Shown: piece after piece, positions 1 through 64,000 of the stretch | Layout: each line of letters starts with the position of its first letter | Numbering within the stretch: position 1 is the first letter of the stretch | DNA from: Liolophura sinensis | Lineage: Eukaryota > Mollusca > Polyplacophora > Chitonida > Chitonidae | DNA length: 64,000 nt | Direction: 5' to 3' | NCBI RefSeq assembly: GCF_032854445.1 | Contig: NC_088295.1 | Span: forward strand, 65,515,249 to 65,579,248 | Program-made: the position numbers and the translations under genes | Notes under the pieces: model-generated | The model's database searches: none | What the model saw: the letters and a program-made list of their open reading frames with translations, nothing else | What the model was told of the DNA's origin: nothing

Positions 1-1735
1 ACATCCACGAGGAGGACGGTGGCTAATTTACCTTCCTGCTGGTATCAGGTACAACATCCACGAGGAGGACGGTGGCTAATTTACTTTCCTGCTGGTATAA
101 GGTACAACATCCACGAGGAGGACGGTGGCTAATTTACCTTCCTATAGGTATAAGGTACAACATCCACGAGGAGCACGGTGGCTAATTTACCTTCCTGTAG
201 GTATAAGGTACAACATCCATGAGGAGGACGGTGGCTAGTTTACCTCCCTATAGATATAAAGTACAACATCCATGAGGAGGACGGTGGCTAGTTTGCCTTC
301 CTGGGGGTGTCAGGTACAACATCCACGAGGAAGACCGTGATTAATTTACCTCCCTATAGATATAAAGTACAACATCCACGAGGAGGACGGTGGCTAATTT
401 ACCTTCCTGTAGGTATAAGGTACAACATCCACGAGGAGCACGGTGGATAATTTACCTCCCTGTAGGTATCCGGTACAACATCCATGAGGAGGACGGTGGC
501 TACTTTACCTTCCTGTAGGTATAAAGTACAACGTCCACGAGGAGGACGGTGGCTAATTTAACATCCTACTGTTATAAGGTACAACATCCACGAGGACAGT
601 GGCTAATTTACCTTCCTGCAGGTATAAAGTACAACATCCATGAGGAGGACGGTGACTAATTTACCTTCCTGTAGGTATAAGGTACAACATCCACGAGGAG
701 GACGGTGGCTAATTTACCTCCCTATAGGTATCAGGTACAACATCGATGAGGACGACGGTGGCTAATTTACCTTCCCGCAGGAATCAGGTACAACATCCAC
801 GAGGAGGACGTTGGCTAATTTACCTTCCTACTGGTATAAAGTACAACATCCACGAGGAGGACGGTGGCTGATTTAACTTCCTGCGGGTATAAGGTACAAC
901 ATCCATGAGGAGGACGGTGGTTAATTTACCTTCCTGCAGGTATCAGGTACAACATCCATGAGGAGGACGGTTGCTAGTTTACCTTCCTACTGGTATAAAG
1001 CACAACATCCACGAGAAGGACGGTGGCTAATTTACTTTCCTGCTGGTATCAGGTACAACATCCACGAGGAGGACGGTGGCTAATTTACCTTCCTGTAGGT
1101 ATAAGGTACAACATCTACGAGGAGCACGGTGGCTAATTCATCTTCCTGTACGTATCAGGTACAACATCCATGAGGAGGACGGTGGCTAATTTACCTTCCT
1201 GTAGGTATCAGGTACAACATCCATGAGGAGGACGGTTGCTAGTTTACCTTCCTACTGGTGTAAAGTACAACATCTACGAGAAGAAAGGTGGCTAATTTAC
1301 CTTCCTGTAGGTATAAGGTACAACATCCACGAGGAGCACGGTGGCTAATTTACCTCCCTGTAGGTATCAGGTACAACATCCATGAGGAGGACGGTGGCTA
1401 ATTTACCTTCCTGCAGGTATCAGGTACAACATCCATGAGGAGGACGTTGGCTAATTTACCTTCCTACTGGTATAAAGTAGAACATCCACGAGGAGGACGG
1501 TATCTGATTTAACTTCCTACTGGTATAAAGTACAACATCCACGAGGTGGACGGTGGCTAGTTTACCTTCCTGCAGGTATCAGGTGCAGCATCCACGAGGA
1601 AGACGGTGGCTGATTTATCTATCTATAGCTATACAGTGCAACATCCACAAGGAGGACGGTGACTAATTTAACTTCCTGCAGGTATCAGGCACAACATCCA
1701 CGAGGAGGACGGTGGCTAATTTACCATCCTTTTTC
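1..1735 (+). repeat. 53-bp minisatellite array A
   Basis: About 33 head-to-tail copies of a 53-bp unit begin at the window edge. Each unit contains ACGAGGAGGACGGTGG, then CTAATTTACCTTCCTG, then GGTATAAAGTACAACATCC, with scattered substitutions. The period is read directly from successive ACATCCA blocks at 1, 54 and 107. Because 53 is not a multiple of three and each unit has a TAA, no long reading frame survives. The array decays near 1735 into non-repetitive sequence. The same unit in reverse complement forms the larger array at about 4449-9640. Confidence 0.97.
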
Positions 1736-2513
1736 CGCAGATGAGTAAAGCCCAACATTAACGAGGACACACCCAGTTTGCCTTTCTCTACACGTACGTA
1801 TATGAGAAAAGATTCACAGTACATTAGAATATAATCCACGAATTATTCAATATTAGAAATCCAGTGACCACCAATCTCGGACAGTTGAATAAAAAAAGTC
1901 AACAACCACATTCTAGTTTAAATATATGTATCTTAAGGAGCCCTGGTGCAGTGCACTAACCCACCGCCCATGGAGAGTTTGCAAACAGAAACTCTAATTA
2001 AACAAGTTCCCTTCCCTAAAAATGTTACAGTATTGTATTCATCCGGTTTGCAAAAACCTTTACAGAAAGACTATTATAAACTGAGGAACGCATTACTGGG
2101 ATGTACGGACACAAGTTGTGCTTCAATACATTTGCTGCAGTACCCTAGGCAAGTTCATTAGTGTATAAACTCTCTAGTACATTCTAAGATTCTATACATA
2201 TGTAAGCGAAGCAATGAATGGTATGGAGGTGGAATGGAAAATACATTATAGGTGTAGGCTATACGTACAAGTCATATAGCCATGATACAATGATAACAAT
2301 GATATAAAATACACATTGTCAACCCATCAGTCATCTATTATTTACGTACACAGCATACCAGTTTCGATTCAGTACTGCTGATTAAGCGGTGTGCTATTAA
2401 TTGTTCACTTATTTTAAGTGCCGTGTGTAACGATGAATGTTCAGTTTGACAGCATCTTCGCCTTGCTTCTGGTGCAGATATGCGCAGTCTGTTGGATACA
2501 AGTAGTGCGACTA
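1736..2513. other. Unassigned intergenic sequence
   Basis: I recognise no gene in this stretch between the minisatellite and a 180-bp tandem duplication. Two short open frames exist, 1946-2161 on plus and 2338-2526 on minus. Neither shows a recognisable domain, and I cannot tell an exon from chance. Confidence 0.5.
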
Positions 2514-2873
2514 CATCCCGAACCAAAGCTTCCTTACATCTCCTATTCCTGACTGTCCCTTCGTACCTTCAAAAACAAAATGTGAACCGAATGTAATCCT
2601 GTCAAAGGCTTCTTATTCATTTGCAAAAGATTGAAATCTGGAAATGTATGTAGATTGCTACTAATTAAAAATATATGCCTGCGCACTTTTTAGCATCCCG
2701 AACCAAAGCTTCCTTACATCTCCTATTCCTGACTGTCCCTTCGTACCTTCAAAGACAAAATGTGAACCGAATGTAATCCTGTCAAAGGCTTCTTATTCAT
2801 TTGTAAAAGATTGAAATCTGGAAATGTATGTAGATTGCTACTAATTAAAAATATATGCCTGCGCACTTTTTAG
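2514..2873. repeat. Two-copy 180-bp tandem duplication
   Basis: Copy 1 (2514-2693) and copy 2 (2694-2873) both begin CATCCCGAACCAAAGC and end GCGCACTTTTTAG. I count only two substitutions between them, so the duplication is recent. No coding potential was recognised in the unit. Confidence 0.95.
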
Positions 2874-3910
2874 CAAGTCATGCGCGGAACAAAATTATGA
2901 AATTATAATGATAAATAATTAAACACACATCTAAATGTAAATGACTATTTGGTGACTTCAATATTCTGAGTTACCTTCCTTGTTTTTTATGACTTTACTC
3001 TTGTCAAATATTTATACACATCTGAACAGTCTGTGTATAGACTACTTGATTATCGAGCTGGAAAGCCATTCCGATACTACTCCATGCATAACAGGAGCCA
3101 TAATAGCCATATCTAATAAAAACAAAAAAACAAAAAAACAAAAAAAAAACAAAAAACAGATAAAATATAAGGTAAATACAAACCCATCCACATTTAAGAT
3201 CTTCTGAATTCCCTCGGTTCCTGGTAGTTGGACTAGCTTGTGTACAAATCCAAATGTGGCCGGGCGCCTGAAGCAATGTTTCACACAAGAATATAATCTC
3301 ACAGTAAGAGATAATCAGGATCCATTTCCAATGCACATATACAGACAAGGTATACAAAGGCATAAACAGATTGTTTCGCACAATTTAATCAAGCTCCATG
3401 TAAGCAGCAATGAATCAGTCACTTTCTTCTTCACCCTTGAACCAAATTAGGCTGTGACAACAAATAAACAGAACATCCCAGTTCTGTACTGTAACAAAAA
3501 ACCCTTATAGGCATGATTATTTGAAACATGCATGGAGTAGACCGGGATTACTGGTAACCACCCTACCTACATGTACCTATACGTAGCTTTTGTCCCTAAG
3601 CTTCATTTTGAAGAACTTTTTTTCCACATAGGCTTCCAGATATGTATAAGACTAAAAGAGAAAATCTTATTAAGTACCATACACATACCCATTCGAAATA
3701 ACACCCAGAATGACCATAATTTACTCACAAAACATTTACAAATTCCAAACTCCTGCAGCCTTGTTTTTGGTACGTAAAACATACATAAATATACATATAC
3801 ATAAAAACGAGGAATGCAATGTTTCTTTTGGCATTGGCGATATTGGTGGATTGGAAGAAAATTTTTATAAATTATATTCATGCCTGAGTTTATAAATCAA
3901 GTATAGTTAC
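2874..3910. other. Unassigned sequence with A-rich tract
   Basis: This is AT-rich sequence with a CAAAAAAA-type simple tract at about 3117-3162. An 86-codon minus-strand frame (3042-3302) and a 70-codon plus frame (3238-3450) overlap each other. I recognise neither product, so neither is called. Confidence 0.4.
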
Positions 3911-4013
3911 CAGACAAGTATCGCAAACGAAATCGGTAGGGTTGCTGTCTTCATTGTCGTCCATATAGTCTGGGTGAAACCACTCTGCACAGGCTTTACA
4001 TTGCCAATATGTC
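3911..4013 (-). CDS. Possible exon with zinc-finger (PHD-like second half) motif
   Basis: Read on the minus strand, a 103-bp block lies between a good acceptor (CTCTTCAG just above 4013) and a donor (GTAACT just below 3911). One frame is open: one base completes a split codon and 34 codons follow. The peptide has the spacing C-x2-C-x4-H then C-x2-C (YWQCKAC, EWFHPDY, FVCDTC). This resembles the second half of a PHD-type cross-brace finger, but the expected cysteine two residues after the histidine is a tyrosine. No partner exon with the first cysteine pair was found with confidence, so the gene is unidentified. It may be an isolated exon of a host gene, a remnant, or chance. Confidence 0.35.
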
Positions 4014-4448
4014 CTGAAGAGCAAACATCAATAAGCAGCTCCATAACTGTGAATATCCTCTCACTTCACCAACGATATATGTTTGGCTTAAAGAATTGAT
4101 ATGGTTATTAAAATATAATACATAATGAACGTTGTCGTGCACCTTGTTTTTTAATATCCAATTTATTTCACTTTTACCATATATATAAATACACAAAATA
4201 ATCATGAATAAACGCTTTGACAAACTAAAAGTAATTTGTTTGCAGGAAATCATGCCATTTAGGGGCTTGTTTTTAAAGATGGTGTATCTTATGCCAGACA
4301 TAAGTGTCCAAACCTCACAATATGTAGGGATACGTCAAAGACGGTTTCTAGTAGTTTTAGCAATGACATGTTTTCTAGTGGAAATTACCGTGCAACTTAA
4401 GCAAACAAATATATCCGGTGCGATAGTTTCAGGAACAACAATACATGT
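4014..4448. other. Unassigned sequence next to array B
   Basis: This is AT-rich sequence with no recognised gene. A short minus-strand frame around 4340-4440 contains a CLSC motif and could belong with the possible zinc-finger exon at 3911-4013, but I see no convincing splice sites that join them. Confidence 0.4.
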
Positions 4449-7400
4449 CAGATGGAACCGTCCTCCTCATGGATGTTGTACCTGATACCTGCAGAAAGGT
4501 AAAGTAGCCACCGTCCTCCTCGTGGATGTTATACTTTATACCTATAGGGAGATAAATTAGCCAATGTCCTCCTCATGGATGTTGTACTTAATACGTGCTG
4601 GAAAGTAAATTAGCCACCTTCCTCCTCATGGATGTTGTACTTTATATCTGTAGGGATGTAAACTAGCCACCGTCCTCCTCATGGATGTTGTATTTTATAC
4701 CTGCAGGAAGGTAAATTAGCCACCGTCCTCCTTGTGGATGTTGTACTTTATATTTATAGGGAGGTAAACTAGCCACCGTCCTCCTCATGGATGTTGTACT
4801 TTATACCTGCAGAAAGGTAAATTAGCCACCGTCTTTCTCGTGGATGTTGTACTTTATACCTGTAGGCAGGTAAATTAGCCACCGTTCTCCTCGTGGATGT
4901 TGTACCTTATACCTATGGGAAAGCAAATTACCCTCCGTTCTCCTCGTGGATGTTGTACCTTATACCTATGGGAAAGCAAATTACCCACCCTCCTCCTCGT
5001 GGATGTTGTACCTTATATCTACAGGGGGGTAAAGTAGCCACCGTCCTCATCGTGGATGTTGTACTTTATACGCGCAGGAAAGTAAATTAGCCACCGTCCT
5101 CGTCATGTATGTTGTGCTTTATAGCAGTAGGGAGGTAAATTAGCCACCGTCCTCCTCGTGGATGTTGTACCTGATTCCTGCAGGAAGGTAAATTAGTCAC
5201 CGTCCTCCTCATGGATATTGTACCTTATACCTGCAGGAAGGTAAATTAACCACCGTCCTCCTCATGGATGTTGCACTTTATACTTGTAGCAAGGCAAATT
5301 AGCCACCGTCCTCCTCGTGGATGTTGTACTTTATATCTAAAGGGAGGTAAAGTAGCCACCATCCTCCTTGTGGATGTTATACTTTATACCTATAGGGAGG
5401 TAAATTAGCCACCGACCTCCTCGTGGATGTTGTACTTTATAACTATAGGGAGGTAAATTAGGCACCGTCCTTCTCATGGATGTTGTACCTGATACCTGCA
5501 GAAAGGTAAACTAGCCACCGTCCTCCTCGTTGATGTTGTACTTTATATCAGTAGGGAGGTAAAGTAGCCACCGTCCTCCTCGTGGATGTTATACTTTATA
5601 CCTATAGGAAGGTAAATAAGCCACCGTCCTCCTCGTGGATGTTATACTTTATACCTATAGGGAGATAAATTAGCCACCGTCCTCCTCATGGATATTGTAC
5701 TTAATACGTGATGGAAAGTAAATTAGCCACCGTCCTCCTCATGGATGTTGTACTTTATATCTGTAGGGATGTAAACTAGCCAACGTCCTCCTCATGGATG
5801 TTGTATTTTATACCTGCAGGAAGGTAAATTAGCCACCGTCCTCCTCGTGGATGTTGTACTTTATATTTATAGGGAGGTAAACTAGCCACCGTCCTCCTCA
5901 TGGATGTTGTACTTTATACCTGCAGAAAGGTAAATTAGCCACCGTCTTTCTCGTGGATGTTGTACCTTATACCTATGGGAAAGCAAATTACCCACCGTTC
6001 TCCTCATGGATGTTGTGCTTTATAGCATTAGGAAGGTAAATTAGCCACCGTTCTCCTCGTGGATGTTGTACCTGATACCTGCAGGAAGGTAAACTAGCCA
6101 CCGTCCTCATCGTGGATGTTGTACTTTATACCTATAGGGAGGTAAATTAGCCACCCTCCTCCTCATGGATGTTGTACTTTATACGTGCAGGAAAGTAAAT
6201 TAGCCACCGTCCTCCTCATGTATGTTGTGCTTTATAGCAGTAGGAAGGTAAATTAGCCACCGTCCTCCTCGTGGATGTTGTACCTTATACCTATGGGAAA
6301 GCAAATTACCCACCGTCCTCGTCATGTATGTTGTGCTTTATAGCAGTAGGAAGGTAAATTAGCCACCGTCCTCCTCGTGGATGTTGTACCTGATTCCTGC
6401 AGGAAGGTAAATTAGTCACCGTCCTCCTCATGGATATTGTACCTTATACCTGCAGGAAGGTAAATTAACCACCGTCCTCCTCATGGATGTTGCACTTTAT
6501 ACTTGTAGCAAGGCAAATTAGCCACCGTCCTCCTCGTGGATGTTGTACCTTATACCTATGGGAAAGCAAATTACCCACCCTCCTCCTCGTGGATGTTGTA
6601 CCTTATATCTACAGGGGGGTAAAGTAGCCACCGTCCTCATCGTGGATGTTGTACTTTATACGCGCAGGAAAGTAAATTAGCCACCGTCCTCGTCATGTAT
6701 GTTGTGCTTTATAGCAGTAGGGAGGTAAATTAGCCACCGTCCTCCTCGTGGATGTTGTACCTGATTCCTGCAGGAAGGTAAATTAGTCACCGTCCTCCTC
6801 ATGGATATTGTACCTTATACCTGCAGGAAGGTAAATTAACCACCGTCCTCCTCATGGATGTTGCACTTTATACTTGTAGCAAGGCAAATTAGCCACCGTC
6901 CTCCTCGTGGATGTTGTACTTTATATCTAAAGGGAGGTAAAGTAGCCACCATCCTCCTTGTGGATGTTATACTTTATACCTATAGGGAGGTAAATTAGCC
7001 ACCGACCTCCTCGTGGATGTTGTACTTTATAACTATAGGGAGGTAAATTAGGCACCGTCCTTCTCATGGATGTTGTACCTGATACCTGCAGAAAGGTAAA
7101 CTAGCCACCGTCCTCCTCGTTGATGTTGTACTTTATATCAGTAGGGAGGTAAAGTAGCCACCGTCCTCCTCGTGGATGTTATACTTTATACCTATAGGAA
7201 GGTAAATAAGCCACCGTCCTCCTCGTGGATGTTATACTTTATACCTATAGGGAGATAAATTAGCCACCGTCCTCCTCATGGATATTGTACTTAATACGTG
7301 ATGGAAAGTAAATTAGCCACCGTCCTCCTCATGGATGTTGTACTTTATATCTGTAGGGATGTAAACTAGCCAACGTCCTCCTCATGGATGTTGTATTTTA

Positions 7401-9640
7401 TACCTGCAGGAAGGTAAATTAGCCACCGTCCTCCTCGTGGATGTTGTACTTTATATTTATAGGGAGGTAAACTAGCCACCGTCCTCCTCATGGATGTTGT
7501 ACTTTATACCTGCAGAAAGGTAAATTAGCCACCGCCTTTCTCGTGGATGTTGTACCTTATACCTATGGGAAAGCAAATTACCCACCGTTCTCCTCATGGA
7601 TGTTGTGCTTTATAGCATTAGGAAGGTAAATTAGCCACCGTTCTCCTCGTGGATGTTGTACCTGATACCTGCAGGAAGGTAAACTAGCCACCGTCCTCAT
7701 CGTGGATGTTGTACTTTATACCTATAGGGAGGTAAATTAGCCACCCTCCTCCTCATGGATGTTGTACTTTATACGTGCAGGAAAGTAAATTAGCCACCGT
7801 CCTCCTCATGTATGTTGTGCTTTATAGCAGTAGGAAGGTAAATTAGCCACCGTCCTCCTCGTGGATGTTGTACCTTATACCTATGGGAAAGCAAATTACC
7901 CACCGTCCTCGTCATGTATGTTGTGCTTTATAGCAGTAGGGAGGTAAATTAGCCACCGTCCTCCTCGTGGATGTTGTACCTGATTCCTGCAGGAAGGTAA
8001 ATTAGTCACCGTCCTCCTCATGGATATTGTACCTTATACCTGCAGGAAGGTAAATTAACCACCGTCCTCCTCATGGATGTTGCACTTTATACTTGTAGCA
8101 AGGCAAATTAGCCACCGTCCTCCTCGTGGATGTTGTACTTTATATCTAAAGGGAGGTAAAGTAGCCACCATCCTCCTTGTGGATGTTATACTTTATACCT
8201 ATAGGGAGGTAAATTAGCCACCGACCTCCTCGTGGATGTTGTACTTTATACCTATAGGGAGGTAAATTAGGCACCGTCCTTCTCATGGATGTTGTACCTG
8301 ATACCTGCAGAAAGGTAAACTAGCCACCGTCCTCCTCGTTGATGTTGTACTTTATATCAGTAGGGAGGTAAAGTAGCCACCGTCCTCCTCGTGGATGTTA
8401 TACTTTATACCTATAGGAAGGTAAATAAGCCACCGTCCTCCTCGTGGATGTTGTACCTTATACCTATGGGAAAGCAAATTACCCACCGTTCTCCTCATGG
8501 ATGTTGTGCTTTATAGCAGTAGGAAGGTAAATTAGCCACCGTCCTCCTCGTGGATGTTGTACCTGATACCTGCAGGAAGGTAAATAAGCCACCGTCCTCC
8601 TCGTGGATGTTGTACCTTATACCTACATGGAGGTAAATTAGCCACCGTCCTCAAGTCAGCAACTTGCCAAGAGGCCTGTGGTTTTCTTCAGGCACGTAGC
8701 AAGGCAAATTAGCCACCGTCCTCCTCGTGGATGTTGCGCTTTATACTTGTAGCAAGGCAAATTAGCCACTGTCCTCCTCGTGGATGTTATACTTTATACC
8801 TATAGGAGGGTAAATTAGCCACCCTCCTCCTCGTGGATGTTGTACTTTATACCTATAGGAGGGTAAATTAGCCACCGTCCTTCTCGTGGATGTTGCACTT
8901 TATACTTGTAGCAAGGCAAATTAGCCACCGTCCTCCTCGTGGATGTTATACTTTATACCTATAGGAGGGTAAATTAGCCACCATCCTCCTCATGGATGTT
9001 GTACTTTATACGTGCAGGAAAGTAAATTAGCCACCGTCCTCCTCATGTATGTTGTGCTTTATAGCAGTAGGAAGGTAAATTAGCCACCGTCCTCCTCGTG
9101 GATGTTGTACCTGATTCCTGCAGGAAGGTAAATTAGCCACCGTCCTCCTCGTGGATGTTGTACCTTATATCTGTAGGGAGGTAAATTAGCCAGCGTCCTC
9201 CTCGTGGATGTTATACTTTATACCTGTAGGGAGGTAAATTAGCCACCGTCCTCCTCGTGGATGTTGCACTTTATACATATAGGGAGGTAAATTAGCCACC
9301 GTCCTTTTCGTGGATGTTATACCTGATTCCTGCAGGAAGGTAAATTAGCCACCGTCCTCCTCGTGGATGTTGTACCTTATATCTGTAGGGAGGTAAATTA
9401 GCCACCGTCCTCCTCGTGGATGTTATACTTTATACCTGTAGGGAGGTAAATTAGCCACCGTCCTCCTCGTGGATGTTGCACTTTATACATATAGGGAGGT
9501 AAATTAGCCACCGTCCTCCTCATGTATGTTGTGCTTTATAGCAGTAGGAAGGTAAATTAGCCACCGTCCTCCTCGTGGATGTTGTACCTTATACCTATGG
9601 GGAGGTGAACTAGGCAAGGTCCTCCTCGTGGATCTTTAAT
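4449..9640 (-). repeat. 53-bp minisatellite array B with higher-order repeats
   Basis: About 98 copies of the unit seen at 1-1735, here in reverse complement (units read CCACCGTCCTCCTCGTGG, ATGTTGTACTTTATACC, then GGAGGTAAATTAG). The array is internally duplicated. Block 4951-6540 recurs at 6541-8130 at an offset of exactly 1590 bp (30 units) with almost no differences; for example CCGTCTTTC at 5943 is CCGCCTTTC at 7533. Further offsets of 1219 bp (23 units) and 371 bp (7 units) occur inside this block, and 212 bp (4 units) near 9160 and 9372. It is interrupted at about 8652-8698 by a foreign fragment. No reading frame crosses more than a couple of units. Confidence 0.97.
8652..8698 (-). mobile_element. 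Dispersed-repeat fragment inside array B
   Basis: A segment of about 45 bp breaks the 53-bp periodicity. Its reverse complement (GTGCCTGAAGAAAACCACAG, then CCTCTTGGCAAGTTGCTGAC) recurs almost exactly at 35087-35127. It is therefore a piece of a dispersed repeat carried into, or converted into, the minisatellite. Confidence 0.75.
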
Positions 9641-9908
9641 ATCTTTTTTTCCAGTTAGTGATGGAGGATTATTAGGTTATTAATGAAATATTACACATTA
9701 GAGAAGGTCTACAGGGTTATAGTAATGTCTGTGTTATCTGATATCAAGGGGTTTAAAGTGTTGAGAATTTATCTGCTCGGACATAGTCGTATATAAATAT
9801 ACAGGCCTATAGTCTCGTACCTTGCTCAGTTATTTGTAAACGAACAAGTTACATGTTCCGGTCTGCTCATGGATGTCCGTTCTCCTCGTGGACGTGCTGC
9901 TTATGAAT
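9641..9908. other. Junction between minisatellite and left inverted arm
   Basis: The minisatellite ends here and the inverted duplication begins at 9909. The last 40 bases still contain degenerate minisatellite words (CTCATGGATGT, CTCCTCGTGGACGT), so the arm boundary abuts satellite-derived sequence. No gene was seen. Confidence 0.5.
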
Positions 9909-10285
9909 GTTTTACTCAACACAGGTCAGACAGGCCTAGGCCCACTATACAAACGGCCTACTTCCACACGTCAGCCCCTAGCTTACACAGCTGTGAGCAC
10001 GGACGCTGGAAGCAAAATGTGAAATCTCCGAAAGACAAGTGTATCTCGAATTCATTGTGGAATTATTGCGCTAATTTCATCTACACCGGTATCGGATATA
10101 GAGGGACGTTGTTGTGCTTCATTAACACGACAACAATGTGCCTGGCGTGCTGAAATTTTAGGCCTACACATTGCTGTCGTTGTTGTTGTTATTGATCAAG
10201 TGTGGTCTCACATGGTGGGAACGTCGTAATTGATGTCCATGTACAGCAGTTAGTGAGATCAGCGGACTTTCCGTGTTCTGGTTAT

Positions 10286-10295
10286 TTTCACTTTC
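10286..10295 (-). promoter_or_regulatory. ISRE-like GAAANNGAAA element upstream of left cGLR
   Basis: The plus strand reads TTTCACTTTC, which is GAAAGTGAAA on the other strand and matches the core that IRF transcription factors bind. It lies 291 bp upstream of the cGLR start codon. The equivalent site is kept in the right intact gene (31150-31159) and in the flanks of both truncated copies (13686-13695 and 27722-27731). Function is inferred from motif and position only. Confidence 0.45.
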
Positions 10296-10576
10296 ACAAC
10301 GGATGGAAATAATTGTGGCGTATAGAGGCTTACTACAGATATATTTGTGCATCGCCCTCTGGAACAGACTAATTGGAAATACAGTTTTCCAGTCGGTTGA
10401 CACAGGATTCCACCAGGAATATTTAGACACGCTACTAAAGCTGTATATTGTATCAAGCATAGTAGCATACCGTACGCAATTTCTTCTCTTCACAAATATC
10501 GGTGAATTTTACAGCCTGTGTGTAACTGACTTCAATGATTAAGTTTACAACTGCCCAGAAGATTTGAAAAATCAAG

Positions 10577-11860
10577 ATGTCGAAAGACTGTGAAATTTTA
10601 AACAGATTTCTTGAGGAGATTCACGAAGAGAAGTGTGTGTTTAAAGTTTCCAAGGAGGTCGTGAATGATTTAAAAGAGGCTGTTGAGGAACTGGTGAGAA
10701 AACTTGTGCATAAAGTTTCCTTCGCAACGGCGTATCCCTTGTTCAGCGGGTCGAAGATACTGTCTCGGGGTAGTTTCTATGAGGGGACAAAGGTAGAGGA
10801 ACCCAACGAGTTTGACTTTCTGGTTGAACTTGACGTGTTATCTCAACCCGGTCGTGTGGAGTTCCGCAGTGAATGTCCCGACTGTCCCGGCTACACTCAT
10901 GTCCTGTTTACTGACCCCGAACTTAAAAGAATGAACGCTGAGTTAGAAAGCTCACCCAAAGATAATTTTTTACGCCCTTACACAATAAGCAGTTACTACC
11001 GACGCTGTCTGCAAGAAGCATACAAAAAACTTTTCACGGGCAGTTGGAACTGGGTGCAAAATGTGAGAATTGACAAGGGGTGCGGCTTTCTACATCAACA
11101 TGAGCACATATCAAGCAACTGGGGCCCCAACACTTTACTGCAGTTAGTATGGACAACAAAAACACTTCCTGACGACGACATTTTGAAATGTATTACACTA
11201 ACTGTGGATATAACACCAGCAATCGTCTACCGTCCGCCAGAGTGCAATCCAGAAGGCGAAGGAGCAGACAAACACTGCCATGTGGTACCGGGTAGAAATG
11301 ATTATTGCAAACATGGTTCATCAATTAAATGTTGTTGCTGGAGAATTTCTCATTCGTCGAAAGAAACAGAAAAGATGAAAAATCTGAGCGACGTGCACAA
11401 GAAGATATATAAAATTTTCAAGGTCGTTTGCAGGAGGCAGTACGGCAGTTTGAGGTCGCTAACATCGTATATGCTTAAGACGGCTGTTCTTCATCACACG
11501 GATAAGTGTGACAGTAAGAACAGTATTGGGGCATGTACCATGGAGATACTAGAGGAACTCCTGACGTTTGCACAACAGGAATATCTTCCAGATTACTTTA
11601 TTCCTGAGAAGAACGTTTGGGCAAAAAATCATGAAAACAAGGTTACCACACCATTTCCCATTTTACAAAAGCTAATTTTGGAATTTAAAAGCATTGCAGG
11701 CTGTGCCGTGGAGGATTATGACTTTGAAGAATTGTTTGGCTATTTTAAAATGTTGATGGAAGAGTTTGCTAGAATTGAAGGTACCCAGTTGTTTGTGCAG
11801 TATGTCACATTACCAGGGTCAGATGGAAACAGTACTCTAAGCGCCACAAGCGACCAATAA
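10577..11860 (+). CDS. cGLR: cGAS-like receptor (cGLR), Mab-21 nucleotidyltransferase, left copy
   Basis: Single-exon 427-residue protein of the cGAS/Mab-21 family, whose active members make cyclic dinucleotides from ATP and GTP on sensing nucleic acid and signal through STING. A nucleotidyltransferase core is visible: G65-S66 in LSRGSFYEG, the metal-binding pair E78-F-D80 in PNEFDFLVELD, and a third acidic residue D211 in TLTVDITPAI. The C-terminal helical half matches the family at WRIS (255-258), LTSYMLKTAV (295-304) and DYFIP (339-343). The zinc thumb of vertebrate cGAS (H-x5-CC-x6-C after WRLS) is absent. Instead a Cys/His cluster (H233 to C254, ending CCC) lies just before the tryptophan. 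The start has a favourable AAG-ATG context and is identical in the right copy. The stop TAA overlaps an AATAAA (11856-11861); another AATAAA lies at 12113. Ligand and product are unknown. Confidence 0.9.
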   Translation: MSKDCEILNRFLEEIHEEKCVFKVSKEVVNDLKEAVEELVRKLVHKVSFATAYPLFSGSKILSRGSFYEGTKVEEPNEFDFLVELDVLSQPGRVEFRSECPDCPGYTHVLFTDPELKRMNAELESSPKDNFLRPYTISSYYRRCLQEAYKKLFTGSWNWVQNVRIDKGCGFLHQHEHISSNWGPNTLLQLVWTTKTLPDDDILKCITLTVDITPAIVYRPPECNPEGEGADKHCHVVPGRNDYCKHGSSIKCCCWRISHSSKETEKMKNLSDVHKKIYKIFKVVCRRQYGSLRSLTSYMLKTAVLHHTDKCDSKNSIGACTMEILEELLTFAQQEYLPDYFIPEKNVWAKNHENKVTTPFPILQKLILEFKSIAGCAVEDYDFEELFGYFKMLMEEFARIEGTQLFVQYVTLPGSDGNSTLSATSDQ

Positions 11861-13029
11861 AAACAAAACTGACCGAAGAGGCTTCATGGGTTTAAATGAC
11901 AGTAGTAAGGAAGCACAACTAATTAACATTTAAAAGAAATATTCTTAGAGAAGCCCTTTAATGTGATTTAGATGAGCACATACATAAATATTTTGTGTTA
12001 GTGGAGAACGAGTTATTCTACGTTCCTCAGGGATAGAAACACTTTGTTTACGGATAGAAATACTTGTTAACCTGCTGAAATGAAAATGGAGTTATGTCCC
12101 TTAATGAAACGAAATAAAACAGTGTTACAGCATTTGTTTGTGTAAAACAATTTAACGCTGGCTCCATTGTGTGCCGCGGGTCATTTATCCTACGTACCCA
12201 CCCGTTTGCAAGCGGGTCACAAGTGTTCAAGTGACATGTACAGGGTGTTCAAGTGACGTGTACCGGGTGCTTAATTGACGTACTCATTTCGCACATTCCA
12301 TTTAAAAATTGGGTAGATAAAAGGGTGGTGGGAATCCTTCCTGCAACAAGGAGGCTCATCACGTACACCCTAAGGATTCCTTCGTCGTCATATGACAGAA
12401 ATTGTTGAGTACGACGTTAAACCCCAAGCACTCACTCACTCACTCACCCAGGCTTGGTCGTATTGTCACTTTGGTCGCTTTCCGATCTCTGTGGCAAAAG
12501 ACGATCTCGACTGGGTGATCATCCAGCTTGAATACGTCAACCACAGGCGGTAACTAACTGAAACACCTCAAGCGAATGACGATAACCCGCCTACATAATA
12601 ACGCTGTTGTTTGCCTTTTGCAACCCTAAGCACGCACTCAATTACTCTAACGTTCTTTGTGCTGTTGAATTTTGTATCGCCTTGGTGAAAACGTGCCATG
12701 AAGTAGGGCAAATACCGCACTGGGTTTTGTTGGCAGATCTTTGAAGTAAAAACACAGGCCACAATTATATTCCTTTCCGTTTCATTGTTTAATGATAACT
12801 GAAACATTTTTAAGTGATCGAACTTTCCACTTGTCAGAATTCAAGTGTAACTCGGAACGAAAGTATGATGCAGTACACTCCATCTTCATCTTCCTGAAGC
12901 CAAAGTTATGACCAGGTGTACAGCTCTGTGAGTGTAACTGGAAATATTTTGGGAGCTATATTTAAATACAGGGCAAGATTACATGATCATGTAGGTCACG
13001 GCCTGCATGCGTTCCTGTGAGAAGAGAGG
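11861..13029. other. Left-arm spacer between intact and truncated cGLR
   Basis: This is the 3' flank of the intact gene followed by the 5' flank of the next cGLR unit, mirrored at about 28440-29630. It contains a candidate polyadenylation signal AATAAA at 12113-12118, the word AACGAGTTATTCT (near 12009) that is tandemly repeated in the right arm at 26.9-27.1 kb, and a dispersed SINE-like element. Short open frames at 12048-12230 and 12568-12807 have mirror copies only because the arms are duplicated. Confidence 0.6.
12310..12450 (-). mobile_element. Dispersed SINE-like repeat, GTGAGTGAGTG family (left arm)
   Basis: The reverse complement begins GTGAGTGAGTGAGTGCTTGG, then GGTTTAACGTCGTACTCAAC and CATATGACGACGAAGGAATC, and ends near CTTTTATCTACCC. 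The same element lies in the right arm (29000-29136) and independently at 35268-35405. It was therefore present before the inversion and is a dispersed family rather than an arm-specific feature. Confidence 0.85.
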
Positions 13030-13572
13030 TTGACCTCATTTACTAAACACAGGTCAGACAGGCTTACGGCTTACTTTCCACGAGGCATCCCTATACTACA
13101 TAGCTGAGACGATGGGAGCAAACGTAGTGGAGCTATTCTGAAGGACGGGTCGGAAGCTATAGACCACGTGATCTCCTTAGTAGCAACCGGCGTGGGTGAA
13201 GAAAATGGTCGTCCCCACGTTATTGCATAGGAAAATGCCTAATTTTGATCTTGTATCCGTTGAATTGATTTCTTGCTCTCCAGATAATCTGAGTATATTT
13301 GCAGAGATTTCGTGGTGTTATTTTGTACAACTAGACGTTACTGATCGCTAGCGAAGTGGCAAAAAGTGACCTTTTCCCCAGTGCTTTAACACTGCGCGGT
13401 CATTTTGTTGTAGACACGAAAGGATCGTCACATGACCTCCAACTTTAGACCCGTCTTACAGAATTGCGCTAAATTCATCCACACCAGTGTCAGATATAAA
13501 GGTATGGGTCGTGTGCTTCATTAACAAAAGGGAGTGTTTGCCGTGCTGAAAACTTTGGCCTACACATGACTG

Positions 13573-13598
13573 TCGTTGTTGTTGCTGTTGTTGTTGCT
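13573..13598. repeat. GTT-type microsatellite in cGLR flank
   Basis: A short GTTGTTGTTGCTGTTG tract lies about 100 bp before the ISRE-like site of the truncated left copy. A related GTTGTTGTTATTG tract sits at the same place before the intact gene (about 10176-10192), so it is a shared part of the cGLR 5' flank. Confidence 0.8.
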
Positions 13599-13685
13599 TA
13601 AGTTTTGTCGCTTCATGGAAATGTCGCGATTCTTGTTCATATACGAGAGCGAGTGAGAGAAGCGGGTTTTCCACGTCCTGATTAC

Positions 13686-13695
13686 TTTCACTTTC
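13686..13695 (-). promoter_or_regulatory. ISRE-like element in truncated left cGLR flank
   Basis: TTTCACTTTC followed by ACAACGG, the same sequence and context as the site before the intact gene at 10286. It is listed because its persistence in a pseudogene flank bears on whether the site is constrained or only inherited. Confidence 0.4.
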
Positions 13696-14047
13696 ACAAC
13701 GGGTGGCAATACTTGTGGTGCATAGATGATTTTCTACAGATTTATTTGTGCGGAGGTTTGTGGTCACGAACATCGTATATGCTTAAGACTGCCGTTCTTC
13801 GTTACAAGAACAAATGTGACAGTAAGAGCAGTCATCACACAAGTTCCCTTCTTACAAAAACTGATTGCAGAGTTTAAAAGTATTGCAGGCTGGGTCGTGG
13901 ACGTTTATGATTATGAAAGCTTGTTTGGCAACTTTAGAACGTTGATGGAATAGTTTCCTAGATTAAAGGCCAAGCTGTTTTTGTAATATGGTATAATACC
14001 ATGCGGGACACAATACTCCAAGCGGTACAAGGGACAGATGAGGCCGA

Positions 14048-14184
14048 TTTATTTATTTATTTATTTGACTGGTGTTTTACGCCGTACTCAAGAATATTTC
14101 ACATATACGGCGGCCAGCATTATGGTGGGAGGGAACCGAGCAAATTTCACGACCATCGGCAGGTTGATGGCAGACCTTCCCACC
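14048..14184 (-). mobile_element. SINE insertion private to left arm
   Basis: The antisense copy starts with an ATTTATTTATTT tail, then GGTGTTTTACGCCGTACTC, AAGAATATTTCAC and the GGCGGCCAGCATTATGGTGG block. It ends near CAGACCTTCCCACC and so lacks the tRNA-like head. The corresponding place in the right arm (near 27250) is uninterrupted, so this copy inserted after the duplication or was lost on the right. Confidence 0.85.
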
Positions 14185-14886
14185 ACACGACAAATAATAA
14201 CTGGCATTATTATGTACACCTCTACACCTCTTGATGTAAAGAAAGCGCCGTTCTCTGCAGGAACTTGTTATTCTTGTTATGTCAAAGTTACATCCCTTAG
14301 GTGATTGAATAAATTATTTTTACTCATTGAAAAGTTTGTAATACATTAATCGTTTACGTTTACTATTACAATTTCTGTGCATTATACCGTTGATGCGCTG
14401 TGTTCATATTAATTAGCATGTGTTACAAAATAAATGAGTCAATGTCAAAGTAAATATTAGGGATGGTATCTTAAAAAGTACCGCATGTCTTGAGCTGAAA
14501 TTTGGCCTACATGTAAAGCAGCATCGCTTGGGCCTAAAGGACCGTGTAATACAAAATTCACGACTCCAACCTCTTGTGTATTAGACTCAATGTTAGGTAA
14601 ATATGTGTCTTTTTAAATTCAATGGGTTATATGACCTGCGAACTGAAGCCGGCTTACCGCATATGGACAAATCAGGACTTATTTTGTGTCACTCGTGGAA
14701 AAGCTCTAAAGTTGTTAACTAATTAAAATCGATAATTTACTCATCATTCGGTAAAATTTGACTTCGTCGCCTTATATCAATACAGCCACAGGTAAACTCG
14801 TTCAAAGGTCAACCTGCCTTTGAGCTATTGGTATTTAACCTGCTTTATTTATCCCTTTTTGGCGACGTGGCTTTAAAACTGTTTGA

Positions 14887-17800
14887 AAGCTTGAATAAAT
14901 TTGTCTGTGACTGAATCATATGTTCCACATGGACACTTTTTGCCAGTTTTACATTTAGTGAACTGGCTTCGGTCCGACTGTGTGAAGTTACAAGTTTCTG
15001 AGCTGGCTTAAAATTGGCTTGACCGCATAGTCGTATGAATGCAAGCATATTCACAACCGGGTTGTATTGTAACTGGTTCAGATTTGACGTGTCTTAACGT
15101 ACGGTTGTATAACTGGGGTTTGAGTGAAATGCTTGACATGTGTTTTCATACATGTAGACTGTATACTGTGGCTGTCCAGTGTGGAAGAAGTGGAATATTC
15201 TGGAGCACTGCGTAAAATACCATAAAATCAAATGAGTTTATAAATAAATAGGTTAGCCTTTTTCGTGAGAATCGCGAATGCATGTTGGAACTTCAAAGCT
15301 AAATCAATTCAAGGCATTAAGGTGTAGTTGCAAAATTTCTAGAGTGGCTTCAAGCCACAATCATTCCTTGAATTCGGCTTTCCTGGCGCATCAAACTCTC
15401 AATGTTAGCGTGATCTTGGTTGATTTCAGAAAATGAGGCGAGGATTGAGATTAGTGGGTAAAATTCTTCAACTCTGACGAGTTGTAGCATCCGTTTTAGT
15501 TCACTGTAGCATGGAAGGCTTTTGAAAGTAGATATCAGTAGCATTCTGAACTTGAGTCGTCTGTGTTATAACCAGTGCTGACAAACATACAAACTGTGAA
15601 GTTCAAGGGAGACCACTCTCACTTACCAATGAGGCAATGATGACATTTTCCAAAACTTTCCAGTTTGTAAATTTCATAAATGTTTTAATGATTAAGATCC
15701 ACGCTGACTATGGATAATGGAGGACAGACCACAGAAGATGTTATCAGATATATTCACATATAGGGAGTGGAAAATGTCCAGGAGGGGAAATATCCAGGAT
15801 GGGAAAATTTCTGGGTGGAACGCGTCCTGGAAGAAATGTCCGGACCCCAGCATGCTAACCTCTTGGCCACGGAGGCCACACATGGATTTGTAATGTTTAG
15901 ATAAAATCTAAACAGGCAAATAAATGATCACATAAGTAAATAAATAAGATAAATCATGCATGACTACATTTAAAATGGATAACATTCTAGAATTGAACAT
16001 ACCAACCATACAATTTATTTGATTAGTATTTCACGCCGTACTCGAGAATATTTTCATACAAGACTTCAATTATGAATAAGGTGAGAGGCATATGGTTATA
16101 AGTTTTTCTTGTCTTTTTCATATACATGTAATGAGGAATATTTCTGTATATGGATATAGCCAACTATGAAATAAGTTGCCAGTGTTTATATTCTCAAGAT
16201 GTAGAATCTTCTAATCCCTCAACAGCTTCCTTTTTCCACATACATGTATGAGAACTCTGCAATTCCTTTAGACGTGAAGAGACCTCCATACCGGTACTTG
16301 GTTGCACTTGGGAACTGTGACAATGGCTTTGCACGGTGCAACAACCCTTTCTTACTGTGGTGAAAAAAAAAACATATGATGAAAATATAAAGCAATTTAC
16401 ACAAAATTAATTATCAGATATATATATTTATGATAGGATATGTTATCATAATTTAAATCCATACAAATAGGCCTACTGTAAATATAGCATTAAAGCTATT
16501 ACAAGATAGGTTATGAAAATTAAATTAAAATACTTCACAGAATTTTTCAAAATAAAAATCATCCAGAAATTACCATTTCCAAGCTTACATGTTAATTCTA
16601 TAAACAATACGATTAATAAACCTAAACGAAGACAACTAAAACATAATAAAAAAACATTGTTATGAGCAACAAATATATTTACTGCAAAGATTCAACTTTA
16701 TATACAAGTTTTACATAAAAAAAAGACACATTTAAGTGAGTAGTACATGAAAAAGAAATTTAGTGGTTTAACACAATTCCAATGAACGATGCACAACGCC
16801 GGTGTTTAACTTTTTAATTTGCATGATTTTTACACATGGAATAAGTTTTATTTTGATCATTTTTTTTTTGGACACATCAGATAGCTCTGAACGACAATAA
16901 ATTGAAATCATTTCGACAAATAGAAATGACTTTTAGGTTTTTACATTTAGAGTTAATATTTTTACCTTTAGCGTTTGTTTTAACATTCAAGATTAAAGAT
17001 CTTAGCATCTGTTGTGTTTTAGTTACTGAATCCGCTTTGGGCTGAAATTTGCCATTTTTCTAAATACATATTGGCTCAGAGTTTGATTCTCCATTTTCTT
17101 ATCATTCCTCTAAGCTAAAAGATGAATAACAAATTCGAGTTATGAATTCATGTACTCCATTTCACTTAAAGGTTATGGCTACTTTCATGTATAAAAGAGA
17201 TTTTTTATGAAGTTTGATAAATATTTTATGAGAAAAGCTTACGTGTTTGCATCAAATGTTTCACTTTAAGGCCTTTATGTGCTTGTGAAAGTCCATTTTT
17301 ACATACCAAATTTTAAAAGAGAGAAATGCAATACCTCCAATTTGACAAATGTATAACTTGTTGCAAACAAAGAGAGTCCTGTTTTCTTAGTTCCCTCAGA
17401 TTATGGGGATTAACTCTCTGTGGGAGGATTAGCTGGCGCACGCACACTTGCCTCTGCCACTTGTTTATTGCCCCATGCTCACATTTGTCTGCAAGCTGTA
17501 TGCCACAAGTAACAAGTACCCTTTTCTCTGTAAAGAAAAACCCAAAAATACTGACGAACACAGTTTTTCCTACCTTTAATCTTTCAGTGAGAAGATATGC
17601 TGAAACTTTCTGTACGTATGAACGCAAACAGTGAATTCCCTTTGAATACCCTAACCATTTAAATCCATGATGCTGTCCTGTTGACCGAAGCTTTGTTTAT
17701 TGTCCTCTTGCATGTGGCAAAGGGGGTGGGGTGGCGTTGGTGTTGATTCTACCCTGCATGCACGTGTGGAACACGCTTTACACCCCTCTCATACTATCAG

Positions 17801-18080
17801 ATGTACGGATTGAATATGTTTTTCTTTTCCCAAGCATGCACAGTGTAGCTAAATATATGCTAATGTAAATAAACGTTGTTTGTGCGTTACACCATGTTTG
17901 TTGTTTATACCATAGGAAACATACTATAATATGGCTATAGAAAAAAAAATGACCGAACTTGAATTCCAAATTATTGTTTTGATGAAAAACAAGCAAATGT
18001 CCTATTTCTATATCATGTACACATAACTTATAAGCCTTCAACTACCGCTTTGGTTGGTAAAGGCATCGATGTATATGGGG
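14887..18080. other. Spacer of the inverted duplication, AT-rich, no gene recognised
   Basis: This is the left part of the 11-kb spacer. It contains a 39-bp island (15607-15645) inverted relative to 25997-26035, a short antisense SINE remnant at about 16012-16062, and long AT-rich stretches. Overlapping open frames of about 100 codons occur on both strands at 17313-17634. I see no domain or splice structure in either. Confidence 0.5.
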
Positions 18081-18085
18081 GAGGG

Positions 18086-18225
18086 GGGCTTCTGTGGCTG
18101 AGTTGCTTAGCGTGCCAGCGCGGTGCAATGACCGAGGAATCTCTTACGCACACGGTCGCTGTGAGTTCATGTCCAGCTCATACTGGCTTTGTCCCCCGCC
18201 GTAAGCGGGAACAGACAGACATATA
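18086..18225 (+). mobile_element. SINE head fragment, sense
   Basis: This is the tRNA-related head of the abundant SINE: a CTGTGGCTGAGTTGCTTAGC A-box-like segment and a GTGAGTTCATGTCCAGCTC B-box-like segment, followed by part of the body. It lacks the AAATAAAT tail. It lies just beyond the 3' side of the minus-strand LINE. Confidence 0.75.
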
Positions 18226-18599
18226 TAATATTATTGGCGTTCCATTCATTGGAATGATTCACGCCTAAGCAATACACAGCATCAATTACAGATCATGGTA
18301 AAACACATAAAAGGTAGGCACAGAAAAAACAGTTCATAACAACAGAAACATGCAGATTGGAGTTCTGATCATATAAAGCAATAATAAAACACACTAATAT
18401 ACACAAGCAGCATTTCATGCAAAAAAGAAATCAAAACAAGATTACAGCTCATGACAAAATGCACAAGTAGGTTAAACCAAAAGCATGTAGTGAGGAATTA
18501 TGGTCCTGTGACAGAGCACCACAAAAATTTAAAACCTATGGCAAATGACAATGTAGTTTCCAACCGCTTGAAACACTTTTTGCACGTTTCTTACTGGCT

Positions 18600-21500
18600 T
18601 AAGAACAGATTCCATACCCGGTCTACGCACCCCAGCACAAATGACATCATGAAAAAGTTTCGTTCTTTAGGTTGTAAACCTGTTGCATTTAAACAAAAAA
18701 TGTTCAACAGTTTCTTCAACAAGACAACTTTGACACAGACTCGAATCACGTACTTTAAACGTGTCGAGATATGAATTTTATGGGATATGGCCTGTTTGTA
18801 ATCTATAAAACATAACTTCAGTTCTACGTGAATGTTAACAAACGGGAATGTTAACAAACGAGAGGAAACTCTGGGGTGGAATGGAAAGAAGAACCTTCCT
18901 TTGACAGCGGTTTTCCAATGACTCTGCCACAGACCAATAAAATGTGACTGCATGTTGCTAATACTGTCTGATGGTGTAAAACTAATATTTCAGGTAACAC
19001 TGGTGCAAGCAAGAGCTTGTTTTGCCAGGAAATCTGCCAATTCATTTCCAGCTATGCCAGCTTGTCTTGGGATCCAACCAAGACTGATATTAACTCCTTT
19101 AAAGTGTAGCCCTGTACACATATGTAAAACCATCTAACACCATGGATGAGGATACACTCCAAATGAAGTTTCTTATGGCTTGTAAAGCACTTTAAGAATC
19201 CGTAAAAATGACAACATTATTCGGAATAAAGTCTAGCACAAAACACAGGGATGTTAAAATAGCCATAAGTTCGGCAGCAAATATTGAAATGAAATCGGAT
19301 AATCGGAAGCTTTTATTATACTTGAGCTGTTGGATACAAAATGCAGCCCCCACTTCGCCACTCTCTGGACATTTGGATGCATCCCTGTTAATATTCAGGC
19401 AGTGTCTGAAATTTTCGCAGACGTAACTCATTGCAAAGGATTTCATGACATTTACAGGATCAGATTTCTTAATTACACTTTGAAGATCCAATGAGATGTT
19501 GGTAGGTGCCAAGTGCCAAGGTGGGAAGTTAGGGACAGAGATTTTTTGAAGGCAACTTGTGTTACAGCCCGAACGTTCAATTAACCTCTGAGGTTAAATG
19601 GCTTATACTTCTCATGAACATTTAAAGTGCTGTCATATTCCCAAGAGATGCCTTCAACACAAGAGAATATTTGAGAGTGCGCATGTATCTCCTAGGATCC
19701 AATGGCTACTTATTACATATCACATGTAAAACATTAAGAGGGGTGGTCTAAAGCGTCCCTGGACAAATCCTGAGAGCAGCACATTGAACAGCATCCAATT
19801 TACATTTAGGAGATAAGCAAGCAGAGTCAAAAGCCTCACAACAAATGTCTAGACGCGATATTATCAGCGTTCTATACAAGATTAGAAGGCAGGGTTTATC
19901 CCCCCCAACCCCCAACCCCGGCCAGGATTTCTCAGATATAGCCCGCATAAGGTTAAGGACCTTCCGACATTTTGTAACAATCATTTCAGTATGTTCCGAC
20001 CATGTAAGTCTCTTGTCAAATACAACGCCGAGATATCTGAATGATGAAGAGACATTAATTGCACTGTTCTCTATAAGAAGTGGTACTGATTTCTTCGGAC
20101 TTAGCTAGAGAGTGAAATCGCCACAGTTTGCTCCATCTGGTAATTTCATTCAAGGCCTGCTCCATTTACATCTCTGCTATGTTTATATTCTTAGCACTGA
20201 ACCCAACAGCTTTATTGTCAGCTTAAAGGGAGCAATTTATGTTTGGGTTGAGGACCCATGGTAAATCGTTGATTTATTGAACAGTGTTGGGGATAAAACA
20301 CTTCCTTGTGGGTACCATTTTCAACAGAAACCGGCAGTGAAAAGTCAGTACCAATGCGAACCTGCATTGTGCAGTGAGAGAGAAAGTCCTTCACCCAACC
20401 AACCATCCTACCTCCAATACCCAATCCCTTCATCTTAATTAACAGGCCACACCTCCACAACGTATCATATGGCTTTTCAATATCGATAAAGGCTACCAGG
20501 TAACATTCTTTACTCGCAAGTGACCTCTTAATGGATGTTTCAAGGAAGACAACATAGTCTGTAGTACTTTACCTTTCCTAAAACCAATCTGAAAGATAGA
20601 ATAGGCTTCGTTCTTATTTAGAAACCATTCGAGTCTTGACTTAATCATTTTTTCCATGATCTCACAGAGCGCTGATGTGAGAGAAATCAGCCTATGTGAT
20701 GAAGCTGCAGATGGATCTTTGCCAGGCTTTGGCACTGGGATGACAAAAGCTGTTTTTCCATGAAACCGGAACTTTTATATTTGCCCATATGGTGATAAAA
20801 AACAAAAGTAACACATATAGACTGATTTCGGGGAGGTGCTTAACCATAGAGTAACTGATCCAATCTTCCCCTGGGGAGGAGTCCTTTGTACCACTTAATG
20901 CCTGCTTAAGTACCATCAGAGAAAAATCTTCATTAATGGGCATATCGTCAAACACGATGTTATCAAAACTTTGTCTCCCTTCCACCTGTTTCTTATGAGT
21001 AATGAACTCCTCGCTATAATTATTAGAGCTGGAGACAAATGAGAAGCTGTCAGCTAGCACATTACACTTATCTACATTCGTAACGTGTAAAACACCATTA
21101 GTCACAATACCTGGCACACACACAGATTTCTTCTTCTCGTTTATGGGCTCTTACCTGCTGCCATACATTCTTAATAGGTGTGTTACGATTTATGTTGGAA
21201 CAGAACCTACGCCAGTGCTCCTTTTGTGCCCTTTTTATAACCCTCCGGGCCTGGGCTTTAGTCCCTTTCAACACAAGGATATCACTATACAACCTTGTAT
21301 GCTGTGCTCTATTTTTAGCTTTTTTCCTTTCCTTGATAGCTTGCAAACATTCCTCTGTCCACCAGGGAACAGGTACTTTTCCTGGAATGTTCCCATAAGT
21401 TTCTGGAACAGCCTCACTAGCTGCTGCATTTAAAGCAGTAATAATGTTGTCTGAAAACTTATTCACATCACTGTCATACAAGTCCTGATTGATGTATAAA

Positions 21501-22000
21501 TCACAAGCTTTGCTATACTTGGCCCAGTCTGATTTACTTAACCTCCACCTTTGCAATGAGCCAATGTTGTCCGAGTGAGGATGATAGCCTAAAGATACTG
21601 ATACTGGATAATGGTCACTTCCACATGGAGACTCATCTACTGACTACGTGCATATAGAGCCTAGTCTTTTGGATGACAATGTGAGGTCTATTGCTGAAAG
21701 TTTCCCTGAATATGCATCTAAACGAGTCCCAGAACCATCATTTAATACCACCACTTCATAATCTTGGACAACCTCATACAAAATTCTACCATTTGTGTCA
21801 ATACCTGCGCTGCCCCACACTGCGTGGTGCGAACTGAAATCACCACAGATAACAGGATTTGGAGCACAGTGACCAAGTAAGATTTTAACATCATTGTAGT
21901 CTAGCTTCTTACACGGGTTATATAAGTTAATAACATTCACCGAACTAACGATGCTTATTACCGTAGACGAACTACAAATTTCGGTCTGAACAGCAGCCTC
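18600..22000 (-). pseudogene. LINE ORF2 (endonuclease, reverse transcriptase, RNase H), broken
   Basis: The frame is fragmented into pieces at 21940-21644, 21556-21098, 21123-20692, 20735-20493, 20460-20218, 19984-19748 and 19512-19192. Recognisable landmarks are ICGDFSSHHAVWGS (endonuclease), PKPGKDPSAASSHRLISL (start of reverse transcriptase), FQIGFRKGK, and INDLPWVLNPN just before a damaged YADD. RNase H follows (FAAELMAILTS, VVIFTDS), then LWQSHWKTAVKGRFF and LCQSCLVEETVEHFLFKC at the C terminus. The N-terminal third of the endonuclease is absent. Confidence 0.82.
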
Positions 22001-22269
22001 AGAATCAGTTTGGGCACTAATACTTTTCTTTGGACAATTGCCTAAAGATACCTCTGTGGGGTGTGATCTACACTGTGAACTACATGGATTTGCATGCTCT
22101 TGACCACTCAGGATATCCCAAATAGATTCGTCAAAAGGAGGATCCCGTGAAAATTCATGGCCTCGCTTTCCTGAGCTCTCACACTTTTGAGTGCCTCAGC
22201 GAAAGACACTTTTTCCGTAACTCTAATAAACTGGGCTTCATTCGCCTCTAAGTTTTGGGCAACCCCGAT

Positions 22270-22672
22270 ATGCTGAGCTGTGGAAATTTCCACAGTTTAC
22301 ACACTTAGGGGCATTTTTGTTAGGACAGTCTTTGTAATCATGCCTTTCGCTGCATCAAGGGCACCTCAGATTACCACAGCATTCGGCAGCTACATGATTA
22401 AAACATTGCCAACTGAAGCATCGAATAACAGGGGGAATATACTGTTTAACCTGGGATAGCTCAAAACCCAAGGACACCTCATCAGGGATATTAACATCAT
22501 CAAAATATAGCAGCATACAGGACGTGGGGATTTCCTCCATGCCTTTCGTCATGCGTTCAACTTTTACACACTTAAAACTTTTCATTGCCCCCAGGACTTC
22601 ACTCTCAGTAACCTCCTCCCCAATACTATACATTACGAAGCTTCTGTTTGAACCCTGCACGCAACATCTCAC
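22270..22672 (-). pseudogene. LINE ORF1 (gag-like, zinc knuckles), broken
   Basis: The start frame covers 22672-22355 and ends in RCFSWQCFNHVAAECCG, a first CCHC knuckle. An in-frame stop follows RCP. The same frame then continues with CSERHDYKDC and CVNCGNFHSSAYRGC, the second and third knuckles. The protein would be the nucleic-acid-binding partner of the retrotransposon. At least one nonsense change inactivates it. Confidence 0.8.
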
Positions 22673-23149
22673 CCCATTATAGAATCTATCTTTAGCAATT
22701 TCTTCACTTGACTCTGACTGTTACACGTGATGAGTAAATCTCGAGACTGCAGCTTCTTCACAACTTTCACAACACCCACTGCCTACTGGAGTGCAGTACC
22801 AAACTTAAATAGGCTTAAGCTGGCCACAAGGGGGGGGGGGGTCTACTCACTGCGGACATAACTATGTTACAAGATTTCACCTGTCTCTCCGTGTGACGCC
22901 TGACGCTTTTGCCTTCGTCCCTTGGTCTCTGTCAGTACTGACAGATTGCCCTCTGCTGCGCTTTCTACGAGTTACTCTTGATGTCGCGAAGCCCATGTTG
23001 TCCTCTTCTTCCTCCTCCATGCTAATAGACTACGTGATGAAAAGTAGTAGTACAGAACACTATTATACGTGCACTGACAGGAGATGTTATTACAGCACAG
23101 TTAGAGAGAGATAGAGAGTGACAGAATGACCCTGGGGCGACTCTGGGTT

Positions 23150-24420
23150 AGGGAGAGACAACAGGAGCCCTGAAACACAAAGTGCTAACTTACAGTGCGA
23201 TTACAGCAGATATCTACACTAGTACAGCTACTACCTCAATACAAAAGCAAAGAATTACAAACATACCAAGTAACTGTATAACACTATAATACATAAAAAG
23301 AATACAAACACACAATCCTATTTACCACAGCAACAAGTTAACAACAACAACACCAGGTTGCTGAAAAGTAAACTTAAATACCAAACAAAATAGTTCAACC
23401 GAGCCGAAAATTCCCTCAGCAGAAAATTAACGGACCAAGCACAACCTAATAAATGTACCATACAGGTCAGAAATACATCACATTCCTCGAGAAACCCACG
23501 AATTTTTCGGAGCAGAGAAAAATCACGTCCAACCTGACTGGAGGAAGGGAGGTAGCTCGCGTGCGAAGGAACACATTTCAGCAACTTGAGCATAGTTGTG
23601 GGTTTGCCCAGGCTCAGCCCGATTTCCTCCCACCATTAAAAATTTCGTAATATTTATTAACTATGACGATTTTTGCGCATTACATCATTACTGTGTTGTG
23701 TTCATAGTAATTGACGTGAGTGGCTTCTGTAGATTTCAATGTTGGTGCCTATAAGTGGTGAAAAGCCCTTGAAAAAGCGTTCAGGTTGTGGTACATGGAG
23801 TTTGTTAGAGGTCATTTATCTTTCACCAGTATGGCAGAATTCTTGAGCCTACGCTGCTAGTTAAAGGGCCTGTTTTGATTTTACACCGGCTATAGCAGAC
23901 CAACATACGCCGTTTCTCAGTTTCCCGCAGTGAGGTCACTTAAAGTGACATGGGCGCCCAAATATTAGGCATTTTTGCGTTATTACAGAATGACATGTGT
24001 ATCGGCTATTTTTCTCAAGAAGTAGAAGTCACAAGCTTTTCTTTAATCCCACCCCCAGCATAGTGCGTTGAGTGAATGCTAAAAAATAACAACAACAGCC
24101 CCCCATCCCCGCCCCTGATGTTAATTTAGTGGAAATAGAGCATGCGTACAGCGTTCGGTAAATTTCATATCTAAACAAACACAGCTGATTACACCAGTAA
24201 ACGAATGACTTACGGCTCACTCGTGACAGGATCGGCCAAAAACAGAGGCGTAAAAATGAGCTTGACAGGTTGACAATCAAGTCTAGAGTCGTAATTGGTG
24301 ATACGTTTAAACGGTAGAGTGCACTGAAGAAAGAAAAGGGTCTCACGAAGCACGAAGTTGTCTACGCTCGCGTAACCAGCGAAAACATCTCGCTGGTACT
24401 TCTCTCGCCCTTCCCGCTGG
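23150..24420. other. Spacer sequence, no gene recognised
   Basis: No coding region was identified. A word at about 23680-23720 (GCGCATTACATCATTAC, then GTGTTCATAGTAATT) resembles 14381-14420 of the left cGLR 3' flank in the same orientation, which may mark a further decayed cGLR unit. Poly-C and AAC-type simple tracts occur near 24080. Confidence 0.4.
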
Positions 24421-24423
24421 TTC

Positions 24424-24665
24424 ACAACAGAGCTCTCACAGGAGTGCAGACTGTGACCTACTAAATCATGTAATCTTTCTTAGTTTTAAATATAACTCCG
24501 ATAAAATTTCAATAACTCCGATAAAATACCTGTAAACTGGCTACTCGAAGATGAAGATTTAAAGAACTGCATTAGACTTTCGGTCTGCCATACACTTTAA
24601 GTCAGACAAGTGGAAAATTCGATCATTTAAAAAAAGTTTCAGTTAACATTATATAGATAGATAAA
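24424..24665 (+). repeat. Copy of the cGLR 5'-flank segment
   Basis: This parallels 31549-31770 in the same orientation, and less closely 28446-28700. Shared words are CACAGGAGTGCAGAC, GTGACCTACT, ATAACTCCGATAAAA and GACAAGTGGAAAATTCGATCA. It represents the upstream flank of another minus-strand cGLR unit whose coding part is no longer present here. Confidence 0.75.
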
Positions 24666-24718
24666 TAGATTATAACTGTAGCTTGTGTCTTTGTCCTTAT
24701 AACACGATATATAACCAC

Positions 24719-24721
<3 letters not shown>

Positions 24722-24784
<63 letters not shown>
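24722..24784. repeat. (TA)n microsatellite
   Basis: A pure TA dinucleotide tract of about 63 bp. It generates false Ile-Tyr repeat open frames on both strands. Confidence 0.99.
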
Positions 24785-24787
<3 letters not shown>

Positions 24788-25261
24788 GGAATGAGGCAAC
24801 TCATACACAAGCCACTGGAGGTACAGGACATCATATATGTACTCCCTTTGGAAATACCTGCAACAGCAATATTTCCAGTAAAGAAACAGAGAAGGCAAAG
24901 CCACGTTGTTCTTTCCGAAATCAACGTCCGGCGAGTGCCGAAAATATTTATTACAGTTCAAACTTACATTTTAATCAAAGTAAGGACACAATACGAACAT
25001 AACGGGCTTCCATACTTTGCGAATTACTATTTTGTGAACAGTCCAAAACTACATAAATCTTATCCATTTAGGTCACGGTGGTTAATTATCAGTATCTAGA
25101 AATTTTATTTAAAGCATACTATCAATAGTGCGCTGACAATTGTTGGTGGAAACGGACTACAAAATATAATATCAGCGTATGTGTATATTTAAGAAAAAGA
25201 AAAATGTGTAGATGGGGAGGGGGAGCACTACAACAATGACTTACATTTTGTTCTTTTACTC

Positions 25262-25660
25262 TTGGACATTTCAATCTGTTTAAGAATAAGCCTTTTACTT
25301 ACATTGTGAAGAGTTGTCTCTTATATTTAACGTATGTAATTTATATTAATTTGATTTCTGTTTTACGCCTTACTCAAGAATATTTCACACGGCGCAAGCT
25401 ACCACAAACGTTCATGGCGCCCCCTGCAAATGACTGAAACTTTTCTACATTTTCTTGTCCATTTTTTGAGAATGAGATTTCACATTATTTCTACTTCTTC
25501 GAAAGAGTGGAAAATTATTTAGCAGCAATTTTTGATTTATTTGCGATGTTGGCAGCTTTGTTTAGAGCTGGTACGACATGGCACTGTTTGTTAGCGCCTG
25601 CGTCATCTGCCGGACTCTAGACGATTGTCGGTAGACGATTGACTCTGGGTCTCTCAATAA
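25262..25660 (+). repeat. Paralogous segment with empty MITE site and cGLR remnant
   Basis: This matches 31815-31943 followed by 32936-33190, and so skips the MITE present in the other copy. At 25386-25404 the uninterrupted site reads CACACGGCGCAAGCTACC. The last part (about 25570-25640, GTACGACATGGCACTGTTTG) aligns with cGLR coding sequence around residues 220-236 on the minus strand. It is therefore the 3' relic of a cGLR unit lying next to the flank copy at 24424. It also contains an antisense SINE core remnant (about 25351-25398). Confidence 0.75.
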
Positions 25661-26032
25661 CTTTTTGCCAAGAAGTAATGTGACTTTACCCTCTGCACCA
25701 GTGTTGTATCCGTCAGTGTTTCAGCTTAAAACAGCCAGTACACCCCATGCATGGGAAAGTGTTGAGGTACACACCATGCAGGGCAGCAAAATGCAAGAAT
25801 CATCACGCCAATAAAACCCCCAAATTAGTGTTAAAAGAAGATAAACCTAGAGAGTGACCATTGGTTCCTGTATCCTGCAACATTATGTGTAGAAACTATA
25901 AAAAAATATGAGTGTAAAACGGTAATATTATGTGAAATCAACCAAACTGAGTGTTGAAACAAATGAACCAATAACAATTTACGTACGATCCAAGTGTCAT
26001 CATTGCCTCATTGGTCAGTGAGAGTGGTCTCC

Positions 26033-26115
26033 CTCCCATTATAATGCTGGCCGCCGTCGTATAAGTGAAATATTCTTGAGTACGGCGTAAAACACCAATC
26101 AAATAAATAAATAAA
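26033..26115 (+). mobile_element. SINE 3' end at inner edge of right arm
   Basis: The sense-orientation body and tail, with TGCTGGCCGCCGTCGTATAA, GTGAAATATTCTTGAGTACG and an AATAAATAAATAAAT tail, end exactly where the right arm starts (26116). The left arm has about 720 bp of other sequence at this junction, so this SINE marks a rearranged or deleted breakpoint. Confidence 0.88.
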
Positions 26116-26914
26116 TCAAACTGTTTTAAAGCCACGTCGCCAAAAAGGGGTAAAGAAAGCAGATTAAATACCAATAGCTCAAAGCCAACTTGGCCTTTAA
26201 ACCAGTTTAACTCTGACCGTATTGATATAATGCGAAGCAGGCAAATTTTACCGAATTATCGATTTTAATTAGCAACTTTCGAACTTTCCCAGGCGTCACA
26301 CACAAATTAAGTCCTGTCTGATTTGTCCACATCCGGTAAGCCGGCTTCAGTGCGCAGGTTACATGACCAATTGCATTGAAATAAAGACACATATTTACCT
26401 TAACATTGGAGTCGTGAATTTTGTATTACACGGTCATTTAGGCCTATATGCAAATGGAATAAATGATGTTACGTCCCCAGCGATGTTGCTTTACATGTAG
26501 GCCAAATTTCAGCTCAAGACATGCGGTACTTTTTAAGATACCATCCCTAACATTTACTTTGACAATGACTCATTCATTTTGTAATATATGCTAATTAATA
26601 TGAACACAACGCATCAATGATGTAATGCACAGACGTTGTAATAGTAAACATAAATGGTTAATGTATTACAAACTTTACAATGAGTGAACATAATTTATTT
26701 AATCACATAAGGGATGTAACTTTGACATCCGATCAAGTCACTCTGATGCACACGTATTAAATTTTTTACCCTAACGGATAGTTCGACTTTTCGTGGAAGC
26801 AATCTGTAAGCCTAGGCCTGTCTGACCTGTTGAAAATTTCGTTAAAATAAGGCACACAACGCCAGTTACATTAATTTTCAGAGACATATTTTTTTAAGCA
26901 GGCCAGATCTCTCC

Positions 26915-27115
26915 CATAAAACGGAGAATAACTCGTTTTCAACGAACACAAATAACAAGTCACTCCAGAAAATGGAGATTAGCTCGTTCTCGTTTAACTA
27001 AAATAACAAGTCTTCCAAAAAACAGAGTATAACTCAATCTCCACAAACAAAAATAATAAGTCTCTGCAGAGATGAGAGAATAATTAGTTCTCAACGAATA
27101 AAAAATAATTTTGTT
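26915..27115. repeat. About 50-bp tandem repeat private to right arm
   Basis: Four degenerate copies share GGAGAATAACTCGTTTTC, AACGAACACAAATAACAAG and following bases, with a period near 50 bp. The left arm retains only part of one unit (about 14249-14280). The word GAATAACTCGTTCTC also occurs once in the 3' flank of each intact cGLR (about 12009 and 29427), so the array appears to derive from cGLR flank sequence. Adjacent bases at 26809-26835 repeat the GTCTGACCTGTTG word found upstream of cGLR units. Confidence 0.75.
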
Positions 27116-27309
27116 TATACTGAATCCATTAACTACCACTGAAGGACAATGCTCTGAGAATACTTACATTAACGATACCTTACGACTAATGCTTTCTTTA
27201 CATCAAGAGGTATATATAATACCGCTAGCTATTATTCGTCGCGTGTGCATGGTCTCATTTGTCCCTTGGAGTATTGTGTTCACCTAGAGCTGCATGGTAA
27301 TAAGCCGTA

Positions 27310-27650
27310 TTACAAAAACAACTTGGCATCTATTCTAGCAAACTGTTCCATCAACATTCTAAAGCAGCCAAACAAGCTTTCATAGTCATGATCCTCCACG
27401 ACACAGCCTGCAATGCTTTTTAAACTCTGCAATCAGTCTGTGTAAGATGGGAATCCTGTGTGATGATCTTCTCTCTATGATTCCTTGCCCAAACAGTCTT
27501 CTCAGGAATAAAGTAATCTGGAAGATGCCCATCTTCTGCAAATGTCAGAAGTTCCTCTCATATCTCCACGGTTCACGCTCCAATACTGCTCTTACTGTCA
27601 CATTTGTCCGTGTGATGAAGAACGGCAGTCTTAAGCATATACGATGTTAG
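27310..27650 (-). pseudogene. Truncated cGLR pseudogene, right arm
   Basis: Only the C-terminal coding part remains, starting at residues equivalent to about 293 of the intact protein and fused to a cGLR 5' flank at the same junction as in the left arm. It keeps more sequence than its left partner (words for CDSKSSIGA, HLPDYFIPEK and VWARNH can be read). It carries a stop after SSIGA, another stop in the next helix, and a frameshift before the FPILQK-equivalent region. No catalytic residues remain. Confidence 0.85.
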
Positions 27651-27721
27651 CGACCTCAAACCTCCGCACAAATAAATCTGTAGAAAACCATCTGTGCACC
27701 ACGATTATTTCCACCCGTTGT

Positions 27722-27731
27722 GAAAATGAAA
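27722..27731 (+). promoter_or_regulatory. ISRE-like element in truncated right cGLR flank
   Basis: GAAAATGAAA occupies the position equivalent to the GAAAGTGAAA site of the intact genes. It has one change in the free NN spacer, so the GAAANNGAAA pattern is preserved. Confidence 0.4.
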
Positions 27732-28999
27732 GTAACCAGAACGTGGAAAAAAACGCTTCTCTCACCCACTCTTGTACAAATGTATATGTACAACAATCAC
27801 GACGTTCTCACGAAGTGAGACCAAATTTGAGCAACAACAAGAAAAACGACAGTCACGTGTGGGCCAAAGTTTTCAGCACGGCGGGCACTTTCTTGTCGTG
27901 TTTAATGAAGCACAACTCCCATACCTTTATATCTGACACCAATGTGTATGAATTTAGCGCAATTCTGTAAGACGGTTCTGAAGTTGGAGGTCACGTGACC
28001 AACCTTTCGTGTCTAAAACAAAATGGAAGCGCAATGTTAAAGCATTGGGGAAAAGGTCACTCTTTGCCTAGTTGTGCAAAATAACGTCACGAAATCTCTA
28101 CAGAAGTACTCAGACTATCTGGAAAACTGAAAAATCATACGAATTCAACGGATACAAGATCAAAATTAGGCATATTCCTATGCATTAACGTGGGGAGGAC
28201 CCTTTTTTCTTCACCCACGCCGTTTGTTACTAAGGAGATCACGTGGTCTCTAGCTTTCGATCCGTCTTACAGAATAGTTCCACTATGCATTCGAGGTACA
28301 TTCGGAGATCTCACGTTTTGCTCCCATCGTCTCTGCTCACATCTATGTAGGCTGGGGGATGCATGGTGGAAATAAGCCATAATCCAAGGTCTGTCTGACC
28401 TGTGTTTAGTAAAGTCAGGTCAACGTCTCTTTCACAGGAACACTGGCCGTGACCTACATGATCATGCAATCTTGCCTTGCTTTAAATATAGCTCTCAAAA
28501 CATTTCCAGTTGCAGTCACAGAGCTGTACACCTGGTCATAACTTTGGCTTCAGGAAGATGAAGATGGAGTGTACTGCATCAGACTTTCGTTCCGAGTTAC
28601 ACTTGAATTCTGACAAGTGGAAAGTTCGATCACTTAAAAATGTTTCAGTTATCATTAAACAATGAAACGGAAAGGAATATAATTGTAGCCTGTGTTTGTA
28701 CTTCAAAGATCTGCCAACAAAACCCAGTGCGGTATTTGCCCTACTTCATGGCACGTTTTCACCAAGGCGATACAAAAATTCAACAGCACAAAGAACGTTA
28801 GAGTAATTGAGTGCGTGCTTAGGGTTGCAAAAGGCAAACAACAGCGTTATTATGTAGGCGGGTTATCGTCATTCGCTTGAGGTGTTTCAGTTAGTTACCG
28901 CCTGAGGTTGATGTATTCAAGCTGGATGATCACCCAGTCGAGATCGTCTTTTGCCACAGAGATCGCAAAGCGACCAAAGTCACAATACGACCAAGCCTG

Positions 29000-29136
29000 G
29001 GTGAGTGAGTGAGTGCTTGGGGTTTAACGTCGTACTCAACAATTTCTGTCATATGACGACGAAGGAATCCTTAGGGTGTACGTGATGAGCCTCCTTGTTG
29101 CAGGAAGGATTCCCACCGCCCTTTTATCTACCCAAT
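29000..29136 (+). mobile_element. Dispersed SINE-like repeat, GTGAGTGAGTG family (right arm)
   Basis: Sense copy equivalent to 12310-12450 of the left arm. It begins GTGAGTGAGTGAGTGCTTGG and runs to CCTTTTATCTACCC. Confidence 0.85.
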
Positions 29137-29631
29137 TTTTAAATGGAATGTGCGAAATGAGTACGTCAATTAAGCACCAGGTACACGTCACTTGAACACC
29201 CTGTATATGTCACTTGAACACTTGTGACCCGCTTGCAAACGGGTGGGTACGTAGGATAAATGACCCGCGGCACACAATGGAGCCAGCGTTAAATTGTTTT
29301 ACACAAACAGATGCTGTAACACTGTTTTATTTCGTTCCATTAAGGGACATAACTCCATTTTCATTTCAGCAGGTTAACAAGTATTTCTATCCGTAAACAA
29401 AGTGTTTCTATCCCTGAGGAACGTAGAATAACTCGTTCTCCACTAACACAAAATATTTATGTATGTGCTCATCTAAATCACATTAAACGGCTTCTCTAAG
29501 AATATTTCTTTTACATGTTAATTAGTTGTGCTTCCTTACTACTGTCATTTAAACCCATGAAGCCTCTTCGGTCAGTTTTGTTTTAATAGGTCGCTTGTGG
29601 CGCTCAGAGTGCTGTTTCAATCTGACCCTGG

Positions 29632-30864
29632 CTATGTGACATACTGCACAAACTGGGTACCTTCAATTTCATCAAACTCTTCCATCAACATTTTAAAATA
29701 GCTAAACAGTCTTTTACAGTCATAATCCTCCACGGCACAGCCTGCAATGCTTTTAAATTCCAAAATTAGCTTTTGTAAAATGGGAAATGGTGTGGTAACC
29801 TTATTTTCATGATTTTCTGCCCAAACGTTCTTCTCAGGAATAAAGTAATCTGGAAGATGTTCCTGTTGTGCAAACGTCAGGAGTTCCTCTAGTATCTTCA
29901 TGGTACACGCCCCAATACTGTTCTTACTGTCACATTTGTCCGTGTGATGAAGAACAGCAGTCTTAAGCATATACGATGTTAGCGACCTCAACCTGCCGTA
30001 TTTTCTCCTGCAAACGACCTTGAAAATTTTATATATCTTCTCGTGCACGTCGCTCAGACTTTTCATCTTTTCTGTTTCTTTCGACGAGTGAGAAATTCTC
30101 CAGCAACAACAGTCAACTGATGAACCATGTTTGCAATAATCATTTCTACCCGGTACCACATGGCAGTGTTTGTCTGCTCCTTCGCCTTCTGGATTGCACT
30201 CTGGCGGACGGTAGACGATTGCTGGTGTTATATCCATAGTTAGCGTAATACATTTCAAAATGTCGTCGTCAGGAAGTGTTTTTGTTGTCCATACTAACTG
30301 CAGTAAAGTGTTGGGGCCCCAGTTGCTTGATATGTGCTCATGTAGACGTAGAAAGCCGCACCCCTTGTCAATTCTCACATTTTGCACCCAGTTCCAACTG
30401 CCCGTGAAAAGTTTTTTGTACGCTTCCTCCAGACAGCGTCCGTAGTAACTGCTTATTGTGTAAGGGCGTAAAAAATTATCTTTGGGTGAGCTTTCTAACT
30501 CAGCGTTCATTCTTTTAAGCTCGGGGTCAGTAAACAGGACATGAGTGTAGCCGGGACAGTCGGGACATTCACTGCGGAACTCCACACGACCGGGTTGAGA
30601 TAACACGTCAAGTTCAACCAGAAAGTCAAACTCGTTGGGTTCCTCTACCTTTGTCCCCTCATAGAAACTACCCCGAGACAGAATCTTCGATCCGCTGAAC
30701 AAGGGATACGCCGTTGCGAAGGAAACTTTATGCACAAGTTTTCTCACCAGTTCCTCAACAGCCTCTTTTAAATCATTCACGACCTCCTTGGAAACTTTAA
30801 ACACACACTTCTCTTCGTGAATCTCCTCAAGAAATCTGTTTAAAATTTCACAGTCTTTCGACAT
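29632..30864 (-). CDS. cGLR: cGAS-like receptor (cGLR), Mab-21 nucleotidyltransferase, right copy
   Basis: 410-residue paralogue of the 427-residue protein at 10577-11860, in opposite orientation. Residues 1-141 are identical, including G65-S66 and E78/D80, and D211 is kept (TLTMDITPAI), so the catalytic triad is intact. I count about 20 replacements, all after residue 141. Many change charge (H173R, K251D, E323K, E384K, E385R, A398D, R399E). One codon is deleted near residue 405. The C terminus is 17 residues shorter because TTA is TAG after QYVT, and a second in-frame stop follows a few codons later. The Cys/His cluster before WRIS is kept. The start is the same as in the left copy. Like its partner it lacks the vertebrate zinc thumb. 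It is probably functional or recently functional; ligand unknown. Confidence 0.88.
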   Translation of the reverse strand: MSKDCEILNRFLEEIHEEKCVFKVSKEVVNDLKEAVEELVRKLVHKVSFATAYPLFSGSKILSRGSFYEGTKVEEPNEFDFLVELDVLSQPGRVEFRSECPDCPGYTHVLFTDPELKRMNAELESSPKDNFLRPYTISSYYGRCLEEAYKKLFTGSWNWVQNVRIDKGCGFLRLHEHISSNWGPNTLLQLVWTTKTLPDDDILKCITLTMDITPAIVYRPPECNPEGEGADKHCHVVPGRNDYCKHGSSVDCCCWRISHSSKETEKMKSLSDVHEKIYKIFKVVCRRKYGRLRSLTSYMLKTAVLHHTDKCDSKNSIGACTMKILEELLTFAQQEHLPDYFIPEKNVWAENHENKVTTPFPILQKLILEFKSIAGCAVEDYDCKRLFSYFKMLMEEFDEIEGTQFVQYVT

Positions 30865-31149
30865 CTTGATTTTTCAAATCTTCTGGGCAGTTGTACACCT
30901 AATCATTGAAGTCAGTTACACACAGGCTGAAAAAATTCACCGACATTGGCGAAGGGATGCAAGTGCGTACGGTATGCTACTATGCTTGATACAATATACA
31001 GCTTTAGTAGCGTGTCTAAATATTCCTGGCGGAATCCTCAGTGTCAACCGACTGGAAAGCTGTATTTCCAATTAGTCTGTTCCAGAGGGCGATGCACAAA
31101 TATATCTGTAGTAAAGCCTCTATACGCCACAATTATTTCCACCCGCTGT

Positions 31150-31159
31150 GAAAGTGAAA
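31150..31159 (+). promoter_or_regulatory. ISRE-like GAAANNGAAA element upstream of right cGLR
   Basis: GAAAGTGAAA lies 286 bp upstream of the start codon of the minus-strand cGLR, in the same context as the left site (TGTGAAAGTGAAAATAACC). The matched position in both intact genes suggests regulation by an IRF-like factor. This is inference from motif only. Confidence 0.45.
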
Positions 31160-31532
31160 ATAACCAGAACGCGGAAAATACGGTGATCTCACTGCTGTAC
31201 ACGTACATCAATTACGACGTTCCCACCATGTGAGACCACACTTGATCAATAACAACAACAACGACAGCAATGTGTAGGCCTAAAATTTCAGCACGGCTGG
31301 CACTTTCTTGTCGTGTTAATGAAGCACAACAACGTCCCTCTATATCCGATACCGGTGTAGATGAAATTAGTGCAATAATTCCACAATGAATTCGAGATAC
31401 ACTTGTCTTTCGGAGATTTCACATTTTGCTTCCAGCGTCCGTGCTCACAGCTGTGTAAGCTAGGGGCTGACGTGTGGAAGTAGGCCGTTTGTATAGTGGG
31501 CCTAGGCCTGTCTGACCTGTGTTGAGTAAAAC

Positions 31533-31943
31533 CAGGACAACCTCTGCTCTCACAGGAGTGCAGACCGTGACCTACTTAATAATGTAATCTTTCTTGGTTT
31601 TAAATGTAACTCCGGTAAAAAATTTCAATAACTCCGATAAAAGAGATGTAAATCTCGCTACACGAAGATGAAGAGGCAACAGAATTGCATCAGGCTTTCG
31701 GTGTGCCATAGTCAGACAAGTGGAAAATTCGATCACCTAAAAAAGTTTGTTAACATTAATCACTGGAGCGGAATAGATTGTAATATAAAATTATAATAGA
31801 GTTTTTCCCAAGAACATTTCAATCTATTTAAGAATAAGCCTTTTACTTACATTAAGAAGCGTCGTGTCTTATAATTAACGTATATAATTTATATTAATTT
31901 GATTCTTGTTTTACGCCATACTCATGAATATTTCACACGGTGT
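31533..31943. other. cGLR 5'-flank copy upstream of the right intact gene
   Basis: This extends the upstream flank beyond the inverted arm and parallels 24424-24665 and 25262-25398. It includes an antisense SINE core remnant at about 31899-31937 (GTTTTACGCCATACTC). No gene. Confidence 0.6.
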
Positions 31944-32935
31944 TACGCTCATAACATCTGCGGGTATACCTCGGCAGGCTTTCACCTCACCCGCTGATAA
32001 AGGTAGCAGGATTTCTCTTTATTGACCTACTTAGGGAAGCCCAGCACAATGAATATTTACAAGCAGCGTCAACCAATGAAACACTTCTTCACCTGGGCTG
32101 TTTGGTCGAACAATATTTACCTAGACAACGGGGATGTGGCAAGCTTTACTGGCGCGCAAGATGGCTACTTCTTCAGGGGGTGCTGCCAACATTTCCAACA
32201 TCTGCCTTTTATGTCGGAAAACAGGGCCAATCACAAGAGGTAATGCGAATAACGGACCCAGAATTCTGTGACAAAGTACTGACTCTGTCGCATGTTCGAA
32301 CTTTGTATGTTTGCACTGTTTGTACAAATAAATTAAATAAAGCAGACATCCGACTAAAACAACTGGAAAGATGCCAACCCCAGTTGGAGGTGGAAAAGGA
32401 AAAGGTACAAGAGTCATTGGGCCACTTCAAAAGGAACTATTTACCCGCTAGTTCCCGATCCAGGGTCTCTTTCACTGACGCTGATGCAAATAGGCCTAGT
32501 TCACAGAGGAGACCTTCACAACCGAACTTGTATCATGTGTGATAGGCAGCGCTTCAAAACACAATGACTTCCCACTGCCAGTCGGTATATAAACAAGACT
32601 ATCATTTTTCAGTACCGCTGTATTTGCAAGAACAGTTTCAGGCTTTCAATTCATTAATGTTGAAAAAATTGTTCAATCTCTTCTCCTACTCCTTCCTCCA
32701 GCTGGTAAGCTGAGTCGGCCATGTTGTACGAGTGGTTAGTTCATCACGTGACTAAACCATCCAATAACATTTTGTGTAAGGATTTTCTTTATCTCTGGGG
32801 CATTTCGGCCATTTGATTGGCTCTTTGATAACTATGATAACTGGACCACCAGGTTCAATAACGAGAATGCTGCTACCTTTATCAGCGGGTGAGATGAAAG
32901 CCTGCTGAGGTATACCCGCTGATGTTATGAGCGTA
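31944..32935. mobile_element. 992-bp Mutator-like MITE with long terminal inverted repeats
   Basis: The ends are inverted repeats of about 66 bp with three mismatches. Each begins TACGCTCATAACATC, then GCGGGTATACCTC, and ends at CGCTGATAAAGGTAGCAG. A 9-bp direct repeat ACACGGTGT flanks the element (31935-31943 and 32936-32944). The paralogous segment at 25386-25404 lacks the insertion. Long TIRs with 9-bp duplications are typical of Mutator-like elements. No transposase was seen, so it is non-autonomous. The interior holds coding-like fragments on both strands. Confidence 0.88.
32161..32542 (+). pseudogene. Coding-like fragment inside the MITE (Cys-rich)
   Basis: From an ATG at 32161 one frame encodes a Cys-pair segment (NICLLCRKTGPITRG) and stops. 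A neighbouring frame then reads VRTLYVCTVCTNKLNKADI followed by a basic, Glu-rich helix-like stretch and a Ser/Pro-rich end, stopping at 32542. The two halves in different frames together look like one Cys2...Cys2 zinc-binding N-terminal module with a frameshift or lost intron between them. Capture of a host exon is one explanation; I do not recognise the family. Confidence 0.4.
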
Positions 32936-33109
32936 ACACGGTGTTAGCTACCACAAACGTTCTCAGCGCCTACTGCAAATGAAAATCTTACACATTATCT
33001 TGTGCATTTCTTGAGAATGAGATTTTTCAGCATTTCTACTTCTTTGAAAGAGTGGAGAAGTCTCTAGTAGCAATTTTTGATTTATCCTCGATGTTGGTAG
33101 TTTTCGTTT

Positions 33110-33696
33110 ACAGCTTGTACGACATGGCGCTATTTGTTTGCGTCTGCGCCATCTGAACTGCCCTCTGGCGAATGGTAGACGATATATCCACAGTTAGCCT
33201 AATACATTTCAATAGGTGATCGCCAGGAAGTGTGTTTGTTCTCTACACTAGGCGCAGTAAAATTTTAATCTGTGCTGGTGATTTTCCAGCCTTCGGCGCT
33301 CCAAAATACCACATACTTCCGAACTGTTTGAAAAAAACTTGTAACATACCTGTATCAAATGCACTTATAATGTGCATAGCAAATAGCCATTGATTCTTGT
33401 CGAAAAAAATTATCTTTGAGTAAAAATGGTAATAAATCGTTAACTGAACTTGGGTGTAGTCGGGAAATTCACTGCGGAACTCTACATGGCCCGGTTGATA
33501 TAACCAGTCGAACCAGGAAAACTACCCCGAGACAGTGAAAATGACGCTGCATTAGAAACTACCATTAGTTTTGCCTTCATTACTTTCTCGGCGGCTTCCT
33601 GTAAATCATTCACGACTTCCTGGAAAACGTTAAACTCGCATTTCTCCTCGTGAATCTGCTCAAAAATCTTTTTAAAATTTCAGTGTTTGTCGACAT
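33110..33696 (-). pseudogene. Degenerate third cGLR copy
   Basis: Minus-strand sequence starts at an ATG (33694-33696) followed by the equivalents of the first about 45 residues (AAATTTTAAAAAGATTTTTG, then a match to the FKVSKEVVNDL region). Short matches follow around LSRGSF, the QPGRVEFRS region, the DILKCITLTVDI region (33190-33230) and the PECNPEGEGA region (33120-33170). Deletions and frameshifts have removed the catalytic EFD segment and the C-terminal half. It lies upstream of the right intact gene in the same orientation, as expected of a tandem array. Confidence 0.8.
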
Positions 33697-34388
33697 TTTC
33701 TTTAAATATGTTGTGCAGAAGGCTATGTAGACATAATACTCCGCCTAAGTTACATGTAAGTAATAGTATCTCTATTTGTATTGATTTCTAATAATACTTT
33801 ATCTACTTGCAGATTATGCACAATATTACACACCTGAAACAATTTTACGGATGAATACTGATTAAATATTGACATGCGAGGACACCAGTGGTGAGGCTAA
33901 ACCTAAACAAGCCCTGTGTTTCGTACAGGTTCAAAGGTCAAGCTTGTCTAGTTGTGGCAGTGATGTTAAGCGGGGGAAGAGAGCGGCACATTCGCTGTAA
34001 GGAGTATGATCTGTGTTGAGTGAAACCAGGTTAACCTCTACAGAGCGTCATCTTCTTGATTAATTAACCTTACATTGTTTTCGATGATACTTTAGCTCTG
34101 CTGAACTTTACAACACTTAAACTGTAGACCTGGCCGTTGCTTAGACCTAACCTTGAAAGAGAAGGATTATATTTCGGTCTGAGTTACACGGCAGGGATGC
34201 AGAGTAAAATTAATATTTATAGAAGTATCAGAAAATAATGGAAAGTTATTATTTCGATCTGTATTTCGAATGACCATGCATGAAGTGGCCTCGTCAGCGT
34301 TGATCTACTATTTTCCAGTCCAATGACAAATGTCTACGTAAAGGAGCCATGCTTCCAGCCCTAACTTTGCAGTGGGCTACACGTAAAT

Positions 34389-34593
34389 ATTTATTTATTT
34401 ATTTGATTGGTGTTTTACGCCGTACTCAAGAATATTTCACTTTTACGACGACGGATAGCATCATGGTGAGAAAAAACGTACAGGGCCCGAGTCGAAACCT
34501 GCATAAGCTGGACTTGATCTCACAGCGACCGCATTAATGGAATAGTCTTGGGTGCTCACTGGCACACTTATCACCTCTTCCACGGAGGCCCGT
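34389..34593 (-). mobile_element. SINE, near full length, with target-site duplication
   Basis: This antisense copy runs from an ATTTATTTATTT tail through GGTGTTTTACGCCGTACTC and the TGATCTCACAGCGACCGC B-box region to CCACGGAGGCCCG. It is flanked by TACACGTAAAT (34378-34388) and TACACGTGAAT (34594-34604), an 11-bp target duplication with one mismatch. The middle is partly deleted. Confidence 0.9.
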
Positions 34594-35086
34594 TACACGT
34601 GAATGGTCTCGCCATATAATCTAATGTTCAGATTTGTGGTTGGGGATAGGTATCAAGCAACCGAACCACTTAATGTATTACAGCCTAGCAGACCCCGAGC
34701 CCAAGGGCCGCCTAATCTCCGGAATCTCTAGTATATCAGTTAGCCGGAAATGCCCAGTGGGCCAGGGTACAGCGGCTAATCTTTCCTACAATTGTTTTTA
34801 TCCTCAAACCAATATCAGTGAAAATCAGGGTGCGAGGAATTATTTCAGCCAATTTTCTTTTATGTTCATCTACATTCAAAAGAAATAACCTATCCTATGT
34901 AAGTTTTAAATGTAGTTTTATATGCAGTCACTGGGACCTATATGTGTATTTCAACTATGCAACTGTGGTCGTGTCAGGCAATTTATTGGCTTTATTATAT
35001 TTGTTGAATTATTTGATTATATTCATATTCAGAATTGTCTCACTTATAAAAATAGCCGTCGATTTTATTGTCGAAATATCCTGAGT

Positions 35087-35160
35087 GCCTGAAGAAAACC
35101 ACAGACCTCTTGGCAAGTTGCTGACAAACTTCCCATATGTGACAAACAGATGTAGTTAGT
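35087..35160 (+). mobile_element. Dispersed-repeat fragment
   Basis: GTGCCTGAAGAAAACCACAG continues into CCTCTTGGCAAGTTGCTGAC and AAACTTCCCATATGTGAC. The first 41 bases recur, inverted, inside array B at 8652-8698. Weaker relatives occur near 51109 and 63420. Confidence 0.65.
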
Positions 35161-35267
35161 GAAAGTTCTCTGGGCACTTTTAGACCCAGTAAGCAGTGGA
35201 GGCACGGTAATCTCGATTACCTATCAGAGTCGGGGATTAAACTAACACTACATGTGTTCTAACCATG

Positions 35268-35405
35268 GCGTGAGTGAGTGAGTGCTTGGGGTTTAACGTC
35301 GTACTCAACAATTTTTCAGTCATATGACGACGAAAGAATCCTTAGGGTGTATGTGATTTGCCTCCTTGTTGCAGGACGGATTTCAACCGCTCTTTTATCT
35401 AGTGC
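35268..35405 (+). mobile_element. Dispersed SINE-like repeat, GTGAGTGAGTG family (third copy)
   Basis: Starts GTGAGTGAGTGAGTGCTTGG, continues TTTAACGTCGTACTCAAC and CATATGACGACGAAAGAATC, and ends near CTCTTTTATCTAG. It is independent of the inverted arms, which confirms the family is dispersed. Confidence 0.87.
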
Positions 35406-38400
35406 TGCTTCACTGAGATGACTCACCTAGTCATGGAAAAAGAGCCTCAAAGAAACTTAACCATTGACCATAGATCGTTAGTCCCTACGAAGCAGGGCAA
35501 GACCAAGGGACAATACTCTTGATATTTCTATCGTCATTGTAAAATGGAAATGTACCTACCGCCTCCTTTGAGGTTACATCTCTAATATACTTGTTCGCCA
35601 TGCTTTTTACAACGGCGGCATCGAAAGCGAGTCTCTTGCATCACGTCACCCGATATGAGATGACTACTCTCGCCTTATGCGGACAACTGCACGTGATGGC
35701 GAACGCACTGAACTGTTGAGCAGTGCGCTACTTATAGGCGTTCGTGGGTATTATTATCATGTCCGTCGTGCTTAAGCTGAACCGAAGCAATTGAAATATA
35801 TTTACACACTCACCACTTGATTTTGCATATCAGAATTCAGAGGGGATGCAGCAATAATTATCGTGAGTTCTCGCGACTGGATGACCCAAAGCACAAGTTT
35901 ATATACAAGACTTTTACCATACCCAGACGATTAGACTGAAATGACATCTCACAAAGAGCGGTGACCTGCTTTACCTTCGACTCAACAGAAACGCCACCTC
36001 ATTTTTATATGGATGTTTTTGATTATTCAGATACAGGTGTGTGCTTGATTTTGTATAGTTGGTAGAGATTTAGACTCATGGAATCTGGAAATACTTGTTA
36101 AATATCTGATACTCATCTATCAACCATTATCCCCGAATTTGGGGGGAAATCACTGCGCTGATGGCAGTTAACGGTAACTGACGTACTTAAAAGGTATTAT
36201 ACTGTAAATAACACTAAGAAGACAACATGACCTGGATTGTGCGTTACACGAGCGCATTGATTTTCTTTACTATTTATGTAAAGATTTATGTACAGCTTCA
36301 ACCTCAAAAATATATATGCCCCAACTTTCGCGTGGTGCAATGCCATTCCAAGACACACAGCACTTTGCTCTACAACATATGAAAAAATCTACCTAGCATG
36401 ACCACCATTTTTTGATCTGTGGTTGCTCGACGTGGAAGTAACCTCCAGGGGGTAAGAAATAACACTGGCAAAAAGTTTTCAGCTCTGTTCAAAACAGACA
36501 AAATTCTGACATATTTTAACTAGGTGCAAACTAACTCCAGAAATTTATAGTGCAATAACATTGTAATATGTGTATATGGCAGTATTGCCCAATCGGTGCT
36601 CATTCACTCTTCAGTTCGCAGGCAAATCTTGGACGGAATTGCCTGGATTGCGCATGTGTAACATCAGTCGCGTTGGTAAGAAGCTCCTGAGTGATTGTAC
36701 TGCTCTAACAAGCTAACTCCTCGGCAGTTACACCATTGAAGTAATGAAGACCAGATAAAACATAATGCAAATACTTATGAAAACGTGTGTCCTCATGAGT
36801 ATTTTTATATGTATCTTTGTGGCTTAAAAGTACAATTATGTGAAGCTATATTCAGCTTGACTTCATCTACTCACCATCAAGAATGTGAGCAGTGCTATCT
36901 GATCATTTCCACTTCTACCATACTATGGCGACAATAATGTTAAACCCATTCTAGGCATACAAGTGTTATTATTGCATTCAGGGAGGTTAACACTTATGTA
37001 TGCATTTTGACAGCACTGTTTATCCGACTGTTGAGAGCGACTTGGACGTCTCAAATTTGCACCTGAGCAGAAGTATATGTGGTGTTATCCACCCTAGGTG
37101 TCAGCCATCATGGCGGCGCCTCGTTTTGAAACTGAGGTTGTGATGCGCATTGTCACTTTGGATGTATTAAAATTTGCAATCAAGGTGCAACTGAATAAAT
37201 ATTTAAGTTGATTAATGAGAAACTACCATGTTTAATACAGGATTTTAGGATACTGATCTAATTCGTTGGACAAAAACATTCCTTCTGTCTTTCAGTCGTC
37301 AATGAAAACTGTGAACCGCTTCTTTTGGCATGAATCCGTCACAATTTCTTACTTTATATACATTCTTGGTTTTTGGTTGTTTGCGTTGAACGTAGCTTTA
37401 GAAACTGATCTTGCCATTATTGGCCCGGAGTGTGGTTGACATTATGGTTGACAGCTGCTGTGCGAAAGTTTGTATGAACGCCTCGGTACGTAATTTTCAT
37501 GCAGTTATTACATGAAACTTCCTACCTGTAGGTCAAGATTGTAGATTCATAGATTATATATATCTAGCTACCCTCTTATATACATAGTTCCTCTGCTTAG
37601 AACCTCAAAGAACATTTAACTTTCTTAATGGAATACCATTATTTTGATTCCTATGTAAATGTTGACTAATTCCGATGAACAACATCTGAAATTGAAACCA
37701 AATGCTGAAGTATATTGTCCTGGGACGGAGAACGAAGAGCCATCTAGGGGAATTAAATATTTGATATGGCACTGCTTCTATAAAGCTGATCTCCGTTACT
37801 GATGAGCTGGCTTTGTGGTTTAGCGAATGGCAAATCACAGGAGACAAGCAGAAACCACGTGTATGTAATGTGTACTGTCGGCGGACAAGTTAGCCAAGGA
37901 TTGTTGGTGTATAGAACGACGAGCTACCTAGAAAAATCACGGCATCATAATGCCCTCATATTTCATGACTTTTGTCTGATGAGAACAATGCCATCTACTT
38001 CCTAGCGATGAAGATATGCAGTCATAAAGCGTCTAATTTACACTAGGTATCTTGGCCCCGTGATTGTGGCCCTTTGCACTTTTGCGGACGATGGATGGTC
38101 GTGACTCTATCCCATCATTCTCTACCTCTTCAGTCTCAGTGATCAATTAGTGCTGTATGACACATCTTCCCAGTTTCTAATCAATCACAAGGTTAATATA
38201 ATTGCTTTCTGATATCGCCGAGATTGCTCAATGAGCGGGGATATTTGTGGAGGCTGGAACCAAACGCGTGTCGTCAGCGCGTGACCTTGGCAATTTCTTT
38301 ACAGTCTCCATTCACTGTTTACCTGATAAGTAATAGTTTTCCCATCACAGCACAATGCATATCGTAATTTGTCAATTTCCTAATAGAACGCTGGCAGTCT

Positions 38401-39224
38401 TGTGTCGCTCACCCTGGATCACCCTCTCCAGAACTTCCCGCAATTAGAAACTGTCATTTGATCACGGGAGCTCAACGCAAAAACAAGCCCATAAAGCAGG
38501 GTTTTTTTGTTTACAGATCTCGTACAAGATATCTTTCATTCCTGTCTCTTTCTGATTACATAAGTTGATGATTTTGCATGTTGTATTTCCACACCGTGTC
38601 CAGTTGTAAAATTTGTTTATCCTTGTGTATTGTTTGTTGAACATTGCATCGGTTGCACATCACTGACTTAAACCACAAGCGTGATTACCCGTGTAAAACC
38701 TTGAAGTGTATCATACGTAAGACTCTGGCAACTTGGTCCTTCTCATCGTGGGGGGGGGGGGTGAGGGTGGCAGTAGACCATTTAATGGCCTGTAAGGGAT
38801 TAGTACACTGACTGGGTTTAATGTCTGGTGTCTTCGCTGTGGTATTGCAGCAGTATAAATCTGTGTATACATGCATGAAAGTGACGCAAATTGCTGATCA
38901 AACGATCAAAATTGGAAATTGTTTTTTTGTAATATGTACATGTTGTAGATATAACCAGTTGCAAAAATCGTTTCAAACGTATGTTAACATCCGTTGAAAT
39001 ATCCCTTACGACAATTCATTCCTCCTAATAAGTGATTCTGCCGTCATTGCGGTTTAAGTGATCTTACCATGTTTTTTTCATTTTTATCCTCTTTGCGGTT
39101 TCCTTATTGCTGATTCTATCCTTTGATCGAAAATTATCCTCTAGCTCATCACGTCTTGGCTGTTTTCATCGTCTTTGTTTATTAACTGTTAAACAAGTCG
39201 TCTATGTTGATTTTTACCGTCATT
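35406..39224. other. Gene-poor sequence
   Basis: No coding exon, RNA gene or full transposon was recognised in 3.8 kb. A run of 12 G occurs at 38750-38761. Open frames here are all under 85 codons without recognisable motifs. Confidence 0.5.
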
Positions 39225-39235
39225 GTAGATTTGGT

Positions 39236-39490
39236 TTATATATTTATTTTTTCATTGATGTTTTACGCCATACTCAAGAATATTTCACTTACACGACGGC
39301 GGCCATCATTATGGTGGGTGGAAAACCGGGCACAGCCCGGGGGAAAACCCACGACCATCCGTAGGTTGCTGACAGACCTTCCCACGTACGGTCAGGGAAG
39401 AAAGCCAGCATGAGCTGGACTTAAACTCACAGCGACCGCATTGGTGAGAGACTCCTGGGTCATTTCGTTTGCGCTAGCGCGCTAACCACC
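39236..39490 (-). mobile_element. SINE, full length, with 11-bp target duplication
   Basis: The antisense copy contains the tail, GATGTTTTACGCCATACTCA, GGCGGCCATCATTATGGTGG, the AAACTCACAGCGACCGCATT B-box region and the GCGCTAGCGCGCTAACC A-box region. GTAGATTTGGT flanks it at 39225-39235 and 39491-39501. The exact duplication shows LINE-type target-primed insertion and a fairly young age. Confidence 0.95.
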
Positions 39491-39669
39491 GTAGATTTGG
39501 TGTCCTCATTGCTGTTTGTATCCTCTTGATCGAACTATGATCCAGATCACTACCTCTTTGCTGCTTGCATCCTTTGTGTTAGTGCATCCTGCATGCTTAT
39601 CGTATTATCTTTCAATCTCGCCTTCATTGCCCGTCTTGCGCTCATTATTGAACTAAAGGCCATAGTTGA

Positions 39670-39865
39670 TTTGTGGACCATGGGTGATCTTGTCATGATT
39701 GGTGATCTTACCCTCTGTCGTTGCTGATCTTGCACTCAGTGTTGATTTCGTCATGGTTGTTGATCTTGTCATGATGGTTGACCTTGCCGCCGTTGCAGAT
39801 ATTGCTCACATTGCTGATCAAGCTCTCATTGTTGACCCAGCGGACATTGCTGATTTTAGTCTCCC
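39670..39865 (+). repeat. 18-bp tandem repeat with six-codon periodicity
   Basis: Units of the form GATCTTGTCATGATGGTT repeat about nine times with divergence, continuing more loosely upstream on both sides of the SINE at 39236. Because 18 is a multiple of three, one plus frame (39699-39911) stays open and shows a six-residue period (DLVMMV, DLAAVA, DIAHIA). I see no start context, domain or splice evidence for a protein. Confidence 0.75.
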
Positions 39866-39911
39866 TAAAGACTCACCACAAGCTTATGAGAACATGCTGG
39901 TAATTATATAG

Positions 39912-41164
39912 CTGAAAGAAGAGTTGTGATTTGATATTTTGCACAAATTTATTGAAACCACGGGCCCGTTCTACAAAGTTGTTGCAACGCTGCCTCAAGA
40001 CCATTTACCATTGTGATGTATTTCTTCACTGTATGTTGTCATGGAAATTGCGCCAAGCTCAGGTTGCTACAGGTTAGTAGAACGGATCCCTGAACAGACA
40101 TGATGAGACTGAAATGATGCGATTGAAGGGATACTCCTACCAAGAATTAAAAAAACAACGTTTGGAATTTTGAGAGTTTTCATGTAAATGCTAGTATACA
40201 GCCTGAATAGATCACGGCCTGTGTTTCTCGTTCTACTTCTAACATACCAGAATTTCTGTAGCTTGATATTCAAAAGCTGCTACATGCCTGGGTGGATGTC
40301 GTTGGACAGACACAGACAGCTTATGGAAGTTGCTCTTCCAGTCTCTGTTGGTTTATTTATACCCACCGACGAGTCAATTAACCGCATGAGCATGATGAAT
40401 CAGTCGCAAGGCACAGGGACCGCCACAGGATAGGTCAACATAACAAAACGTACCCATTAAAGTTTTTTCATGTGACAGCTATACTTTACCAGATGATTGT
40501 ATTTTGTCCCATTATGATGTTTTACCGAATGCACTGGATTTCATCTTTATGACAGTTGGAGCACACCGATGTCAACAAAATTATTTAACCCACAAAGCCC
40601 ATGGATGGTTAGTGTTACTCGAAACCATGTAAAGCAATATGTTATTTTGTTACCAAAGAATCGAGCAGCAATGTCCGAGAAAGTAGAGAAAGTGGGATGC
40701 CTGGGTGTAAAACCGAACAGGATCATTGGTACCACTATAAAACTGTCTGTCTTAGTACGTAGTTGCTTGGGGTTCAGTAATATGTAATAGTTCAAATTCT
40801 GCTCGTCTCGGTGTCAGTATGCTTACGTCAGCACAGTAGCAGAGGTTTGTCGCTAAAGGCAAAAGAAGTTCTACATCATCGCCTGACTTGTTATGTATGA
40901 AATGTTAGACAACTTCTCTTGACATTATTTTATCAGTCTCCTGTTTTTTCTGCATTCCCGATTTCCTTCAGGAACTTCCTGATTTGCTAAGATTTTTTTG
41001 TCCAAACTTCAGTTTGTAAACATTTGCAAACTCGTCATCTTTTTCAGATCATAGTCTGACAAAGCATCTTGAGTAATTCTATACCAGTGACGTCTAAGAA
41101 ATTACAATGAGCATCAATGCATTTTTTACCTATTTCTGCATAAAAGATCATGCTAGAGGGCGTG
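39912..41164. other. Gene-poor sequence
   Basis: Nothing recognisable. Overlapping short frames on both strands at 40547-40795 look like chance. Confidence 0.5.
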
Positions 41165-41325
41165 TAAGTTCCTGCAGTTTAAGCATTTACATGAACAGTA
41201 AGACAAAACCCTTAACTGAGGTAAATTGACCAGAGCCCGTAATTCACTGGTTACGGGTGTCCATTTGCCAACTATGACACTGTCGTCGTGGCCCTGGTTT
41301 TATTCTCTGTACTGTAAGTCTTTTA
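41165..41325 (-). mobile_element. Unclassified dispersed repeat, copy 1
   Basis: In reverse complement it shares GTCATAGTTGGCAAATGG, GGGCTCTGGTCAATT and TTCATGTAAATGCTTAAAC with 51899-52100 and 56525-56700. No terminal structure or coding sequence was seen, so the class is unknown. Confidence 0.7.
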
Positions 41326-42384
41326 TTATATTGACGGGCCTGATCTGAATTGAATATGACATCGGCATCTGCATAAATGTCAACCAACAATTAACACTGT
41401 TTAACATTGTTTTGCATATTCTAATATAGTTTGCTATGTATACAGAATGCTAGCGTACACACCGTATAGTCAAGCTTGTTCTACCTTATTTAGTAAGTAG
41501 TTATAGTAGTCGAAAACGCTATAAAAAGAGGTCGATGAAACCATAATATCGATGGATGGCATTCTAGCTTTTGGCGAACAGGATTCGCTAGACGTTATCT
41601 CGTCTGCAAAAATAGAGCTTTTGAGTCGATAAACTATTTGTCCCTTGTTCTTGCTGACATAATAGAGCTCTGGGCAAATGTATATGGAGCAGGTTTTGAC
41701 CCGGCGTGTACCAGTCGTCCTCCGTTATTGGCCGATTAACTACCAGATCTCTATTGATACCTGTCCAGAAATTGAGTTGACGGTGGTAATTCGTTGTGTA
41801 GGCGCGTTGAAAACCCCTGTATATTTAGCGATTCTGGGGTCAATAAGCATCCAATCTGAACTGCACTAGTACCTACGATAAATTGTTAGATAGAAACCAC
41901 GTCTAGAGAACGCCCCCCCCCCTCCCCCCACTTTCTCTCTCCCACGCGTCTTAAAGGAATCTAAATGAGTTTTAGCGTCCCTTCCTCTTTATGTCATAAT
42001 TATCAGAGAAAATGTGTTATCCCTGTGCGGCGGAGGCCTAATGAAATTTGCCCACATTGCGGAGAGTTCTCGGAGAACTACTCCATGCGTGAGATTGGTA
42101 AACGTTAGCCGTAAACAGGCGTCTTATTCTGAATGTTGGCCCACTCCTGCATTTGCCTAGGCATCTTCAGCTAACAGCGTACTTTCGCAACGCTCAAACA
42201 CTAACTACTGAATGTACCGCCATGTATGGGCTATATTTTTCACTTCTTTTTCAGCGATGTAAATAGCGTACATCAGTCATAAGGAGAATGCTTCAGATAG
42301 ATTTAAGGTTACGTTGTAGTGTTAAGGGCTGACATTTAAAGTGTGTATATTTTTTTTATTCCAAGTTCAAATTTAGGTTTTTAG
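41326..42384. other. Gene-poor sequence
   Basis: No gene was recognised. A C-rich tract (CCCCCCCCCC, then TCCCCCC) lies at about 41911-41928. Confidence 0.5.
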
Positions 42385-42530
42385 GATGTTGTGACCCAGG
42401 AGTCTCTCATGAATGCGATCGCTGTGAGTTCAAGTCCAGTTCATGCTGGTTCTCTCTCCAGACACACGTGGGAAGGTCTGCCAGCAACCTGTGGATGTTC
42501 GCATGCTTCCCCCGGGTTCTATGAGCTGTA
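42385..42530 (+). mobile_element. SINE fragment, sense (head and body)
   Basis: Contains TGACCCAGGAGTCTCTCATG, the B-box-like GTGAGTTCAAGTCCAGTTC, GTGGGAAGGTCTGCCAGCAA and CCCCCGGGTTCTATG. The tail is missing. Confidence 0.85.
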
Positions 42531-42835
42531 TTAAAAGGAAACAAAACAATTAGATCAGTTATACTGGAAACCCGTAAAATATCTGAAATCCCCTTAGCAG
42601 CAAGTTTTTGTAATTGCGATTTTTCTTTACTTAAGAAACTTCAAGTCTCCATGGAAAATCGAATAAAACCTCTGCCTCCCTTGGTGTCACGATATTATTA
42701 ATCTATAATAACGTCTGTGATCTATTAGCCAGTGACAAGGCACGTGGGGTCGCTTCACAAAGCGCAGGCAGTGTTACGTGTGCGTAACTTCCACCACAAC
42801 CAGTACTGTAGGGATTACGTCGTCATGTGAACTAC

Positions 42836-42925
42836 CTCTCACCATACTACTGGTCGCCGTCGTATAATTGAAATATTCTTAAGTAATGCGTAAAACACCA
42901 ATAAAATAAATAAATAAATACTATT
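42836..42925 (+). mobile_element. SINE 3' fragment, sense
   Basis: GTCGCCGTCGTATAATTGAA, ATATTCTTAAGTAATGCG, then an AATAAATAAATAAAT tail. Confidence 0.85.
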
Positions 42926-43588
42926 TGGTGGATACATAGATACAGAAATGATAATGTGTCATACCATACATTTGTCCATTTCCGAGGTTACCATGTTACC
43001 CAGACTGCCAATTTCACAATGTCCAATGTGACCTCGCCCCCATTCTACAGGTACAACTCAAATTGTTTTGCATGTGCAGTTTTAAGTGTTTGTGGATACA
43101 AACATAGATATGCGAAGATGAGTGACAAAGAGTAAGGCTTTACATTTGTTCCATTCCATGATTGCCATGGTGACCGGATTGCCAGTTCCCGTATATCTAA
43201 CAGATGAATATAGGCATGACTTCCTGTCCGGGATATAGCTCCTACTGTGCTGCATCTGCAGTTTTAAATATTTGGTGAGTAAAAAGAATAAGAAGTGACG
43301 GTGTGTGGCCTTGAGTCCATTTTTGATGTTCGCTATGTAAGCAGGAGTATCTTTGGGTGTATACTGAGTTAACCTGAACTTTTGCTTAAATGTATGTTTA
43401 TTCCAAACATACCAAAGCATGTTTAGATGTATTCACGCTGTTTTAACAAACAGTCTCTCGCCTAGAACTCCGATTTCTGTCGAACCCAGGCATAGTGAGA
43501 ATATTATTTTCTTTTAAAGAAATCCGTATTTATAGATAAAGATGTATGTATCAACTGCCTTGCATGGCATTAAAATCACGTACATAAA

Positions 43589-43685
43589 TATGGTTCCTCC
43601 CACCATAATGTTATTCGCCGTTGTATTAGAGAAATATTCTTGAGTACGACGTAAAACACCAATCATATAAATAAATAAATAAACA
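43589..43685 (+). mobile_element. SINE 3' fragment, sense
   Basis: CCTCCCACCATAATG, CGCCGTTGTATTAGAG, AAATATTCTTGAGTACGACG and an ATAAATAAATAAAT tail. Confidence 0.85.
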
Positions 43686-43689
43686 AAAA

Positions 43690-45059
43690 TGTGTTATTAT
43701 GATAAATATGTTATTTTAATACGAGTTCAGTGCTTCAGGTTTATTCATTTCCCCCGATATATTAAACCAGTTTGATCTGCCCTTGTGATGACCTTAACGA
43801 CCTTGAGGCGATTCAGGCTCGCTGGAGCATCAGGCTCTGGGTCTCTGTGGTACCATATCAGAGACAGTATCAGATGATACAGACATACCACAGTGCCAAT
43901 AGTCAACAGTGAACATGTTTAATTTCTGCAGTAATGTGCGATCTGTGTTTGCAGTTGTTTCGAGACAGGTCGAGACTGAGCACAACTAAAGCATTGGATG
44001 AGGAGCATATGTTACTGACGACAGTATCATCTACGGTTATGAACATTTCGTGGTGTCACGGCATGTGGTGTAAAATTTGTTACTTTTCAAAACCACTAAT
44101 AATCCAATGTCAGAAAAAAAACCTAACCAACAAACAGAAAACCTTTCAGTATAAGAGCATATTTTTATAAGAATGTTTTTTAACAAAAGAAAGGGTTTCT
44201 CAAACTTTGTGGAGAGTTATTCAAACAGTTTTTTGCTGGGAAGTGTCCAGTATAAGCGAAGCAAGATAACCAGTTTTGATAGTTTACCATTTGACCATAA
44301 TCTTGTTCTAGTTTCTTCTCCGGCAGTACGTGGGGAGGTCTGCCAACAACCTGATGCTGATCGTGAGTTTCTTGCAGATGTATGATCAATCAGTCGTCAG
44401 GTTAATCACTGACTTTCCCCTATGTAAAAATTAGGTGCGATATATACCTCAGTGGTAACGTCAATCACTGAATATCCCTTATGAACAATTTATATGCTAA
44501 ATCCCTGAGTGGTAACGTCAATCACTGAATATCCCCTATATGAGCAAATTAGACTGGATATCCCCCAGTGGTAACCCAGAATTCTACTAGTTGTGTGATC
44601 CCTCAGTCGTCATTTTTATTTCATTTCCCCAATGGACAAATTAGATGTAAGATCCTTCAGTTGTGACGTCGATTAATAACGGGGTTTGCTGCTACTGTCA
44701 GGTCATTCACCAATGTTGAAGGCTTGTAAGGTATCTGGCGAAGATCTGTTTATTGCTTTTATCGCTTTGATTTCCCCCACCGCCGTAGTATACATTTAAG
44801 TAAAAACTCTGGAGCACGATGTTAAACAGTCTACCGAGGTGTAAGGTCCTTCAATAGCAGATAATAACTATGGTCTATCAGTTACAGGTATTACCCCTAT
44901 ATGACTATGTACAAAATAAATGTGTTGGTGGCTGATAGTCAAGCTCTCGATGTACCCAATGTGAAGACTAGATCTTGGTTCCTTACTGTTAATCATCGTT
45001 GTCTGGTGATAAGTAGCCCGGTATGAATTGTCACATTGCGTACATTTATATACATGGTT
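43690..45059. other. Gene-poor sequence with degraded SINE pieces and a loose repeat
   Basis: Two degraded sense SINE pieces occur at about 44310-44385 (GTACGTGGGGAGGTCTGCCA) and 44770-44830. Between about 44395 and 44700 a diffuse repeat of CAATCACTGAATATCCC and CAGTGGTAACGTCAATC recurs every 75 bp or so (three to four times). No gene was recognised. Confidence 0.5.
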
Positions 45060-45262
45060 TTAATTATTTGTCTGGCGTTTTACGTCGTTCTCAAGAACAA
45101 CGGCGCCCAGCATTGTGATTGAAGGAAATCGGACAGAGCCCTTGAGGCACTCACGACTATCCGCAGGCTGCTGACAGACCTTCCCATGCACGATTGGAGA
45201 GAAAGCCAAAACGTGTAAGATTTGACCTCACGGCACCTGCATCGGTGGGAGGCTTATATCGC
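45060..45262 (-). mobile_element. SINE, old and divergent, antisense
   Basis: GGCGTTTTACGTCGTTCTCA, GGCGCCCAGCATTGTG, CGCAGGCTGCTGACAGACC and TGACCTCACGGCACCTGC follow the order of the family but with many differences. Confidence 0.82.
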
Positions 45263-45604
45263 GTATACAAATGTTCTCTATGTCTGATTTATGTATATAT
45301 CCCTGAAGGCTTATTTAATGTTTAATGTAAACCTGATCCGTTTTCCAACTTGCTGATGTGAAACAACTCGACCAATCCCTAAAACGCAAAATGCCCTTTG
45401 TTTTGCTGTAATAGTCAGAGTTTTGTTTTCAAGTTTCATGTTAATCTGCATTACACGGGAGTGGTGTTTATTTATGTAAAATTATTTAGAATTCGCTCTT
45501 GTGATCTGAAGGCATTGCGTTTTGGGGTCGCCACTTCCGAGCTCTACCCAACCGACGATCCCAACCGCCTTAAGTATAAGAGTTAAACCTTCTTCAACGG
45601 CGCG

Positions 45605-45870
45605 TAATATTTATTCATTTATTTACTTATTTATTTATTTGATTGGTGTTTTGCACCGTATACAAGAATATTTTATTTAAACGACTGTGGCCATCATTAT
45701 GGTTTGAGGAAACCGAGCACAGTGTGGGAGAAACCCACGACCATCCGCAGGTTGATGGAAGGCTTTCCCACGTACAGTCGGAGAAGAAGCCAGCGTCAGC
45801 TCACAGCGACCGCCTTGGTGAGAGGCTTCTGATTCATTTGGCGCGTTGTGCCTCGGCCGCGGAGGCCCCC
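45605..45870 (-). mobile_element. SINE, full length, antisense
   Basis: Runs from TTATTTATTTATTTGATTGG through TTTTGCACCGTATACAAG, CGCAGGTTGATGGAAGG and CAGCTCACAGCGACCGCC to GCCGCGGAGGCCCC. The flanks CGGCGCGTA (45598-45606) and CGGCGCATA (45870-45878) are a plausible 9-bp target duplication with one mismatch. Confidence 0.9.
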
Positions 45871-45879
45871 GGCGCATAG

Positions 45880-47285
45880 CACATATATCAAATACAGGTA
45901 AATAAGCAAATACATTTTCTTGGAAGCAGTAGGTTTTCCTTGAGAGCTCATTTCATGAGGATTGTCTTAAAGTTTTCCCTGCCGTGCCTCAAGCCTATTT
46001 TTTCCTTTGAGCGGCGCGTTGAGGGTGGTACCTTAATTGATAACTGACAATATCAGACTAACAGTGATGTATCACTTTATAGCGCCGCTTAACAGACAAG
46101 TCGGAGCGTCAATGTAAGCTACGAAATAGATGGGCCCAAAGCGTACTTCACGTCGGTTTTGCGGGAATTCCCTGGTTGACTAAACGTCGACTGTACACCA
46201 ATTTATTGAAATAGTCCAAATGTACACATTTATTTACTATACATTTGAACCGCTGAATTCAGTGGCCTAATAATTTGAGTGATGTTTTATTTTATTTTTG
46301 TATCAATTTTTCTTTCTATTTATCGCCCCTCTTAGCGATAGTTTGTTTCTGAAATCAAGTCTTTTTGTGTAAATAGCGGCACAAATAAGATTTCCCAACT
46401 TACAAAGTCAAATGTAGGTCAGTTATGCGTGTAGACTTCATTTGAAGATTCGTTGGAAGGTAAATATTGGAAGACGATCAAATGATGGTTTGCAATGACA
46501 TTTTCTAGATCCACAGCAAATTGCGTTTCTCCCAGAAACCGAAACAATAGAGTTTATCGAGAAGAATCTTTTTTCTTTTTCTTCCACTAACAACTCAAAA
46601 CCCAACGAGTGGCCGCCTCAGCTTGATTCTGACAGAGAATATCTCTAACCTGCTTATCTGGTCTCGCTCGACGGACTGTTAAATTTGATGGACGCAGTGA
46701 AAATTGAAATTTCACTCTTCGTTTGGTAACAGGCCATATTGTAGTCGAGTTCCGTCCATCTTTGTCTACTGACGGCGAGTTGATTGTGTTTGGCTGAGGC
46801 CAGATCCATCAAGGCTAAGACAGCCTGAGCCGCTGTCCCTTCTCTCCTACCCCCATGCCTAATTGCTGCCTGTGTACAGTACAGAAAAACGTAAAAACAA
46901 CCTAGCTTGTTATTGCCATTGATTTTCCAATGGCAACCCGGATGCGTTTAGTCCAACTTCATTTCTACTCTGCACAATTACACCATTCCCTGCCAGCAGA
47001 AGTTAGACGATAGTTTTCTGAAAAAAGGCATCCTACAAGATGCGAATGCGGTGCAGAGGGGGGCATTACTTAGCACACTTTTTGGACAAATTTCGTGTTT
47101 TAGTTTCAGAACTGTGTTACGATTAAACAATGGTATATTTCCTTATAGTACCAGCTCTTAAATGCAACTGCTTCTGTCTACATACACGTGTTACCTGCTT
47201 TGCTATGTCTTTGACCATCAGGAAGCCGATTAATGGCCAAAAGCAACTATTCAGCTATGACCCATGTTGAACTCAAACTGTAGCA
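45880..47285. other. Gene-poor sequence
   Basis: No gene, RNA gene or transposon was recognised in this 1.4-kb stretch. Confidence 0.5.
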
Positions 47286-48060
47286 TGGGTCGCAAACCAC
47301 CACCGCACTCAAAGATCGCGTATTGTCCAGCAAAAGACATCACCATACTCAAGCAACACGTAGAGTGCAGAGGAAACAACCACCATACTCAAAGATAGCG
47401 CATAGTCCTGAGAAAATCAGCGAGGTACTCATGGATTGCGCACAGTGCGGAGGAAACCATCAGAGTACTCATGGACCGCGTACTGTCCAGCGGCAGCCAC
47501 CGCCGTGCTCCATGATCGTGGTGCCTGGAGAAACTCAGCGCCGTGCTCTATGATCGCGCACAGTCGGGACTCCATGAACGCGCTGTCCGGAGAAACTCAG
47601 CGCTGCACTCTATGATCGCGCACAGTCGGGAGGCAACCACAACCATACTCAAGGATGGCGCACTGTCCGGACGAAACCATCAGAGTACTCATGGACCGCG
47701 CACTGTCCAGCGGCAGCCACAGCCGTACTCCATGATGGCGCAGTCTGGAGAAGCTCAGCGCCGTGCTCTATGATCGCGCACAGTCGGGAGACTATCACCA
47801 CCGTTGTACTCACCACTGCTGTACTCTAAGATCGAACACAGTCCAGAGGAAACTACCGCCGCTCTCAAGGATTACGCACCGTCCTTCGGAAACGACCGTT
47901 GTACTCAAGGATGGTTCACAGCCCGGAGGACACTGTCGGTCGTACTCCATAGTCGCCCACTCTCCGGCGAAAATCAGCACCGTGCTCAAGGATGATACAC
48001 ACTTTGAAGAAAACCACTGTCGTACTAAAGGATCGTACATTTCGAAAAAAAAACAACAAC
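47286..48060 (+). repeat. 40-bp minisatellite with 220-bp higher-order unit
   Basis: About 19 degenerate units of about 40 bp have the form TACTCATGGACCGCGCACTG, TCCGGAGGAAACCA, then CCGCCG. The block at 47463-47570 recurs at 47683-47790, an offset of 220 bp. GC content is much higher than in the surroundings. Overlapping plus frames (47323-47553, 47543-47773, 47763-48170) arise because stops are rare in the unit. Their 220-bp spacing is not a multiple of three, so a continuous protein is unlikely. Confidence 0.9.
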
Positions 48061-50210
48061 CGGCCGTAAGCCATGATCGCGGCTTACGGCATTACGCCGT
48101 CAAATCTATCATATTTGCTTTACTTAAAATCCAAGGCAATTCTGACCTCATGTCATCTTTTAGTCTGTAAACTACAAACACCATAAGGTCAAGATCGCTA
48201 CAACATGTTTTAGTTGCGGAATGATCTCCATTAATACAGAAGTACCAGTTGCATCTCTAAGTCAGTTAGTATACTTCGATCACCGCCATCTCGAATCACC
48301 TGACGGGGTTAGAATCTTCCCAAAATAATTTATTTACTTTGTCGAAGAACCACATTCATAAGAGTGATAGTTTTGTTGTAGAATGGGTTTTAAAAAACTT
48401 GTTATATTCAGTGTCACGTTACATCAGTCATGCCATGCTGTGATAAAGCCTAATTATTGTGGATACCATTGCTCTCCCGTCATGTAAGTGAAATATTCTT
48501 GAGTACGGCGTAAAACACCAATCAAATAAATAAATAAATAAATCGTATGAAGCTGAATGTTGGTGACGATAAAGATCTGTATGTGATCATATTTTGAGCG
48601 GACAAAAACACAAGTTTTGATAAAAGTTCAGCAAATTTAGATGTCCAATAAGTTGAGAGCATATAGATACAAACTGTCCATTCTCACATTATCTACTATA
48701 TACCTGTACAGTTGAGGCGAGGGAGAAAGTCATGTTTCTTGTTGCAATTGCAACAATCAATGGACCAGGGGCAGCTCACAACACGTAATATGAGGTAATA
48801 TGAGATTCTAAATAACTTTAACATGATGGGGAAATTTGCTTTTTTGTGGCATACATTGACATATAGAAGACAGGATGGCAGGGCATGCATACGACATGGC
48901 CGAGTTTCCAGTTTATTCAGAAAAAGGAATGAGTTCAAATGTACAAATTTTAAACCTTCTAAGCGAAACATTTTAATTGTAACGGTGCTTGATTATTTTT
49001 GACTTTTTCAAACTTCAGTCTTCAGACATTTGATTAATACGAGCCCTGCCCCAGGTATCACAAAGTGATCGTACACTTAAGACAAAATTTCAAATCACTT
49101 TAAAATTTCTTATGCAACAAGGTCAAAATTTTGTTTGACAATGTGAATTATAAGGAAATTACAATAAAATAAATTTCAGCCAAAATTTCAGAAATGAACA
49201 GACCAAATTTAGTGATTGAAATTTTGACTTAAGTCTAAGATCGCTTCGTGGTCCTGGGGCCAGATCTGTAATTCTTAAAGGGAACAAGACAGTCATTTGA
49301 GCACAGATCTAACATACGGTGGGCATCCCGACAGAAAGCTGACCTTACAAATGACTGGCGCACCGGGAAGACTACAAGTGCCGTAAAAGCTCTGTGTATA
49401 CTTGAGCCTGTGTTTAGAATTGTGTTTGTGTGTGAAGCCTTGTATCGTCTTCAGTGAAGCGAGCAGTGAACAATAGCAATGTACGAGTTTGCTAATCTGT
49501 TCAGTTTCACCGGTTTACACACACTATTTACCAACTGGACATCCGAGCAGTCACACCTTAATTAATTCCGGATCTGTGTTTACGACATCTTGTCCCCGTG
49601 AATGACATAATAAATTCGGATTTTTCCTTTAATTTGAACCAGTCTATCTCATTTGGCGATGGATCAGGGGGACAATGCTGGTGTCAAGTCATGTTATGGA
49701 CCCTTTTCGCTCAGATTGATTAGCCAATGAGAGGCGGGGATGCGGCTGTCGGGATTTCATTTCCAGTGATACCCAATGGTATAAAAGCCAAGATAACCGG
49801 ACCGACCTTAACGACGTTTGTCTGCCGTTGCTCTCTAACCGCGAATGTAATTGCATGGTGGCAAGTGTGCTGCTGTCGGAATCTTCATTACCGACGGCTT
49901 AATGACAAGTAGAACTATCTAATAATCATCCAGAGAATCGTGGAAGATTTTCCAACATTTGTGTCCCTTTCTTAGAAAAGGTTGTCGATTTTTCACCACC
50001 CGGGCGATAAAAGAAAAAAGATTGTACGATCTTCACTCCTGGCTGTCGTTAGTGGAACAATTCAGTACATTACGTGAATATTTTTGGCTGTTAACATTTC
50101 CAAAAGCACTGCATTAGGCTTTGGTTACTGCCACGGAAAGATGATCTAAAGATAAGTGATTTCAACCTGGAAATGGATAACCTAAAATATATAGTGTTCT
50201 TTGTTTTATC
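48061..50210. other. Gene-poor sequence with one SINE tail
   Basis: A sense SINE 3' end lies at about 48466-48545 (GTGAAATATTCTTGAGTACG, then CAAATAAATAAATAAATAA). No gene was recognised in the remainder. Confidence 0.55.
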
Positions 50211-50473
50211 AGGAACCTCCGAGGCTTAGGGGGTTAGCACGCCAGTATGGCGCAATGACCCAGTTGCCTCTCACCAGTGCGGTCGATGTGAGTTCAAGTC
50301 CAGCTCATGCCTGCTTCCTCGCAGGACATAAGTGGAAAAGTCCGCTAGCAATATGCGGATGGTTGTGACTTTACCCCCGATTCCCTCCCACCATAACGCT
50401 GTTCGGCGTCGTATAAATGAAATATTCTTGGGTACGGCGTAAGACACCAATCCAAAAAATAAATAAATAAATT
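50211..50473 (+). mobile_element. SINE, full length, sense
   Basis: The clearest sense copy. It starts CCTCCGAGGCTTAGGGGGTT (A-box region), then GTGAGTTCAAGTCCAGCTC (B box), GGTTGTGACTTTACCCC, TCGTATAAATGAAATATTC and TTGGGTACGGCGTAAGACAC, and ends with an AATAAATAAATAAATT tail. The layout is a tRNA-related head, unrelated body and A/T-rich tail. Confidence 0.92.
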
Positions 50474-50479
50474 ACCATT

Positions 50480-51260
50480 GTAACGTTGTGCGTGTTATAG
50501 CTTTTGTTGTTTTATTTCCATAAAATTTTTTGACTAGACATATCTTTTCTTACCCTACATGTATTCTCATATTCCACACTGACCGATTTTCATACGATGC
50601 ATACGATGCATGTTATTAAAGTCTCAGTCGACACAACGCACTCTGCTGTCCTAGATTAGTCTGTACTATTGTCAGCTATACTTAGTCGTCAACAGATCAT
50701 GGTTTAAGGAAGTGTCTTTATTTGTAACTCAGGATCTTCTTTCGACATACACATGTATCGGTCAGTTAGGAAAATTCTTTCCTTGGCAATGCATTATCTG
50801 TATTAACTCATATCACCGAAATTCATTTCAACAATTACTGCGAAATAGCTTTATGTGTTGAATAGAGTCAGGAATGGTTTGTTCTTTCTTCTTTTGGTAT
50901 CCATTAATCCAAAACTGAAACGTGTGCAACATTTCTTCTATCATATCAAACCCCGACAAAAATATCCCTCACATTGCTGAAAACGTTAACAACTGGTTCT
51001 CCAGCTGAAGTCTGAAGCAGTACCACGACATCGTTTGACTCATTTATTTAGTCGTTTAATTGTGTAACGTCATGCTGAAGAATTGTCCACCGATGGCGAT
51101 CAGTTTTATAATTGAAAGAAACCACCGACCTTTGGCAATCTACATCAGAACATTCCTTCGTGTGAGGTACAAATGGTACTTGCTGCTGCGAGGTTTCACG
51201 TCTGGTGTCTTGGGCATGGTACTCATGAGTGAAGCGATCATACATACATACATACATACA

Positions 51261-51291
<31 letters not shown>

Positions 51292-51898
51292 GTACAAGTG
51301 GTCGTCAACGAACCTGAGAATGCTTAAAAGAGAGCCTGGTCGGTCGTTTCTTGTAACCAACACCCCACGAACTCCAAGATCGAGGAAATCTACCAATATG
51401 AGATTTGTCCAGTGCGCATGCCTATTGCCCGAGTGACTGATGGACAGTTGGTTCGATTTAAAATGCTCTGTGGTATTCTGTAAGAGTGCCTGATGTCCGA
51501 ATCCTCTAGTGAGGGGCGTTCACTGCACCCAGCCAAATACCTCGGGAAATTTGCCATGTAAGCTAAGATATAAATAGATCACGTTACAGGTTGCTTAGGG
51601 ATTGAAACTAGAACTCTCGCCAAAGCGCAAGAGATTCCCAGATGGTGTATATGGCTCCTGTTATGTAAAAGGAAAGTACGAACTTGTTGATTTAGTAACA
51701 AGATAGCAGAGCCATAATTATCATAATGCTTAAAATGTGCTCTTACATGTAGCAATGTATTGGTTGATATCCTTGAGGTGAATCATAAACAAAGTTATTT
51801 CACAAAAATTATGTCACAATGCCGTAATCGATAAATGGGTAGAAGGCATTTATTTGCAGTTACTCGAGCCTATCGTAGGAGGCTGATTTGGATACAAA
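50480..51898. other. Gene-poor sequence with (CATA)n
   Basis: No gene was recognised. A (CATA)n microsatellite of about 50 bp at 51237-51288 creates false frames rich in Thr-His or Cys-Met-Tyr-Val. Confidence 0.6.
51237..51288. repeat. (CATA)n microsatellite
   Basis: About 13 uninterrupted CATA units. Confidence 0.98.
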
Positions 51899-52100
51899 AG
51901 ACATACAGCACAGAGACTAAAACCAAGACAGCTGCGGCAGTGTGATAGTTGGCAAACGGTCACGCGTAACGGGTGAACACGGCCTCTTGTTAATTGTATC
52001 CTCAGAGTTTTATTCTAACTGTTAATGTAAATGTTTAAGTACTAGCAAATCTAACTGTTAATGTAAATGTTTAAGTACTAGCAAATTACACACCCTGTAC
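51899..52100 (+). mobile_element. Unclassified dispersed repeat, copy 2, with internal 36-bp duplication
   Basis: Shares GTGTGATAGTTGGCAAACGG, GTAACGGGTGAACACGGCC and AATGTAAATGTTTAAGTAC with 41165-41325 and 56525-56700. Inside it, 52015-52050 is repeated exactly at 52051-52086 (CTAACTGTTAATG to CTAGCAAAT). Confidence 0.75.
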
Positions 52101-52499
52101 AATTCATAACCCCATGTAGGTAATAGCCCAGTGTGGAATGTCCTTTCTCAGCCAAATAGCCGTATAGAATGGTGTGATTCAGATATCATATTCCATAATA
52201 TAATAGACCAGACAGTGTATGTCTTATAACTAATGCCTTTCTCACGTGGATGGTAGCGCCGAACTGAACCCTGTCATTCGGTTTCTTGATCTCATAACTG
52301 CTATGTCTGTCATTATTCCAAATAACACCAATTTTTACCGACTTTTCTTGAAATGACCTAAATTATCTGGGAAGCGACTTACAGAATCGGGCGGCAACCT
52401 ATATAATTCAGGCTGTAGCATATAGATCAAGGAAATATCCCATATTTATCCACGGGTTGGAATTTAATAATACAGGTAGTGACCTTCATAACTTAAAGT

Positions 52500-52728
52500 G
52501 GTGGCCTGTAAAATCATTGCTCAGTTCGCTGTGAGTTCAAATCCAGCTAATGCTTCCTTTCTGGCCGTACGTGGGATGGTCTGTCAGAAACCTGCGGATG
52601 ATCGTTGGATTCCTCCGGACTCTACCCGGTTTCCTCCCCCCCCCCCCCATAATCCTGATCGCCGTCGTATAAGTGAATTATTCTTGAGTATGGCGTAAAA
52701 CACCAATGAAATAAATAAATAAATAAAA
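52500..52728 (+). mobile_element. SINE, sense, head truncated
   Basis: GTGAGTTCAAATCCAGC, GCCGTACGTGGGATGG, a run of C near 52637-52650, TCGCCGTCGTATAAGTGAAT, TTGAGTATGGCGTAAAACAC and an AATAAATAAATAAATAAAA tail. Confidence 0.9.
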
Positions 52729-52826
52729 TGATTGTTAAGATCGAAGGTGTTGCGGATCGAGTATAGGCCTACGACGCAATGAGACAATAATTAGGCTGAC
52801 TAACTTACTCAAACATCAAATTCAAA

Positions 52827-52832
52827 TTTATT
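52827..52832 (-). promoter_or_regulatory. Candidate polyadenylation signal of the mGluR gene
   Basis: The minus strand reads AATAAA here (plus TTTATT), about 520 bp beyond the mGluR stop codon. It is the first exact AATAAA I noticed downstream. The 3' UTR length is inferred only. Confidence 0.3.
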
Positions 52833-53354
52833 GGAATTTTGCATTTATAGATATATATTCTTCATTGTGTGCAAGTGATAATATAAAGAGGTACAAAGTG
52901 TCAAAGTAAAAACTTCGATCAAATTGAAAAATTAAAAAAAAACAACAAATGTACCAAATCACAATCGTTCAATGGAGTTTTTTCTAAAGCGCTTACTACA
53001 AGCAAGCTATACATGTTTTCAATGCATCCTTCATATAGCGAATTTTGGTCGTCACACAATGACGACTGGGTCATTTGTCGCTGCATGGACCATGCACTAT
53101 AAAGGGAATGGAATCAGTGTCGCTGTGATGAACAATACACAGTAAACAGTTCTCACTGTGGAATGTGTGAATAAAATGAGAGGGTGTGGGACAGAAAAAG
53201 AGAGATTGACAGCACCATAGCGAGTCCATTTTATCCACTTACAACAAAGGGTAAGTGGTAAACTAGAAAAGTAGATGCCATTTTCCCCTGCCATGACATA
53301 AAAAGCGTAGAGGAATACTGAATGGGGTCGTATATAAGCTGCTGGGAGCCAGTA

Positions 53355-54705
53355 TCATACGTCACTTGTCTGAACAGACGACAGATCCAACTCGAGACCT
53401 TTCGCTTTCATATACTGATGAAAGTCACTGACACTCATTTCTTCGTCATCCAGCAGCTTAAGTCCGTGCACTGATAAGTTCTCTAGCGATTTTATGGAGG
53501 ACGCCTCGTCGCTACAACTGCTTTGACTGAAGGCACTGATTCGGCGGATTCGACCCGAGAAAGGGTGCAGTGCTGAAACATCCTCTTCGGCAGTCTGCTC
53601 AGTGGGAGAGGCCTGTAGCATCGGGTAAATGTCTTTGGTAGGTTTAACAACAACAGCTGCAGTACTCTCCTCTGAATCTCTGTAAACAACCGGTCCGTTT
53701 GACTTGGCAATTGCCCTTGGATACGAGGACTGCGGTGTGTCATAGACCGCCGCAGCTTCGGGGTAAGAAGTTCTGCTGGTGGCAAAATTTGAAGCCCCAT
53801 TAGAGGATGAGTTGAGTAATGAGTTAGGGCTCCTAGGCCCACGCATTTCGCCGTCTATAATACTGATCCCCGATATATGACTCTGTTCGTCCATGGAAGT
53901 CACAAGTTCGTGCAAATCATCGAAATATTCGTATTCTTGCTCTTCCGACTGACTGTCACAGTCACTAAACGTCATTTCAGTCACAGAATTGCTGCTAGAT
54001 CGCGGTAAGAGCGGTGAGTGATCGTGTGATATGCGCATACATGACCCGTCTATAACCGGTTCCAGATGCTGACAAGCCCGCCCCTTAACGCTCAAGTATT
54101 TTATTTTGCCCTTAGAGTCGTGGTTTTCGGGCAGGCGATATACTGTAGTCTTGAGCGGAGCGTCTGGATGGCGTTTTCCTGACGGTCTTGGTGAAAGAGA
54201 GCGATTCCTAGTGCGATCGGCAGACGTCTTTGACTTGGCCCTTCTCCGTAAATGCGGATAAAACTGAATAAGGAGGTCGTCACCTGTTTGGCACGCACTG
54301 TCATGACGAAGAGGAAAACTGAATCTTTCCTTCTTACTGCCGCGAGAGCTGATGGGAGACGATTCGTCCCTTGAGCTAATCGTACTTAGCTCTTTTAACT
54401 CCATATCGTCACCGTTTTTAGCCACGTCCAGAAAAGTTTTTGGGAAGTCTTCCAAGTCGTTGTTGTCATTCTTCGCATGCGCGCTGTAATCTTTCGTTTT
54501 CCTTTGGTTTCCGTTGTACGTATTCCAGCTGGGTTTCTGTTTCACTTGCGGCTGCACGACGTCAGACCGGGAATACCGGTACACGTTAGGAACCGACATT
54601 CTCTGTCGGTAGGTATTAGCCGGAAGTGTGCCTCTCCGATTCTTGTTCCGGTAACGATCGAAGAAAGTCTTTTGTCTGTGAACAGCCACGTTGTCCTTTC
54701 GTTCA
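53355..54705 (-). CDS. mGluR: mGluR terminal exon: cytoplasmic tail
   Basis: A 1351-bp last exon: one base completes a split Arg codon and 449 codons follow, then a stop. The acceptor is TATATTTTCAG just above 54705. Phase (two bases upstream, one here) matches the donor of the seven-transmembrane exon at 58275, which is why I join them rather than treat the 463-codon open frame as its own gene. The tail is low-complexity and hydrophilic, with basic juxtamembrane sequence (KTFFDRYRNKNRRG), a basic patch (HLRRRAKSKT), an acidic stretch (SEEQEYEYFDD) and a conserved-looking end (SDFHQYMKAKGLELD). The last residues SDV fit a class I PDZ ligand (S/T-x-hydrophobic). No PPxxF Homer motif is visible, only FPKTF. 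Long tails are usual in group I receptors. Confidence 0.82.
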
Positions 54706-56524
54706 CTGAAAATATAAAAAAAATCGAAAAAATTATTTTCGAACATTTTCTATGTCTTTTGTTTTGTAACTTTTCAAAATACCACCGTCGACAGTTTTGA
54801 ACAACGGGGACATTTTGCAAAATTAAGTTAAAATGGGATATAAAACTGTTTTCAGTGGCATATCACGTGCAGCCCCTTTTTGTGGATTTCATTCATGCAG
54901 AAATGGCTACTTTGTACACGTCCTACACAAACATTACCCCATTCTTGAAGCTCATCTATAAGACAAGTCAAAATTTAATACGACTTTAAAATCCTTTATT
55001 CTTACCTGATTTTTACTGTAAAACTCGTCTGCAGACATTATTACAAAGAAACATTTTATCAAATGGCATTTTCTTGGCACAGGTTATTTAAACCTGACAT
55101 TATCATGTTTATTACTACCATTAACACATTGCTTTTATAAGAGTAGTAATGTGTGCTAGCTCATGTTAGAGGACATAATTAAGACGTACTCGGCTTTGGG
55201 AAAACGTTTCTTACTTTATTTCTTGCTGATTTTAAACACGAAACTATGATATTTTCTTACAAGCAATCCATATATTTCATTAAGCATGTAAAATCATATC
55301 TCGTCAAAAGCAAACAGGTTTTAAGCTCATGATTTATTTATTTGATTAGTGTTTTACGCCGTACTCGGTATTAAGCTCAGGATTAAACATAGAAAAACTA
55401 ATAGTCTTTATGTATGACACAATACATGACACAAACAAGGGGAAATTAAGCATGGGTTTTGGACGTATGTCTCTTTGACCTTCCTATGTAACAGTGTATG
55501 TTCTTCCTATGTTCCCCATGTATGTGATGACTCAATGCATTGTGTGATATGAAGGTCATGAAAGTATATTTATTGTTTATTTATTTTTCATACTGAACGT
55601 TGTAATGTTCATGGATACAGAAAAGCCTGCATGTTTCTGCCTCGTAAATAGCCTTATTAAAACAGACAGAACTGTGAAGGCTGATTCACGGTATCATACA
55701 CGTGCATATTGGCCAACAATGGGAAATTACGGGGCGTCACTTTGGGTGACTAGATCTCGTTACCAAATTCTGACAAGTCATTAGCCAGGACGCGCCCTTA
55801 CCACACGTCCAGTAGGTGGTCCGAGTTGAGCTACGTTGTATTCTGATGCAAGTCAGTGAGAGATGGTTCAACATAACGCTCGAAAATCGATCGATGCACA
55901 GCAATTTGCGATAGTCTATTAAAGCAAATAGTCGACCCGACACCGCGCGTCTGAAGGAGCAATCCAACAGGGACACTGCCGCTTTCAACTGTCAACAGAT
56001 CACCATTTTATGACCTTTATCCAAAGAATTGGACAATCCTTGGGTGACTTTCTGCCGTTTTCTTGAGATTTTTTGCGCTTTCCGGAACCCAAGGGATCTA
56101 CCCTCGAGATTCCGTTTAACATCGACGATTGTTAGACTTCACAAGCTATAGCTATTAAATCTAGAAGTCGACTATAAAACGAGATAAAGTCAAACATCTA
56201 CGAGGACGGTGTAAAGTCTATCGGACGAGCAAAGTGACAATCAGACACCAGCTGCAGACAGAGTTGCGCCTGCCCAAGACGATAATAAACAGTTAATGCG
56301 TAGGCCCAATTTTCTTTTTGAAGGCGGTATGCAAACGATATCAGATTCCAGGAGATTTGTTTCAAAATTTATTACACGTTTAGGTGTAAAGAAGCATGGC
56401 GAAAAAGCGTAACTGTAAAAATATTTCAGGATTCCGATATCTGAGAGAATAAAGTAAAACGCGTTGCGCCAGTGCCACGATGTTTAGATGTAATAACACT
56501 TATAATTTATAAAATATACAAGAC

Positions 56525-56700
56525 TTCACCGTGGAGAGTAAAACCAGAGCAGCGCCAACTGACGATTTGATCGTTTGCAAATAAATGATCACAGGTGAAC
56601 GGCGAAATCCGGCCTCTAGTCAATTTTATTTCAGATAGTGCCTTGTTCTAACTGACCATGTAAATGCTTAAGTAGTAGCAGCTTACATTCCCTAGAACTA
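56525..56700 (+). mobile_element. Unclassified dispersed repeat, copy 3
   Basis: Shares GAGTAAAACCAGAGCAGC, GGTGAACGGCGAAATCCGGC and CATGTAAATGCTTAAGTAG with the copies at 41165 (inverted) and 51899. Confidence 0.7.
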
Positions 56701-57224
56701 CGACTTAGAACTACGACTTAAGCAGGATTAAGTACAAAAACTGTCAAAATTCACAACATTTAAAATAAATGCACCATGTATTCAAGTACATTAAATAGTG
56801 CACATGCAGACAGCACAAGGCTTGTAACATTGGCACAAAAACTTACACTGAGAAATGTTCATCACATTTAGAGACATTTTATCCTTTTAAGTTGAAAAAA
56901 TGGGCACTGAAATCTGTAATTTCTATGCATCAGTGCGTCAATGCAGATGACCGTGCACAAACCGTTGGTAGCTCTATATACATGTAGTTTCTATAGTGCG
57001 TTCTATCTTGCTGTTTCAAAGTTAACATAAAACACTTATCCAATGTAATGCAAGACATGAGTAGCAAATATAGGGCCCTTCGCTGGAAAAGAATTCTAGA
57101 CCGCTAAAGTTCAGACCACTAACTCTGACCAATGAGGTCATATCTTCAAATCAAGTTTGAAAAACCATAAAGTTTTTCATGTAGCTGGCCGCACATGGCG
57201 ATGTATGGTTGATTCTCCAATCTT

Positions 57225-57322
57225 TGTCCGATTTCCTTTATCCGTAAACCTGACCACGCTGGTATTGAGTGATATATTCTTGGGTGCAACCTTTGACACC
57301 GTCAAATAAATAAATAAATAAA
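57225..57322 (+). mobile_element. SINE 3' fragment in mGluR intron
   Basis: TCCGATTTCCTTTATCC, GTGATATATTCTTGGGTGC and a CAAATAAATAAATAAATAA tail, diverged from the family. Confidence 0.75.
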
Positions 57323-58274
57323 ATACTTGAAAATATGAAACTTTATCAGGGAATGAGGAAGAAATACGCCGGATATCCAAGATAAGGCTCGTACGTTTTA
57401 AAAATCTGGATTTCTGACGCAAATATTATTTCAGACGTTCTCAAGAGAATGCACTATTTTAGACATCAAAGTAAATGACAGGGGTGAATAAAGTCCAATG
57501 CATAATTAAATCCTACCGAAGTAAGGACTCTTTTTCCAACATCTCTTCCACTTGGTGCGCATGCCTGTCCACGTTAACATCCGGAGAATATTCTAAATAC
57601 GTCATGACCACAGGCCTGTGCGACATAAAAGCAAACGACCATGCCAACATGCTCCCACAAAACAGGTTCAATACAACGACCAAATACAACAACACTAAGC
57701 ACATTCAAAAGTAGATACATTAAAGCTGGCGAATTTGTAAATGTATGGGTGTAGGTGTACTTATAAATGGGAAAGTAAATACATATTTGGATAATTCCTG
57801 TAAAGAGTTCTATTCCGAAAAAGAAAAACGTGCATGATAAATGGTACTTTTGCCATAAATTAATAAGGAAGCCCTCAGGCTTTTTTGTTGTTGTTGTTTG
57901 TTTGTATTTTTTAGACTTTTTTTTTGCTCTCAGTTAAAAATATAAAGCGTTAAGTTTTTGTTTTGACAGTCCATTGCAATGTATTCATTACTAAAGAGAA
58001 AACTCTCAGATAACACCATTCTTCCACAGATTACGTGATAAAGAAAGTCAAATGGTCATTAAAATGTGGAATATTTTATGAATTGTTAGAAATTCCATGG
58101 TCACAGATAAATGGGAATTCGATCGTGTCTTAATTACATGTACACAATTAAATATTTGGTCATCCATCAAATCGCATCCAGTCATCTACTAACAGAACAT
58201 GCACAGACAGTTGTACGCCAGGCGCACCTCAAAAAGTATGGTGGCAAACACCGACCAGAATACCGCATACTCAC

Positions 58275-59187
58275 CGGAAGAAATCTAAGCTGTCGTTGGA
58301 ATTGGAATGAGAGCTCCGGCCGGCGCTCAACTGAGAGCCTATATGACATCTCACGTCTTTAGACGTTGTAAAGGCGCTCCTCGTATTTTTTTCCGGGGCC
58401 CAGATGATGATGTAAATTTTAGGGAAGAACAGAAGAGCCAGCGACACAGAAGCGCTGGCGCTTATAGATATACACATAGTAACTGTTTTATTCTCACTAC
58501 CGAAGTAGATGGGAACGAAGCCAGTCCAAATTACGCACGTCGTATACATGGTAAAACCTATAAATTTCGCCTCGTTGAAGTTCTCCGGCAAATTTCGGGT
58601 TTTCACGGCGTACAGCGTGCAGAGGAAGATAAGGGCAAGGTCGTACCCCAAGGGTACTATGATGCCCAATGTGGTGGTGTTACAGACCAGCCTCACTCTC
58701 TGATTGATGGAAAAATCAAGTTTGGAGTCGGCCGGCTGGATTATCAGCATTATTGTGATGACTGAACATTCCACACCTATAATGATACATGTGATGACAA
58801 CCTGCGCCGAGGCGCTCATAAATCTGGGTTTCTTTGTCATGATTTTTTTGCTTCCCTCCAGAATCCTTGCAATACGATTTGTTTTGGTCAATAAGGCACC
58901 ATATATCAAGGCAAAGGCCAGCCCTGGTAGAATACGTCCGAAGTAGCAGGTGACGATAGAGGGCTTGGCGACCAGCACGAAATTGCTCACGTAAGCCAGG
59001 AGTATTCCGATCATGATGATATAGCTGAGCTCCCGGGTGGAGGCTTTGACCACAGGCGTGTTGTTGTGGCGAAGAAAGACCAGCAGGATCCAAAAGGTTA
59101 TCAAGATTCCAAGACAGGCCAGACAGATCGCCACGATGGACTCGGTGTCGCTCCAGTAGATATGCTCAATGGGTATCATCTCACATG
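58275..59187 (-). CDS. mGluR: mGluR exon: seven-transmembrane domain
   Basis: A 913-bp exon encoding the complete class C GPCR membrane domain. The acceptor is CTTTCCAG above 59187 and the donor is a perfect GTGAGT below 58275. Seven hydrophobic segments are visible, starting SIVAICLACLG, LSYIIMIGILL, YFGRILPGLAF, QVVITCIIIGV, LGIIVPLGYDL, EAKFIGFTMYT and VTMCISISASA. Signature motifs KTNRIARILEGSKK, KPRFMSASAQ, KTRNLPENFNEAKFIGFTMY and RSAFTTSKDVR match group I receptors (GRM1/GRM5), which couple to Gq, better than groups II or III. The cysteine at the top of helix 3 (TCYFGR) and its partner in loop 2 (LVCNTTT) are present. If the donor is not used, an in-frame TGA follows immediately after FFR. 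Confidence 0.93.
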
Positions 59188-61324
59188 CTGGAAAGACAGA
59201 CAAGGACCCGAGTTAAATACAAAATTATCTATTGTCCTCAACGATGGAATGGCTATGCAATTCACGAACAAGAACCTATGAACGTTACGTGCATCGGTTA
59301 TATACAAACGCATGTATTTTATTAACCAACTTGTGTCCAATGTATTACACGTATTACAAAATATGCCTTTTAGAGTGGGTTCAAGTGTCCAAACGTGAAG
59401 GAGTTGATGATAATCATTTTACAAGGGTTAATTAACCATCTCAAACAAACCACATGAAAGTTTTAACACTTCGTCGTGCAATCTTATTTATTGTTCATAA
59501 GGCCTGATACCATGTCAGTAAGGACTTGGCTGCAGCGAGCTAAGATAAACTCATTGAATACTTTTGCCTTTTGAATGTTGCTATAAAATCGATTGTCCAC
59601 CGATTCTTGCGCTTTATTTATGTTCTTTATAATATCCGCACCAGTGAAATATAATAATAATGACAGAAAAAAGGCGGAATTCTTAATACCATAAGTAGTG
59701 TTATATATCTCCTGGCATTCATTGTGAGTACAGCGCAACACATTCATTTAACATGCATAGATATATCATTATCCCCCATCATGTTTGCAGTCCTTATTCC
59801 GTGGTCGTTGGAACCACTTTTTTTGCACAGCTATATATGCATTAATGGATAACTTGAGAAAATATGACGATCATCAAATTCAAGGAAGCGAGCATATTCT
59901 AGGAGTTATGACGTAATAAATCATTCGTCTTCGTAATATGCTCGATAAAAATGTCACAAAACGGAAACGAATATAAATCCAGACGTTATACTTGAAACTG
60001 CATCCGACTTATCTTGATTCTGAACCTTAAAAATAAGAGCATGTGCGCATAAAGAATGAGCACAGACACGAAGGACCCTGTGATGGATGCAATGTATCGC
60101 GTCATCGTAATACGATATTGCAATTCCAGCTAGTTTAATAAGATGAGCTTACTTTATGTGAGGTTTACATCCATGCCAACATGCTGACTGTTTAGCCAAG
60201 CATCCGGTTTATTGTTAAAGCATGATTGTACATCACTTCATCATAAAACATCAGAACCAATAATCAAATTGCATCAAAGAGGGGTGTCGTAAAAATTGCA
60301 GTTGAATTGTCCATCAGTCTGGGTCCTTCGAATGTCCACATACTTTAAGTTAAACATGTAGAGCCACATATTAAGACATTTGCACGTTCAGCGTAACTTT
60401 TTTCTAGGTGGTAATTTGATTTCCTTGGATTTCTATTTACGATGAATTCGGCAGCGCGCAAACCTACAACTGTGGAGAGTAACGAATGACACGCCGACGG
60501 TATGCATTAACGACGATAGATTAGATTATATCCTCAATCAATCAAATAATTATTACTAACATTGTCAACAGACTCTGACTTGCGAAAAATGTGGCTCTAT
60601 AGATATGCTAACAGTGGTGGAGCAGAAATGTAATACAACTATAGCTTAGGCAATTCGGACACGAGGGTGTAATTTATAACCAGGCTTTAGTCAACATAGA
60701 AGAAAGGCTAAATTCCAATTAAAAGTGGGCGCCTAATTTGTCTATAACCTATTTGTGTTCCGGTCGAAGCTGAATTATTTACAAGTTGAGGGTAAGAACA
60801 AAGAGTACTCCATGGCCAGGAAAAACGAGGCTCGCGCTATTTTTATTTTAGTAGTGTTTCTGGAAGGAAACGAGAATCCCAATGAACTCGTAAATTTGAA
60901 GAGAACTTTCTGGGTAGGGAAAAAGCGGTTAGAGACTATAGAACTATACGTTAGGGAAGCGTAAGACAAAGCTCCAGAACGTATTAACGAATCTGCCTGT
61001 ATTTTATGCCAGGCTAACTTCCTTCCATTGCCTATATTCATCTATCGGGTTCACATGCGAGAGAAACGAAACATGCGAGGGGCTCACATGGTTTCGTTTG
61101 GCGGTAAAAGAAACCGAATAGGTTCGTAAGTTGAAATCATCGCACCGGTTGCAAGTACGGAAACAAATGTACGGAGAGTCGAAATGATCTTTCCACACTA
61201 TTTAATTCTATTATTTTTAAAATGTTCCAGGATCCCAGTCAAAATAAAATATCTGTAATGGTCATTTTAAGTGTACAAACCATTACGATTTAAACACCAT
61301 TTAACTTTATTCTTGTATACATAC
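59188..61324 (-). other. mGluR intron
   Basis: A 2137-bp intron from GTATGT to TTTCCAG. No repeat or exon was recognised. A minus-strand frame at 59484-59747 has no supporting features. Confidence 0.8.
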
Positions 61325-61445
61325 CGGTTAAGTCCTCATTCGGCCAAAATCCCTTTGCGCATGCCTTACACGTGTCCTCATCCACAACGATTTCATTGTC
61401 ACGACATGGCGTGCAGATCCAACAACAGTGAACCCCGCGCACTTT
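61325..61445 (-). CDS. mGluR: mGluR exon: cysteine-rich domain
   Basis: A 121-bp exon too short to stand out as an open frame. It is bounded by the acceptor AACCTTTCAG and donor GTATGT and encodes KVRGVHCCWICTPC, then NEIVVDEDTCKACAKGF and WPNEDLTG. This is the classic CC-x-C-x2-C and C-x2-C pattern of the NCD3G cysteine-rich linker that couples the Venus flytrap to the membrane domain. It begins in phase 0, joining a Lys codon at the end of the previous exon. It ends one base into the Ala codon that the next exon completes (G|CA), giving LTACEMIPIEHIYW. Confidence 0.93.
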
Positions 61446-63158
61446 CTGAAAGGTTCAAAACAAAGGGCGCTCTGGAATGGAAATCTAGATAGTCCAAAAA
61501 TGTTTCAAAGTTGAAAAGACATGTGAAATAATAACTTCAAACGAATAGGCATATTTCACTGTGCTGCATAAAATTCAACGATACCCAAAGAAATAAACTG
61601 TATCGGTCAAAATTCACAAAATCTTATGGGTCATGGTATCCACATGGTGTGTTTTCTTCTTTCACTTTCTTGTGTAGTCGTAAACAAGGAAGTTCAGTTA
61701 TGGTGAGCATAGCCTTGGACCTTTGAGATTTCATACCTGAAAAATCTTAAGCTACCACTACTTTTAAAGAGATGAAAACAGGTGTGCTTCAGTAGTATAA
61801 GACTTAAGAAAACAATATATGAAACCAAATTTACTTATTTGGTAATGTATTCTTTCTGAATTTACCGAAATCAAATTTTTGTGGTGGTCTTTAAATTCAA
61901 TTTTTGACTACATTTTATATTAAAACAAACGTATGAAAGGTTAAATTGAATATACTTTTCCTTGATCTTTCCACTAAAGTTATTTCAGTGTATCTCTTCT
62001 TTCACATGAAGAAATCACAATATCTACTGTGGTCCACATCTTAAACACACAGCAGAAATGGGTGTGTTAAATGATTATATCAGGGCTCATATCAGCGAAG
62101 TAGCTTGGTTGCAAAAAATGCTTAGATCAGGCGAGAAATAAATCAAAAGATGTCAGTTCTAGATTAGATGCGTCCGATACTATCGGGTGACAAGCCAAGC
62201 AGCTTTGGCAAGCGACAGTTCCCATGGAAACGGAACCTTCATGTTGGCGCTAAATATCGGCATATAGCCTTATATAAATAAATGATGATTTAGTTTACCT
62301 GCAGAGAAATAAGTGCCCCGCTTATAACTCCTGTCACATATAGCAGTATGATATTATCAAAGATAAACATTAGCAGTAAAAATTAATATTTTGTATAATG
62401 TACCTATTTATTCGACGTTTGTTAAATTTATTTACAGAATGATAATTTATAGCAGTCTAACGCAGGACAATATCTGTACCTATGATTTGCAAATAATGAT
62501 AATAGTTTCGAATGCGTCCCTAAAAACGGTTTATTAACCTGCACATTTTCACATGACAACATACCTTATAAACATTACCCTGTAGCAGCCACTGGTTTGT
62601 TTAACTACATGCATTTTTCTGCAATGGAATTTTTATGTTTGACGCCTTAACAAATGTGTTAATATCTCCATGTTCCCGTTGCTATGGTTAAATGTCTCCC
62701 TGTATGTTACCTTAGTTTGTTAAACTAATGATGTATTCGTTTATCAAAACCCCTTCTTTCACACTGGTTCCGTAGATAACAGTAGTGTCCGCATGTTTTA
62801 CGTGACTTTAATGTTTTCCTGTTGACATGTTTGCAGCCAATGATAATTCGTTTACGTGGTTTAACGTTGATGTAATGACATGGTTTTCAGACCACGATAC
62901 CTGCTTTATGTATTAACTTAATGTTTCCATAATGACATGAATCACAAACAATAATGTCTGCTTTATGGAACTTAATGTCCCCGTATAGGAATGCTTTGAA
63001 GACAGCCATGATTGTTTTATGGAACTTAACGTTTCCAAACCGACATGGTTTGGTAAATCATGATAAAAGCTTTTATTTTGACATCGTTGTGTACATTAAG
63101 TTTTGTTTAACGCTGATGTATATAATTTGCTTTTAACACGCAGTATTACTTTAAGTAC
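61446..63158 (-). other. mGluR intron
   Basis: A 1713-bp AT-rich intron from GTACTT to CTTTCAG. A loose repeat of roughly 60-80 bp (words CTTTATGGAACTTAATG, ATGTTTCC, GACATG) recurs between about 62630 and 63060. No further exon was recognised. Confidence 0.75.
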
Positions 63159-63348
63159 CTTGATGTTTCCTTTTGGGCAAGGTTTGCTGCACACTGACTC
63201 GGTAATCACCCCTCTTCCTGTTCTTGGCCAATAAATCTCATCGTCCTCCATGTCTAGAACTCCGCTGTCCCACTGTCCCACGCGACTGTATCGGTACGAG
63301 GCATTACTATTACCAAGCTTCACCTTCTGGAAGTTCATGATGTCATAT
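63159..63348 (-). CDS. mGluR: mGluR exon: end of ligand-binding region
   Basis: A 190-bp exon with acceptor TTTGTTTTAG and donor GTACTT. The first base completes an Arg codon begun in the preceding exon, then 63 codons. Readable family signatures are YDIMNFQ, YSRVGQWDSG, EIYWPRTGRG and SVCSKPCPKGNIK. These correspond to the end of the Venus flytrap region and the first cysteines of the cysteine-rich domain. The phase 0 end joins the next exon exactly. Confidence 0.92.
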
Positions 63349-63992
63349 CTAAAACAAAAATATTCTATGTCATACCTTAAGTAAACTTCAAAGTCTTCTC
63401 GGGAGTAAACCATCAACTGTTGGCAAGGAGCTGACAAACTTTTCCCATGACTGACATACAGATTTTCTCGCCTTATTGGTGGCAAACTAGGTCCCACTAA
63501 CAATGACAGCACAATCCCCAAGGATTGACTTTTCTAAGAAACAAAGTTACGGTATTTCATTTAGCCACGCTTTAGGGTGGACAATAGTGTGCAGAATAAG
63601 AAAGCTGGGTTTGCCATACACCTAATACAAAACCTGAGTCCATTTCAACACTTTGTATCAACAGTCAAAGGCTTATTGTACAAAGACATAGTTCTGTCGA
63701 GGCTAATCAACCGACGGAGGTCTATCTATCTATATGGAAACAAAACTTTACCACTTTCTATAACCAGTTAGAGTACAGTTTAATGAATCAGTTCATGGGT
63801 CACTTATTTTGAATTTTCCTTGTTGCATGATGTCACAAGACAAGACTTCATCATTTGACCACCTCACAGAAACAGGCAAGCAAAGCTTCGCAATAACTGC
63901 AGGGGACATCCCGACGGAAGTCAATGTCTGGCGCTCAAGTCCCTGATAAAATGAATCACCCTTTCTAAAATATAGGATTTCGAAAATCTTAC
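63349..63992 (-). other. mGluR intron
   Basis: A 644-bp intron from GTAAGA to TTTTAG, defined by phase-compatible splice sites. It holds a weak match (AAGGAGCTGACAAAC, near 63425) to the dispersed repeat at 35087. No exon was recognised inside. Confidence 0.75.
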
Positions 63993-64000
63993 CGAATGAT
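63993..64000 (-). CDS. mGluR: mGluR exon, 3' end only (continues off window)
   Basis: The final eight bases of the window, read on minus, are ATCATTCG followed by the donor GTAAGA. They end with two bases of a codon (CG) that the A at 63348 completes to Arg, giving RYDIMNFQ, which fits the family. The rest of the ligand-binding domain and the gene start lie to the right of the window. Confidence 0.65.

What the first reader, a model, noticed from the sequence alone, without database searches (positions are those of the whole stretch)
9909..31532. Convergent pair of cGAS-like receptors in a 5-kb-arm inverted duplication
Two intact single-exon cGLR genes and two matching truncated copies form mirror-image arms (9909-14886 and 26116-31532) around an 11-kb spacer. 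Tandem duplication and deletion came first, because both arms share the same truncated second gene; inversion-duplication followed. Convergent transcription of near-identical genes, or snap-back of a read-through transcript, could give double-stranded RNA, which is a possible cGLR ligand. That link is inference.
Basis: partly seen in the sequence, partly recalled or inferred. Interest (0 to 1): 0.85.

Follow-up and report, generated by a model that had tools for sequence, protein, structure and literature searches.

The report
Flipped twin cGAS-like genes kept alike
In a chiton genome, one of two neighbouring copies of a cGAS-like gene seems to have been flipped by a small inversion, and the two copies were later made nearly identical by gene conversion; this is a clean example of a familiar process, and nothing seen here supports the idea that the pair makes double-stranded RNA for its own sensor.

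Summary
The mirror-image arms are real: 9909-14886 (+) and 26116-31532 (-), with cGAS/Mab-21-family frames at 10577-11860 (+) and 29632-30864 (-) and a matching truncated pseudogene in each arm. Assembly statistics match the chiton Liolophura japonica. Right flank 31546-33183 has a direct copy at 24432-25639. That copy and the left arm are two halves of one tandem unit, cut at the same point (31532/31546) with 13 bp missing. So a ~7.5-kb direct tandem duplication followed by a ~14.5-kb inversion of 9909-24431 explains the layout without an inversion-duplication. The arms are 97.2% alike over their outer ~3 kb but 87% further in. The step is sharp, also present in noncoding DNA, and the tract reaches the breakpoint, which implies gene conversion after the inversion. 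The dsRNA idea is unsupported: the mRNAs are same-sense, each gene has a poly(A)-site-like sequence ~0.3 kb past its stop, about two-thirds of the 11-kb spacer is repeats, and the proteins are acidic (pI 5.9), unlike known nucleic-acid-sensing cGLRs. Closest known: Drosophila Hsp70 and Amylase palindromic pairs.

The parts
9909..14886 (+). left arm L: copy of the right arm, flipped
26116..31532 (-). right arm R, in the orientation of the rest of the cluster
   Evidence: cluster orientation
10577..11860 (+). cGAS/Mab-21-family gene, copy 1, 427 aa, uninterrupted frame; G65-S66, E78, D80, D211 present
29632..30864 (-). cGAS/Mab-21-family gene, copy 2, 410 aa (17 residues shorter at the C-terminal end)
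13463..14035 (+). truncated second gene in L (upstream piece 13463-13751 fused to the C-terminal third of the frame); pseudogene
27250..27963 (-). truncated second gene in R, same deletion junction; pseudogene
9909..12931 (+). homogenised outer tract of L (84 mismatches in 3,012 columns); counterpart in R about 28515-31532
   Evidence: (change point)
12932..14886 (+). older inner tract of L (213 mismatches in 1,643 columns; 14036-14278 left out)
31546..33183 (-). flank F of the right arm, overlapping a further pseudogene (about 32938-33740)
24432..25639 (-). F', direct copy of F in pieces; ends at the point where the left arm begins (R 31546 against 31532)
9909..24431 (.). inferred inverted segment (about 14.5 kb)
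   Evidence: inference
13134..13465 (+). dispersed repeat (38 near-full-length scored matches elsewhere) shared at the homologous place in R (about 27902-28285), so inserted before the unit's duplication
4457..9909 (+). mobile element: 53-bp tandem array 4457-9633 plus a 276-bp end 9634-9909 with 40 scored matches elsewhere; abuts the left breakpoint and lacks the ~25 further bp seen in four of five fetched loci
18211..23554 (-). decayed multi-copy LINE-like element (endonuclease piece over Pfam's cut-off; reverse transcriptase and RNase H pieces below it), nested in another repeat (16515-18193 with 23568-23636)
12113..12143 (+). poly(A)-site-like sequence 253 nt after the stop of copy 1 (AATAAA then GT-rich); counterpart at 29331 (-), about 300 nt after the stop of copy 2

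Best explanation
This is a local cluster of cGAS/Mab-21-family (cGLR-like) nucleotidyltransferase genes evolving by birth and death. Shown by sequence: (1) an older tandem duplication gave an intact gene plus a neighbour that was truncated and took a repeat insertion; (2) a ~7.5-kb unit, flank F plus arm, exists twice, and the second copy is split at the F/arm boundary into F' (direct) and the left arm (inverted). Inferred from these: the unit was duplicated head to tail, then the arm half, with the DNA beyond it, was flipped by a ~14.5-kb inversion (9909-24431) whose left end abuts a 53-bp-array mobile element, giving a convergent pair. Inferred from the identity step: (3) after the inversion, gene conversion between the inverted arms rewrote ~3 kb holding the whole intact gene with upstream and downstream DNA, so the genes look young while the rest of the arms keeps the older divergence. 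Functionally (inferred from the family) each gene is an independent unit coding for a sensor enzyme that makes a nucleotide messenger on binding an unknown, possibly non-nucleic-acid ligand. The inverted layout itself most likely matters only in that it lets the two copies correct each other.
For: Shared cut point: R reads through 31546|31532, while its partial copies end at 24432 (=31546, direct) and begin at 9909 (=31532, inverted); only 13 bp are unaccounted for. F/F' divergence (K80 0.152, 0.134, 0.245) fits, in two of three pieces, that of the inner arms (0.15-0.17). 13 of 15 cluster matches on C1 are on the minus strand and both plus-strand ones are in the left arm, which is therefore the flipped one. 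Step in identity: best change point 12932, log-likelihood gain 87.4 against at most 9.66 in 2,000 permutations; noncoding DNA alone 39/1,731 against 213/1,643 mismatches, gain 75.9, not permuted. The first 161 bp of the arms at the breakpoint are identical, while F/F' just across it is 86% identical, so homogenisation stopped where homology stopped, that is after the inversion. Protein constraint: copy 1/copy 2 dN/dS 0.38, Fisher p 0.0065; copy 1/copy 3 0.30, p 5e-13.
Against: The reciprocal mark at the other breakpoint is missing: the ~25 bp absent from the mobile element's end were not found in the window on either strand (24-base probe, up to 6 substitutions), so the left junction is unexplained; one of five fetched copies of the element ends at the same place without an inversion known there. 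The third piece of F/F' is more diverged (0.245) than the other two. Direction of conversion and number of tracts are unknown; identity within the tract varies from 94 to 99% by 200-base window. No reads, no second chiton genome, no expression data and no enzyme assay were available. The structure prediction failed.
Confidence: 0.78

Rival explanations
1. True inversion-duplication: the arm was copied and inserted in reverse in one event, and F' is an unrelated tandem copy of the flank.
For: It also yields inverted arms sharing the truncated gene. The left breakpoint at a mobile element would suit a template-switching event, and the missing reciprocal mark at that breakpoint is no problem for it.
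Against: It leaves unexplained why F' ends within 13 bp of the point where the left arm begins and why two of three F/F' pieces have the divergence of the inner arms.
Confidence: 0.15
2. The pair is a dsRNA source: read-through transcription gives a hairpin or duplex that triggers or tunes the encoded sensor, or feeds RNA interference.
For: About 5 kb of inverted homology, with identical stretches up to 204 bp; some cGLRs sense dsRNA (PMC9980059).
Against: The mRNAs are same-sense; antisense needs read-through of 17.8 kb past a poly(A)-site-like sequence after each stop and past further AATAAA/ATTAAA signals (38 on +, 31 on - between the stops; background 1.65 per kb per strand, so the signal alone is weak evidence). 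About two-thirds of the spacer is multi-copy DNA. The proteins are acidic, pI 5.4-5.9, unlike the >8.5 of nucleic-acid-sensing cGLRs.
Confidence: 0.03
3. Assembly artefact: two haplotypes mis-joined head to head.
For: The assembly rests on 14x HiFi reads averaging 8.3 kb, shorter than the 21.6-kb structure.
Against: No N in 92 kb; arm divergence 2.8-13% against 1.24% heterozygosity; different flanks; a longest identical run of 204 bp is resolvable by HiFi reads.
Confidence: 0.04

Closest known systems
Drosophila Hsp70 (Hsp70Aa/Ab, Ba/Bb) and Amylase (Amy-p/Amy-d) palindromic gene pairs (PMC3924832; passages seen)
   Same: Linked, mirror-image, near-identical paralogs homogenised by ectopic gene conversion.
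   Different: Here only the outer ~3 kb of each arm is homogenised, the pair seems to have arisen by an inversion inside a tandem cluster, and the gene is of the cGAS family. Conversion is inferred from one genome, not from shared polymorphisms or across species.
Animal cGAS-like receptors, Li et al. 2023 (PMC9980059; section 6 and passages seen)
   Same: Both Mab-21 domains, the Gly-Ser and three acidic catalytic residues, and several family members in one genome, as in bivalves.
   Different: Arg in place of Gln/Thr before GS, 128 instead of 50-90 residues before the last Asp, acidic pI, and a Cys/His-rich stretch at residues 233-254.

Membership tests
cGLR (criteria of Li et al. 2023) | Motif h[QT]GS [X8-20] [DE]h[DE]h [X50-90] h[DE]h | tested here: not met
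   Catalytic residues are present (G65-S66, E78, D80, D211), but the residue before GS is Arg, not Gln/Thr, and the second gap is 128, not 50-90. Hence filed as a cGAS/Mab-21-family, cGLR-like protein, not as a cGLR by the strict rule.
cGLR (criteria of Li et al. 2023) | Homology across the NTase core and the C-terminal helix bundle | tested here: met
   PF03281 (31.3 and 24.9 bits) and PF20266 (35.4 and 34.9 bits), cut-off 24.1 for both; best PDB hits are cGAS chains, E 4.7e-7 for copy 1 and 2.7e-8 for copy 2. Copy 2's NTase score is marginal.
cGLR (criteria of Li et al. 2023) | Predicted structural homology to cGLR/CD-NTases | tested here: inconclusive
   The AlphaFold2 model from a two-sequence alignment failed: pLDDT 29.7, pTM 0.18.
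cGLR that senses nucleic acid | Basic protein, pI above 8.5 (a correlation in Li et al., not a definition) | tested here: not met
   pI 5.92, 5.92 and 5.37 for copies 1-3 (Biopython, not the paper's program). The five C6 relatives give 8.65-9.24, from frames whose N-termini are guesses.
cGLR | Synthesis of a nucleotide second messenger on ligand binding | not testable with these tools
   Needs a biochemical assay. A partner is plausible: five STING-domain matches on C12 (matches, not genes).
Palindromic paralog pair under gene conversion | Inverted, linked paralogs with arm identity too high for the age of the duplication | tested here: met
   Step from 2.8% to 13.0% mismatch at 12932, reached by 0 of 2,000 permutations, and present in noncoding DNA alone.
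Palindromic paralog pair under gene conversion | Shared polymorphisms or concerted evolution across species | not testable with these tools

The most novel reading that the evidence does not exclude
A branch of acidic cGAS-like sensors (its spread beyond this genome is untested), with a Cys/His-rich stretch and an altered GS motif, recognises a non-nucleic-acid ligand, and an inversion turned two copies into a self-correcting palindrome that protects the working gene from the decay seen in its truncated neighbours.
Probability: 0.2. Interest if true: 0.6.

Novelty: new member of a known kind. Interest (0 to 1): 0.36.

Why it matters
The locus keeps a sequence of events readable: tandem duplication, inversion at a definable point, then conversion that stops at the breakpoint. 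It is a compact example of how an immune-type gene cluster gains inverted copies and of how conversion resets apparent gene age (noncoding mismatch 2.3% in the converted tract against 13% beside it), so that dating the pair from the genes alone would be wrong by several-fold. It also marks an acidic cGAS-like branch worth testing for a non-nucleic-acid ligand.

Tried and rejected
dsRNA source: not adopted, for lack of support. Assembly artefact: rejected on divergence, gaps and run length. Constraint as the cause of the identity step: rejected because noncoding DNA shows it alone. Mobile-element insertion simply interrupting the arm at 9909: rejected, because no continuation of the arm (31533 onward) was found to the left of the element. 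Two oppositely oriented 53-bp arrays as a pair of breakpoints: considered; array 1 (1-1730, extending left of the window to about -1204) lacks the 276-bp end, so nothing ties it to the inversion. AlphaFold2 of copy 1: failed, so no fold search was run. Rfam (gathering scores) and tRNA scans of the window: nothing. Paper searches for a precedent: 'cGLR' with 'gene conversion' gave three papers, none on cGAS-like receptors by title; the capped listings (20 of 758; 15 of 172; 12 of 21; 10 of 756; 10 of 72; 10 of 27,824) showed no such case in title or shown abstract.

Rows dropped before counts: one search leaves out self-matches inside the 53-bp arrays and matches under 80 columns; the change-point test leaves out gapped columns and left-arm positions 14036-14278, where a dispersed repeat has no counterpart. 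The genome search scores only the best candidates (40 of 69, 6,015 and 4,691 first-look candidates), so repeat counts are lower bounds. The family tree warns of long branches; only the grouping of copies 1-3 is used.
Full report
Where it is. The window is C1:65515249-65579248 of a 609-Mb animal genome in 632 contigs. C1 is 96,433,062 bases and C9 37,343,639. The published Liolophura japonica (chiton) assembly has 632 scaffolds, a longest scaffold of 96,433,062 and an N50 of 37,343,639 (PMC11068029, passages seen; its total of 609,495,693 is 31 kb above the 609,464,459 given for G000). The mitochondrial cox1 reads through under the invertebrate code. The organism name is an inference from matching statistics.

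Observation. The inverted arms, the two long frames and the two truncated copies are present at the stated coordinates. Both frames carry the Mab-21 nucleotidyltransferase and helix-bundle domains, copy 2's nucleotidyltransferase domain just over the cut-off, and resemble cGAS chains of the PDB. They belong to a wider cluster. Of 16 matches to copy 1 in the genome, 15 lie on C1 between 65500661 and 65548921; 13 of these 15 are on the minus strand and the two on the plus strand are in the left arm. A third intact copy (429 aa, C1:65504508-65505797, minus) branches outside copies 1 and 2. In two other places near-identical paralogs of the family share one orientation: four of four on C6 and two of two on C7.

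Rearrangement. Right of the right arm lies a flank F (31546-33183). A direct copy F' lies at 24432-25639, in pieces. R reads straight through 31546|31532. F' stops at the equivalent of 31546, and the left arm, inverted, starts at the equivalent of 31532. So F' and the left arm are the two halves of one further copy of F plus arm. Reversing 9909-24431 would bring 9909 next to 24432 and restore that order but for 13 bp. This reads as a direct tandem duplication followed by a simple inversion. The left arm is the flipped one, since the rest of the cluster is on the minus strand. Two of three F/F' pieces (K80 0.152 and 0.134; the third 0.245) and the inner arms (0.15-0.17) have one age. The tandem duplication inside the arm is older at three of four measured stretches (K80 0.24-0.31; 0.18 in the reading-frame piece). 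The truncation and a dispersed repeat at 13134-13465 are shared by both arms and so preceded the unit's duplication.

Left junction. The arm begins where a 276-bp element end (9634-9909), with 40 scored matches elsewhere, stops. That end belongs to a mobile element with a 53-bp array. Four of the five fetched loci continue for about 25 bp that the window's copy lacks; the fifth stops where the window's does. The missing piece was not found in the window. Whether the element was broken by the inversion or inserted near it is open.

Gene conversion. Arm identity changes sharply at left-arm position 12932: 84 mismatches in 3,012 columns outside, 213 in 1,643 inside. The log-likelihood gain is 87.4; the largest of 2,000 permutations gave 9.66. 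Without the coding sequence the contrast remains (39/1,731 against 213/1,643; gain 75.9, not permuted). The tract holds the whole gene, 0.67 kb upstream and about 1.07 kb downstream. The arms are identical for the first 161 bp from the breakpoint, while F and F' just across it are 86% identical. A conversion before the inversion would have had to end by chance at the later breakpoint; one after it must end there, for lack of homology. So conversion most likely followed inversion. Its direction is unknown.

Function. Copies 1 and 2 evolve under protein constraint (dN/dS 0.38, Fisher p 0.0065; against copy 3, 0.298 and 0.305). The catalytic Gly-Ser and three acidic residues are present, but the residue before GS and the spacing to the last Asp depart from the cGLR rule of Li et al.. 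A Cys/His-rich stretch (residues 233-254) is kept in copies 1-3, partly in one pseudogene and less in others. The pI of 5.4-5.9 is like that of the acidic cGLRs for which Li et al. suggest a non-nucleic-acid ligand. STING-domain matches exist on C12 (five matches). That the proteins are sensors feeding STING is inference from the family.

dsRNA. Convergent identical genes give mRNAs of the same sense. A duplex would need transcription to run 17.8 kb into the opposite arm. Each gene is followed by AATAAA and a GT-rich stretch (12113 and 29331; 253 and about 300 nt past the stop; copy 2 has another signal at 29587), and 38 (+) and 31 (-) AATAAA/ATTAAA signals lie between the two stops, at a background of 1.65 per kb per strand. 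About two-thirds of the spacer matches multi-copy DNA, including a decayed LINE-like element. No RNA data were available, so the idea is unsupported, not disproved.

Verdict. The structure is real and its history unusually legible, but each step is familiar. The Drosophila Hsp70 and Amylase palindromes are close precedents (PMC3924832, passages seen). On checking, the confidence in the best explanation was lowered from 0.80 to 0.78, because one of five element copies ends where the window's does and the left junction stays unexplained.

Noticed in passing
L024 (C3:12257700-12261400): A copy of the 53-bp-array mobile element forms a palindrome of at least 3.7 kb, 97% identical, with a 44-bp centre; a second face-to-face pair of ends was listed at C1:16830737-16831318. 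The family may form inverted pairs repeatedly.
   Followed up: partly
window 1-1730 and 4457-9633: Two 53-bp tandem arrays in opposite orientation; the first extends left of the window to about -1204 and lacks the 276-bp end of the second.
   Followed up: partly
window 31935-32944: About 1-kb insert with 91-bp terminal inverted repeats (92%) inside flank F, missing from F': looks like a small DNA transposon inserted after the duplication.
   Followed up: no
window 3910-4016 (-): Looks like a Cys/His-rich coding exon between the two arrays; read by eye, not tested.
   Followed up: no
window 58271-59203 (-): Frame with a whole class C GPCR seven-helix domain (PF00003, E 1.7e-66), with another long frame at 53355-54746 that has no Pfam match.
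   Followed up: no
G000 contig C99: Seven cox1 matches about 15.5 kb apart: probably a concatemer of the mitochondrial genome in the assembly.
   Followed up: no
G000:C6:11091900-11196900: Four near-identical basic cGAS-like genes (pI 8.65-9.24, TGS motif) in one orientation, 93-97% alike in DNA in the five of six pairs compared: better candidates for nucleic-acid sensors than the window's pair.
   Followed up: partly
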